A stretch of 64,000 nucleotides of DNA from Artemia franciscana. Taxonomy: Eukaryota; Arthropoda; Branchiopoda; Anostraca; Artemiidae. Each line of letters begins with the position of its first letter. Within the stretch, counting starts at the first letter, position 1. Shown here in pieces: positions 1 to 64,000 of the stretch. A program made the translations under genes and the position numbers. The stretch covers positions 787,101-851,100 of the forward strand of contig NC_088883.1 in NCBI RefSeq assembly GCF_032884065.1, read 5' to 3'. The notes below the pieces were generated by a model. It had not been told where the DNA came from and searched no databases. It saw only the letters and a program-made list of their open reading frames with translations.

Positions 1-1850
1 ACCTCATGGTCAACATTTGGGGACACAAGTCAAGCTGGGTATTTGGAGCTCTACAAGCATTAAGTTTTGTATTAGGAAGGATTGGGGGATTTTCTTTGAA
101 GGGGGGAAGAAGACGTCAATGATAGTTAGAACTAAGGCACTTGTGCCCAAAGTTTATGGTAAGGATATGACGTTGTGATTCCAATGTAGTAAGTTCAAGT
201 CTAGCCAAACCTGGATCGTAACAAGTATAGGACGTCCCCAGTATAATTTTTATTGCTCTTTATTGAATACTTTCAATTTTAGAATATTGGGCGTAGGTCA
301 ACCCAAGGTGCCAGACAAGGAAAGCATATTCAAGACAGGGTCTTATATAAGAACAATAAATTATTTTAAGGTGCTGGATTGATATGGAGAACCGTTTGAG
401 AAGGGAGAAAGATTTAAGGAGAAAACTACCAGATTTAAATAAGTGAAAAGTGTGGTACTTCCATTTAAGGTCTTTGTCCAACTGCACACCAAGCAGTTTA
501 TCTGTATTTAAATTTGGTATGCAAAGGTAATTATTGATTGGAGGTATATTTTTTAAAAAGGAGAATAGTATTAAAATACTTTTAGGTATGCTTAGGTTGA
601 GTTTAAAATTGTCCAGATGATTCTTTAAGTTGTTAATGAGTGAGTCAAGTTCAACAACCGAAGTATTTGAGGTTTGACGAAGGTTACGTAATGTCAAACC
701 ATCCGCAAGTTTAAAAGCGTTGTCAAAGTTTGGTAAAACACTGTTAAAAACAATTTAAATTCTAAAGGACCTAATTTAGTCCCTTGGGGTGCTCCACAGG
801 AAATCCAGGTAGAAACTGATGAATATCCGTTAGGGAGGAGTACACATTGCTCATGACCAGACAAAAAACTAGCTAGCATACGTAAAACAAAATCTTTGAC
901 ACCTAAAGCCCTTGCATTATCAATAACAGTCTGATGATTCAAATTGTCAAAGGGCTTTCCTAATATCAGCAAAACGAGCCTCAATGTAGGAGCTATTTAA
1001 CTCAAGATGTTTTAAAACTGTGTCAAGTATATAAATTAAAAAATGTGTGGTTTTATGATTCGGCCTAAAACCAAACTGATTTGGGTTGATTTTATGTTGT
1101 ATATCATCAAAGAGGAAATTGTAAATAAAACTTTCAAAAATTTTAGAGAAAATAGAGGTTTTCGATATTGGTCTTAAGTCAGAAGGAACTCTTAGAGCCT
1201 TGTTTTTTGTGTAGGTGATATAATAGCTTTTTTTAAACACACTGGAAAAATACCATCTACAAAACATTGGTTAAAAGTAGCAGTTAGAGGTATACTTAAA
1301 TACTTGGTACATTTCAAAATCAATTTGGTATGGATATTACCTGGTTATACTGACTTATTTGTGTTAAGATTTTCGTATTTAAGCTGGGTCTGGTGTTTTT
1401 CAATCACAGGAATATCAATCATTGCACTGTTGGCCAGCATATTTTTGAGTGGTGGGTGAGTTTTGTAAATTGAAGCAAAATAATCATTTATGATATCTGC
1501 AATCACGGGGTAACCATTACTATCAAGTAAAAAAAACTTTGAAGAGACCTTTCCCATTAGATCTTGGATACATTTGTGGAAATTTGTAGGGCTAGAATAC
1601 AGTAACTTATTGAGCACGTGAGCACCATGCTCCTTTCTTGCTTTATGGATTTCACTAATAACAATGTTTCAAAGTTTTTGAGATTCTTGGAAAAATCTTT
1701 CCCTAATGAGTCTATCACATTCATTTATTAGGTACAATTTTTTTTTTATTTATCCATGGTTTACAATTAGATTTGGAATTAATTTTTTTCACTGGAAAGG
1801 TGTCACAGTATAACTGGAAAATTTCAGCTGAAAACTTAGAAGCCATTTCA
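1..1850 (-). mobile_element. CR1/Jockey-like LINE, decayed, minus strand, cut by window edge
   Basis: On the minus strand, broken frames run in order from about 1617 down to 1. They cover the endonuclease-RT linker, RT palm (a region like LRPIS, then ADIRKA and FDNLNHQ), the GAPQGTKLGPL motif of RT block 4, and the C-terminal thumb with LLGVQLDKDLKW and YIRPCLEYA. Several frameshifts and stops separate these pieces (breaks near 1345, 950-984 and 695). The YADD active-site box is not visible in its expected place near 690-700. The order and motifs match the better preserved LINE at 16.3-21.4 kb, so both belong to one clade. The 3' end lies beyond the left edge, and the 5' side is cut near 1850 where Helitron-derived sequence begins. 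It is a dead retrotransposon copy; no host function is inferred. Confidence 0.85.
260..1617 (-). pseudogene. LINE reverse transcriptase remnant
   Basis: Four overlapping or adjacent minus-strand open segments (1617-1345, 1267-947, 984-694, 697-260) read as consecutive parts of one reverse transcriptase. At least three frameshifts are needed to join them. The linker segment is rich in polar residues, the second holds the N-terminal palm, the third the GAPQGT box, and the fourth the C-terminal region. The protein would have copied the element RNA at the target site. It cannot be expressed in its present state. Confidence 0.8.
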
Positions 1851-1856
1851 TCACCA

Positions 1857-2500
1857 TTGGTTTGAACATGTGCGTAGATACAATGCTCCAACTATCAACG
1901 AAGTGGCAATCATTATGGTCAGTGATCAGTTTTTACCTCGAGATATTATTCTTCATAGGCGAATAACACAAAATCTAATTTATCAACTGAAACTAGAATA
2001 ATTCCTGAAAATTTTAAATAAAATAATTTTATTTCATTTCTCATTACAGTTATAATAATCTCCTGGAAACCAGTTTTCTTTTTGTCTTAACTCCTAAAAT
2101 GAATGTCTCTTTTACGTTGAGATATTTCCATCATTATATTTCGTTTTATTTCAGTTTTTAGTTCAGAATTGCTAAAGTTATTATGTAAATTGCAAACCTA
2201 TTTATGGTGTCTGAGCTATAGTTTTAATTTTTTAATTGAACTAGAAAAATACTAAAAGATTTTAAAATTAGTTTAATTTTCGTTTCGATTAAACGAACTC
2301 GTTACGTCATTTTATTTTAGCTTTTAAAATATTCTTATCTAAGTTCATAGTTTAAAATACGAAGTACAAAATTGTTATGGTTAGGCATGGTGATTGCAAA
2401 AATATTTGAATATATTTTGGCAAGTTCAAAAATAAAGCAATGCGAAAACCTTAAAAAAGAAAACCAAAAGTTTGAAGCTTAGTAAAAATTGGACTTGATT
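1857..2500 (+). mobile_element. Copy A of Helitron/PGAM junction segment (internally deleted)
   Basis: This stretch matches 3360-4083 closely and then jumps to sequence matching 4757-4865. It starts within Helitron coding sequence (reading like NEVAIVM.. then FLPRDIILHRR), continues through about 350 bp of non-coding DNA, and reaches the first few codons of the PGAM copy near 2365-2388. The remaining PGAM body is missing. The junction sits at a GGTGA pentamer that occurs on both sides of the lost part in copy B (at PGAM codons for HGE and near 4757), consistent with a microhomology deletion. Copy A lies directly upstream of the Helitron N-terminal region, so the array looks like tandem or repeated insertion of a chimeric element. 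Confidence 0.8.
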
Positions 2501-2514
2501 CAATATTAATACTT

Positions 2515-3480
2515 ACGGCTCAAAGGGAACACCAGGAAGAAACACCAGAGCAACGCAAAACCAGGCTTGCGGCTCAAAGAGATTAGGATTGTCCAATTTA
2601 CGTCAACGAAGGCGTATAAAGGAATCACCAGAGCACGCGAAACTAGGCTTGCGGCTGAAAGAGAAAGTGAAAAAGGAAGGCATGTCGAGGAATCACCAGA
2701 GCAACGCGACACCAGGCTTGCAGCTCGAAGAGAAAGTACCAAAAGAAAGCGTGTCGATGTATTACAAGAGCAAGGCGTGTATAATCGTCTGGTATTCAGG
2801 TACTACCCTTCCGATGATTATAGCTTGAGTCGAGATATTCAAATCGGGACTATGTCTGAAATTTGTCACTATTGCAAGGCCTTGAAACTTAATGGCGAAA
2901 CAATGGGAATGTGTTGCGCCTCAGGAAAAGTTAAACTTCCTCGACTGGCTGCACCACCAGAGCCATTGAAGACTTTGCTTACGAGATATAGGTCTGAATC
3001 GAAGCGTTTTTTATCAAACATCAGTAAATAAAACTCATGTTTCCAAATGACGTCGTTTGGTTCCGAAATCGAAGATCAAGGTCATTTTATGCCTTCTTTT
3101 AAAGTAAAAGGGCAAATTTATCATAGAGCAGGCTCCCTTCTGCCATTCTCAGGCGAGCATCACAAATTTTTGCAACTGTACTTAATCAGTAATAGCAATG
3201 CTGAATTGAATACACGTTGCGTAATTTCTCCCGTCGTTGAAAGGACTATCGTTTTGCAACATCTTTTCCACAAAAATAATAATTGAGTGTGTGTTCAAAA
3301 CAGCAATCGACTTGATGCCCACTGATACGCATAAAATTGTTATTCTCGCTGACAAGACGCCTACTGGTGAACATTTGCGTTGATAAAATGCTCCAACTAT
3401 CAACGAAGTGGCAATCGTTATGGTCGGTGATTAGTTTTTACCTCGAGATATTATTCTTCATAGGCGAATAACACAAATCT
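2515..3480 (+). pseudogene. Helitron Rep/helicase protein, N-terminal part, broken
   Basis: The translation has an arginine-rich repeat region of the type ESPEQRxTRLAA, then a cysteine-containing block CHYCKALKLNGETMGMCC at about 2855-2915. Next come MTSFG, GHFMPSFKVKGQIYHRAGSL and, after a frame change near 3286, DLMPTDTHKIVILADKTP and DIILHRR. This order is characteristic of the N-terminal half of animal Helitron-encoded proteins, upstream of the HUH nuclease. Stops interrupt it: TAA at 3029 where a Tyr codon is expected, a frameshift near 3286, TGA TAA near 3382 and TAG near 3432. The HUH nuclease and helicase domains are not found here. The intact protein would nick and unwind DNA for rolling-circle transposition; this copy is dead. 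Confidence 0.85.
2518..2765 (+). repeat. Degenerate tandem repeat encoding EQRxTRLAA units
   Basis: Three related units carry ACCAGAGCA followed by a GGCTTGCGGCT-like block, starting near 2543, 2627 and 2695 (spacing about 84 and 69 bp). They encode the basic repeat at the start of the Helitron protein. One unit is out of frame because of a stop after the first repeat (about 2585). Confidence 0.7.
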
Positions 3481-3718
3481 GATTTGTCAATTGAAACTAG
3501 AGTGATTCCTGAAAATTTTAAATGAAATAATTCTCGCTGACAAGACGCCTACTGGCGAACATTTGCGTAGATAAAATGCTCCAACTATCAACGAAGTGGC
3601 AATCGTTATGGTCGGTGATTAGTTTTTACCTCGAGATATTATTCTTCATAGGCGAATAACACAAATCTGATTTGTCAATTGAAAACTAGAATAATTCCTG
3701 AAAATTTTAAATGAAATA
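3343..3718 (+). repeat. 188-bp tandem duplication inside Helitron coding sequence
   Basis: The block starting TTCTCGCTGACAAGACGCC occurs at 3343 and again at 3531, with nearly identical sequence through AATGAAATAATT. The first copy continues the Helitron frame; the second is a direct repeat joined at AATGAAATAATT. A third, more diverged relative lies at 1860-2035. Confidence 0.85.
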
Positions 3719-4865
3719 ATTTTATTTCGTTGCTCAGTTATAATAATTGTCTCCTGGAAACAAATTTTTTTTGGCTTAACTCCTAAAATGAACCTCTCTT
3801 TTACGTTGAGATATTTCCATCATTACATTTTGTTTTATTTCAGTTTTCAGTTCAGAATTGCTAAAGCTATTATGTAAAATGCAAACCCTTTTATGGTGTT
3901 TTGAGAAATAATTTCAATTTTTTGATAGAACTAAGAAAATACCGCAATATTTTAAAATTAGTTTAATTTTCGTTTCGATTCAATGAACTCGTTAAGTCAT
4001 TTTATTTTAACTTTTAAGAGATTGTTATCTAAGTTCATAGTAACAAATATGTTGCACAAAATTGTTATGGTTAGGCATGGTGAAAGTGCTTGGAACAAAG
4101 AAAACACATTTTGCAGCTGGTTTGATGCTCCCTTGAGCAAAAATGGAATTCAAGAAGCCCATGGTGCCAGCCAGACTTTGAAGGAAAAAGGCTACCAATT
4201 TTATGCTGTTCATACATCAGTTTTGACTAGAGCTCAACATACCTTGAAAGTCATTCTTGAAGAAATTGAGCAGTCTAGCCTTCCCGTTTAGAAGACTTGG
4301 CGACTAAATTAAAGGCTCTATGGGGGCTTGACTAGTCTTAATAAAGTAGAAACTGCTAGAATCTATGAGGAGAAGCAAGTCCAAATATGGAGACGTAGTT
4401 TCAACAGTCCCCCACCACCACTTGAAAAATCAAGTGAATTCTATAAAATTATTAATGATGATCCAAGTTACAAAGGTGCACCTAATAAAGAAGAATTTGC
4501 AAAGTTTGATTCCTTGAAATTGACCATTGAAAGGATACAACCATATTGGAACAAAGTTATTGTTCCTCAAACAAGGAAAGAAAAGAAAATCCTTATTGCT
4601 GCCCACAAAAAAATAGCCTAAGAGATATTGTCAAACATTTGGATCAACTGTCTGATGAAACTAGTATGGGAATAAACTTGCTAAATGGAATGCCTTTCGC
4701 TTATGAACTTGATGACAATTTGAAACCGAATTAAATTGTTTAAAGAGTAAAAAACTGGTGATTGCAAAAATATTTGAATATAATTTGACAATGGGTTAAA
4801 GCAATTCAAAGACTTTAGAAAAGAAAACCGAAAGTTTGAAGTTTAGTAGAAATTGTTGTTAGAAA
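3543..4865 (+). mobile_element. Copy B of Helitron/PGAM junction segment
   Basis: From the second 188-bp unit through non-coding DNA at 3666-4048, the PGAM pseudogene, and the tail to about 4865, this stretch parallels copy A at 1857-2500. The non-coding part contains no recognised gene. Because the same Helitron sequence sits at the same distance before the same PGAM start in both copies, PGAM was already joined to the Helitron fragment before duplication. Whether the Helitron captured it or a retrocopy landed in the Helitron cannot be decided from sequence alone. Confidence 0.7.
4049..4735 (+). pseudogene. Phosphoglycerate mutase retrocopy 1
   Basis: This is an intronless copy of the dPGM glycolytic enzyme that interconverts 3- and 2-phosphoglycerate in the cytosol. 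The start ATG at 4049 opens KIVMVRHGES with the phosphohistidine of the RHG motif. Following motifs are SWFDAPLS, HTSVLTRAQ, QIWRRSFN and [12 protein letters not shown] stop replaces a codon near 4289, and another stop follows near 4308. A two-base excess in an A run near 4607 disrupts the second catalytic histidine region (AAHGNS in other copies). The C-terminal part is out of frame and ends at LDDNLKP near 4731, lacking about the last 25 residues. No introns interrupt about 225 codons, so it derives from mRNA. It is non-functional. Confidence 0.9.
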
Positions 4866-4910
4866 TTGGACCAAGGATTTTTGTTAATTAACGCGAAATT
4901 GTTGTTAGAA

Positions 4911-5668
<758 letters not shown>

Positions 5669-5817
5669 ATTATAATGGATTTTGTTTAGTTTTTTTTTTA
5701 ATCTGATTGTTTGTGATACTTTTCTTTTGTTATGACATACTGGCCGTGGTGGCTAAATTAAAGGTGGAACTGCATTGTAAACTCAACCAGCAAATTTTAG
5801 TGTAAAATATTGGTTGA

Positions 5818-5850
5818 AATAAAGTAAATTGTACATCTAAAAAAAAAAAA
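5818..5850 (+). other. Polyadenylation signal and fossil poly(A) tail of TPI retrocopy
   Basis: AATAAA at 5818-5823 is followed 16 bases later by 12 A residues (5839-5850). This is the spacing of a copied mRNA 3' end and supports LINE-mediated retrocopying. Confidence 0.8.
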
Positions 5851-6013
5851 TTTTAAAATAACCTTTTTCTGGATATTGAACAAAGCTGTTTGGAAATTTT
5901 TTATGAATTTATTTCGCAATCACTCGTTGCCATTCTATTCTCATTGAAAGTGAAAGTTCTTAAGCCAAATCATAACAATTGTTATAAACGGCTTGGATAC
6001 GGAATTGTTATAC

Positions 6014-6465
6014 AAAATTGTTATGGTTAGGCATGGTGAAAGAGCTTGGAACAAAGAAAAAAAAATTGCGGCTGGTTTGATGCTCCCTTGAGTAAAAAGG
6101 AGATTCAGGAAGCCCATGCTGCTGGCCAGACTTTGAAGAGAAAAGGCTACCAATTTAATGCTGCTCATACATCAGTTTTGACTAGAGCTCAACATACCTT
6201 GAAAGTCATTCTTGAAGAAATTGAGCAGTCTAGCCTTCCCGTTGAGAAGACTTGGCGGCTAAAATGGCGACTAAGAGGTATTGTCAAACATTTGGAAAAA
6301 CTATCTGATGAAGCTATTATGGGAATAAACTTGCCAAATAGAATACCTTTCTTTTATGAACTTGATGACAATTTGAAATTGATTAAATCTATGCAATTCC
6401 TTGGTGATGAAGAAACTGTGTACAAAGCTATGGAAGCTGTTGCTATTCAAGGAAAACCCAAATGA
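6014..6465 (+). pseudogene. Phosphoglycerate mutase retrocopy 2, internally deleted
   Basis: Starts at KIVMVRHGE, and a lost base in an A run near 6060 changes frame. From 6062 the frame is open: CGWFDAPLSK, HTSVLTRAQHTL, then TWRLK joined directly to RLRGIVKHL near 6270. About 110 residues of the middle (including the second catalytic His) are missing. The C-terminus is complete (AVAIQGKPK, TGA at 6463). The 5' flank differs from copy 1, so the two were joined to different upstream DNA. The open 139-codon segment is not a working enzyme because half the active site is gone. Confidence 0.88.
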
Positions 6466-6494
6466 GCTCTAGTTTTTGTCGTTTAATTGGTCTA

Positions 6495-6711
6495 ATTTGC
6501 TCCCCACGGAAATAGCCTAAGAGGTATTGTCAAACATTTGGATCAACTGTCTGATGAAGCTATTATGGGAATAAACTTGCCAAATGGAATACCTTTCATT
6601 TACGAACTTGATGACAATTTGAAACCGATTAAATCTATGCAATTCCTTGGTGATGAAGAAATCGTGTACAAAGCTATGGAACCTGTTGCTAATCAAGGAA
6701 AACCCAAATGA
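6495..6711 (+). pseudogene. Phosphoglycerate mutase 3'-end fragment (copy 3)
   Basis: Directly after the 3' UTR of copy 2, the sequence restarts at the codons for the second catalytic His region (CCCACGGAAATAGC) and reads [19 protein letters not shown] through QGKPK with TGA at 6709. The same 3' UTR (GAGCTCTAGTTTTTGTCG) follows. It is a tandem duplicate of the PGAM 3' part, about 90 percent like copy 2 over the shared region by eye. Confidence 0.85.
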
Positions 6712-6739
6712 GCTCTAGTTTTTGTCGTTTAATTTGTCT

Positions 6740-7557
6740 TTTTTATCAAGTCAATTTTCTCGTCTGAAAAAGATAATAATGTTTTTAGTGTAAATTTATT
6801 TTAGTGTTGAGCGATTGTTGTCGTACCTTGTTAATCCTGTTGTATTGGGATTCGAGTACAGTTGCACGTAAAGGAACCAAGAGCTTCCGCAAAAAGAGAA
6901 TTTTCCAAAATACCGCACGTTTCGTTTGGACTCGAAAATACTAAACTTTAACGGCATGAATAATGCTTCCAAAATTGACTCAAATATAGCTCCAATTTTC
7001 TACAAAATGAAATTTAAATAGCGAAACATTTAGCAAGCAAAGTTCTAACAAACACTTGAAAGTAACGAACAATGACTTAGGAGCGGGTCGGATCAATATC
7101 TATAGTAAGAAACGACATCTAGCCCATGTTAACTGAAATAATCTATTGACAAGATAACTCGAAACCAACATATTTTGAAAATTACTTCTTTAGAATAGGG
7201 ATTATATGGCTCTAGAGATGGCTGAAACCTATTAGAGAATAACCCCATGGCATATATTGTACTTATATAGCTGCCTGATTCTCTGAAGTTCGTCTCTTGC
7301 TATTCCAAATAAGAAAAAGCCATACGTTTTTCCTGTTTATGATTATTTTTTTTATGTTACAGTAAAGAACAACACAGATATAAAAAAAACAAAATTTACA
7401 TAAAAATTGCATTCAATTACATTACATTAAAATTGCAATAGTTAAATTACAATAATATTGCAATAAAATGAATTACATTAAAATTCCAATAAAATATTTT
7501 GCAATATAAGGAAGCTTTCATTTCAGTAATTTGCAAAAGCAAAGACTTGGGCTCTTA
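6740..7557. other. AT-rich stretch without recognised gene
   Basis: No coding signal was recognised. At 7380-7500 the sequence holds loose repeats of ATTACATTAAAATTGCAATA type. Otherwise unassigned. Confidence 0.5.
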
Positions 7558-7664
<107 letters not shown>

Positions 7665-7759
7665 GTTGTTTGTGAACAAAATTCGGGTACAAAATTCGGG
7701 TTGTTTGGGTACAAAATTCGTTGTATTTGTCTTACCTTTATGTTGGTAGCCCCATTTTA

Positions 7760-8235
7760 CATAAGAAAATGCTGTGGGGGAATTTTCCAGGTCAAATTTT
7801 GAGCCTAATTGGAATTATCTAGGGGATTTTTACGTAGCGGGGGGATTTCCCAAGGGAAAAAACCTTCAAGTGGAATTATCACCAGGAGAAATTCTTCATG
7901 GGGAAACTGTCGGCGGGAGAAACTTTCAATTTAGAGAGGGTGGGGGAGGGGTGATATCCGGGAAATATTTTCCACACAGGAAGAATTCCCCCGTGATCTT
8001 CAAAAAGATCAGAAATTCAATAAAAACAAGCCTTTCTTCAAATGAAAGTATGCTAAGGAGTATTTTTCAGGTGGAATCCTAAGCAAGACATTTACTGGGG
8101 AGAATTCACAGCTAGGATGGAATTGTCCGAGGATAGTTCCCCGGTGGAAGAAATTTACATGGGAAGAATTTCTTATATAGAAATTTTTCCTGGGAAGATT
8201 TACCACAGAGGGGTGGATTTCCTTGGTTTGTTTGA
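7760..8235 (+). repeat. Purine-rich dispersed repeat (G/A-rich, GGGGAATTTYC-like)
   Basis: Repeated short blocks such as GGGGGATTTCC, GGAGAAATTCTTC and GGGGAGAATTC alternate over about 470 bp. The part near 8030-8090 (AAGTATGCTAAGGAGT..TTTTTCAGGTGGAAT) recurs near 46060-46110 and, more diverged, near 60440-60500, each time just upstream of an F2 hairpin. It is therefore a dispersed module, not a gene. Confidence 0.6.
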
Positions 8236-8239
8236 AAAA

Positions 8240-8605
8240 CGATCAGATATTAAATAAAATAAACAAGGTTTTTTCTACTAAAAGTAAGGAATAACATTAA
8301 AACTTAACACCAACAGAAATTGTTCTGTATATGAGGGGAGCTGCCCCTTTCTCAATACCCCTCTTGACGCTAAATTTCAACCTTTTGTCCAATTCTTTAA
8401 AAACTATTTCTGAAACACAAGGACTATGTAATTAGAATCAGAACATCTTTCAAAAAAATTTTAAAAGCTTTAGCACTAAAAAAGGGATATTGGGGATGGG
8501 GCAGATGGCCTCATATACGAAATAATTTCTGTTCGTTTTAAGTTTTAATGTTCCTCCTTACTTCCAGTAGAAAAGACTTGTTGTTTATTTATTTAATACA
8601 AACAA
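8240..8605 (+). repeat. Stand-alone F2-type hairpin repeat
   Basis: The left arm (AGTAAGGAATAACATTAAAACTT, then GTATATGAGGGGAGCTGCC) pairs with the right arm near 8490-8580 (GGCCTCATATACGA, TAATTTCTGTTCGTTTTAAG, then TCCTTACTTCCAGTAG). The middle has the F2 signature of a CCCAATTCTTTAAGAA-like block and CTGAAACACAAGG. It is related to the second hairpin of R1 but not flanked by the rest of R1. Confidence 0.7.
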
Positions 8606-9082
8606 AATCCCAGACAAACCTTTTAATCTCTCTTCTTTAGATTATAGACTCCAAAGTGATGAAACGCAAGTGTGTGAGGCATAATCAAGAATAACTCAAA
8701 GTGGAAAGTGCACGTTTACTATGTCCATATTTTAGCTTCTGAATTGTGAGCTTTTTCAGGGGCGGAAAAGAGCCTCGCTGAATATTAAAAGAATACCCAC
8801 TTCAAAAAAATGAATCCAATTTTTAAAAATATGTGCTTGGACACTGTTATGCCAGTTGCAGTATTTTTTACGATAAGATACCAAGATCAAGTCGACAGAC
8901 GACGGCAGAAACATTTTACGAAGAAAGAAAAGATTCAACGACACTTAATAGGTCTACCAGTGGCCTCCAGTGAAGCAGGATTTATTTCTTAGAGAACTGT
9001 AGAGGGGTAATGTGCATCGTAGACATAAACAGGGGTGTGTCTTTTGGAAACAGGATAGAAAGCTTAACCTTAATAAAATGTA
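8606..9082. other. No recognised feature
   Basis: Short open frames on both strands here (60-62 codons, 8756-8992) overlap each other and resemble no family I know. Confidence 0.4.
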
Positions 9083-10796
9083 TTAAATAAAAAAAACAAG
9101 TTTTTTCAACTGAAAGTAAGGAGCGACATTAAAACTTAAAACGAACAGAAATTACTTCGTATATAAAAGGGGCTGCTTCCTCATCAGCGCCCCGCTCTTT
9201 ACGCTAAAGTTTGACTCTTTCTCTCAACTCTTCTTTTTGAAACAGTAAAAAACTTTAGCGTAAACAGCGGGGCGTTGATGAGGAAGCAGCCCCTTTCATA
9301 TACGAAGTAATTTCTGTCCGTTTTAAGTTTTAATGTCGCTCCTTACTTTCAGTTGAAAAAACTTGTTTTTATTATTTAATTTCTGAACGTTTTTGAATCA
9401 ATGCATGTTTTGATTTTGGCTCTCCGCAGAGAAATAATTAAAACGAAATTTGCATATTTTTTGGGGGGGGGCTAAATGGCTTTCTCATAATTTTGATCGA
9501 ATGATTTTGAGAAAAAAAGCGCGGGGGAGGAAGCCTAGTTGCCCTCCAATTTTTTGGTTAATAAAAAAGGCAACTAGAACTTTTAATTTTTTACGAATCT
9601 TTTTATTAGTAAAAGATATACGTAACTTATAAACTAGCTTACGTAAAGAATTTTTTATTCTCATATTTTTATTACACATATGAGAGGGTTTGCCCCCTCG
9701 TCAGTACCTCTCTCTTTACACTAAATCTTAAATTTTGGCCCAATTCATTAAGAATGACCCCTGAATCACAAAAGCCGTAGGATAAATAGTTGACATTACT
9801 AAAAATACTTTAGCGTAAAGAGCGAGGTATTAGGAGGAGGTGAGCCCCTCATATGGGTAATAGTTTCTGTTCGTTTTAAGTTTTAATGCTGCTCCTTACT
9901 TCCAGCTGAAAAAAACTTTTTCATATTTATTTTTTCATTATTTTTTTTTAAATAATGCTAGTAAATCCTGCGCTCCCTTCATGGAAATTTTCTTCCCCCA
10001 TGACAAATTCCTCGATGAAAAGTTCCCCCAGTATATCCCCCTCTTTTCAACCCCTCCCCCAACCAAAAAATCCTCCTGAAAACACCTGTACACTTCCCAA
10101 TAACCATTACTATATGTAAGCACTGGTCAAAGTTTGTAACTTGTAGCCCCTCCCACGGGGACTGTGAAGGAGTAAGTCGTCCCCAAAGACATAATTATAA
10201 GGTTTTTCGACTACGCTGAATAAAATGGCTATCTCAGAATTTTCATCTGTTGACTTTGGGAAAATAATTAGCGTGGGAGGGGGACTAGGTGTCCTCCAAT
10301 TTTTTGGTCACTTAAAAAGGGCACTAGAACATTTCATTTCCGTTAGAATGAGCCCTCTCGCAACATTCTAGGACAACTGGGTCGATACGATCACCCCTGG
10401 TAAAAAGAAAAAAAAAAACAAAAAAAAAAAAACAAATAAACACGCATCCGTGATCTGCCTTCTGGCAAAAAATACAAAATTCCACATTTTTGTAGATAGG
10501 AGCTTGAAACTTCTACAGTAGGGTTCTCTGATACGCTGAATCTGATGATGTAATTTTGTTAAGATTCTATGACTTTTAGGGGGTGTTTCCCCCTATTTTC
10601 TAAAATCGCACAAATTTTCTCAGGCTCGTAACTTTTGGTGCGTAAGACTAAACTTGATTAAACTTATATATTTAGAATCATAATTAAAATGCGATTCTTT
10701 TGATGTAGCTATTGGTATCAAAATTCCATTTTTTACAGTTTTGGTTTCTATTGAGCCGGGTCGCTCCTTACTACAGTTCGTTACCACGAACTGTTT
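9083..10796 (+). mobile_element. R1 repeat copy 1 (1714 bp)
   Basis: Starts TTAAATAAAAAAAACAAG and ends CGTTACCACGAACTGTTT. Order inside: F1 hairpin 9090-9380 with arms of over 100 bp; an AT-rich middle with GCTCTCCGCA and CCTAGTTGCCCTCC; F2 hairpin about 9660-9920; a C-rich block with CTTCCCCCATGA; the conserved unit GGTCACTTAAAAAGGGCACT; an A-rich tract at 10402-10435; and a 3' tail with GAGCCGGGTCGCTCCTTACT and the palindrome CAGTTCGTTACCACGAACTG. No coding capacity is seen. No clear TSD in this copy. Confidence 0.85.
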
Positions 10797-12649
10797 GATT
10801 AGGCATTCAATTTTACCTGTCTTTCTTTTACCATGTTACTATGCGTATCAGCTAGTGTAGCTCTGTACTATTTTCTCTTAAAAGAGGTATTATTACTTTT
10901 TAGATTTTGTCTATATCTGAAATTCTGACCCAATTTTATTTTATTAAAAACAAAATAGGTAAAATATCTCACTCAACACCATAAAAAGAAATTACAACGA
11001 ACAGCATATTCATTGAAATCGTAGTAAACAAAATTTGAAAAAGCTTCGAGTTGTGATTTTTTCTCACTTGTTAGTTGTATTCAAATTTTACAAGATAAGG
11101 AGTAGAGAACGTAGTTTAGAAATTTTTATTATATGCTTGAACCATGATGATTATGGATAAATCCTTGCGAAGAAACAACAACCAAGAAAATCCACCATAA
11201 AACAGTATTTAATTGGGGTTTGTGTGTGGATTTAGGTTTTTTTTATTGCTTCTCATTTGGGTCATTTCCTTGCAAACTCACTGATGAATTATCTAAAATC
11301 AAAGATTATTTAAACGTGTGATACAAGTTTTTCAAGGACCCTTTTCCACTTCTGAAATGCATGCGTCACGTCAAAATCAAGAAAAAAACCTATACCATTA
11401 AGAAACCATAGCTTTTTATTATCAACAGGTGTGACTACTGTTGGGGTTTCACCCCTGTTTCTTTTTTTTCAGATAAATGACCTGTTTTCGTTTCCGTAAA
11501 TGCAATTGCTTAGATTTGCCTATAGTATTATTTTCAATGATAAGTTAAAGTAGTCTGGGTGCTAAGCTACAGTTGTTTTGCAATAAGTAAGTTGGCAAGC
11601 ACAGTTTGTGTGTTTTGTCAAGTGACGTTTGGAAGGATACAAGTAAGCAATTTTCTGTAGCCGTGTGATATTATTTTTCCAGGAGCCTAGCCAGGGTAGG
11701 AAAAGAGTTTGCGATAAATACCGTCACTAATATATCGACAGGGGGGCCTGTTTACCCTCCAAAGAGACAGTTAGAGATATTAGCGGTTACCCACGTTAGT
11801 TTCACCCTTGGCCTAGAGTTTGGCCCGTTTGATCTTTTGATCACGTTGCCATACCTTGGAGCAAGGTATACCGTAAAAGGGTACTAACATACTCTATATT
11901 TACGGTACAGTAGTGGTAACCGCGAGGCATTCCATTTCAATATTTGGCACCAGTGAGGTATTCCCCTCCAATAAGTGGTGCAGCACCATTTTCACACCAA
12001 TATCTGGTAGCAGCTGTGATTACCATTCCAATACCTAGGATGTGGTTCCAACCAAGGGGTGATCTTAGATGCACCGTCCCCCCTCCCAGGAAAGTCGGAA
12101 TTGCAGGAGTTGAGAGGCTAAAAACACAAACAAGGGAGCCTGGGTTTAGCTGGGACACTCCCAAAAATATTAATTCCGTATCTGCTCTTGGGTCGGGCAT
12201 TAGTTGCACAGCTGTAAATGTGCTCTTTATTTGTGTAGTGAAAATACTTACTAAATAACAGAGCCATCTGCTTTCAGTAAATTTTTTGATTTGGTAACAC
12301 TCAAGATAGGAAATTTGAGTCTGTTAAACATGTCATAGAATTCTTCATTTCTTTTTTAGAATTTTTGGTTTAACATATAATTCAGTTAGGTGGCACTGAT
12401 GTAAAAACATTGCTCTAAGAGGATTTGAAACTGAAAAATTAGATCTGGCCCTTATCCTGTGCCCTTTTGACTGCGGTGATTCAGAAGGCATATTTCTGTA
12501 ATTCGTAAAAAACTACAATTTGAATTTTTTTTACCTTTTATAATAAGAATTTGTATGTAAAAAGGATATTTTTTTCATCATCATCGGAGGTGCAGAAAAA
12601 ACTATTTTCTGGACGAAGTCTAACTCTGCTACCTGTTTCTGTTAGAGAA
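10797..12649. other. No recognised feature
   Basis: A less AT-rich segment (about 11.7-12.2 kb) holds overlapping open frames of 90 and 104 codons on opposite strands (11937-12258). Neither resembles a known family, and the overlap argues that at most one is real. No repeat of the families named here was seen. Confidence 0.4.
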
Positions 12650-13791
12650 TTAAATATAAAAAAATAAGTTTTTTTAACTACAAGTAAGGAGCGACATTAA
12701 AACTTAAAACGAACAGAAATTATTCCTTATATGAAAGGGGTTGTCTCCTCTTTAACGTCTCACTCTTTACGCTAAAGTTTGACTCTTTCTTACGAATCTA
12801 ATTTTTAAAACAATAAAAAATATTAGCGTAAAGAGCGAGGGGTTGAATAGGGGACAACCCCTTTCATATACGGAATAATTTCTGTTCGTTTTAAGTTTTA
12901 ATATAGCTTCTTGTAGTTAAAAAAAACTTGTTTTTTTTATTCAATTTCTGAACGTTTTTTAGTTAATGCATATTTTGATTTTGCCTCACCGCACATGAAT
13001 AATTAAAATATAATGTGCATATTAGTTTTTTTTTGGCTAAATGGATTTCTCATAGTTTTGATCGGACGATTTTGAAAAAAGGGGGGTGGGGAAGGAGGCC
13101 TAGTTGCACTCCTATTTTTGGTTAATTAAAAAGGAAACTAGAACTTTTTTTACGAACGTTTTTATTAGTGATAAATATAAGTAACTTACGAATTAACTTA
13201 CGTAACGAAATTCTAGATTTTATATTTTTATTACGTATATGAGGGGGTTCTCCCTTTCGTCAATACCTCGCTCTTTATACTAAAGCTTCAATTTGGTCCC
13301 AATTCTTTAAGAATAACCCCTGAATCACAAAGGCCGTAGAATAAATAGTTGAAACTACTAAAAAATACTTTAGCGTAAAGATTGAGGTATTGTGGAGGAG
13401 AAGAACCCCCTTAAATACGTAATAATTTCTGTTCGTTGTAGGCTCTAATGCTGCTTTTTACTTCCACCTGAAAAACTTTTTTTTATCTATGTTCTAATTT
13501 TTTTTTGTTTCTTTTAATAATGCTAGAAAATCCTGCGGCCCCTCCCCCGGGGACTGTGGGGGTTTAAGTCGTCCCAAAAGACATAACTATTAGGTTTTTC
13601 GTCTATGTTGAACAAAATGGCTATCTCAAAATTTTGATCCAGTGACTTTGGGAAAAAATTAACGTGGGAAGGGGCCTATGTCCCCTCCAATTTTTTTTGT
13701 CACTTAAAAAGGGCACTAGAACTTTTAATTGTCATTATAATGAGCGCTCTCGCAAAATTCTAGGCCCACTGGGTCGATACTATCACCCCTG

Positions 13792-13843
<52 letters not shown>

Positions 13844-14183
13844 GCATCCATGATCATTCTTCTGGGAAAAAATCAAAAATTCCACATTTTAGTAGATAGC
13901 AGCTTGAAACTTCTACTTTAGGGTTCTCTGATATGCTGAATCTGATGGTGTGATTTTCGTTAAGATACTTTGACCTCCTATTTTCTAAAATAAGGCAAAT
14001 TTTTGCAGGCTCGTAACTTTTGATGGAAAACACTAAACTTGATAAAACTTGTATATTTAGATCAGCATAAAAATACGGTTCTTTTGATGTAACTATTGGT
14101 ACCAAAATTCCGGTTACTATTCGGGTTTCGGTTACTATTGAGCCGGGTCGCTCCTTACTGCAGTTCGTTACCACGAACTGTTT
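12650..14183 (+). mobile_element. R1 repeat copy 2 (1534 bp)
   Basis: Same order as copy 1: TTAAAT start, F1 hairpin (12660-12935), F2 hairpin (about 13215-13470), shortened C-rich block, CACTTAAAAAGGGCACT, a 52-base poly(A) tract at 13791-13842, tail and terminal palindrome with CTGTTT end at 14183. The tail has a small insertion repeating CGGTTACTATT near 14108-14130. Confidence 0.83.
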
Positions 14184-14440
14184 AACTGATAACAATGGAA
14201 AAAGAGCATAGATTGATACTGCTTATATGTAAATACCGAAGTTCTAAGTGTTGTAGAAATATTACATATATTGCTTGAATTCACTTTATCATTTTTGCAG
14301 CAAATACGAGTATTTCGTGGAATATTCTAATACAGTGATAAATGTCCCTCGAGTAGCGTCGGCGTTCCGTATCAGGGACAATATTGACAAATATGGCCAC
14401 TGAAGCCATCTTGCAGGGGTTTGCCCTATTCTGTCTTTCC

Positions 14441-14645
14441 CCTATTTTCCAAAATAAGGCAAATTTTCTCAGGCTCAAAACTTTGAACGACAAAGACTAA
14501 ATTTGATGAAATTTATATATTTAAAATCAGCATAAAAATTCGATTTTTTTGATGCATCTTTTAGTATCAAAATTCCGTTTTTTAGAGTTTCGTTTACTAT
14601 AGAGCCGGGTAACTCCCTACTACAGTTCGTTACCACGAACTGTTT
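14441..14645 (+). repeat. R1 3'-tail fragment
   Basis: About 205 bp matching only the R1 tail (CTATTTTCCAAAATAAGGC through the terminal palindrome and CTGTTT). The intervening 14184-14440 is unassigned. A solitary tail shows that R1 pieces persist without the hairpins. Confidence 0.75.
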
Positions 14646-14774
14646 GAAAAAGATGATGAAAAGTATTTAAATAAAAAAATAAAGTTTCTGAAAATCCCAA
14701 AATTTAGGGGAGCGAATGTAATCTTTCAATACATTTCGTTATTTTAACAACATAAACCATGAATCTCAGTTTAG

Positions 14775-15320
14775 CACAAAACATCATTTAACATCTTTTG
14801 AACTACTGCAATGGATTTAAAAGCAGTCCTGCTACTTACAAGAGGAAGGAGGAAGATTCATTTCTTAAGGCCATTTCATAGAAATAAAAAAAAACTATCT
14901 GAAAAAGAAGTTTTTCAAAGAAAAATAAAGGCCATAATAAACTGAAGATCAGCAGATATAAAAATCTATAATAATTCAAACTCAAAACGACCAAAAATTA
15001 CTATTAAAGAATAAATGAAATTCAAAACGAACAGAAATTAAAATTAATAATCATAGCAAATGAACAAACATACAACAGGTACCATGTAAATGAATAATAA
15101 ATAACCTTTACACGAGTAAAACTTAAATTGAATATGCCAATCAAGCTTAAAACGAATATAAATCACTACAAATAAGTGTTTGGGCACTGCACCCTTCGCA
15201 GTTTAAGACAAAACATCACTTACCCTCTTTTGAGGTGCTGAGATCGATCAATTTGAATGACAGCCGTGTCATTAACTAGAGAAAGAAGAAATTTCATTTC
15301 TTATGTCGATTTCATAGGAA
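14775..15320 (+). repeat. Pair of direct repeats about 115 bp, 430 bp apart
   Basis: 14775-14885 and 15203-15320 share ACAAAACATCAYTTAMC, CTTTTGA and a CATTTCTTAWG.CRATTTCATAG block. Between them, 14980-15040 carries two AAAACGAMCARAAATTA motifs like F-hairpin arms. No gene recognised. Confidence 0.55.
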
Positions 15321-16189
15321 CAACTCTGCCTCAATAATTATTCCAATATATTTCATGGAAATCTAAGATTTTTTTTTTTTTTAATACAGCTCAAGTTTTG
15401 TTACTTTCTATTCTTCCTCCTTCCTTTCTATTTTTGGTTATTTTCTTTCCGCTTCGCTCCATTTCTCTCTTTCGCCCTATTTTTTGGTTTACACAAATTA
15501 AAAAAATTAACTGGAATGCACAAAAAAAAAAATGGATTTTGATAAAATGACTTTAGAGCAACAAAATAATCCCATGGCCACTTACAAATCCCAATCCAAT
15601 TTTTTCCCCATCCCTCCTTTCAAAATACCCTAAATTATATATATCTTTCATACGTTCCACCACCCACCAACAGGCCAGGATTTGCCAATAGGCGCACTAA
15701 GGCTGGGCTTTGATGCACTCAATGCCAAGGGGCACAATAAAGCATCGCTAAGTGATTTTTTTTTTTATAAAAATTGGACTAATTTGATCTATCATCGAAG
15801 TGCCAGATGTACTCTGCCACTACACTGCCTAATCACAGAAAGTGATTTTAAAACAACACAGGAATTCTGTGGCCATGTATAAACTGTCAGATGTCACCCG
15901 AGAACGGCAGCTGAGAGTTCGGTATCACTTCTCTCTTTCATTACTTTTGGCTCATCAGTTGCGTCCTGTTTATTCCTTCCACTATTACAGAATTTTTGGG
16001 TATTTCTCTGAAGAAGAAAAGAGCAACAAATGTCAAACAAGGTTGGCAACTTTCCGGCCACTAAATTCTATATAAAAAGAGTTCAATATTGGTAAACAAT
16101 ACTTTCAGGCGTTACTCATCAAAGTAAAAGCCTGAGAAAATATGCCTGATTTTCAAAAAACAGGATAAACACCCTATAAAAGTCGAATA
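15321..16189. other. No recognised feature
   Basis: Pyrimidine-rich and AT-rich sequence. Open frames at 15682-15882 and 15842-16075 resemble nothing known to me. Confidence 0.4.
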
Positions 16190-16325
16190 TACTTAATGGT
16201 TATCACACCATCAGATTGAACATATCAGAAGACCCTATTGTGAAAGTTTTAAGCACTTTCTGCAAAAATATGGAATTTTGTATTTTTTTGTGAGAAGACA
16301 GATCACGGAGGAGTGTTTTTTTCGC
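16190..16325 (-). repeat. R1 tail fragment, minus orientation
   Basis: TCACACCATCAGATT, CAGAAGACCCTA, GAAAGTTTTAAGCACTTTCTGC and GACAGATCACGGAGG match the R1 tail read backwards. It abuts the 5' end of the LINE that starts near 16330, so the LINE probably inserted into or beside it. Confidence 0.65.
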
Positions 16326-16453
16326 GAGATCAGCCTTGTTGAACTTTTCTCTAGCAAGTACCAGTGCTAATCCTGGCTTAGGCAACCAGGTTTCAGTTGA
16401 AGATATAGTTTCCAATTCAAGGTCTGTGTCTCGTTTTTGTTCCTTAGCCTAGA

Positions 16454-19011
16454 ATGTCCCATCCTTGTAATGATTGCTACAAAAAATGTGGAACTGGGTC
16501 ATTCCAGCGTTCTAAGTGCAAAGCATGGTTGTACCCAGCTTGTGCTGGCATCACAAAAAGTAGTCGCCTAAAAAAACCCAAATGGTTATGCGTACAGTGC
16601 CGATCAACAATGGTCGTAAATGACGAGATTATTAACAACGATAACCAGCCTGAAGTGATCCAACCACCCGAGGTTAAAAAGTCCCACCTTATTTCTATTG
16701 AAGAAAATTCAACTAATTCCAATGATAATCAACTGGAAGTGATCGTTCCAATTGGTATTGTTAATTCCCCGTCCATACCTCATGTTTTGAATAATGATAA
16801 AAATAGTACCCCTGGATCGATTGATTCTGCAAAAATTACCACCTACCATCAACCCCAAATTACCCCAGAGATGAAGTCACGTGCAATGCAAAAAAGGCTA
16901 GTGTGTTTAAGCCCCATACCTGTGAAGATTGCCTTAAAAAAGATGCACAAATCGTCAATCTCAAGAAACGGGTTATTAATCTCGAATTTCTTTATGATAG
17001 CTTGTCTGATCTTTACGAGCGCCAGAAAAGTCATCTCTTCAAGGACAAAGAAATCAAATTGTTAAAAGTCGGTTTTCAGCTGGCAACTGTTGAAGCTATA
17101 CATACTTTAAATTCCCCTACACAGCCCACAATTCCTCATTTAGCTGATACTTCCGCTCCAAATATTCATTACCAAAATTCTTCGGTTCATCAAGCAAGTG
17201 CTAGTGTACTTCCTTCGTCAGAATTTTCTCAAGAGATTAAAAAGGTTACGCAACCTAATCATACTGACCTCGCTTCAACCGAAGATAATTTATTGATGAA
17301 ATCCAGTGTTAACGACACATCTTTGAAAAGTGACAATGCAGTTGAACTGACAAGCGGAAATTCTTACACAATGCAATCAAATATTCATAAAAATGAGCTT
17401 AATGATTTTATGCGTAATAAACCTAATGTGTGTTTTAACTTCTTAGATAGTAGATGTATTTCTAGTAATTGTAAATATTTACACATTTGTAAATTTTATG
17501 TTTCTAGTCGTTGTACAAATAATCTGTGTAAATACCCCCATGTTGATATTTGTAAAAAGTTTTCAAGTGGAAGGTGCTTTGGCTGTACAAAAGCTCATAT
17601 TGAATCGCTCATTAAAGGTCGTAGTAGGCTCCGCAAAACTGGGCTGCCCAGAAGCCACCTTAATCCTGCTAAATTTACTAAGCATTTTAAGTCGTGTAAT
17701 TTTGCTCATGTATCATCAGACGCGGGGGGTAGGTTTAAAACCCAGCCTTTTTTAGGGCAGCGTCGAAGGCACTCACGACCCCCTCCTCCCCTTGGCCAGG
17801 TTCCTGTCTTATCCCCCTGCATTCTCAGATCAACAATTAATAAACCCTTCCCGATTACATCTTCCCCCCCTTTACCCCTTGTTATCTCCTCCCCCTCTCC
17901 GTATACAGAAGTCCTATTTCCTTCCCCCTTACAGTATGCTGCCCCATACCCTCCCTACTCTGCCGCAAACCAGCAATTTCTTGATGGACATGAATCACTA
18001 TTCCCACCCAGCCCCCCTTTCCCAGCACCTTACGAAACCCCACCCCCAGCCCATTCGTTTTATCCCTCGTGCCTACCCTGTAAACGTGACTCAGGTCTGA
18101 GACTTTTTGCATTCAATAATTGTCATATAATAAGTCCTCGTGCTTCGTCCATATCCTTGCCCGTCCCCCCACATCCAAATCCCCAAAGCAAATCCTTCTC
18201 TTACCCTTCTTCTCCAAAGCATAATAAAATAAAATTAAAACCCTACCCAGGAAATTCTCAAACCCATCAAGTCTCCCTGTCGCGATTCCCCAACCGGTTT
18301 GTTTTTCCTAAACTTTTAGTTACTAATGCTGAAAGTCTTAATTTTGAAAAACTTACTGAACTCGAGGTGGTTTCAGAATCAAATTTGATAGATATTATAG
18401 CTGTTACTGAAGTTCAATCCCATGACCCAGGGTCCCTACGCCTGACAAATTATTCAGAGTTTATTAAACTCCGTCCTTCAGACCACCCACTCGGGAAAAA
18501 AGGTGGCGGAGTTTTGTTTTTTACTAAGAGTCACTTTTACCCAAAGGTTATTCAAGTCCCTAACTTATCCGAGTATGATGAAATCCTCTGGCTAAGTTTT
18601 AGACCAAAAGTACTCCCTCGTCCCTTTAGTGTTATTGCAATAGCTGTTTTCTATTACTCTCCGAATCAAAATATCGAGTCAAAACGTAATTTCATCCAGC
18701 AATTACAGGCAAGTGCTGATTTTGTTATTTCTAAGTACCCCAATGCTGGCCTTTTTTTAGTTGGTGATGCCAACGACCTTAAGATGGATTCTTTTTGTGC
18801 TTCACTTAAAGTAAAGCAAATTATTAAAACACCGACGACTCGGGGTAATACCTCTCTTGATGTTATTTTAACTAATATGTTCAATTTTTACAGCCCTCCC
18901 TCAACTTTGCCCCTATTAGGTGGGAGTTATCATCTTTCCATTCTTTTGTCCCCCTCCTCAAATTTTAAGCATACTTTCTCAATAGCTTATAGCACTTACC
19001 GCCCTCTTTAA
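16454..19011 (+). pseudogene. LINE ORF1 (PHD, coiled coil, CCCH) joined to APE endonuclease
   Basis: ATG at 16454 (MSHPCNDC) starts a PHD-type finger with regularly spaced Cys and WLCVQC at its end; the usual His reads Tyr (WLYPAC). A frameshift in an A run near 16898 moves the frame to one continuing open to 19011. This contains CEDCLKKDAQIVNLKKR (coiled coil), three CCCH-like fingers at 17430-17610 (VCFNFLDSRC, ICKFYVSSRC, ICKKFSSGRC), a long proline-rich stretch (17770-18090) and the endonuclease (KLLVTNAESL, AVTEVQS, GKKGGGV, FYYSPN, LVGDAND). The expected SDH triad reads SYH (GGSYHL), removing a catalytic Asp. RNA-binding and endonuclease parts lie in one frame without a stop, unlike the two-ORF layout usual for CR1. 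Confidence 0.85.
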
Positions 19012-19035
19012 AATTCTGGTCTTCTTTCTTTCGGT

Positions 19036-20979
19036 ATGGGGCTGAGTACTGAAGATTGGTCCGACATTTATAGTTTACAAAACCATGATGAGAAAACAGC
19101 CACGTTTCATACAAAGCTAATTGATAAATATCAAATTTGTTTCCCAGAAAAAAGGTTTAAAAGGTGCTCAAGTGATAAACCCTTTATTAATCAAACAATA
19201 AAAACACTAATTAGAACCAAATTGAAGCTGTTCAAAAATGGTAAACTCGATAAAGCCAATATACTAAGAAAATCAATTAAAAGAGAAATTCGTAAATTGG
19301 CACGATCCTACTACAAAAATAAGATCGAAGAATTGTTCACTAATAAGCCAAAAAACTGGTATTCCGCGGTTAAAAACCTATGTGGCAGGAGTCTTGACCA
19401 GCTTAATTTCAACTTACCAGAGCCCCCTGATGTTACTGCAAATAGTCTAAATAAATTTCTCGCTTCCATTGTCCAGAGCCTTCCAGCATTGCCAATTCAA
19501 TTATCAACAGGAGCCCCATCCCCCATTTTCCCGACTGTTTCTCCGTCTTAGATTGAAAGAAGAATTGATAAACTAAGAAAGACAAGTGTTTGTCCTTTGG
19601 ATATCCCGCTTCCTCTTATTAGAGCCTTTGGTGACTTCCTGTCTAAGCCCTTGTCTGTCCTGTTTAAACGAAATTACTAAGTCTGGGCAAATTCCAACAA
19701 TTTGGAAAAAGGGTTTCATTACCCCTTTGAAAAAGAAAAACGGAAAGCCTGGCTTTGAAGGCGTTCGACCTATTACTCTTACTCCTATTTTTTCAAAATT
19801 GTATGAAGGATTCCTTGCAGATTTGCTAAAAGAAAAAATCCTACCTCTTACTGACCTGAAACAATTCGGGAACCTAAAATCAACTTCTACTTCCCACTAC
19901 TTTGTTTCTCTTATTGACCACATCGGGAAAATCCTCGAAAAGCCTAATTCCTGGCTAAACTTAATTTCCATTGCCCTTCAGAAAGCCTTTGACCTTGTTA
20001 ACCACAATATTTTAATTGAGAAATTAGAAAGCGAATTCAATATCGATCCCTTACTGGTAAAATTGGTTGCCTCCTTTTTAACAAATAGATCGCAGGTGGT
20101 TAAATACCAGAACCATTACTCAAATCCTCTCCCTATTTACAATGGCATACCCCAAGGAACTCTCCTAGGCCCCCTCCTTTTTTCAGTCATGATTAACAGC
20201 CTCGCAAAGGAAATTCCTGACCGTTGGAAATTTGTTGATGACCTAAAGATTGTTGAAAGTTGCTTCAGAAATTTAATGAGCGACCCTATGAGTATCCTCA
20301 ATGAAATTGGAAGTGAGGCTTTGGACCTAGATATGACAGTAAACCCCTCTAAGTCCATGATAATGCAGATTTGTTTCCTCAAATCCTCACCCTGTTTTCT
20401 TAATCCTATCCCTCCTGAAATTTATGCGTCCTCGGTTAAATTACTTGGAGTCACAATTTCTTCAAATTTAAAGTGGGATATCCACGTTAAAGATATCATC
20501 CATAAAGCTAATGCGTCTCTCGCCCTCCTTAAGCTCCTAAATAAATATAGCGTCCCCCCTTCTCACTCCTTAAGGCTGTACACGTCTTTAGTCCGCCCGT
20601 ATCTTGAATATGCCTGTCCAGTTTGGCACCCTGGCATCTCCCGTGAAGAATCAGACAAAATTGAGTCAATCCAAAAACAGCCTTGCGAATAATTTTCAAA
20701 GAAGGCAAGGTGCCTTACTCTCTGCTCCTAAAAAAAGTTAGTTTGGAAACCCTTGAGTGAAGGAGGTCATCGGTGTGCCTCCGTTTTTCAAAAAATGCAA
20801 TAACGAACCCTCGGACGGCAAGTATTTTCCCCAAACGTCACTCACCATCCAGATTACGACAGCCTCGAGCTGTTTCTGAGCCTATCCCAGTTTTGTCCCC
20901 CATTCGCTGCGTTACTTCCAGATATGAAAAAACCTTTGTCCCCTTCATCACAGAAAAAATAAATAAAATAGCCAACTAG
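19036..20979 (+). pseudogene. LINE reverse transcriptase, inactive
   Basis: Continuing the LINE, 19036-19551 covers the EN-RT linker (KSIKREIRKLARSYYKNKI), and 19586-20692 the RT: KGFITPLKKKNGKPG, VRPITLTPIFSKLYE, KAFDLVNHNI, GIPQGTLLGPLLF, FVDDLKIV, LLGVTISSNLKWD and VRPYLEYACPVWHPG. The first catalytic Asp of motif A is replaced (SIALQKAFD where SIDFQKAFD is usual). The second box reads FVDD. Stops at 19549 and frameshifts near 19670 and 20685 break the frame; the genuine C-terminus (RYEKTFVPFITEKINK) is at 20773-20979. The copy could not mobilise itself or others. Confidence 0.88.
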
Positions 20980-21403
20980 TTTCTCCCCCCCCCCCTTTTT
21001 TTTCATGTGATGCTTTAGGTCGTTGCACTAATTTGCTTGCCCCCCGCTGTTTTGGTTTAGTTTCCCTTTGAATCATATGTGTTTACGTGTGTTTTATGCT
21101 TCGTTCCTTTTTTTGTGAATTTTTGGACTTTTTTTTAGTGTCCTTTTTAATTTGTAGATATTTATGTTTATTTCTTGTTCTTTTCTGTATTATTAGTTTT
21201 TTTTGTCCCCTTCCCTTTTTTTCTGACTTTTATTTGTTCAAGTTTAGTTTGACAGATTTTTTTTTCTTTTTTTACTCATAATTTGATTATTCATTATTAT
21301 TAGTGTTGTTTGCTTTGTCAGTCGACTCCAAAGTCCAAATTCAGTCCCTTGAGGGCTTGTGATAGTGATCTTTTTGAAATAAATATCTTATCTTATATCT
21401 TGT

Positions 21404-21654
21404 ACAAACGGAGCGAGAAAAACTCTTGGGCTTAGAAGCGTCAAAGCTTTAAATACAACCCTGGTGACAGTATCTGTAGTATCGCGAATTTTTGGACGCT
21501 TCCACAAATGCCCGACGGTAGAAAATTAGCTTCTGTATAAATCACCGCGACAATTATCAACACGTAATTACGACAAATTACGTGTTGACGAGTATTTCCG
21601 AATATTTAATTTTGACAGATTTCAGAGAACTGAAGTCTCTTTGAAGAAATGCCG
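21404..21654. other. No recognised feature
   Basis: Contains a small inverted repeat ACACGTAATTACG / ACAAATTACGTGT near 21560-21592. Nothing else noted. Confidence 0.35.
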
Positions 21655-21929
21655 CGAGACACCCTAATGCCTGGGGGATTTTGTGATTTTTAGTAAGATT
21701 CCTTGACCTTTAAGGTTTTTTTGTTCATTTTTTGTCTCATATAAATTTTTTTCGTCTCTTATATATGCATGGGTAACACTAAACTTAGAGAACTAGATCT
21801 ATATTTGAAATCAGCATAATAAGTTGATTCTTTTGATGTATCTATTGACACAACAATTCTGTTTTATAGATATTTGGTCACAATCGAGCAGCATCCCTCT
21901 TTCTATAGTCCGTAATCACAAACTTTTTG
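21655..21929 (+). repeat. Decayed R1 tail
   Basis: GATTTTTAGTAAGATTCCTTGACC, ACTAAACTTAGAGAACTAGATCT, GATTCTTTTGATGTATCTATTG and an altered end (GTAATCACAAACTTTTTGA) follow the R1 tail order. The terminal palindrome is destroyed. Old copy. Confidence 0.6.
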
Positions 21930-22454
21930 ATATTCTCAAGTTCTGTTTTAATACAAAAAAAAAAAATATGGTTTACGGCTTTCCAAAAATGTATAAAAAA
22001 TTAGAGTGTTTTCAAGTCAAACAACTAGATTAATACAATCACTCTTGGAAAAAAAAGAAGAGTAATAATAAAACCCAAAAACATGCATCATTTCTGGGGA
22101 AAACATATATTTAATTATTTCTTATTATAGTGGCTTCAGATATCGCGTCATGGGTACTCAGAGTTTGTTGATTTTTGAATTAAAATCAAGTTGCTGGCAT
22201 CAAGCCATGGCTAATTGGAGATAAAGCCAAGACAGATAGTCTGAGTGAGAGGCAAAACTGGCATAGCCGTTTTTTGGATTGCATAAAAATGATGCAATTT
22301 TCACTTGTTGATAGAATTTCATGGCATATTTTTATTGGGATTTCCCTTCTTGAATGTTGTTTTCCTTCTTTTGTTATAATTATGCTAACTTTCGTTTGTT
22401 CTAGTTAAATACAAAAAAAAATAAGCTATGAGTATACAGCAATATTAGATCTTA

Positions 22455-23293
22455 AAAGAGTCTAAATTATTCTGTATATGAGGGGGTTTGCCCCCTTCTT
22501 AATATTTAATTTTTTCCAGGATAAACGTTTTTCTGGAAAATTCACCCCCAAAAACTTCCCTCTCCGCGGAAAATTTCTGCCGTAATAAATTCAACCAAGA
22601 AGGACATCCCCCCTCCCTCCCCACCCAAAAAATGTCCGTACACATCCTAATAGTAAATACTGTAAGTGAACAATGGTACATTTGGGAACTTAGTCGTTTC
22701 TCCCATGGGCTGTGGGGTCATGTTATCATCAAAGACATAGTTGCTAGAAACTTCAACTATGTTGAATAAATGACTATCTCAAAATTTGGATGAGGCAACT
22801 TTGGGGAAAAGGGACGTGGTAGGGGGGCTAAATGTCCCTTTCTGTCGCTTAAAAAGAGTTTTAGAACTTTTCATTTTCGATCAAATAATCCCTCTCTAAA
22901 TCTTTGGGGATCAATGGTTTGATACGATCACCTGTGGAAAAAAAAACGAATCCATGATCTTTCTTCTGGTAAAAAAAAAATATAAGATTCCACATTTGTG
23001 TATATGGGAGCTTGAAACCTCTACAGAAGGTGTTTTGATTTGCAAATCTGATGCTGTGATTTTCATTAGGATTGCTTGAAGTTTTGAGGGTGTTTTGGAC
23101 CTTTTTTAAAATCTAGCATTTTTTTTTACCTGTAACCTTTGATGAGTAACATTAAAATTAATGAGCTTTATCTATTCTGAATCAGTATAAAAGTTCAGTT
23201 CGTTTGATAGCTATTAAAATTCTATTTCCTACTGTTTTGGTTACTATTGAGGCGCGTCACTCCTTACTTAAATTTCGTTACCAGAAACTGTTT
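22455..23293 (+). mobile_element. Decayed, 5'-truncated R1 copy
   Basis: Starts within the F2 hairpin (TATGAGGGGGTTTGCCCCCTTC), keeps a C-rich block resembling the R1 one, GGGGGGCTAAATGTCCC, GATACGATCACC, TCTTCTGGTAAAAA, the tail, and ends CAGAAACTGTTT at 23293. Divergence is much greater than in copies 1, 4, 5 and 10. The flanks (21930-22454 and 23294-23814) hold nothing recognised. Confidence 0.7.
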
Positions 23294-23814
23294 GTTAAAT
23301 TTTGACTATAAACTCATAAGAATATACATATGGAAGCACTGTAAAAATCTGATTCTTTGGTTTAACTTTATATAAAATTATTTTCTTGTACTTTCGTCAT
23401 TAACAAGGATTTCTCCTTGCTTAAAATTATTAATTAAAAATTGGTGGGAAAACTGGAAAGGGGTCGTTTTGTAAAAAGTTAGAACTCGCATTTACTCTGT
23501 TAAGGAGAAAAACTTATTGGTCGGCATCCAACCATAAGGGTGCACATATTTTCTTTTCAATTTGCCGTTATTTTTCCATGTTTCTCCACAACTGTGACCA
23601 CTTTCCCTTGAATTTCTTAAAATTTCTTATCGTCCCTAATTTATAGGGACCTTGGGCCTGTGGAGTAATTCCCTCAATATCTAAGGGGGAGGGGCAAAGT
23701 TGGAGCAATGTTGTCTGTGCAAATGGAAAAATGAGCTATGCAGTGCCATAAAAACGATATTTACCGAGTATTAGTTGTTGAATTCGAGCCGAAATTTGTT
23801 GTTTTGTCCAATGA

Positions 23815-24303
23815 TTTAAGAACAAGAACGAGTATGAAAAAAAAACGAGATTAAATAGTCTCATGTTAAATGGGGTTACACAACCTCCCAATAGTGACTT
23901 GATTTAAGAACAAGAAACGAGATTCAATAGTCTCATGTTCAAGTCGGAAGTTCTTGAAATATTGACAAATAAAACGAAGCTTGATATATCAAATCAAGAT
24001 ATGATCGAAGTTAAAAGATTAAATCTAAGCAAAGGTAATAGTAAACTGGATGCTATTGCTCCTAAAATTGTAAAATTTAAGTATAAAGACATTGCTTCTA
24101 AAGTTTTCAAAGAAAAGTCAAAATTAGCTCGCAATGGTATTTTTGTGCCGGAAAAGCTGACGAAACGAAGACGTGATGTTATGAACTTAGCACGGGATAA
24201 ATATTGGAATAAGCAAGTGTGGTCTGATCAAGGATGGATTTATGTACGTCTCATTAGTGATTCGTTTCCCCGTCGTTCATGGTCTATCAGCAATATTGCT
24301 TAA
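23815..24303 (+). pseudogene. LINE ORF1 C-terminal fragment
   Basis: The open segment 23935-24303 reads EVLEILTNKTKLDISNQDMI, then PKIVKFKYKDIASKVFKEK, NGIFVPEKLTKRRRDVMNLA and VWSDQGWIYVR. This order is seen in ORF1-like nucleic-acid-binding proteins of insect and crustacean LINEs. No RT follows. A 50-bp block (AACAAGAAACGAGATTCAATAG) is duplicated at about 23818-23865 and 23905-23940. Function and clade are uncertain. Confidence 0.6.
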
Positions 24304-24689
24304 TTGTGTATGCTAATAGTTAAAAGTTGTTATATTTTCACTACTTTTTTGCTTTTCTTAGAAGATTTATTGCGCCAAGTTATCTTAAAGTTGTGGTGAG
24401 AGACTAAGGACATTTGAAAATAATCCATTTTATGGCATTTTCCATCAAATAATGCTCATGAAAATTTGTTTTGTCCTGGTCATTAGAATTGTCACGATAC
24501 GTCATCGTATCGTAAAATTCTACAGATGCTTGAAAGTACGAATTGAAGATTTGATATCATAGGCCTATGTGAGACTTACTACGTACACAAAAGTAAAAAA
24601 ATAAAGAGGACAAGGAAAAGGTTACTGAAAAAAAGAAGAGTATTGATAAATTTAGGTAAGAACTGAGTTTTCTTCCGCGGCAAGAGGTT

Positions 24690-25830
24690 TATTATGAATA
24701 TGAAACTACATCCGCTGCATTTGATAAATTTATGGGTGACCATGCTTAACTCGGGAGCTTCTTCGACTAATCCAGCAACTTTTCAGAAGGCCGCTAGCTA
24801 GTGCTTTCTCCTTCAAATCGGCGGCCTTTATCTGTTTTATGTCATCAAGGGCTGAAACTATGCTTCAAATGAAGTAACTACTGCTTGTTTTGTTTCAGAA
24901 GTTTTTTTAAGGGCGGCAAAACGCTTTGTAGATGAAGAGAAGAACACGTATATTTCTTCAGGGATGTTGAAAAGGTCGGGTGCAAAAAGATATGAATTGT
25001 AACTATGCTCTGTAACGGTATTTAGTCTGAAGTTCTGAAAGGGAATATAAGGCACATGGTGATAAAGAAGTTCAGAAGAGGATGCCTCATGGCTATGAAG
25101 AATATCATGTGCAATACCAGGATTGAAACAAAGAAAACTTGGAGAAGGAGATCAACATCATCAACGCAATCGAGTTGCTTGAAGCTACGACGAAACTTTT
25201 CGAAAGAACGTCGGAGAATGAAATGAACGATTTAATTGACAGTTCAACAGTGGTTACCAGAAAGATGGAAGTCAATCCAGAGTCAGAATCGACAAGACAT
25301 CATCGTTGGCGACTTGGAACCATCTTGTTTTACAGCGAAACTCAGAGTCAAGCCGAGATCCCAATGTATCAGCTCTATAGACAACATTTTAGAATCCTAC
25401 TTGATAGGCTGACTATAATGATGGGAGATAATCTCAGAGCTTGCCTTGTCATCATTCTACCCTTTTGCTAATTAATTCAGCCTTCTTTAAAAAGAAAGGG
25501 CTCCGGTTTCAGATGTTGAGCTAGCCACAACGTTTTTCCAAGCCAGGAAAGAACTCTTGATTCTACTTTTCTTCAAGTAGAGTTTGAAGTTCTCTTCCAG
25601 TTTTGCCAAAACGCTACTTGCTTCGGGAAAGTCCTACGTGAAAGGGGTCGCCGGCAACCTCAACTTAAGTAATCTAATCGTCTTTGCAAATTGGCTGCGA
25701 CAGCACCTGTTGCAGATGCTGCTGCCGAAAGAACATTCAGCAAGCTCAAGTTTGTTAGAATTTGCTGAGAACTACCATAGTTGTCTTTTGGCTAGATTCC
25801 ATCATCTTCTTTGCGAATGAAGAGTTTTTC
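24690..25830 (+). pseudogene. hAT transposase remnant (ZMYM1-like), no ends seen
   Basis: Plus-strand fragments at 25139-25471 (QSQAEIPMYQLYRQHFRILLD) and 25584-25820 resemble hAT transposases related to zinc-finger MYM-type 1-like proteins. In another frame near 25690-25755, APVADAAAERTFSKLKFVR is the conserved hAT dimerisation motif (usually ..ASAERSFSKLKLIK). Several frameshifts break it. No terminal inverted repeats were identified on either side. The protein would cut and paste DNA; this copy is inactive. Confidence 0.65.
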
Positions 25831-27151
25831 ACCGATACCATTACCTTAAACATGATTGTCCAGCGATGGTTCATTTCAAAGAAGAGGCGAATACAAATTT
25901 AGCTCTTCTCAGTTATGCATGACGTATTCCGTTTTAATTTCTTGTTTGTCTCCACAGATAAGTATAATTGACAAAGGATTAAGGCATAGTAAATTTTTTG
26001 GAATCGCATTATGTGATCTATGAGTTGTCTAAATAAGGGGATCTTACCCCCCTGGCCTAAATGCTTCGAACCGCCCCTGTACGCATGAAATTTTTCTTCT
26101 CCCAAGAGAGCTTCCTGTTTTTTGGGGGTCAATTTTGCGAATTCAGTACAGCAAATGGTTTTTAAATTCTACAAATACTTGAAAATATCACGAGTAGGTT
26201 AAGTTTATATAGCATAATTCATACATCTGGCCCAATCCACTGAATAATTTTTTATTTCGTTTCAAGTCAAAATTTTGCTTTCTACCTCCCTAAGCCGTAA
26301 ATCAGTCGCAAGAAATATTCTGATGAGGGATGTGAACTAAGAAAATATAAAGAAGGGGCAAGGATTTGCTTCATTTTTCTTATGAAGAGAAAAAATAAAA
26401 CAATGTTTCAAGCACGTATGTACAGAAAGGCAGGACATTCTGCCATCTGAGATCTCAATTTTCCAGCTAGCATCACCTCTTATTAAATTTTCCTGATTAT
26501 ACTGGGGGACGGAACACATATTGAGTTCGTATAAGCTATAATAGTTTATATCAGTAAAACTTCAATAACAAAAAAGCTGACCCTTAACTACTATTTGCAA
26601 ACTTTGAGGTTTATTGAGGTTAAATAAAGGAGATGGAGGTGTTTTTTCTTACAAGATATAAAAATAAAACAACAAATAATGTTGTGCTTTTAAGCACGCG
26701 TGCAAAAGGGGAAGGATGTCAAAATTTTTCACAATTTCTTAGCACTTGATCTTATTCAAGTTATCAATTTTCTAATTATTTCTCTCCCCCCCACAAAAGA
26801 GATTCCATAAGCTGATGCATCCGACACTGGACAAACTTACCTAAAACAGGAGTAATGGAGACTTTGCTCAAAGGCAATGAACAAGAGTTAAAAGATTCTT
26901 TTATTTTCCATTTTTGATTGGTGAATTCGTTTTCGTGCTGACACCAAAAAAAGCGTTTATTGGTACAAAAGACGCAACTGGGAAGGCAGTCAAAAGGCTG
27001 CCTTCCTGCTTGCTTCCTGCTAGCTTGAAAAGGATTTTCTGAGTGGCAGCAATATTTGCGAGATGCAACTCAGCAATGTATCACCAACAACTCAGCAAAA
27101 GGTGATATTCTATAGTCAATTCATCAATAACGCGAATCCTATTACAGTGAA

Positions 27152-27152
<1 letters not shown>
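25831..27152. other. No recognised feature
   Basis: AT-rich unassigned DNA. The short open frames here (25899-26132 and 26337-26519, minus strand) match no family I know. Confidence 0.4.

Positions 27153-27201
<49 letters not shown>
27153..27201. repeat. (TA)n microsatellite, about 48 bp
   Basis: Uninterrupted TA dinucleotides. Flanking 27202-28239 contains no recognised gene. Confidence 0.95.
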
Positions 27202-27206
<5 letters not shown>

Positions 27207-28239
27207 TAGGGTAAGATCCCAGCACTTGGATAGCTAATCACCACTTAAACAGTCAAATCGCTGTAAAAACCTCCACTGTAACACTTGCAAATTTATTTCC
27301 CAATTATTTCCCAAATTTTATTATTTCCCAATGATGCTTAATCAATTTTCCTAAGAAAATTGAACCGGCTTGAATATTTTAACTGTAATCAATGCTGGAC
27401 ATTTTGAATATCCTAATAGCCAACAGGGGTGCCTAATTTTAGACATATAGCCTTAATATTACAACAAAATACCTTACCTCAATAAGCAACCATTCCTACA
27501 TTTGTCAATTGGAACCTAAAGCGTCGAAAGCAGTATTTCCATCTTATCTAAAGTCAAAACTTGAGGATAACTGCCCCCCTCCCCAAATAGTTCCTGACAT
27601 TTTAACATGGTTTTATAGAAGTTCCTGACTACGGCAAATAACAGTATTTATTTAACTTGGGCAAATGTACTGTATTTCCATCAAGGTCGTAATTTGGGGG
27701 ATGGGTACCAGGTTTAATCCCTGAAATTGTGCCCGGCACGTTATATAGGTGAAAAAATGCATACAGCTTTCTAATGTGCTTCAATTTTCTGGACATCTCC
27801 CCTAAAAAAAACTGGATACACCCTCGGTTCCCATTTATAAAGTTGCATCGGCATAGATGCAGTCAAGTCCCTCCAGGGTTTAAAGTTTCAAAACATTTTA
27901 TACAATAATTGCCTTTTAACTTGAGATTTTTAATTCCGGCTAGGTAAATTTTATCTCGGGTAGTTGTGACAACTTTTGTTTTTTGTTGTTTTTTTTTGGG
28001 GGGGGGGATAATAAGGATATAGAACGAATAGACTGTGTTTAAGGCATCAGACAGGTCACAGATACATATTTTTTTATAATGGTTTTTCTTTTTGGTGTGG
28101 ATTTTACCCATGTAACACGCACGTTGGGTAGTTATTTTTTTTAGCATTAACCTCAAAACAAAAAACAGAAAGTTCTAATGTGTCTGTTTGGCATGGGTAT
28201 TTCTAGGTTGGAAGTCTAATAGCCTTTTCAAAGAACATA

Positions 28240-28513
28240 GGTAACTTATAAGAGCGGAAACTGGTGCTAGTCAACAACAAAATCTACCAATACCATGTAG
28301 CATTTGGCGAAACTTACCATTTTTAAAAACTTTGTAATCATTTTTTTGATCAGGAACTGAGATCCAACATTTATTATTTCCCTAATTTTACTAATTAGAC
28401 TAATTGAATTAATTGACCTTTTTTTTGAACTGAAAAAATACAAAGTGTCACCATATGCTAGATGGCATTGATAATTTTGTCAGTAGCACCAATTTCTACT
28501 CTTATAAGTTACC
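28240..28513. mobile_element. MITE, 274 bp, TIR about 85 bp
   Basis: Ends GGTAACTTATAAGAG (28240) and its complement CTCTTATAAGTTACC (28513). The inverted similarity continues inward for about 85 bp (CTGGTGCTA, CATGTAGCATTTGG against the right-end complement). CATA flanks both sides (28236-28239 and 28514-28517), a possible 4-bp TSD. No coding capacity. The superfamily is not assigned. Confidence 0.75.
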
Positions 28514-28734
28514 CATACTCTACAATTGATCAATAGATAATAATCACAGACAAGGCTGGCTTGGGTCACTTGACACATAAATAGTATTGAGCGAGAGAGA
28601 AAAAATGCCATAAGTATAACCTAACATTAGAGTCGTAAAAAATAGATTTCCAACTACATAGTAGCCTATTGCATTAATAAAGTAAAATTATTATGCATAA
28701 GCTTCCATTTAAATTGCCATAAAATGTTTATCTG

Positions 28735-28900
28735 GTACTTGTCGGTTATTGGAAACACGCCCAAGAAGTGAAGTTAGGTTAAACCTAATGAAATGTAACA
28801 AACCATGATGATAAAATAAAACTTAAGATACAAAATTATGGAAACCTAGCGTAACTCCCCCCGCCCTCTAATGTGCACATACTTAGCCCAGATTACGCAA
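28735..28900 (+). repeat. R3 dispersed repeat
   Basis: TACTTGTCGGTTATTGGAAA then AAGAAGTGAAGTTAGGTTAA, followed downstream by CCCTCTAATGTGCACATA. The same blocks recur near 45835-46030, 57240-57720 and, in the other direction, at 30725-30775 and 42220-42275. An old interspersed repeat of perhaps 0.3-0.5 kb; ends not defined. Confidence 0.6.
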
Positions 28901-28963
28901 GTCCAATTGCATTGCATCATCCATGACTTGTTTTTATGGCTATGAAACCGGTTCTTTTAGATA

Positions 28964-30720
28964 TTACATAAAAAAAACTAGTTTTTTTAACTGAAAGTAA
29001 GGAGCGACATTAAAACTTAAAACGAACAGAAATTACTCCGTATATGAAATGGGTTGTCCCCTCCGCAATCCCTCGCTCTTTACGCTAAAGCTTTTAATTG
29101 TATTAAAAAGCAGAATTGTGGCAAAGAGTCAAACTTTAGCGTAAAGAGCGAGGGATTGCGGAGGGGACAACCCATTTCATATACGGAGTAATTTCTGTTC
29201 GTTTTAAGTTTTAATGTCGCTCCTTACTTTCAGTTAAAAAAACTAGTTTTTTTTTTATGTAATTTCTGAACGTTTTTGAATTAATGCATGTTTGATTTTG
29301 GCTCTCCACACATAAATTATTAAAATGAAATTTGCATATTAATTCCTTTTTTGGCTAAATGGCTTTCTCTTAGTTTTGATCAGACGATTTTGAGAAATAA
29401 GGGATGGGAAAGGAGGCCTAGTTGCCATGCAATTTTTCGGTTACATAAAAAGGCAACTATAAATTTTTATTTTTAACGAATTTTTCTATTAGTAAAAAAT
29501 ATACGTAACTTAAGAATTATCTTACGTACCAAACTTTTATATTCTTTAATTTTTATTATGTATATGAGAGGGTTTGTACCCTCGTTAATACCTCGTTCTT
29601 TACACTAAATCGCAAGTTTTGTCCCAATTCTTTAAGAATGACCCCTGAATCAGAAAGGCCGTAGAATGAATAGTTGAAATTACTAAAAATACTATAGCAT
29701 AAAGAGCGAGGTATTTATCTCCTCCTAAATACCTCGCTCTTTATGCTAAAGTATTTTTAGAACCCCTCACATGCGTAATAATCTCTGTTCGTTTTAAGTT
29801 TCAATGCTACTCTTTACTTTCAATTGAAAAAAAATTTTCCATGTTTATTTTTTCATTGTTTTTTTTTATAGTAATTTTAGAAAATCCTTCGCCCTTTTCA
29901 TTGAATTTCTGTTCCCCCATGACACATTTCTCCATGGAAAGATCCTCCCACATAGCCCCCTTCCCTCAACCCCACCCCCAAAACCAAAAAAAAATCCCCT
30001 GAAACCGACTGTACACTTCCCAATAACCATTATTATATGTAAACACTGGTCGAAGTTTGTAAGTTGCAGCCCCGCCCCCAGGGACTTTGGGGGAGTAAGT
30101 CATTCCCAAAGACATAGTTATTATGGTTTTTGACTATGCGGAACAAAATGGCTATCTCAAAATTTTGATCTGTTGACTTTGGAGAAAAAATGAGCGTGGG
30201 AGGGGGCCTAGGTGCCCTCCAATTTTTTTGGTCACTTAAAAAGGGCACTAGAACTTTTCATTTCCGTTAGAATGAGCCCTCTTGCGACATTCTAGGACCA
30301 CTTGGTCGATACGATGACCCCTGGGGAAAAGAAAAAAAAAAAAAAAAAAAAAAAAACAAACAAATAAACACGCACCCGTGATTTTTCTTCTGGCAAAAAA
30401 TACAAAATTCCACATTTTTGTAGATAGGAGCTTGAAACTTCTGCAGTAGGGTTCTCTGATACGCTGAATCTGATGGTGTCATTTAAGATCCTACGACTTT
30501 TAGGGGGTGTTTCGCCCTATTTTCCTAAATAAGGCAAATTTTCTCAGGCTCGTAACTTTTGATAAGTAAGACTAAACTTGATGAAACTTATATATTTAAA
30601 ATCAGCATTAAAATGCAATTCTTTTGATGTAGCTATTGATATCAAAATTCAATTTTTTAGAGTTTTGGTTACTATTGAGCCGGATCGCTCCTTACTACAG
30701 TTCGTTACCACGAACTGTTT
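28964..30720 (+). mobile_element. R1 repeat copy 4 (1757 bp), TSD GATA
   Basis: Bounded by GATA at 28960-28963 and 30721-30724. F1 arms (about 29017-29091 and 29133-29208) are identical over about 75 bp, including the copy-specific block GGGTTGTCCCCTCCGCAATC. The loop between them is reversed relative to copies 1, 2, 5, 11 and 12. The F2 region has an extra near-perfect hairpin at about 29683-29762 with arms of about 32 bp (TAAAGAGCGAGGTATTTA) and loop TCTCCTCC. Ends in the usual palindrome and CTGTTT. With copy 10 it forms a subfamily. Confidence 0.9.
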
Positions 30721-31115
30721 GATAACCTAAGCGTAATTCTTGAATGTGTTTCCAATAACCGACAAGTGCCTTTTATCTGTTACAAGGAACGAATCCTAAC
30801 CAAGAGTTGGACTCGCTTGCTAGTTTTGCACATAGCATTAATATATAATTTTTGTTTTAATTAATGATAGATTTAGGGCGCTTCTAAATATATTAAATTC
30901 AGAAAAACTGATCCAAAAATTTGGAAATCTCGATCCATCATACAACAAAACAGCGGTTCATCCCACTCATCAGTGTAATCTGATTTTCTCAGTTTCCAGA
31001 AACTTAAAATGTAGACACACTTCATCATTATATTTGGATTTACCTGGGGTATATTGGAAAGGAACAAGGTCACACAAGATGTTTTGCAACACAACATATT
31101 CAAATTTTTAGGTAG
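30721..31115. other. Unassigned, with an R3 scrap at its start
   Basis: 30731-30775 (TAATTCTTGAATGTGTTTCCA, then CCGACAAGTGCC) is R3 in reverse. The remainder is AT-rich. A TTTTTAG then GTAG at 31105-31115 could be a splice acceptor for the candidate exon that follows. Confidence 0.4.
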
Positions 31116-31221
31116 AAGAAAATGGATGGTAGCCTGGTCCAGGACTTACTGAAGTCTGTCGTTCTATCGAAACTTGTGCCTTCTTCTTTGACGTTTCCAG
31201 CCGCTATTTATTGGTCTAAGC

Positions 31222-32992
31222 CAGAGCTTCTTAAACTATGGGTTGCGACCCCATTTGGGGTCGTGTAGCAAAATTATGGGGTTGCGAGTGATAAAAATAC
31301 AATTTAACAAAAACATTTTTTAACTTGTAAAATTATTGTTATAAAGAAAAATAACAATCATCGTAGATAAATATATCATAAAATCTTCTGGTTCGGAAAG
31401 ACTGTTTATACCAGCATTTCTATTCCGATCATTATAACATCTTGTGTAAATTTACTATGAATCAGAAGACGTTATAGAAATTTATAAAAATTTAGATTTA
31501 TTTTTGTCAATCTCTTAAAACCGAAATAATCCTGATAAATATTATCAACAAAATTTCTAAGTGTTATTTCGAAGAAACTATATAAACATTTCGCGTTATT
31601 TTCATTTAGCCATGGTATGATTGTGAACAAAGTGCATATTATTCCGAATTAGTTTAACGCTTTCGCGACCGACGGGACTTAATAGTCCCGGCATGTAAAA
31701 ATCCTTTGGGCGCTTCTTAATTGATTGATAGCACCAGAATTGAACAATGTGCTTCAGGATGCTGTTAAGGTCATAAATTTTATTAAGAGCCATGCCCTTA
31801 ACAGTCACTTATTTTCAAATCTCTGTAAGGATACGGATTCCAACTACACAACTATGTTATTACATGAAGAAGTAAGATTATTGTCAAGAGATCAAAGTTT
31901 AAAAAGATTATTGTTATTAAAGGACGAGATCGAAATATTTTTAACTGAACGAAAATGTGAATTTGCTGCTTTTTTTTCAAAATGACTTGTGGCTATCCAA
32001 GCTGTGGTATTTGTCAGATATTTTTGCGAAGTTAAACGATCTTAGCTTGTCTCTTCAAGGGAAAAATTGCGATATATTTACTTCAAACGATAAAATTGAA
32101 GGTTTTATTGAAAGATCAGCATTTGGAAAAGTGGGGTCGAAATAAATTCGTTCGAAATGTTTTCCAGTGTCGACAATTTTGTAATTGAGAAAATTCATCA
32201 TAAAACTTTTATTGCAAAAACTATTGAAGATCACTTAAAAGCGCTAGAAATACAGTTCCGGACATATTTCATATTAAATATTGATTTGCAAAAAATAGTT
32301 TGGATTCAAAAGCCATTTTGGATTGGCTTAAGTGAGATTGATCATCTACCAGTTAAAGCTCAAGAGGAATTTGCTGAGCTTTCGATTGACTCAAACTTAA
32401 AACTGCAATTCCAAAAATCCCTTGACTGAATTCTGGATCGGAACTAGAACTGAATTTCCCACAATCGCTGATATGGCGTTAATTGTACTTCTGCCACTCA
32501 GCACCACATATTTATGTGAAGTTACTTTCTCAGCTTTAACACCAATTAAATCCCAATATCGTTCAGCGATAAAAAATGTTGAAGAGGTTTTACGTCCAGC
32601 AGTTTCAAACATTACACCAAGATTTGATTTGTCATGCAATAAAAAACGGGCACATCCATCTCATTAAATTTTTAACGTAAATTTTAATTTAATATTTAAC
32701 ACGCAGCTACTTGGATATATTCAAGAGAATTAAGACGGTCAGAATCCACTTTTGTTTTTGAAACTATAATAAGAACATTTCTATAGCATTTTGTGCAAAT
32801 TTCAATTTTAGATTTTTATATGTTTCAAAACGAATTCTAAATTTATATATTTTCACATGCATATGTATATTGTTACCTAATAAATATATTATCAAAAAAT
32901 ATTAATTTATTTTTCTTTTATATTTGTTGGGGTCGTTAAGACACTCGCAATCATAAATGGGGTCGGAAATTGCAAAAGTTTAAGAAGCCCTG
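31222..32992 (+). mobile_element. hAT element (ZBED5-like clade), 1771 bp, TIRs and TSD
   Basis: Ends CAGAGCTTCTTAAACT (31222) and, read in reverse complement, CAGGGCTTCTTAAACT (to 32992); both arms continue with a GACCCCATTT block. Flanks GTCTAAGC (31214-31221) and GTTTAAAC (32993-33000) match at 6 of 8 positions, the expected hAT TSD length. Inside is a broken transposase. The element lies within the candidate coding segment described above. Confidence 0.92.
31725..32667 (+). pseudogene. hAT transposase, ZBED5-like
   Basis: APELNNVLQDAVKVINFIK, HALNSHLFSNLCKDTDSNY and LLHEEVRLLSR (31725-31985) match the central part of ZBED5-type hAT proteins. 31985-32429 gives LSDIFAKLNDLSLSLQGKN and EDHLKALEIQFRTYF. 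32461-32667 is the C-terminal dimerisation region STTYLCEVTFSALTPIKSQY ending KKRAHPSH. The N-terminal BED finger is missing and two or more frameshifts (near 31980, 32140 and 32430) separate the pieces. Catalytic function is lost. Confidence 0.88.
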
Positions 32993-33083
32993 GTTTAAAC
33001 TAAAAGAATCTGAGCTGGAGTGTCGGCAAGCAGCCGCAAAAGATACCCAAGTCAGCAGTGTCCGCTGGCCGGCCCTGTGTGAA

Positions 33084-34757
33084 TTAAATAAAAAAACAAG
33101 TTTTTTTAAAATGAAAGTAAGGAGCAACATTAAAACTTAAAACGAACATAAATTACTCTGTATATGAAAGGGGTTTTTCCTCCTCAACGTCCTGCTCTTT
33201 ACGCTAAAGTTTGACTCTTTCTCTTAACTCTATTTTTAAAACAGTAAGAAACTTTAGCGTAAAGAGTGGGGCGTTGAGGAGGAAAAGCCCCTTTCATATA
33301 CGGCGTAATTTCTGTTCGTTTTAAGTTTTAGTGTTGGTCCTTACTTTCATTTAAAAAAAAACTTGTTTTTTTATTTAATTTCTGGGCGTTTTTGAATTAA
33401 TGCATGTTTTGATCTTGGCTCTCCGCACATAAATAATTAAAACAAAATTTACATATTAATTAATTGCAATTAATCGGAACATTTTTAGAAAAAAGGAGCG
33501 AGGGAGGAGGCCTAGTTGCCCTTCAGGTTTTTGATAACTTAAAAAAGCAATTAGAACTTTTAATTTTTACAAACGTTTTCATTGGTAAAAAAATTCGTAA
33601 CTTACGAATTAACTTACGTAACGACCTTCTATATTCGTATGTTTATATTGCGTATATGAGGGGGTTCAACCCTCGTCGATACCTCGCTCTTTACATTAAA
33701 GCTTAGATGTTGTCCCAATTCCTTAAGAATGACCTCTGAATCACAAAGCCCGTAGCATAAATAGTTGAAATTACTAAAAATACTTTAGCGTAAAGAGCGA
33801 GATATAACGAGGAAATAAACCCCTCATATGCGTAATAATTTTGTTTGTTTTAAGTTTTAATGCTGCTCCTTACTTTCAGTAGAAAAAACTTTTCATTATT
33901 ATTTTTTCATTGTTTTTTCGAATAATGCTAGAAAATCCTGCGCCCCCTTCATTGAAATTCTCTTCCCCCATGAGAAGTTTCTCCATGGAAATATCCTCCC
34001 AAGTAACCCCCTCCCTCAACTCTCCCCTCTAAACCAAAAAAATCCCCCTGAAAACGTCTGTACACTTCCCAGTAACCATTACTATATGTAAACACAGGTC
34101 AAAGTTTGTAACTTGCAGTCCCTCCCACTGGGACAGCGGGGGAGTAATTCGTCCCTAAAGACATAGTTATTAAGTTTTTCGACTATGGTGAATAAAATGG
34201 CTATCTCATAATTTTGATCCGGTGACTTTTGGGAAAAAATGAGCGTGGGAGGGGGCCTAGGTGCCCTCCAATTTTTTTGGTCACTTAAAAAGGGCACTAG
34301 AACTTTTAATTTCCGTTATAATGAGCCCTCTCGCGACATTCTAGGACCACTCAGTCGATACGATCACCCCTGGGAAAAAAAACAACAAAAAACAAATAAA
34401 CACACATCCGTGATCTGTCTTCTGGCAAAAAATGCGAAATTCCACATTTCTGTATATAGGAGCTTGAAACTTCTACAATAAGGTTCTCTGATACGCTCAA
34501 TCTGATGGTGTGATTTATGTGAAGATTGTATGACTTTTAGGGGGTGTTTGCCCCTATTTTCTAAAATGAGGGAAATTTTCTCAGGCTCGTAACTTTTGAT
34601 GGGTTTATTTGATCTTGATGAAACTTATATATTTAAAACCAACCTTAAAATGCGACTCTTTTGATGTAACTATTGGTATCAAAATTCCATTTTTTAGAGT
34701 TTCGGTTACTACTGAGCCGGGTCGCTCCTTACTACAGTTCGTTACCACGACCTGTTT
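33084..34757 (+). mobile_element. R1 repeat copy 5 (1674 bp)
   Basis: TTAAAT start at 33084 and CTGTTT end at 34757 (terminal palindrome has one change, CGACCTG). F1 hairpin 33090-33380, F2 about 33650-33900, C-rich block 33940-34060, A-rich tract 34374-34400, tail. Flanks are TGTGAA on the left and GAAAGA on the right, so GAA is shared; a 4-bp TSD is imperfect here. Confidence 0.87.
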
Positions 34758-35082
34758 GAAAGACGACTGGGAAGTTATACTTCACAGGAGGTCACTTCTA
34801 AGTCAATTTTTACGTTAGTAAGAAATGGCAACATTTACAATTCTAAGCTCAAGTTAAAAAATCAAGACATTTCAACTCAAATTTTCAGTTTATTTATTCT
34901 CCAATTACTGTAATAAATTTGAAGGTTAGAAATGCAAGTCTCCATCCAAAAAATGACCAATACAATTTTTCATCTTATTCACTTATATAGAACGTATTCA
35001 CACGTGACATAAAATTTAACAGACCCTTAAGTATCCCATAAAGATAAAGAATTATAACGTCTATACGCAATAACAAAATTAT

Positions 35083-35262
35083 TTATTGCTCGTCTTTTTT
35101 TGGTCCACTAAACTCGTCATATGAAATATAGCCATCTTTATCTCTGTCTTCATTTTCAAAAATTTTTGAAACTACTTTATTTTTGTCAGATTGAAGCTGT
35201 TCAGCCCTTGACGGATCATTTTCAGAAAGACCTTTAATAGACATATCAATATATTTGGCCAT
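35083..35262 (-). CDS. Terminal exon of FKBP7/14-like ER protein, KDEQ variant
   Basis: Minus strand. A CAG acceptor (CTG at 35263-35265 on plus) precedes MAKYIDMSIKGLSENDP; the end is an EF-hand DRDKDGYISYDE and FSGPKKDEQ with TAA at 35083-35085. Ca ligands of the EF loop (D, D, D, Y backbone, S, E) are all present. The exon is homologous to that at 39304-39477 in the same phase. Family members carry an N-terminal PPIase domain, EF-hands and an HDEL-type ER retrieval signal; here the last residue is Gln, so retrieval may fail. AATAAA overlaps the stop, and further AATAAATAAA lies at about 34888. Upstream exons were not found in the window. It could be an alternative last exon, or the last exon of a tandem paralogue. 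Confidence 0.7.
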   Translation of the reverse strand: MAKYIDMSIKGLSENDPSRAEQLQSDKNKVVSKIFENEDRDKDGYISYDEFSGPKKDEQ

Positions 35263-35689
35263 CTGAGAAAAGAGAACGAAATAAATGAAAATAGACGAAG
35301 GTAAAACCGTGCTGAGTAAAATTTAATTAACAACTATGAATCAAAAAGCTAAAAAAAAGGATTGGTAAAAAAAAAAAACTTTCAAGCTGAATGAAATGTA
35401 AAACGTCGCAATTCTGATAGATCGTATTAAAGTACTGATATAAAGTGCTTAATTCGTCAAGAAACGGAATCAGCAAAAAATTAAAGCCAAAAGAAGCAGA
35501 TAATCCACGTAATAATGCTCAGAAAGCTACGCTACGAGAAAGGCTAGTACCTCAATCGCGTCTTACATCCCCAATTGCGTTTCATAGCTCTATTCTGGCT
35601 GCACAGTCCGATGGGTATCCACTTGTATTTTAGAAGGTATAAATGTATCTCTTATTGCTTATGTTTTCAATCCCAGCCGAACAGTACTG

Positions 35690-36400
35690 GCGTTTGAAAA
35701 AGTTTTTTTTTTTTATTTCGAGTTGAGAATATTCAAAAATAAATCTTAAGTTTAACACTGAAAAGTCAGAAGTCGTACTATTTAACTGAATCCAAGATAC
35801 CGGAGGATTTAAGGTTGATCTTGATGGAACATTAGTTACTCCTAAACTGGAAATGAAACATCTCGGTCTTCAATCGATGACTCTCAAAGGAACTAGAAAA
35901 CTCCTCGTCCGTCATTTCCAGCGCCGGACGTGCTGTGCCTACGGCAACATAGTATCTAATATACTTAGTAATCGCCAGGTACTAGCTAAACGATATAACG
36001 CATTTGCATTTCAAAATTTTGTGTACCTTGCGCCTTTACTGCCGGTATGCTAAGTATCTCCTCGACCTTGTGCAGTGATTATTGGCCCAAAAAGAGATAC
36101 GGTACTATAGACGTTAATGCTGCCATTGGAAGATGCGTTGAAGCCTATGAGTTATAAATCAATGGACATCCATGGTGTTCCGGGTTAAAACAATAAGTGC
36201 ATCGATTTTTTTTCTTCTTCTTTTTTGTTCATTATTGTGCTTGATATGTGTGTTGTGTTTGCGTAATTTTTGGGGTAAATATTGTGCTTATGTTAAGAAT
36301 TTTCTTTTTGTTTTATTGGTCATTTTTTGTCCTTCTCTCTTTGTTTCCTCTTATACTTTGTTTGTTATAAATAAATTCAATCTAATTATAATTCAAAAGT
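35690..36400 (+). mobile_element. LINE 3' fragment (RT C-terminal part)
   Basis: The frame around 35760-36050 reads EKSEVVLFN, then KVDLDGTLVTPKLEMKHLGL, RKLLVRHFQRRTCCAYGNIV and NAFAFQNFVYLAPLLP, as in the region after the RT palm of animal LINEs (..HLGL.., ..YNA.A.P..LY..P). A stop replaces one codon after LFN near 35789. A T-rich 3' UTR follows, ending ATAAATAAATTCAATCTAAT near 36370-36390. It is different in sequence from the 16-kb LINE. Confidence 0.65.
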
Positions 36401-37365
36401 TGAAAATCTTCCCCAATGCAAAACATCAGCATGTAAACAAGGAAATAAGAACATTACCTGGCAAGGCCACTAATAGCGTAAATTTTGTTCTTGATCAAAG
36501 ACATGAAGATACTGGTAACCAGCTAAACGAGCATTTAACAAAAATTGAAGTCACTCACTCCTTTGTCTAATCCGCAAACATTTTTCAGACGATTTTTATC
36601 TAACCCATAGACGATTATTAGCCATCAGCAGCAATAGACTGAATTGAACCAAAAAATGAATGAAAAGTAGAATCCTATTGATTACCCTAGATATTTACTT
36701 CAACCTCCCCCCCCCCCTCCTAAGGTTGGCCACCCCTTGACTAATGTTTTTAAATTCATTTCTACTACTAATAACTACCGTCCCATTGGAAAACCGGTTG
36801 ACATTACTCCTATTCCGAAAAAAATGATGAATTGAAATTTGATGCAAAAAAGTCTGATAACTATAATGCCCACTTTTTGTAGAATTTATGAAACATTTTA
36901 GCGAATTGGTTATGTTGGAATTGAACATGTCGATATTTTATCCGACAACTTGTTTATATTTTCAATCATACAGATGAACCAGATAGGCAGGAACCAGGTA
37001 GTTACATAACAATAGATTTTAACGGGTTTTCCTCTGATACAACATATTTTAATTAAAAAGAAATTACTCACAGATTTTTCTGCAAATCTAAACTGAATAA
37101 CTATCATAGTTGTAGTCATCATTAGAAGGATTGCATCCGATATGAAAATTGGGTGAGAGTATATAAGACTTAAGCCTAGAAGAAATATTCGGCAAGAGAC
37201 ACCCCCAACAGAGCCGAGGTAGTTATTGAAAAAGCGAAACAAGATTCAGATTCTTGACCAATGATTACGAATGAAAAAATAGTTAAGTTTTTCCGTGTTA
37301 TTTTATTTATTATTTTAACCTCCTTTCCCTGAACAACTAAGCGCAATTAAAACTAGATTATATAA
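36401..37365. other. No recognised feature
   Basis: Open frames at 36172-36570 (plus, partly the T-rich LINE tail) and 36695-37242 (minus) do not resemble known families. A C-rich run is at 36707-36718. Confidence 0.35.
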
Positions 37366-37369
37366 GTGA

Positions 37370-37880
37370 CTATCACTTCTGATCTGAAGTGAGAGATATC
37401 GTACAGCTGGTGAAGAGAGGAAACGCCAGCTTAGCTGTTAAAATTAATGAAATTTTTTTCCATAGGTAACCGTTTAAGAACTTGTATTACCTTTATTAGA
37501 CCGGTTTAAGAATATGCTGACCAAATAAGGTATTTAGTTTAACTGTGGGACAATCTAAGTGTAACAGAAACTTGCTCTTGTTATTGTTTACCATGGGAAA
37601 TTATATTTCTTCAAGCAAAGAAGGCTGAATCTGTGTATGGATTTTGGGAGAGGAAATGCCTAGACAGTCATGTACGCCGTGATATCTTACCCTCAGATTC
37701 TATCCTTAAACGACTCCCCCCAGGGAGATTGCGGGGTTCAGTTCCGAAGCTTAAAGAAAATTACGTAAAACATGTACGGAACAAATGAACGTTTGCCCTG
37801 ATTTTATATGCATGTATAACATTACCCTTTATTAAATTGTTAATTGATTTTTTTTCGTTTTTTTTTACTTATTTGTTATA
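37370..37880 (+). mobile_element. LINE 3' fragment, second type
   Basis: A frame at 37610-37785 reads KAESVYGFWERKCLDSHVRR, DILPSDSILKRLPPGRLRG and PKLKENYVKHVRNK, which looks like the extreme C-terminus of a LINE RT. Upstream, 37440-37560 keeps hints of FLRTCITFIRP-like sequence. Followed by a T-rich tail. Assignment is tentative. Confidence 0.45.
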
Positions 37881-39303
37881 TTGACTGATTGTATTTATTG
37901 GAATAGATAATTAACAAGCGAACGATGATAACAGATGCAAGAAACAAAAAGAGGTGAAAATTGATATAAAAGCAAAACACAAGATAATGTTGTTAAAGTC
38001 ATCAAACACAAACTTCAAAAGTTGGATAAAAAAAAAAAATGACATAGAGTCATCCTGAATATAATGTAGTACCCAAAATGTCCTGAGACACAAAACTGAT
38101 AAAAAAGGCCGTATTGAATATAATCTAGCTAGCTAACAGCTACGGAAAAAAAAAAGAAAAGACGAGAAGGATAGAGAAATAAAAAGAAGAACTGAGAAAT
38201 GACAACATCAGGCTTAAAAATAAATAGAATATTCAACGATACAAATCTAAACTAACATTAAGAAAAAACAAAACCGATAATCATAAATAGAATTAAAGGA
38301 TAAAACTATATATTAAATATAGTTTTATGCATGGTCAAAAACGAAATATAACTTCCTTAGACAAAAATTAATTCTAGATCCAATAGGCCACTACTTAAGA
38401 TACAAGCTATTGAGCTTCGAGCTCCCCACGACATGCTCAATTCATCTTGTAAACGTTAAAGTACACATACTACGATGCCCGAGTTTTGGGGTGCTGTACT
38501 GAGTTGTGCTGCAACTTGTCATTTTAAAACCATCAAAGGAATCTGTCAATATATGAATCATGAAATAATTCTCAGCACATGTGCAACTCTTGCCCCTCAC
38601 CTTTTCTTGGAAAGTTATATCCACACGACTGGTTTCTATATAAATATACCTCACTAGTTCAGTAATTATTCCTACTAAAGACTCAAGAAATTTCAAAAGG
38701 GTCTTAGAAAAACATAAACTTGAAATAAATTTCAGGAGTTCTAAAAAAAAAACAATAAGAAAGAATAAGAAATACATAAGGCTATAAAACTATCAGTTAT
38801 TCACCTGATTCTTTTTGTTTTATAACTAATGAATTAAATTTTACATTAGCCACCGCCGAGATATATATTGCCCTATTCACCATGGTATTTTACTGATGCC
38901 GAGTTTTAGCAATACTACTAAGAACTCACTGCAGCACCAATTACTGGGGCACATAAAAACAAATTCCCAATTTTTTACAGTTATTTGTCTGAAACAGTGC
39001 AGCCTTACAGAAATTGAAAGATTGATACACAATTTTGAAATTGAATTTGTACACAAAACCCACTGAACGGAAAACAGTCAAAAATTAATTGTACGGGGGG
39101 GAGTAACTTATTGGACAGTGGGGGATACCCACGCACTCCCCGGGAGAAAATATATAGCAGATAAAAAGTATATTATATTTAGTGGGATTTAAGAGTGGGC
39201 AAGATAAGCCGGGAGACCCATTTGATGCATGTCAAATATAGTATACAAAAAAACCCTCATACATAAGCCTTGAGATACCATAAAAGCGACATACCAAAAG
39301 CAG
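37881..39303. other. No recognised feature
   Basis: AT-rich DNA. A small palindrome AAACTATATATTAAATATAG lies near 38303-38325. Overlapping open frames at 38442-38777 on both strands look like chance. Part of this may be 3' UTR or intron of the FKBP-like gene. Confidence 0.4.
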
Positions 39304-39477
39304 TCATAATTCGTCGTGTTTGGGTCCAGAAAATTCCTCATAACTAATAAATCCGTCCCTGTCTTTATCTTCGTGCTGAAAAATCTCTTCAGCAATTTTT
39401 TGCAGGTTGACAGGGTTGTCGGTTGCCTCGGTGGTTTCTTCTACTCCTGGTAGATTCTGTCTAATATAGGTCAATAC
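39304..39477 (-). CDS. Terminal exon of FKBP7/14-like ER protein, HDEL variant
   Basis: Minus strand. Acceptor ..CTGCTTCAG (plus CTG at 39478-39480) then VLTYIRQNLPGVEETTEATD, KIAEEIFQHEDKDRDG, FISYEEFSGPK and HDEL, TGA at 39304. The EF-hand loop DKDRDGFISYEE has all Ca ligands. HDEL at the extreme C-terminus is an ER retrieval signal found in FKBP7/FKBP14 family proteins, which fold procollagen and other secretory clients. The exon lacks the PPIase domain, which must be encoded upstream (above 39480 on this strand). The frame is clean and the EF-hand is conserved, so the gene is probably alive. Open frame upstream of the acceptor to 39534 is intronic. Confidence 0.78.
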   Translation of the reverse strand, partial: VLTYIRQNLPGVEETTEATDNPVNLQKIAEEIFQHEDKDRDGFISYEEFSGPKHDEL

Positions 39478-39480
39478 CTG

Positions 39481-40055
39481 AAGCAGGTCATGCAAGTAGC
39501 TTATTGACTTTATTAGAAAAAAAAAAGCAATCAAGTTAAGGCATTCATATCAATCAATTAGTGCTACCTCTAGATATTCTTAATACTTCACTCACCTATG
39601 CCTACAGTATTACTTATTAATTAAGCCCGTAGTATAAATTTCTAGTATACGGATACTTTCTACTCATACTATTACTTAGTAACTAAACGAAGTATAGCTT
39701 ATGTATAGTAGTACTTATTTTTCCAAAATTTAAGTTTTCGAACATAGGTGGTATTAATTTTTTTTTTTCAATGGCAGTCTAAAAAAAAGCAACAGGTTTG
39801 ACTCATGCAAAGAAGGTGATGACATAAAAAACAGTAGGAACAAATCCATTGTTCTAAGGCATTAAACTATATCCGTATCAATATATCTATGACATAATTA
39901 TATTTCCTGTACTATTCTTAGTAATTTAATTGTTGCTATTTATTTTGTTAAACGCCGAAATAAATTTATTAAGAAATCAAAACTGATGCATAATTAAAAT
40001 GAAAAACTGTAAATTAAAGCTTCCATAGAAGGTTTTTTAATCCCCGTCAATAGCA
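39481..40055. other. No recognised feature (intron of FKBP-like gene likely)
   Basis: AT-rich. No PPIase-domain exon was recognised on the minus strand here. Confidence 0.4.
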
Positions 40056-40059
40056 TTGG

Positions 40060-40965
40060 AACCAAGACATTTAACATCAGAGCTTTGAGACACGAGGTCT
40101 TTCTAAATATCAAATTTCATTAAGATCTGGTCGCTCGTTCGTAAGTTAAAACTACATTATTTTTTTTAATTTTTCCGAATTAACCCCCCTCCCCAAACTC
40201 CCCCAAAGAGAGCCAATCCGGTCTAGATATGTCAATCACGTATCTAGGACTTTAGCTTATTCTTCCCACCAAGTGTCATCACGATCCCTCCACTATTAGT
40301 GCTTTCCAAGATTTCCGGTTTCCTCCTCCAGCTCCTCCCCAATGTCACCGGATCCAGTCGGGATTGAAAGTAAGAGCTCTGAGACACAAGGTCCTCGTAA
40401 ATATTGAATTTTATCAAGATCCAATCACCCATTCGTAAGTTAAAAATACCTCATTTTTTCTAATTTTTACGAATTACCGACTCAGGAGCCCCCAACTCCC
40501 CCAAAGAGAGCAGATCCGGTCTAGTTTTGTAAATCCTGTATTTAGGACTTGTGCTTATTTTCCCCACAAAGTCTCATCCCGATCTCTCGACTCTAAGCGT
40601 TTTCCCAGATTTCCGGTCACCCCCAACTCCCCCCAATGTCACCGGATCCTGTCGTGATTCAAAACAAGAGATCTGAGTTACAATGTCCTTCTAAATGTGA
40701 AATCTCATTAAGATCCGATCAACCGTTCATAAGTTAAAAATACATTATTTCTTGTAATTTTTCAGAATTAACTGTCCCCACACTCCCCATCCCGATGGTC
40801 AGATTGGGGAAAAGACTATTTCTAATTTCATCTGGTCTGGTCCCTGATAGGCCTGTCAAATTTCATCCACCTAGCTTATCTTGAAGTGCCCAAACTATCA
40901 AAACCGGGACCGACAGACTGACAGAAATCACGATCGCTATATGTCGCTTGGTAAATACCAAGTGC
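40060..40965 (-). mobile_element. Family S element, minus orientation, about 295-bp tandem units
   Basis: Three units carry GAGCTCTGAGACACAAGG-like blocks at about 40078, 40374 and 40666 (spacing 296 and 292). Each contains ATTAAGATCYGRTCRCYCGTTC, CAACTCCCCCAAAGAGAGC and CCRGATTTCCGGT. The right end (element start) has ACCGGGACCGACAGAC, CGATCGCTATATGTCGC and the palindrome CTTGGTAAATACCAAG at 40949-40964. The longer copy at 61944-63990 is in the opposite orientation. Confidence 0.85.
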
Positions 40966-41336
40966 CATAATCAAACAACTTTGAAGACTAATAAATTAAT
41001 TTTTATTGCCCTTGTTTCCCTCCCTTTCGTCATTGACTACCCCTATATCATCCCAATATTTTGTTTATTATTACCCCATATTTTGTTTATTATTATCTCA
41101 TCGTATATTATTACGTCTACCATAGCTACAGTTTCTTTGATAGAAGCATATTTCTTGGGACCCACCTACAAGACAGAAGTAATCGCCTGCTACAAAGCAT
41201 GTGGAAAATATTAGGTCTGCGAAACGCCCATTTTTCCCGGTTGGGAACACGATAGCGTTTTCTACACCCTATCATTACGTTCGAATCCTATTGTTCCCCT
41301 TGGTCCAGGCCCCCCAAAAATTTTTTTCTCTAGATC

Positions 41337-41702
41337 CACCCCTCAAGAGCGAGGCGTTGAGGAGGGGACAACCCGTTTCATTTACGGAAAAATTTCTGTT
41401 CGTTTAAAGTTCTAATGTCGCTCCTTACTTACAGTTAAAAAATTTTTTTTATTTATTTAATCTTCATTAAGATCATATTTGAACTTTTGGGGAATCCTCT
41501 TTTTAGAAAATAACACAAATTTTCTATGAGTCGTTGCTTATGATGGACAACATTAAACTTAATAAATTTTAGTTCATTTGGATTCAGCATAAAAGCCAAT
41601 TCTTTTGATCTATCAATTGTTATCAAAATTCTCTTTTTTACAGCTTCGGTTACTTGTGGGCCGAGCCGCCTCTCTACTTACTGTTCGCACCACGAACTGT
41701 TT
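41337..41702 (+). repeat. R1 remnant with internal deletion
   Basis: Begins in the right F1 arm (AAGAGCGAGGCGTTGAGGAG), passes TTTATTTAATCTTCATTAAGA and jumps to the R1 tail, ending CACGAACTGTTT at 41702. Everything between F1 and the tail is missing. A short tandem ATATTTTGTTTATTATTA lies just upstream at about 41056-41094. Confidence 0.75.
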
Positions 41703-41822
41703 CATGAAAAGGGAAGACAGTTTATTCTCGTTGCATTAATTTATAATTCATTGGGGTTATAAAAATTTTCTCATTATATCTGTTTATACCGAAATTTTCA
41801 TATATTTATCTTCAAATTTCAG

Positions 41823-41916
41823 TTGCCTCCCTATAAGACTGTTTTAAGCCATTTATCGTGGAAATTGAAGTTGGCTCATCAAGAAAAACTAAATGATTTA
41901 GTTATTCAAAGGCATG
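41823..41916 (+). CDS. Possible internal exon of unidentified plus-strand gene
   Basis: A good acceptor (TTTATCTTCAAATTTCAG, ending 41822) is followed by 94 bp open in frame 1: LPPYKTVLSHLSWKLKLAHQ then EKLNDLVIQRH, and a donor-like GTGAGG at 41917. The sequence is not part of the repeat families described here, and has coding-like composition. No protein family was recognised. The frame stays open to a stop near 41952 if not spliced. It could be chance, since only one exon of this kind is seen locally. Confidence 0.4.
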
Positions 41917-42714
41917 GTGAGGCATACTTTTTTTTAGTTTTGGACACTAAATAATTATTGGTGCTTACGTGTTAGCCCGACAACACTCACGAAGTTTGCT
42001 CTGTTTGTCTGAGAAAAACCGGTTTACTGTCTGCAATCGGTAATATCTTTGTCTCAATGAAAAAAACTACGATGCTAGTATGTTTTAATCAAATATTTAT
42101 GTATAAAGGTGGTTAGGGTGAACTATGTTAGGTATTTAATATAATGTGTTCCATGCGGCCTGCTTTCCATAATTCTTTGTTGTAGTTTCCATAATTTTCT
42201 TACCAAAGTCTTATATTTTCATTATATTCTGGTACATTTCATAAAGATTGACCTAACTTCACTTCTTAAGTGTTATTGTTAAAACTCGTTAGTTCCGAAT
42301 TATTTACTCAAAGTTAAAATTTTCTCCCAGCTGTTGATTGATTCTTCCAAAGATAAATTTCCCACAGGAACACTTGTTTCTTCATTTCTTTCTTTCTTCA
42401 TATTTATGAACTAAATTCATTTACCTTTGGAATGAACGGAGCAAAAATTTCTACCATTACTCAGACCAAACGTGTGTTTGAAAGGAGACTTTTGAATTTG
42501 GATACTTGTGCTCTTTCCAAATATAATAATAGCTGTTAATCGCACATTCAATATGGACCTTCGAAGATAATATCTTTTCTCTTATTTTAGATACGGTTTA
42601 TATAGCCTACGTATGTTAGCCTCACCCTTTTTAAAACCGGTTTATCTAAAAAATCAATCAACGGTGACAAAATTGAGAACCAATAAATGCATGGGAAATG
42701 TATTGCCGAATATC
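41917..42714. other. Unassigned, with R3 scraps
   Basis: 42225-42275 is R3-like in reverse (ACATTTCATAAAGATTGACC, then TAACTTCACTTCTTAAGTG). A CTCCCAG acceptor-like site precedes an open LLIDSSKDKFPTGTL frame near 42332-42375, too weak to call an exon. Confidence 0.35.
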
Positions 42715-44225
42715 AAACAGTTCGTGGTAACGAACTGTAGTAAGGAGTGACCCGGCTCAATAGTAACCGATACACTAAAAAATGGAATGTTGATACCGAT
42801 GGTTACATAAAAAGAATCGTATTTTAATGCTGATTTTAAATATATAAATCACATCAAGTTTAGTCTAACCCATCAAAAGTTATGAGCCTGAGAAAATTTA
42901 CCTTATTTTAGAAAATAGGGGGAAACACCCTCTAGAGGTCATAGAATGTTAACGAAAAATCACACCATCAGATTCAGCGTATCAGAGAACCCTACTATAG
43001 AAGTTTCAAGCTCGTATCTACAAAAACGTGGAATTTTGTATTTTTTTTGCCCGAAGACAGATCACGGAAGCGTGTTTATTTGTTTTTCTTTTCCCCAGGG
43101 GTGATCGTATCGACCCAGTGGTCCTAGAATGCCAGAAGAGGGCTAATTAGAACGGAAATTAAAAGTTCTAGTACTCTTTTAAAGTGACCAAAACATTGGA
43201 GGGCTCCTATGCCCCCTCCCACGCTCATTATTTTCCAAAGTCCTCGCATTAGAATTTCGAGATAGCCATTTTGTTCAGCATAGTCGAAAAACTTAATAAC
43301 TATGTCTTTTTGGACGACTTAATCCACGACAGTTCCCGGGGGAGGGGCTGCAAGTAACAAACTTTGACAATTGATTACATATAGTAATGGTTATTGGGTA
43401 GTGTACAAACGTTTTCGGGGGAAAACGTCAACGTTGAGCGGGGGGGGGGGTGCAGTCGGGGGTTACGTGGTTACGTGGGAGGATCTTTCTATGGAGGAAT
43501 TTATAATGAGGGAAGAGAATTTCCATGAAGAGGGTGCAGGATTTTCTAGCATTATTTAAAAAACAATGAGAAAATAAATAAATAAAAGTTTTTTCAACTG
43601 GAAGTAGGGAGCAGCATTGAAACAAAACGAACAGAAATTATTACGTATATAAGGGGATTTGTCTCCTCCAAAATACCTCGCTATTTACGCTAAGGTATTT
43701 TTAGTAATTCACAACTATTTATTCTACGGCCTTTTTGATTCAGGGGTCATTCTTAAAGAATTGGGACAAAATTCAAACTTTAGTGTAAAGAGAGAGGCAT
43801 TGTCGAGGGGGGTGAACCTCCTAATATACGTAATAAAAATATTCAAATATAGAAGTTCGTTACGTGAGTTAATTTATAAGTTACGTATATTTATTACTAA
43901 TAAAAACATTCGTAAAAAAAGTTCTAGTTGAATTTTTAAGTAGCCAAAAATTGGAGGGCAACTAGGCCTCCTCCTCCACCCTTTTTTTTATCAAAATTGT
44001 CTAAATTATCAAAAAAAATTTACTGGAAGTAAGAAGAGACATTAAAACTTAAAACGAACAGAAATTATTCCGTATATGAAAGGGGTTGTCTCCTCCTCAA
44101 TGCCTCACTCTATACGCTAGAGCTATTTATTGTTTTAAAAAGTAGAGTTGTGACAAAGAGTTGAACTTTAGCGTAAAGAGCGGGACGCTGAGGAGGGGAC
44201 AGCTCCTTCCATATACGAAATAATG
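42715..44225 (-). mobile_element. R1 repeat copy 7, minus orientation
   Basis: Right end of the element at 42715 (AAACAGTTCGTGGTAACGAA). Reading toward higher coordinates: tail, C/G-rich block (43190-43540, with a run of G at 43440-43450), F2 hairpin (43580-43860), AT-rich middle, then F1 hairpin at about 44025-44222 joined after a deletion. The outer F1 arm is cut at CGAAATAAT. The tail flank reads GATATTCG, matching the GAWW preference next to the CTGTTT end. Confidence 0.8.
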
Positions 44226-44249
44226 ATCAGAAATGATGAATCTGAAATA

Positions 44250-45110
44250 ATGTATGTGAGGGGGTTGCCCCCCTTTTCAGTATCACATTCTTTAAGCAAA
44301 TGGTTGACTTTTGTCCCAATTATTTAAGAATGACTCCTGGCACACAAGGACCTTTTAATTAGAATAATAAGCTTCTTACAAATACGAACATAAAAAAACG
44401 AACATAAAATACGATTTTTTACAAAATAATCATAAAATATTACGTATATAAGGAATTTCCTCTCCTCCACAATACCTTGCTCTTTACGCTAAAGTGTTTT
44501 TAGTAATTTCGACTATTTATTCTACGGCCTTTGTAATTCAGGGGTCATTCTTTAGGATTTGGGATAAATTCAAACTTTGAGTGAAGAGCGAGATATTGAC
44601 AAGGGGGCAAACTCCCTCATATACGTAATAAAAACATACAAATATTGAAGTTCGTTACGTAAGTTAATTCGTTAGGTACGCATGTTTATTACTAACAAAA
44701 ACGTTCATACAAAAATAAAAAAATCTAGTTGCATTTTTAAGTAACCAAAAATTGGAAGGCAGCTAGGCCTCCTCCCCCACCCCTTTTCTTATCAAAATCA
44801 TCCGATCATAACTATGAGAACACAATTCAACAAAAAACATTAATACGCAAGTTTTATTTTAATTATTCATGCGCGATGAGCCAAAATCAAAACATGCATT
44901 AATTCAAAAACGTTCAGAAATTAAATAAAAAAGCAAATTTTTTTAACTGCAAGTAAGGAGCAATATTAAAACTTAAAACGAACAAAAATTACTACATATA
45001 TGAAAGAGGTTGTCCCCTCCACATCTCCTTGCTCTTTACGCTAAAGTTTTTTTATTGTTTTAAAAAGTAGAGTTGTGACAGAGTCACAACTCTATTTTTT
45101 TAGTCACAAC
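44250..45110 (-). mobile_element. Partial R1 copy, minus orientation, lacking the tail
   Basis: Contains an F2-type hairpin region (44395-44625), AAACGTTCATACAAAAATAAA middle, GCTAGGCCTCCTCCCCCACC and the start of F1 (44925-45085), which breaks off within the loop into TCACAACTCTATTTTTTTAG, a local inverted repeat. The 3' tail is missing. Confidence 0.7.
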
Positions 45111-45829
45111 TCAAAAAAATAAACAAACCTACAAAATCAGCAAAGTTTGTGCATACTCTGGAAACATCATTCGGACCTATTGAGGGACGAAGGAGGTACA
45201 TTTGGTTGGAATCAGCGTTAAAATGCACATCGACTCTCACTTTTTTTCTGTGACTTAGCCAACGAATGTATTCGGAAAATTACGATTTTATCGAATATAT
45301 AATGTTTTTAACCTTTAATATATTGTATTATTTTGATTTTTATTTTTATCTGCTGAAAACGGTTCTTGGGAAGTGGCCGTGTTTTGATGGGAAATACATT
45401 TTAAGGTTACTAACGCAATATGGCCTATGGTATTAGTCAAGTGAAAATGGCATATCCAAAGTGGGAACGTTACATGTTTGATTTGACCTGTGCATTCTAT
45501 TGCTTACTATTTAATTTTAGTTTCGTATTTCTTGGTGCTGTTAGTGCTTTCAAGGCTACTTTATTCTCGGTGATTTTTTGTATGGAAAATTCTCGAGCTA
45601 CTGTGGGATAATTTAAAGACCACGGAAACCAGACTAGCCAAGTACTGACTACTAATAGAAAAAAAAAAAAATAATAACACAAAAAAAAAAAAAAAACTGA
45701 AATTCTCTACTAAACAAATTGAAAACTTTCTTACTTTAAAAAAAAATTAAGCTATTACTGTCATTGTATTTATTGAAATAAGAATTTAGTGTAGGGGAAA
45801 AGACGGGAACTTATTACTTATAAAACAAG
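45111..45829. other. No recognised feature
   Basis: Unassigned; A-rich runs at 45660-45700. The open frame 45420-45611 is not recognised. Confidence 0.35.
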
Positions 45830-46030
45830 CTGGGTATCAGCCAGTACACACTCGAGAAGTGAAGTTAGGCTAATCGCAATGAAATATAACCTTCATGTAA
45901 CCTTTAGTTTATATTATAATATAATTGGGCTGTATTTTTGCACAATAAGGGGGGGGGGATAAAATATTTGGACAGCGCCCTCAACTTAACCCCCTTCCCC
46001 CTAATGTGCAAATATATAGCCGAAGAAAAT
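45830..46030 (+). repeat. R3 dispersed repeat
   Basis: GAGAAGTGAAGTTAGGCTAA, ATGAAATATAACCTTCATG, a G run (45948-45957) and CCCTAATGTGCAAATATATAG follow the same order as at 28735-28900 and 57240-57720. Confidence 0.6.
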
Positions 46031-46545
46031 GGTTAGAAATTAAAGTTTTTCAAATGATGACATGCTAAGGAAAATTTTTCAGGGTGAGTCGTCTGCGAGA
46101 CATTTTACGGGGGGATTTCAGTGAGGAGGGGTTTACTGTTAGAAGGGGGATAATTTTTGGAGAGTGAGCCAGAAATAACGATATTATTTGAAAACCGATC
46201 AGAAATTAAATTAGAAAAAATAACTTTTTCAACTGAAAGTAAGGAGCAACATTAAAATCAAAACGAACGAAATTATTCCGTCTATAAAGGAGTGTTCCCC
46301 TCCTCAATACCTTACTCTCTCCATCAAAGTTTGACTGTTTGTCTCAATTTTATAAGAACAGCTACTGAAACACAGGGGCGGTTTACTTAAAATAGAAGTT
46401 TTTTTTTAAAGGGCTTAAAGTTTTTAGGGTAAAGAGCAAACTGCTGAGGAGGAGGTAAACCCTTCAAATACGAAAGAATTCTGTTCATTTTGACTTTTAA
46501 TGTTTATCCTTACTTTCAGTTAAAAAAATTTGTTTATTTATTAAT
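46031..46545 (+). repeat. Purine-rich module plus F2-type hairpin
   Basis: 46050-46190 matches the end of the purine-rich repeat at 7760-8235. It is followed by TTTTTCAACTGAAAGTAAGG and an F2 hairpin with middle block GAACAGCTACTGAAACACAGG. The right arm ends TCCTTACTTTCAGTTAAAAA near 46525. A half hairpin-like piece continues to 46740 (CCTTACTTTCATTTGC). Confidence 0.65.
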
Positions 46546-46744
46546 TATTATAATTAAATATTGTAATTAAATGACCAATGTGTTTCAGGAGTCATCCTTA
46601 AAAAATTGGAACACAAAGTCAAACTATAGTATTATAACCTTGGTATTGAGGAGGGGGGAATTCCCTTCGTGTAAGGAATAACCTCTGTTCATTTTATGTT
46701 TCTATGCTACTCCTTACTTTCATTTGCACGAACTTGTTTGTTTT

Positions 46745-48085
46745 TTATTTTCATATAACTTAACGTGTTTTGAATAGATGGAGGAGGACTGTGTGTAGCT
46801 GTATCCTCAGGTGGATTGGTGCTGCGGTGAGTTTTTAGTATTAGTAGTAATTTTAACATGGTTGGCGCTATCCTTCCCATGTAGAATTATGCATTGGCTA
46901 TATTATGGAGTGGGTGATGTGTGATTATGTATTGGAGGTGGAAGAGCGGGGTCTCTCGTGCTTTAGCCTTAAATGAACCCAGCTTAATAATTTAAAGGCA
47001 AATACTTCCTTAAGTGAGTTAAAATATCTCTAAAATACATCTTAGCTAAGGAAAATCGTTTTACGTTTCCTATAAAAAATCCAGAAAAGTAGTGATTCAA
47101 AATGTCTGCTCACCTAACAGTCTCCCTTTTTTTTTATTTATGGTGCTAAATCAGATTAAAGTCAAATTAAGCGTTAGTTTTCTATAATCCTAGGAACATA
47201 GGGAAACTTAATATGTTGGTTTATTTGTACTAGTTTTATTGATTTTGTCTGTTTTAAGTTTCAACTTCACTCTTTACTTTCCTCGGAAAAACTTTGTTTT
47301 TTAAAATTAATCTACTTAGACAGCGAGCAAATGAATAGTACAATACCCGGGGATATTAGAGTAGAGCTTGGTTCAATTATGAGATTGAATATCCTGTGTT
47401 GGGCGTGGGGGTTAGGGGAAATGGAAAGAGGATATGTACTACAGCATTAGTGGGGAATCTGGCTGAAATATCTGTGTGTATACATTTTCCTTCGCCCACC
47501 TGAAAGCTTGTTTATGCTATACAACTGTCGTCTGCAGCAGCTCATTACTGCCAATTCAAGTAAAAGCCCAGCACCAGCACTTAGATTTGTGAGTGTTTAT
47601 TGTTTATAATGTATTGCGTAATTTTTAAATTCACCAAGTTGTGTGTTTGTTAAATAATTACTTTTCTTCACTACGGCTTGAATAGCATCTACTTACAATA
47701 TTACGCCCTCCCCCCTCCCGTCAATAACAACGCCGTAGCAAAGCCCCTGCCCAAAACAGAAGACATTTTTAGAGGGGAAATTCCCGAAGTGGAAGCAAAT
47801 TCTTATTAGTACTTCAACTTTTCATTGATACTGGCTTTGTATGAAAACATCTGCGCGTCAGACTCTGGCCTCTTTCCAACACGAATTCTTTGGTTGGGAA
47901 CATCTTGTTGTAATAATGACTCGCACATTTTGGAAAGTCAGTGAATGTGGAATGTGGAATGATTTCACTTTTTCAGATGTGAGTTTCTGTTTTGTTTTTT
48001 TCTTCAGAGTATTGAAATATGGAATAACGAGTTTTGTGTCGTAGTCAAAAGACTTATATTGGGGGTAATATTTATATTAACGAAC
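46745..48085. other. Unassigned; shares blocks with 49740-49930
   Basis: 46870-46990 (CCATGTAGAATTATGCA, ATTATGGAGTGGGTGATG, then GGGG-rich text and CTTAGCC..TTAAATGAACCCAG) resembles 49790-49915 (CCATGTAGAATTATGCAC, ATTATGGGATTGGCGATTG, ACCTTCATACGATCCCAG). It is a further old repeat downstream of F2 hairpins. No gene recognised; the frame 47841-48044 looks like chance. Confidence 0.4.
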
Positions 48086-48089
48086 TATT

Positions 48090-49256
48090 CAGGTAGCTAA
48101 GAATAAAATTGTCGTAAGGTACGTGTGTTAATTACTAACAAAAACCTTCGAAAACAAATTAAAGTAACCAAGAATTGGAGAGCAACTAGGCCTCCTCCCC
48201 CACCCTTTTTTTTTATCAAAATCGTCCGATATAAACTATGAGAATACAATTTAGCAAAAAAAATAAAATAATATGCAAATTTTGTTTTATTTATTCATGT
48301 GCGGTGAGCCAGAATCAAAACATGCATTAATTCAAAAACGTTCAGAAATTAAATAAAAAAACGGTAAAATTCTAGTTAATTGGCTTCTTGCTATCTCGGA
48401 AAAGGTTAGGTTAGGAAAATGAAACTTTCAGGGATGGGTCTACAGGCTAAAGTATGTCCCGGGAAGATATTTTAAAGTACCCTCCTCCACTCTCTCTCCC
48501 TTTAGAGGGCCCTGAAATTTTCCCACATGACAGGTCTATATCTATTGAAATTTTGACAAAACAACATTTTACCTTAATTTTCAGTTACTAGTTGCTTTTT
48601 CTCCGCCTTTAGTTCTGAAAATGCAATTCCTGTTATTTGACTAGAATTTTGAGCCACTTCAATGTTTTCTTTCAAAATTTAGGAAATGTATTGGCATATC
48701 TTTAAAACCTTATAAAATGGAATTGAGCTAAATTATGAACCTGAAAACAATTTGGGTGTACTTCAATTAAGCAGAAGATCTATTTTGCAAGGTTTCATAT
48801 TTATAACACACATATTTTTAAAGGTCATCAAATGTCAGGACCCTCTAGAGGGAGAAAGAGTAGAGGTAGTTGCTTCAAAATACCTTCCCAGGACATACTT
48901 TAGTTTGTAGATTCATCCCTGAAAGTTTCATTTTCGTACCCTGAACCCTTTCTGAGATAGCAAGAAGTCAATTAACTAGAATTTTACCAAAAAAACAAGT
49001 TTTTTTTAACTGCAAGTAAGGACAATAAAACTTAAAACGAACAGAAATTATTCCGTATATGAAAGGGGTTGTCCCCTCCTCAACACCTCGCTCTTTACAC
49101 TAAAGTTTTTTATTGTTTTAAAAAGTAGAGTTGTGAGAAAGAGTCAAATTTTATTGTTCAGAGCAAGGCGTTGAAGAGGGGACAACCCCTTTCATATTCG
49201 GAACAATTTTTGTTCGTTTTAAGTTTTAATGTCGCATCCTACTTGCAGTTAAAAAA
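48090..49256 (-). mobile_element. R1 partial copy split by a MITE
   Basis: Minus orientation. 48090-48362 holds the AT-rich R1 middle (GCAACTAGGCCTCCTCC, GTGCGGTGAGCC, CGTTCAGAAATTAAATAAAA) and 48989-49256 the F1 hairpin. They are separated by the MITE at 48363-48988, with the 8-bp AAAAAAAC repeated on each side. Removing the MITE and one repeat restores the normal R1 junction. The R1 tail side is missing. Confidence 0.85.
48363..48988. mobile_element. MITE, 626 bp, long TIRs, 8-bp TSD
   Basis: Left end GGTAAAATTCTAGTTAATTG and right end its complement, with inverted similarity extending about 170 bp or more (CTTCTTGCTATCTC, ATGAAACTTTCAGGGATG, CTAAAGTATGTCC, TAGAGGG). TSD AAAAAAAC at 48355-48362 and 48989-48996. 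No transposase. Terminal GG and an 8-bp TSD leave several superfamilies open (for example Merlin-like or hAT-like); long TIRs would also suit MULEs, which normally make 9 bp. Confidence 0.9.
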
Positions 49257-49735
49257 AAATTGGAAGTGTACATATATTTTTCGGGTAGGGTTGGGGGTGG
49301 AGGCTTCGTGGGAGGATCTTTCCATCAAGTGATTTTTGTGGGGAAAAGGAATTCTTCACGGAGAGGGGGACAGTTTTCTTGGCATAAATAAACGACCAAA
49401 AATTAAATATAAAATAGCAAGTCTTTTCAACTGAAATTAAGGAGTAACATTAAAACTTAATCAAAATGAAATTATCGCGTATATGAGGAGAGCTGCCCCC
49501 TACTCAATGCGCTCTTTACACTAATTGTTTTTAGAACTTTTGAAAAAGTTTATTATTCTAGTAAATGAAGTCATTCTTATATAATGGAACAAAACATCAA
49601 CTTTTAGCGCAAAGAAAAGTATTGAGGAGGCGGCAACTCTATTCATATGCAGAATAGCTTCTGTTCGTTTTAAGGTTTTATGCTACTCCGTACTTTCAGT
49701 TTAAAAATCTTGTTTTTTTTTTTGTTTTGTTTTTT
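49257..49735 (-). repeat. R1-like C-rich block and F2-type hairpin
   Basis: 49260-49380 resembles the R1 block around CTTCCCCCATGA in reverse (GGAGGATCTTTCCATC). 49400-49715 is a degenerate hairpin with GTAACATTAAAACTTAATC on the left and GTTCGTTTTAAGGTTTTATG on the right. Confidence 0.55.
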
Positions 49736-49951
49736 CATCTACCTGGACATATTTTGTTATGAAGTTTAATATGGAGGGTACAGTCTATTCCATGTAGAAT
49801 TATGCACATATTATGGGATTGGCGATTGGACTTGCTAGAAGGAATTGGGCGTGGGAATTGGAGTGTAGGGGGAATTCCTGGTGCTTAACCTTCATACGAT
49901 CCCAGTTTGATGGTTTACTATCATTTTATAATACTTGAATTCCTTTTATAG

Positions 49952-50057
49952 CTTCAAAAGTTTGTCATCCTACCATTTAAGCATCCATGCAAAGGATCAA
50001 AGGAAGGGCAAGTCGTTCCCAAGTGTCCTCGGAAGGGGTCTTGCGAGTGATTGACAG
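49952..50057 (+). CDS. Weak candidate exon
   Basis: TTCCTTTTATAG (acceptor, AG at 49950-49951) and ACAGGTAATT (donor, GT at 50058) bracket 106 bp. One frame is open for 34 codons (FKSLSSYHLSIHAKDQ then RKGKSFPSVLGRGLASD) but reaches TGA one codon before the donor. Splice sites look good, coding support is poor. No family recognised. Confidence 0.2.
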
Positions 50058-50543
50058 GTAATTAGAACTCCTTTTTTATTGCTACTTTAGGCGATTTTGA
50101 GCTGATTTTTTTTTTATGACTCTCGAGTTAAAAAGGAAAAAAATGTTGGTTTCACTTTTTCTGTATAAGCTTTACATACTGTGGAAAAAAAGAAATTAAG
50201 TTATTTTAGTTTGTTGAATAAAAATTTAGGGGATGGGAAATGACAGTATATTTTTTTTTAGTTCATCCTGCCAGTATTAAAAAAAAATGTTGGCTGCAAA
50301 ATTGTTATATTTTTATTTTTAATGGTGCAAAAAATTATTTTTAATTTTCAACATTTTTCTTGCTAGAAGGTATGAAGTTGGCTCCAGAGGGTAGACTTTT
50401 GGATGTGTAGATCTTATAATCTACAACCATTACAGCAAATTTCTGATGTCTATCACAAATAGTTTGAAAGCAAAATCAGAAAAATACAATTTTAAAATGT
50501 GCTTGCATTTTATTTTATTTTACCCCTGCTTTCGGCTTAATAG

Positions 50544-52448
50544 CGTTGTTCATCAGCCAATAGAAAAAAGGCGGGATTCTTTCAAACAGTTCGTGGTAAC
50601 GAACTGTAGTAAGGAGCGACCCGGCTCAATAGTAACCAAAACTCTAAAAAATTGAATTTTGATATCAATAGCTACATCAAAAGAATCGCATTTTAATGCT
50701 GATTTTAAATATATAAGTTTCATCAAGTTTAGTCTTACCCATCAAAAGTTACGAGCCTGAGAAAATTTGCCTTATTTAAGAAAATAGGGAGAAACACCCC
50801 CTAAAAGTCGTAGGATCTTAACGAAAATGACACCATCAGATTCAGCGTATCAGAGAACCCTACAATTGAAGTTTCAAGCTCCTATCTACAAAAATGTGGA
50901 ATTTTGTATTTTTTGCCAGAAGACAAATCACGGGTGCGTGTTTATTTGTTTGTTTGTTTTTTTTTGTTTTTTTTCCCCAGGGGTCATCGTATCGACCAAG
51001 TGGTCCTAGAATGTCGCAAGAGGGCTCATTCTAAGGGAAATGAAAAGTTCTAGTGCCCTTTTTAAGTGACCAAAAAATTGGAGGGCATCTAGGCCCCCTC
51101 CCACGCTCATTTTTTTCCCAAAGTCAACGGATCAAAATTTTGAGATAGCCATTTTGTTCGGCATAGTCGAAAACCATAATAACTATGTCTTTGGGGATGA
51201 CTTACTCCCCCACAATCCCTGGGGGAGGGGCTGCAAGTTACAAACTTTGACCAGTGTTTACATATAGTAATGGTTATTGGGAAATGCACAGACGTTTTCA
51301 GGGGGATTTTATTTTGTTTGGGGGTGGGGCTGAGGAGAGGGGGCTATGTTGGAGGATCTTTCCTTGGAGGAATCTGTTATGGGGGAAGAAAAATTCAATG
51401 AAAAGGGCGCAGGGTTCTCTAGCATTACTATAAGAAAACAATGAAAAATAAACATGAAAACTTTTTTTTCAAATGAAAGGAAGAAGTAGCATTGAAACTT
51501 AAAACGAACAGAGATAATTACGCATATGAGGGGCTCTAAAAATACTTTAGCATAAAGAGCGAGGTATTTAGGAGGAGATAAATACCTTGCTCTTTATGCT
51601 AAAGTATTTTTAGTAATTTCAACTATTTATTCTACGGCCTTTCTGATTCAGGGGTCATTCTTAAAGAATTGGGACAAAACTTACGATTTAGTGTAAAGAG
51701 CGAGGTATTAACGAGGGTACAAACCCCCTCGTATACGTAATAAAAATATAAGGCTATGAAAGTTTGTTACGTAAGTTAATTCTTAGGTTACGTGTATTTT
51801 TTACTAATAAAAACGTTCATTAAAAATTAAAAGTTCTAGTTGTCTTTTTAAGTAACCGAAAAATTGGAGGGCAACTAGGCCTCCTTCTCAACCCCTTATT
51901 TCTCAAAATCGTCTGATCAAAACTAAGAGAAAGCCATTTAGCCAAAAAAAGAATTAATATACAAGTTTCATTTTAATAATTTATGTGCAGAGAGCCAAAA
52001 CCAAACATGCATTAATTCAAAAACGTTCAGAAATTAAATAAAAAAAAAACTAATTTTTTTAGCTGTAAGTAAGGAGCGACATTAAAACTTAAAACGAACA
52101 GAAATTACTCCGTATATGAAATGGGTTGTCCCCTCCGCAATCCCTCGCTCTTTACGCTGAAGTTTGACTCTTTGCCACAATTCTACTTTTTAAAACAATT
52201 AAAAGCTTTAGCGTAAAGAGCGAGGGATTGCGGAGGGGACAACCCATTTCATATACGGAGTAATTTCTGTTCGTTTTAAGTTTTAATGTCGCTCCTTACT
52301 TACAGCTAAAAAAATTAGTTTTTTTTTTATTTAATTTCCCCAAGGCTCGATTGAAACTGTCAACTTGTTGACAAGACATTTGAGCTATGAGAAAGAAAAC
52401 TATCAACAAAAGGTGGCTGAGTTTAAAATACCGGTAATTGAAAATTAA
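50544..52448 (+). pseudogene. Candidate coding segment split by R1 copy 10
   Basis: A pyrimidine-rich acceptor (TTACCCCTGCTTTCGGCTTAATAG) precedes 50544. After removal of R1 copy 10 and one TTTC repeat, a frame reads SSANRKKAGFFPQGSIETVN, LLTRHLSYEKENYQQKVAEF and KIPVIEN with TAA at 52446. The second part (from 52339) is the more coding-like. Family unknown. It may be an old exon destroyed by the insertion, or chance. Confidence 0.3.
50584..52334 (-). mobile_element. R1 repeat copy 10 (1751 bp), TSD GAAA
   Basis: Minus orientation; on plus, TTTC at 50580-50583 and 52335-52338 flanks the element, whose ends are AAACAG (3' end) and ATTTAA (5' end). F1 arms (about 52088-52160 and 52206-52280) carry the same CCGCAATCCC variant as copy 4 and the same reversed loop. 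The extra hairpin around TAAAGAGCGAGGTATTTAGG at 51535-51610 is also shared. Copies 4 and 10 are thus sister insertions at two sites. Confidence 0.9.
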
Positions 52449-53039
52449 ATATACAAGTTTCAAGCTTTCTTCTCCAAAAGCTTGTAAAATTGCTTCCGAT
52501 GGGTTACAAGTTCTGCATGTTCATGATTTGGAAGGACATTAACTTTTCGTCTAAGAGATATTAAACAGATGAGAATTTTTTTGGTGGGGAGGGGTGCTGG
52601 ATGTGGGATTTTATTTCAGACAGGGAACACCTTTTATAAAAGGCTGATAACACGCAGAAGTTATTCATGATTTTCTATCATAGGAAAAATAGCATTGGAC
52701 ACAAATTAAGATGATTAACCTTAAAAGAAATAGATGTAAGGCAACTTAAAAATAATGTATTTCTTTTTCTAGCAGTTAATTATTGATGTGAGCTATATAT
52801 CATATAGGTATGTAACAATAATAGATATTTGTGCAAAATTTACTCAGGGATGTAATTTGCCATGGGATAGGGGGGGGGGAGGAACTGTCCACTCCCGTAC
52901 CCTAGTTTGTCCCCCAGCCGAAATTAGTGAGTACTTTTCTGTTATAGCGACTATGTATATAGAAGCTAAGTAGAACCGGTTTCTTCGTTAGTTTTTTCGG
53001 CTTAGCGTCAGACAAACTAAGACAAGTGACAGAATAGAA

Positions 53040-53214
53040 GGGAAATATATAATTTGTGCTATCTATTTGCCCATTATGGGGTTGGGGCAGAATTTTTTAA
53101 TAGTGTGAAGTTAGAAAACAATTCTCACTGCGTAATATGCAGAATAATTGTACCTAACATATTTTGGATGCACACCCGCTATACTTTACCCCCATACTTT
53201 ACACCCATTACAAA
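53040..53214 (+). repeat. R3-type repeat piece
   Basis: GAAGTTAGAAAACAATTCTC, AATATGCAGAATAATTGTACC and ATGCACACCCGCTATACTTTA match 57310-57360 and, in reverse, 57590-57640. The LINE fragment starts directly after it. Confidence 0.55.
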
Positions 53215-53430
53215 CAGTGATATTCATGAATATGATACGAGGAATAGTGATAAATTGGCGATTGAGCTTAAGAGTTGCACAAGATCAGGATTTCGATTAC
53301 AGTTATCTTGGAACTGCAGTCTGGAATTCTCTACCAGTGAGTATCAGGGTGGCTAAGCATCTTCTAGACTTTAAGAGAAAGTTAAAAGATTATTTAATAA
53401 AGAATGATTGAATTTGTATTTATTTATGAG
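53215..53430 (+). mobile_element. LINE RT C-terminal fragment
   Basis: Two overlapping frames give HEYDTRNSDKLA and then DYSYLGTAVWNSLPVSIRVA, LLDFKRKLKDYLI. The pattern (NTRxSxxL ... GxxLWNxLPxxIR ... FKxxLKxxL) marks the end of many Jockey/I-type LINE proteins. A frameshift near 53280 separates them. TTTATTTATGAGG follows. Confidence 0.75.
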
Positions 53431-53559
53431 GAGATAGGAGGTGGTAGGGAGGCCTGGTTGGTCGCGGGTGGTAAGGAGGAGCAGGTGGATGGGTGGTACT
53501 GAGGGAGTAGGATTGTTGGAATTTTGTTATTTATGGGGGGATATTGTGAAGGAGATTGA

Positions 53560-53604
<45 letters not shown>

Positions 53605-54846
53605 ATTTATTACTTTATTTTTTGGTGTGTTTAGAAAATGGTTAATATTTATTACTGCACGCCAACAAAAACACAATGTTTTTCCATCAGTGCAGTAGAT
53701 ATGTAATGTAAATAGTTTTTTAATAATAAAGTATCATATCCCCCTGAATGAGCAAATATATAGCTCAAATTCGTTTCTGAAGTATTATATTTTATCATGT
53801 GTTGTGATATTTTATTAGGATTAGTCAGAGAAACGGGTTTCCGTATAGATATGCGCTATAACAGACAAGTACCATTTAGTTTCTTAAAAAATCATGTCAA
53901 AATTAAGACAAACCTGCCGAATTCAAGCATCCAGAGAAACATGTCATAGTTTTCTTTAGTATATTTTTGCCATTATGGTACTATATGGCTCATTTTTCAT
54001 TTTTCACTGTCATTTTTATTTGATTAGGGAAAATTAGCTACAACTTCACCCCAATTTTGGTTTCAGATGGGCTACTTATAAACAAAGAATATACAACTAT
54101 TTAACTCGTTATTCTCTCGGGACGTCATTTGTGGGAGAGGCATATGTCCCATAAATTATTGCATACTTTTGGTGTTTTCATTGAAAGAAATGAAAAAAGC
54201 CTCCCTTCTATATTTAGAAAGATTGCGCTTTGGTAAATTTGGAAACCGATTCTTTACTTACATAGGGGCAAGGTGAACTTTACCTAATGCCTTTTAAGGA
54301 TATTTCCATATATTTTATCATCTCAATTGCAAATCCTCCCCCCCCCTTATTTATGTCAGTATATTGCCTATCTTCTTCATAATATTCAATCTTCTTCTTA
54401 ATGTTTTATCACTATAAACGTCCTTATGAAATTTCAAATGAGTTCTATCTTTTTTGTGTTTTTATTTATTGCCCCTCCTGTATATCTGGATGCGGAGTTG
54501 GATGTTGTTATTTTAAGGTTTTAGTTAACTTGTGACATTAAATAAACAAATATATAAAATCAAAATTTAATGAAGCTTCAAAATATGAAACCTCCTCTTT
54601 TAGAATAACTGAAGAAAAACGTTCTGTTTTTTTTATTATAAGATTCTTTAGAAATGACTGTGCCACCTGGAAATGGGAATGTCAAAATTTTTTCTCAGTA
54701 GTATTTTGGCCCACTTCCAGACCAGTTTGCTGTGTCGCAATCTCTTTCGTGTTTTATTCATTAGTTTTTGGTAGAAAAACATGCATATTTCAACACCAAT
54801 TATTCTGACAATATAATGATAATTGAGAAGGCAGTTCCTTGAAAGA
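53431..54846. other. Unassigned, with poly(T) tract 53562-53600
   Basis: G-rich sequence at 53430-53520, a 39-base T run, and R3-like text (AGAGAAACGGGTTTCC, CGCTATAACAGACAAGTACC) near 53828-53875. No gene accepted. Confidence 0.4.
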
Positions 54847-56149
54847 TTAAATAAAAAAAATCAAGTTCTTTGACTGAAAGTAAGTAGCGACATTAAAACT
54901 TAAAACGAACAGAAATTACCCCGTATATGAAAGGGGCTGTTCCCTCCTCAACGCCTCGCTCTTTATGCTAAAGTTTGACTCTTTCTCTCAACTCTACTTT
55001 TTAAAACAGTAAAAACATTAGCGTAAAGAGCAGGGTATTGAGGAGGGAACAGGCCTTTTCATATACGGGATAATTTATGTTAGTTTTAAGTTTAAATGTC
55101 GCTCCTTACTTTCAGTAAAAAAAACTTTTTTTTTATTTAATTTCTGAACGTTTTTGAGTTAATCCATGTTTTGATTTCGGCTCTCCACAGACGAATAGTT
55201 AAAATGAAATTTACGTAATTGTTTTTTTTTGGCTAAATGGCTTTCTCATAGTTTTGATCAAACGATTTTGAGAAAAAAGAAGCGGAGAAGGAGGCCCAGT
55301 CGCTTCCTTTTGGGTACTTAAAAATGGAACTAGAACTTTTAGTTTTTAACTAACGTTGTCATTAGTAAAAGATATACGTAACTTCCGAATTAGCTGATTT
55401 AACGAACTTCTATATTAATATGTTTTTATTATGTATATGAGGGGGTTCGCACTCTCGTCAATCCCTCGCTCTTTACACTAAAGCTTAAATTTTGTCCTAA
55501 TTCCTTAAGAATGACCTCTGAATCACAAAGGCCGTAGAATAAATAGTTGAAACTACTAAAAATACATTAGCGTAAAGAGTGAGGTATTAGGAGGAGGTGA
55601 ACCCCTTATAAGAGTAATATTTTCTGTTCGTTTTAAGTTTTAATGCTGCTCCTTACTTTCAGTTGAAAACTTTTTCATATTTATTTTTTCATTGTTTTTT
55701 TTTTAATAATGCTAGAAAATGCTGCGCCCCTTTCATAAAAATTTTCTTCCCCCATGAGAAATTCCTCCATGGAAAGTTTCCCCCACATAACCTCCTCTTC
55801 TCAACCCCTCTTCCCAACCAAAAATCCTCCTGAAAACGTCTGTATACTTCCCAATAACCATTACTATATGCAAACACTGGTCAAAGTTTGAAACTTGCAG
55901 CCCCTCCCATGGGGACTCTGGGGGAGTAAGCCGTCCCCAAAGACATAGTTATAAGGCTTTTTGACTATGCTGAATATAATGGCTATCTCAGAATTTCGAT
56001 CCGACGACATTGGGAAAAAATGAGCGTGGCAGGGGGCCTAGGCTCCAATTTTTTTGGTCACTTAAAAAGGGCACTGGAACTTTTCATATCCGTTTGAAAG
56101 AGCCCTCTCGCGAAATTCTAGGACCACTAGGTCGATACAATCACCCCTG

Positions 56150-56213
<64 letters not shown>

Positions 56214-56568
56214 ACGCATCCGTGATCTGTCTTCTGGCAAAAAATGCAAAATTCCACATTTTTGTAGATGGGAGCTTGAAACTTGCTCAACATGGTTCTC
56301 TGATATGCTGAATCTGATGGTGTAATTTTTGTTAAGATTCTATGACTTTTGAGGGGTTTTCCCCCTATTTTCTAAAATAAGGTAAATTTTTTCAGACTCG
56401 TAACTTTGGATGGGTAAGACTAAACTTGATGAAACTTATATATTTAAAATGGGCATTAAAATGCAATTCTTATGATGTAACTATTGGTATCAAAATTCCG
56501 GTTTTTAGAGTTTTGGTTACTATTGAGCCGGGTCGCTCCTTACTACAGTTCGTTACCACGAACTGTTT
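54847..56568 (+). mobile_element. R1 repeat copy 11 (1722 bp)
   Basis: TTAAAT at 54847; F1 54860-55130; F2 about 55435-55680; C-rich block 55720-55830; poly(A) tract of about 62 bases at 56149-56211; tail; CTGTTT at 56568. The right flank is GAAAATC and the left TTGAAAGA, so GAAA occurs on both sides but is offset by GA on the left. Confidence 0.87.
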
Positions 56569-57235
56569 GAAAATCAAATAGGTTTGACCAGGCTACCGAA
56601 GAACTCATTTTAGTTTTACAATAAAGCTATTAAAGTTAAGTTGGAAAATCTAATATAACAAAAACAGTAAAAAAAAAAATTGGAGTCGTTCCCGTAATTT
56701 TAGGATCAATAGTGGGTTATACAAAATAATGCTGTTTTATTCATGAGTAGGACAGAGGAGACCAAATTGGACAAATATATGTGTTTGAAAAGCAGATTTT
56801 AAAGATATAAAATTTCTCGAGAATAAAAAATAAAAATTTTGGAATTAGTGCACCCTGATCGCAAGAGCCATTTAGACAAGAGCGATGATGACTTAATACA
56901 TATAAGACAAGAATTTCCAGAAACGTCCGAAAGTTTGAAATAACATTATTTTTAGTTTTTCGTACGATTTATTTGCAATATAAAAATCAAACAGGTTCAA
57001 CCAGGCTACCGAAGTATTTGTTTATATATGTGTTGGTATATGTAATCAAAAGAGAGATTTGAGCACTCCAAAAAACGGCGGAAGATATATTAGGTGTTTT
57101 TCCAAGAAATTGAAAGATGACAGATTACCAAAGATGGTCCTTGTGGGCCTACCATCAAGGGCTAAACAAGAAGCTAGTCGTCCTTAAATTAGCCAGGAGG
57201 TTATAAGGAAAAATACTATGAAAATTAAAAAGTAC
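56569..57235. other. No recognised feature
   Basis: AT-rich. The phrase CAGGTTYRACCAGGCTACCGAAG occurs at about 56578-56602 and 56993-57016, a 415-bp-spaced direct repeat. Confidence 0.4.
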
Positions 57236-57239
57236 TTAT

Positions 57240-57720
57240 GTCTTATAGCCACGAGACCCAAGAAGTGAAGTTGGGTTAATTAAAATGAAACGGTATTTAC
57301 TTCATAAAATGCAGAATAATTGCTGTTAAAACATTTTGTATGCAGACCCACAATGCTTTACCCAAAAACCCGTCCACTAATTTGCGATTGTTTCCAGGTA
57401 TTCTCGCAATGCATCTCTGATATGAACTCCTTTACCTGTAAATTGAATCTACTGTGACGAAACAAAAACTGGAAAAACAAGTTACGGGTGGGAAAACGCA
57501 TTGAGAATATATAATTTGGTGTATAAATTTGCACATCACGGGGGGGGGGTTAAAGTATAGCGTGACTGCATGAAAAGTGTGTTAGCTACAATTATTCTGC
57601 ATATTATGAAGTAGAATTGTTTTCTAACTTCCCGCTGTCCAAATACTTTACTTTCCCTCCTAGTGTACAAATATGTGTACATTAGTACAATTATATCACA
57701 AATCATATCAGTCCAATGTG
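57240..57720 (+). repeat. R3 dispersed repeat, longer copy
   Basis: CCCAAGAAGTGAAGTTGGG, ATGCAGAATAATTGC (57310) and its inverted partner ACAATTATTCTGCATATTATG (57588), a G run at 57540-57548, and CCTCCTAGTGTACAAATATG. The inverted pair may be part of the element or a second copy in opposite orientation. Confidence 0.55.
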
Positions 57721-57723
57721 CTA

Positions 57724-59321
57724 TTAAATAAAAAAAAAAGTTTTTTTTTAACTGAAAGTAAGGAGAGAAATTAAAACTTAAAACGAACAGAAATTACTTC
57801 GTATATGAAAGGGGCTGCTTCGTCATCAACGCCCCACTCTTTACGCTAAAGTTTGACTCTTTCTCTCAACTCTTCTGTTTAAAAGAGTAAAAAACTTTAG
57901 CGTTAAGAGTGGGGCGTTGATGAGGAAGCAGCCCCTTTCATATACGAAGTAATTTCTGTTCGTTTTAAGTTTTAATGTCGCTCCTTACTTTCAGTTAAAA
58001 AACTTGTTTTTTTTTATATTTAATTTCTGAACGTTTTTGAATCAATGCATGTTTTGATTTTGGCTCTCCGCAGAGGAATAATTAAAACGAAATTTGCACA
58101 TTTTTTTTTTTTTGGCTAAATGGCTTTCTCATAATTTTGATCAAATGATTTTGAGAAAAAAAGAGCGGGGGAGGAAGCCTAGTTGCCCTCCGATCTTTTG
58201 GTTATTTAAAAAGGCCACTAGAACTTTTAATTTTTTACGAATCTTTTCATTAGTAAAAGATATACGTAACTTATAAATTAGCTTACGTAAAGAACTTTTG
58301 TATTCTCATGTTTTTGTTGCATATATGAGGGGGTTCTTCCCCTCGTCATTACCTTGCTCTTTACACTAAAGCTTAAATTTTGTCCCGATTCATTAAGAAT
58401 GACCTCTGAATCACAAAAGCCGTAGAATAAATAGTTGAAATTACTAAAAATACTTTAGCGTAAAGAGCGAGGTATTAGGAGGAAGTGAGCCCCTCGTGTG
58501 GGTAATAATTTCTGTTCGTTTTAAGTTTTAATGCTGATCATTACTTCCAGCTGAAAAAAAAACTTTTATATTTATTTTTCATTGTTTTTTGTTTTAATAA
58601 TGCTAGTAAATTCTGCGCTCCCTTCATGGAAATTTTCTTCCCCCATGACAAATTCCTCGATGAAAAGTTCCCCGAGTACATCCCCCGTTTCTCAACCCCT
58701 CCCCCAACCAAAAAATCCTCCTGAAAACGTTTGTACACTTCCCAATATCCATTGCTGTATGTAAGCTCTGATCAAAGTTTGTAACTTGTAGCCCCTCCCA
58801 TGGGGACCATGGGGGAGTAAGTCGTCCCCAAAGACATAGTTATAAGGTTTTTCGACTACGCTGAATAAAATGCCTATCTCGGAATTTGGATCCGTTGACT
58901 TCGGGAAAATAATTAGCGCGGGAGGGGGCCTAGGTGCCCTCCGATTTTTTTGGACACTTAAAAAGGTCCAAAAAGGTTCAGGTTCTGGCAAAAAAACACA
59001 AAATTCCACATTTTTGTAGATAGGATCTTGAAACTTCTATAGTAGGGTTCTCTGATACGCTGAATGTGATGGTGTGATTTTCGTTAAGATCCTATGTCTT
59101 TTAGGGGGTGTTTCCCCCTATTTTCTAAAATAACGCAAATTTTCTCAGGCTCGTAACTTTTGATGGGTACGACTAAACTTGATGAAACTTATATATTTAA
59201 AATCAGCATTAAAATGTAATTCTTTGGATGTAGCTATTGGTATCAAAATTCCATTTTTTAGAGTTTTGGGTTCTATTGAGCCGGGTCGCTCCTTACTACA
59301 GTTCGTTACCACGAACTTTTT
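57724..59321 (+). mobile_element. R1 repeat copy 12 (1598 bp)
   Basis: TTAAAT at 57724, F1 57735-58015 with both arms carrying ACGCCCCACTC, F2 about 58320-58560, C-rich block 58615-58720. The poly(A)/GATACGATCACC section is deleted at about 58975 (AAAAAGGTCCAAAAAGG). The tail ends with an altered palindrome (ACGAACTTTTT). Confidence 0.85.
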
Positions 59322-59628
59322 GATGTCAGCCATCACTTGTTTTCCACTGAGCATAAGCTAATTGTCTCTTAAAATAGACAGTTGAAACCGGTTTGTTCTC
59401 GGGTTTTAGACAGTGTAATTCTTGAGTGTTGTTGCTCTAACAGATAAGTACCGAAAGTGATGAAGAGCGAATGTGGTAATTAAAGGGACATTAGCCTGGT
59501 GTCTGAAGGTATCAAGTTACTTAGTAATATATCTTTTAGACTGAGAGATGCTGTAGACAAAGTTTCAAGAGAAGAACAGTGCGGGTTACGGAAAGATAGA
59601 GGATGTGTTGACCGAATGGTCACTCTTA

Positions 59629-59907
59629 AGGAGGCCCTATACGACCAATCATTTTGTCAAAAGCTTCCATCAATCGATTGATTTTAGCATGATTGACCGC
59701 CTTGGAGCCTGTTCAACACCTGAGTCAAGCATTGACGGCGATTGATAGAAAGTTTGACTCAATCATTTTGGTCAAAAGCAGTGTGTTATATTAGCTTTGG
59801 TCAAGATTGAAGGGTTGATTGAAAAGTTGATTGAAGATCAATTAAAGCACCCGTCAATCAATTGACGGAAACTTTTGATCAAAATGATTCATCGTATTGG
59901 GCCTCCT
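59629..59907. mobile_element. PIF/Harbinger-like MITE, 279 bp, TSD TTA
   Basis: Ends AGGAGGCCCTATACGA (59629) and its near complement TCGTATTGGGCCTCCT (59907); TIR about 50 bp including AATCATTTTG and CAAAAG. TTA on both sides (59626-59628 and 59908-59910). Skipping the element and one TTA joins RT codons MVTL and RLIIEECLS in frame, which confirms the borders. TTA target and GGCC-type ends are typical of Harbinger/Tourist. Confidence 0.9.
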
Positions 59908-59994
59908 TTAGGTTGATAATTGAGGAGTGCCTGAGTCGATAAACATATTTACTCCTCAGTTTTATAGATGATGAGCAAGCGTTTGATTCTGTTG

Positions 59995-60215
59995 AAAGGA
60001 GTTGTCTCCGTCTCCTTCTCAACGCCTCGCTCTTTACGCTAAAGTTTTTTTTTATTGTTTTAAAAAGTAGAATTGTGAGAAAGTCAAACTTTAGCGTTAG
60101 AGTGAGGCGTTGAGGAGGGGACAACCCCTTTCATATACAGAATAATTTCTGTTCTTTTTGAATTTTAATGTCGCTCCTAACTTACAGTTAAAAAAAACTT
60201 GGTTTTATTTATGTA
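59995..60215 (+). repeat. Stand-alone F1-type hairpin inside the LINE
   Basis: GGAGTTGTCTCCGTCTCCTT and CTCGCTCTTTACGCTAAAG on the left, loop TTGTTTTAAAAAGTAGAATTG, and right arm AAACTTTAGCGTTAGAGTGAG through GTCGCTCCTAACTTACAG, TTAAAAAAAACTTGG. The outer part of the left arm is missing. No R1 middle or tail follows, so hairpins occur without R1. Confidence 0.75.
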
Positions 60216-60424
60216 TTATTAAATCAGGAGTTAGTGAGATCCTATCCTACTCTATTTTATATGGATCATTGGGATGAACTTTGTCTTGAGGAGCTCAGTA
60301 AAGACAGTGGGAGAACACGGAATCAAATAAGGGAAGAAAAACTTTCCTGAACTTAGATTATGCTGATGATTTCCGGCAAATCATTTCCACGGATGGGAGG
60401 ATTTCTGGAGTGATTTGAAAAATT

Positions 60425-60890
60425 ATTATAACTCTCTGTCAGCTGAAAGTTTGCTAAGGACGGGTGAAACTTCTGTAAAACATTTTATGGGAGATTTTTC
60501 ATGGAGGCTTAGCCAGATTTACCGGCATTATTTTAAAAGATCAGAAATTAACTAAAAAATAAATAATATTTTCAACTGAAAGTAAAGCAACATTAAAATT
60601 CGAGACGAACATATATTATTCCTAGAAGGGGTTGCCTTCCTCCTCAATCCCTTCCTCACTGTGCTGAAGTTTCCCAATTTCTTAAGAATGAATCCTGAAA
60701 CACAAGGGCAGTTTGATTAGTATATTCAGCTTTTTTAAAAGTAATAAAAATTTTAGCTTGAAGAGAAAAGGTACTGAGCAGGGGGGGGGGGGTAACCCTT
60801 TCATATACGGATTAATTTCTGTTCGTTTTGAGTTTTAATGTTGCTCCTTACTTTCAATTGAAAAACCTGATTTTTTCATTTAATTGGACA
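60425..60890 (+). repeat. Purine-rich module plus F2-type hairpin
   Basis: 60425-60545 (AGCTGAAAGTTTGCTAAGGA, ACATTTTATGGGAGATTTTTC) matches 8030-8230 and 46050-46190. 60560-60885 is the hairpin, with the middle CTTAAGAATGAATCCTGAAA and a G run at 60781-60792. Confidence 0.65.
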
Positions 60891-61086
60891 TTGAATCCAA
60901 GTGTGATTAAATATTAAATATGCGGAGTAACGCCGGAGGGAGGGGATGGGGAGGACTTTTTCTTATTGAGTACACTTTACTATAACTGAACTTTAGTAGA
61001 GCCCCACTGAGCTGTAAATGTTTATTGATTTATGTTTTGTGAACCAGTAAAACATGACTGTCAACAACATTTTTGTGCTTTTTCAG

Positions 61087-61179
61087 TCGTGGAATAGTCT
61101 CACCTTTCATCGAAAAGAATTCGAATTTCTAAGAAGAAGAACAATGTCTATTGAAAAAGTCAAAAATAGAGAACAATGA
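61087..61179 (+). CDS. Possible terminal exon of unidentified gene
   Basis: A strong acceptor (TTTTTGTGCTTTTTCAG, ending 61086) is followed by 30 open codons, SWNSLTFHRKEFEFLRRRTM then SIEKVKNREQ, and TGA TGA TGA at 61177. Very basic C-terminus. No polyadenylation signal was confirmed and no family was recognised. It is not within any repeat described here. Confidence 0.35.
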   Translation, partial: SWNSLTFHRKEFEFLRRRTMSIEKVKNREQ

Positions 61180-61943
61180 TGATGACACCATGTTGTTAGG
61201 AGAGAAGAAGAGACTCACCGACACCCAATGAGATATCGGGTATCGTTCTCTGCTATTTTCTCAAAAAAAGAAGTTCCACCATTTCCATTTTAACTAGGCA
61301 TTACCAGTTTTACCTAGATTTAACCTAGTTTACCTACATTTAACCTAGGTTACCAGTTTTGTGTGACACTTGCAACTGTGAGAATAAGTCTCAATTTAAA
61401 AGTGTTCTTATTGAAGAGAAACGTTAGCAGAGAGTAGATTATTTGTAAAAATAGATATTGCAGTTCTCTATGTGATTACACCTTGAATTGAAAGTAAACG
61501 CATTTAAGGGCCTACACAGAGAGATCGTGAATGAGGAGGAAATAGTGAGGGATTCCGATATGATCTTTAACCTTTTATCCTAGAATTAAATTATATTTTC
61601 TGATTTTTATGCCTAACGGGGGAAATCCCAAATAATTTCTATCAAAATAAAATATAAAATTACTAGTGAAATAGTTGTTGCGAATTTGCCCTTGGTTTTC
61701 CGTCAGAAAAATAATTTGGATGCTAAAAGAATTTTGTTTTATTGAAAGAAATTTAAATGGGAAACCTAGAGTGCAAAAGGTTGACCTTTTGCACTCACAG
61801 AATGTGTGCGCATTCATGGGTAATCGATTAGTTAAAGCATAGTACTGTAACTTATAGGTCAAATTTTTAAATTTTGAAAATTTTTCATTGCAAACAATTT
61901 TTTTTAATTAATGCACACACCATCTAGATAAGATCTATCATTT
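61180..61943. other. No recognised feature
   Basis: Short repeats of ACCTAGRTTTAACCTAG at about 61305-61350. The 95-codon minus frame 61575-61862 is not recognised. Confidence 0.4.
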
Positions 61944-63990
61944 TTATGACACTTGGTATTAACCAAGTGACATATAGCGATCGCAAATTCTGTCGGTCTG
62001 TGGGTCTGTCTGTCGGTCCCGGTTTTGCTAGTTTAGGCATTTCTAGATAAGCTAGGATGATGAAATTTGGCAGGCGTATCAGGGACCAGACCAGATTAAA
62101 TTAAAAAACGTTTTCCCCGATTCGAGCACCTGGGGGGGGGGTGGAGTGAGGGGAAGGTTGATTCGGAAAAATTAGAAAAAATTAGGTATTTTTAACTTAC
62201 GAACGGGTGATCGGATCTTAATGAATTTGATATTTAGAATGATATCATGTCTCAAAGCTTATATTTTAAATCCTGACTGGATCCGGTGAAATTGGGGGGG
62301 GGGGAGAGTTGAAGGGGGAAACCTATAATCTTGGAAAACCCTTCAAGTGGAGGGATCGGGATGAAACTAGGTTAGGAAAATAAGCAAAAGTCCTAGATAC
62401 GCTATTGACATAACCAGAACGGATCTGCTCTCTTTGGGGGAGTTGGGGGGGGGGAGGTTTAATTCCGACAAATTAGAAAAAATGAGGTATTTTTAACTTA
62501 CGAAGGAGTGATCAGATCTTAATGAAATTTGATATTTAGAAGGATCTTGTGCTTCAGATCTCTTTTTCCAAATCCTGACCAGATCTGGTGATATTGGGGG
62601 GAGTTGGAGGGGAAACCGGAAATCTTGGAAAATGTGAAAATTGCGGTATCTTTATCTTATGAATGGGTGATCATATCTTAATGAAACTTGATATAATGAA
62701 ATATTTTATGTCACAGATGCTCCATTTTCAATTCGAATCGGATGTGGGGACATAGGGGGTAAATAAGCAAAAGTCCTAGATACGTTATTGACATAATCAG
62801 AACAGATATGATCTCATTGGAGGAGTTGGGGGGGGAGGTTTAATTCCGAAAAATTAGAAAAATCGAGGTATTTTTAACTTACGAATGAGTGATCAGATCT
62901 TAATGAAATTTGATATTTAGAAAGATCTTGTGCTTCAGAGCTCTTATTCTAAATCATGACCAGATCTGGTGATTTTGAGGGGAGTTGGAGGGAGAAACCG
63001 GAAATCTTGGAAAATGTGAAAATTGCGGTATCTTTATCTTATGAATGGGTGATCAGATCTTAATGAAACTTGATATAATGAAATATTTTATGTCTCAGAC
63101 GCTCCATTTTCAAATCGAATCGGATCTGGGGACATAGAGGGTTGGAGGGGGGAAACAGAAATCTTGGAAACCATAAATCTTGGAAAAAGCTTAGAGTGGA
63201 GAGATGAGGATGAAACTTGATGGGAAGAATAAGCACTGGTTCTAGATACGTGATTGACATAATATGAATGGATCCACTCTCTATGGGGGAGTTGGGGGGG
63301 GGGTGTTAATTCGGAAAAATTAAAAAAATTAAGGTATGTTTAACTTAATAACGGGTGACCGGATCTTAATGGAATTTGATATATAGAAGGAACTCGTATC
63401 TCAGAGCTCTTATTTTAAATCCCGCCCAGATGTGGTGACATTGGGGGGAGTTGGAGGGGGAAACCGGAAATCTTGTGAAACGCTTAGAGTGGAGAGATCG
63501 GGATGAGACTTGGCGGGTAGAATAAGCAAATATCTTAGATACGTGATTGACGTAACCGGACTGGATCTGCTCTCTTTGGGGGAGTTAGGGGAGGGGGGGG
63601 GAGTCCAGTGCTTTGGTGACTTTGGTGCTTCTGGACGTGCTAGGACGATGAAAACTGGTAGGCGTGTCAGGGACCTGCACAAATTGACTTGATAAAGTCG
63701 TTTTCCCCGATTGGACCATCTGGGGGGCTGGAGGGAGAGGGAAAATTAGAAAAAATGAGGTATTTATAACTTACTAGTGGGAGATCGGATCTTAATGAAT
63801 TTTAATATTTAGAAGGACCTCGTCTCTCAGAGCTCTTATTTTAAATCGTGACCGGCATTAAGCCTCTGATTTTCCTTTTAAATCAATCTATTGGTTCTTA
63901 GAATTTTGCTAGAGCTCATGCCATATGAGCTCTTGGCTCTTCCGGCCTCTTCGCAAGTGCCATATGAGCTCTTAGCTCTTGTTTAAATAA
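61944..63990 (+). mobile_element. Family S element, long copy with tandem units
   Basis: Begins with the palindrome ACTTGGTATTAACCAAGT (61950-61967), then CATATAGCGATCGCAAATTC, repeated GTCTGTCGGTC, and GCTAGGATGATGAAATTTGG. Tandem units follow with TTAATGAAATTTGATATTTA, GAGCTCTTATTTTAAATC, GGGGAGTTGGAGGGG and GAAATCTTGGAAAA; unit starts (by the CTCAGAGCTC block) lie near 62252, 62554, 62708, 62933, 63095, 63401 and 63824. The GCTAGGACGATG lead block recurs at 63639. The end has a stem GAGCTCATGCCATATGAGCTC at 63913-63933 and a repeated CATATGAGCTCTTRGCTCTT. No coding capacity. Confidence 0.85.
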
Positions 63991-64000
63991 CTATCACAAG

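Follow-up and report, generated by a model that had tools for sequence, protein, structure and literature searches.

R1, an abundant sequence in the genome of Artemia franciscana, is very probably a non-autonomous rolling-circle transposon built on the Helitron2/HINE plan. Hairpins at both ends, a 5' T, a subterminal asymmetric inverted repeat (ATIR) and the lack of a target site duplication (TSD) at the sites tested together speak for this plan. The preliminary description of the window (the whole 64-kb stretch of DNA analyzed here) had concluded that R1 fits no standard class. That conclusion fails because the 4-bp TSDs on which it was based were wrongly assigned: once the bases GA that follow the tail are assigned to the element, the anatomy is that of a non-autonomous Helitron2/HINE.

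R1-like DNA makes up 28% of the window, where the 3' palindrome occurs nine times, against 0 expected from 100 shuffles. As first described, the window contains many R1 fragments and seven long copies of about 1.5-1.76 kb each (Table 1), which have both ends in common, TTAAAT at one side and CAGTTCGTTACCACGAACTG followed by TTT at the other. The copy at 28964 starts with TTACAT instead, and the copies at 33084 and 57724 each have one palindrome mismatch. The view of R1 as an abundant, mobile element without an ORF is supported as well, the longest frame overlapping a copy being 122 aa among stop-to-stop frames of at least 110 aa. In the 1.27-Gb genome, R1 3' palindrome ends number 32,195 + 32,072; the control with the reversed sequence gives 3 + 1. 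The exact palindrome has no match in viral_contigs, and the exact 27-nt 3' end has none in genome_contigs. Loci L031-L070 were taken from the top of this list (40 of its first 41 places); all match exactly on the plus strand at one end of C1, and they do not form a random sample.

Table 1. Positions of R1 copies, fragments and end structures in the window.
Feature	Positions	Strand	Remarks
Full-length copy	9083..10798	+	5' hairpin 9083-9379
ATIRs of the 9083 copy	5' 9115-9127; 3' 10760-10772	+	
3' end of the 9083 copy	palindrome 10774-10793; terminal TTTGA 10794-10798	+	
Copy with internal deletion	12650..14185	+	tail TTTAA; another R1 3' end comes after it, at 14433-14647
3'-end fragment	14433..14647	+	palindrome 14623-14642 intact; possible read-through partner (candidate) of the 12650 copy
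Full-length copy, used as query	28964..30722	+	flanks GATA/(GA)TA
Full-length copy	33084..34759	+	palindrome 34735-34754, one mismatch
Full-length copy (50584 copy)	50582..52334	-	palindrome 50587-50606; flanks GAAA/(GA)AA
Full-length copy	54847..56570	+	5' ATIR with one mismatch to its 3' ATIR
Full-length copy	57724..59323	+	palindrome ending ACTT
Copy lacking part of the 5' region	42713..44002	-	3' palindrome 42718-42737
3' fragment, old, diverged	22730..23293	+	68% identity
3' fragment, old, diverged	21773..21928	+	75% identity
Hairpin fragment adjoining a diverged R1 3' end (plus)	41345..41702	.	
Isolated R1-type 5' hairpin, further fragment	60525..60883	-	
Isolated R1-type 5' hairpin, further fragment	8232..8596	-	

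The exact ends of R1 are TTAAAT...TTTGA. Among 67 3' ends examined, the tail TTT is followed by G in 63 and then by A in all 67; GA is element sequence and forms the R1 terminus. The hairpin proposed for the 5' end is strong, about 300 nt long with a 130-bp stem, and the palindromic 3' end is likewise borne out as a hairpin with a 9-bp stem (z = -5.3). In the alignment of 5' hairpins from 22 of 30 copies (four of five near-identical composites were left out, as were L054, L058, L064 and L065 with damaged, short or doubtful hairpins), 95.9% of cells are paired and 40 of the 130 pairs carry double changes (0 of 500 shuffles). The two arms evolve in concert. In the copy at 28964 the TTACAT start is mirrored as ATGTAA in the second arm. 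In young copies such as L051 and L052 the arms are more than 98% identical. Many hairpins start with TTAAAT and finish with ATTTAA.

The statement that the ends are not inverted repeats of each other is correct for the termini themselves, but it overlooked the 13-bp subterminal ATIR, AGTAAGGAGCGAC. This repeat is part of the 5' terminal hairpin and begins 32-34 nt from the 5' end in the seven long copies (34 nt in the 50584 copy). Its reverse complement is found one base upstream of the 3' palindrome, at a distance of 24 nt from the end of TTT, or 26 nt when GA is counted. The exact match spans 13 bp in three of the seven copies and 12, 10 and 9 bp in three others, while the copy at 54847 has one mismatch in 13; letter shuffles attained such match lengths in 0-13 of 500 cases. 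Subterminal inverted repeat (subTIR) identity is thus 12-13 bp in four of seven copies, where at least 11 bp is the HINE/Helentron criterion.

These features agree with the Helitron2 group in the available text of Bao and Jurka (2013, PMC3627910), which describes hairpins at both ends, an ATIR of 8-15 bp whose 3' copy immediately precedes the 3' hairpin at 20-30 bp from the end, a 5' ATIR within the 5' hairpin, a 5' T, compensatory hairpin changes and complete copies without TSD. The 5' ATIR lies 0-2 bp from the end in that account and 32-34 nt in R1, the target follows TTTT there and is mostly A^T in R1, and R1 differs further in its 130-bp stem and in the absence of clear TSDs from 12 truncated copies. 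HINE/DINE-1 elements, the non-autonomous Helentrons, as portrayed in the accessible part of Thomas et al. (2014, PMC4067079), resemble R1 in being non-coding and very high in copy number, with 11-15 bp subTIRs, a short 3' palindrome and no target modification; the distances of subTIR and palindrome differ, and HINEs/Helentrons insert between T and T (TT in 1 of 29 R1 copies). FoHeli of Fusarium, judging from an excerpt of PMC5148889, also has asymmetric TIRs, with hairpins at both termini in FoHeli1/2, but is autonomous and has a TNAT-type target and a short 5' hairpin. Three traits of R1 are unusual: the 130-bp stem with its concerted arms, the position of the 5' ATIR at 32-34 nt from the end, and the mostly A^T target.

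The genome is rich in RepHel candidates. PF14214 identifies 7436 of them, 150 of which were scored, with frames of up to 2091 aa; examination of two autonomous copies gave no RepHel element with R1 ends. The two copies, L071 and L072, are 99.3% identical over 5.4 kb and were rejected as partners, being canonical Helitron1 elements with other ends. It is conceivable, though unlikely in our estimation, that R1 is mobilized in trans by this abundant, young Helitron1 despite the different ends. The idea gains from the target, since A^T is also used by canonical Helitrons such as Helraiser, which in the available text of PMC4778049 share with R1 a near-terminal 3' hairpin and read-through capture of 3' flanks as well. 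It suffers from the ends themselves: R1 has ATIRs and a hairpin at its 5' end but neither 5'-TC nor CTRR-3', and its 3' hairpin is unlike the GGGTGGCGC-GAA-GCGCCACCC hairpin plus CTAG of L071 and L072. The 18 ORFs of at least 120 aa listed in L031-L070, judged by eye, include no evident RepHel; a frame in L039 is presumably Penelope-like, going by its motif. No relatives of the L071 protein were found in viral_contigs. Helentrons carry an OTU domain, but a search by this domain led to two places only, both with short frames.

R1 lacks the terminal inverted repeats of cut-and-paste elements and, at the sites tested, shows neither their fixed TSD nor the variable TSD of SINEs and LINEs. Isolated hairpins (Table 1) and the TTAAAT...ATTTAA hairpins could still suggest that the 5' hairpin alone is the transposon, a foldback or MITE-type cut-and-paste element. 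We regard this as quite improbable, given that the 64,267 palindrome ends of the genome show the 3' end to be mobile too, that the sites examined have no TSD and that the same R1 sequence follows the inner arm in complete copies.

The proposed fixed 4-bp TSD is a misreading, because its first two bases, GA, belong to the R1 end. The flank repeats GATA (copy at 28964) and GAAA (50584 copy, minus strand) do exist; they are not confirmed as TSDs, GA being found after nearly all 67 ends. Perfect 4-bp matches occur in four of 29 copies (these two, L036 and the composite L050), against 1.9 by chance (p 0.065), and 25 of 29 have none. The count excludes L058, whose supposed 5' end is internal R1 sequence, and takes the outer 3' ends of the five composites. 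With L058 included, the 30 rows give 3 matches against 1.9 expected (p 0.29) when the inner 3' ends of the composites are used and 4 (p 0.055) with their outer ends; without composites the result is 3 of 25 (p 0.11), and without L058 as well 3 of 24 (p 0.13). At two well-sampled sites, the paralogous empty sites proposed as a check show no duplication, an outcome that the preliminary description had itself named as refuting its reading. At L060, where one R1 is nested in another, 61 of 65 paralogue alignments (which include overlapping, L050/L051, and duplicated loci and are not 65 independent sites) are gap-free with GA as element and 0 of 65 with GA as host. At L054, a copy with internal deletion, 35 of the 40 places that span the joint (40 scored of 3710 candidates) are of equal length. 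L033 is a third site without TSD, via diverged paralogues only; all three copies tested lack a perfect 4-bp flank match. A spanning paralogue is also present for L064. These data make it extremely improbable that R1 is a TIR-less transposon producing fixed GAWW duplications, and hence a new or ill-fitting class. The joint dinucleotide is AT in 21 of the 29 copies, AA in 5, AC in 2 and TT in 1, and its left base is A in 28. The target is mostly A^T, and one 1-bp ambiguity (A) is left at the joint.

Several copies keep the 3' end without the 5' part, as a 5'-truncated, retroposed SINE-like element would, but this is hardly credible for R1: neither a poly-A nor a microsatellite tail is present on the 67 ends, window positions 8000-60900 have no Rfam match at gathering thresholds, and 5' truncation with an intact 3' end is also described for Helitron2 in the available text of PMC3627910. 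In the 12 5'-truncated copies the longest shared flank runs sum to 39, where shuffles give 32.6 (p 0.04), which slightly favors TSDs; we do not accept these runs as TSDs, because one run reaches 6 bp and all others measure 2-4 bp.

Five of the 40 loci hold a composite in which a complete R1 is joined to about 0.33 kb of unrelated DNA and then to another R1 3' end. Over 2.9 kb the five match L056 at 95-98% identity, and they have five different outer flank pairs; the composite has spread as one unit. The inner 3' end carries the same stem-breaking palindrome change and the same ATIR change in each of the five, and the outer palindrome is intact. The composite probably arose by running past the weakened R1 3' end.

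Together, our data suggest a model for R1 transposition. A RepHel (HUH) protein acting in trans would nick at the 5' T and peel off one R1 strand. The peeling would stop at the 3' hairpin, perhaps helped by ATIR pairing as in the model outlined in the available text of PMC3627910, and the freed strand would be joined into A^T. A weakened 3' end would let the process run on to the next one. A more speculative version, which we consider doubtful, makes R1 a separate rolling-circle branch whose 5' hairpin is remade in each round, with one arm serving as template for the other while the intermediate is single-stranded, and which may be moved by a Helitron1 protein without common ends. Under that version the arms would be comparable to the two LTRs of a retrotransposon, and their divergence would date the insertion.

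On this reading, about 64,000 ends that bear the palindrome in a single genome are assigned to rolling-circle transposition, and the exact ends TTAAAT...TTTGA together with the mostly A^T target allow the R1 family to be annotated and dated. The absent partner becomes a concrete question. With its inner terminator weakened in five of five copies, the composite lends natural support to the end-bypass model. Should foldback copying underlie the concerted evolution of the arms, every R1 copy would carry its own clock, and the family would provide natural evidence on the single-stranded transposition intermediate.

R1 is, we conclude, a non-autonomous element of the rolling-circle type that follows the Helitron2/HINE plan, without being a proven member of that group. 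In 67 3' ends tallied from the window and from 40 genome regions around matches to the R1 3' palindrome (L031-L070), the bases after the palindrome are T, T, T (64), G (63) and A (67), and the base following TTTGA is T in 44, A in 20 and C in 3. As GA is near-invariant after the R1 tail, the GAWW that the preliminary description took for a 4-bp target duplication consists of GA from the element and two bases from the host. Of 29 copies, 28 have A as the left flanking base and 21 have AT as the joint dinucleotide; one base, A, can be assigned to either the left flank or the R1 tail.

The empty sites speak in the same direction. L060 holds an R1 copy nested inside another R1, and its left and right flanks were joined, with TTGGA assigned to the element, and aligned to other R1 copies. 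With GA given to the element, 65 alignments span the joint and 61 of these are gap-free within 10 bases of it; with GA given to the host, none of the 65 is gap-free. When the flanks of a second site (L054) were joined likewise, 40 genome places (from 40 scored of 3710 candidates) matched across the joint, 35 of exactly equal length and the other five differing by -5 to +5. At a third site (L033), the joined flanks span a diverged paralogue (74% identity); the joint is free of gaps, and the closest one, of 1 base, is about 8 bases away. Identity of the 4-bp flanks is found in 4 of 29 copies, against 1.9 expected by re-pairing flanks (p 0.065). At L060 and L054 the empty sites refute the proposed 4-bp duplication.

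The 5' region does fold as one hairpin, as first described, its stem measuring about 130 bp. In 22 copies, 95.9% of 2842 cells are paired and 40 of 130 pairs have changes on both sides, values reached by 0 of 500 shuffles. Sliding the partner column by 1-3 lowers pairing to 44-51%, a comparison biased against the slid versions since the structure was derived from the consensus of those 22 copies. Inside this hairpin, 32-34 nt in from the 5' end, lies the 13-bp AGTAAGGAGCGAC, whose reverse complement ends one base short of the 3' palindrome. This asymmetric subterminal inverted repeat (ATIR) is an exact run of 9-13 bp in six of seven window copies, and has one mismatch in 13 in the copy starting at 54847. 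The 3' end of R1 folds as well, giving a stem of 9 bp and a loop of 4 nt. Within R1, at about positions 590-890 (window 9678-9958, for instance), there is a second, shorter hairpin, which is related to the one at the 5' end and also bears a subTIR-like motif.

The two arms of the 5' hairpin evolve in concert. Arms of the same copy have a mean identity of 93.7% (84.5-100%), while arms from different copies are 86% identical, like and unlike arms equally. For 21 of 44 arms, no sequence is closer than the other arm of the same copy. A tree built from the 44 arms places a copy's own arms as sisters in 12 of 22 cases, and in it no clade made up solely of first arms exceeds 3 members. Compensatory selection in source elements and arm-to-arm copying both predict such concert. 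At some pairs (see table) the switch is a transversion and intermediates are few, with 1 to 5 of 22 cells being of neither main type; this fits copying somewhat better. This is only suggestive, because eight copies have the same block of changes and probably go back to one event.

Five of the 40 regions (L043, L046, L050, L056 and L059) contain a 2.9-kb composite unit, in which a complete R1 is followed by about 330 bp of other DNA and then by another R1 3' part that starts near position 922. Each of the five has the same change breaking a stem pair in its inner palindrome and one common change in its inner ATIR, and the outer palindrome, located by exact sequence, is intact. The composites are 95-98% identical to that of L056 along their length, and each of the five has a different pair of outer flanks, which shows that the unit itself has moved. 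Such an arrangement would be expected under the end-bypass model of Helraiser, as given in the available text (PMC4778049). A similar arrangement may exist in the window, where 12650-14185 is followed by 14433-14647.

R1 is abundant. The window has 9 matches to the 20-nt palindrome (at most 3 mismatches; 0 in 100 shuffles), and comparison within it upheld the seven long copies with common ends. R1-like matches cover 17,900 of its 64,000 bases, and 207 in the reversed window, where the matches shown fall on a single A-rich stretch of R1. Genome-wide (1,270,528,402 bases, 6468 contigs), palindromes with at most 2 mismatches number 32,195 forward and 32,072 reverse, and the reversed pattern 3 and 1. 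GC content is 35.1% in the window and 34.71% in a published Artemia franciscana assembly, where Helitrons make up 8.81% of the genome and families are not described in the available text (PMC11492255). A word search of the open-licence literature found no account of R1.

Features of the window and of the hairpin alignment
Feature	Location	Strand	Remarks
Frame with STPR repeats	window 2510-3031	+	PF21107, below cut-off
Triosephosphate isomerase exons	window 4863-5665 and 6040-6462	+	
Non-LTR retrotransposon remains	window 16448-20692	+	endonuclease, reverse transcriptase domains in separate frames
152-nt repeat, family D20	window 62450-63448		five near-tandem copies, 64-95% alike to reference copy
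Transversion-switching column pairs	101/225, 115/211, 116/210, 121/205		22-copy hairpin alignment

The PF14214 profile gave 7436 candidates in the genome and none in 14 control genomes. Among the best 150 of the 7436, which were scored, many frames exceed 1500 aa (up to 2091 aa) and nearly all places lack internal stops. Two regions with autonomous Helitron copies, L071 (RepHel domains present) and L072, are canonical Helitrons: both have 5' TCTATATATA, a 3' hairpin and CTAG|T, and they are 99.3% alike over 5.4 kb. They belong to a very young, autonomous canonical Helitron1 family which, given this identity and the frames without internal stops, has probably been active recently. As a partner sharing ends with R1 they were rejected, their ends being different. 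An R1 3' end about 26 bp upstream of the L072 Helitron, within the same AT repeat, is read as chance. An OTU search aimed at Helentrons found two places only, both short. The STPR frame is likely a Helitron1 fragment, resembling by eye the N-terminal part of the L071 protein.

Three spaced minus-orientation copies of R1 position about 1180-1319 lie about 270 bp apart at L072:7599-8268, which suggests another repeat family with this segment in common. In the window, part of a histidine-phosphatase gene comes after the triosephosphate isomerase exons, and the non-LTR remains include a weak CCCH zinc-finger match in a separate frame.

What the analysis shows for R1 is its ends, the absence of duplication at the sites examined and the composite; for its movement, we take enzyme and strand chemistry from the named families. 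A nick at the 5' T would be followed by strand transfer, termination would occur at the 3' hairpin, and insertion would be mostly at A^T, without duplication. In its plan of working R1 follows Helitron2/HINE. The defining 5' ATIR of Helitron2 lies 0-2 bp from the end, a distance R1 does not share, and R1 is without the TT target of Helentrons. Because of these two differences, and as its RepHel partner is a presumed one, R1 is best regarded as a variant on the Helitron2/HINE plan rather than an established member.
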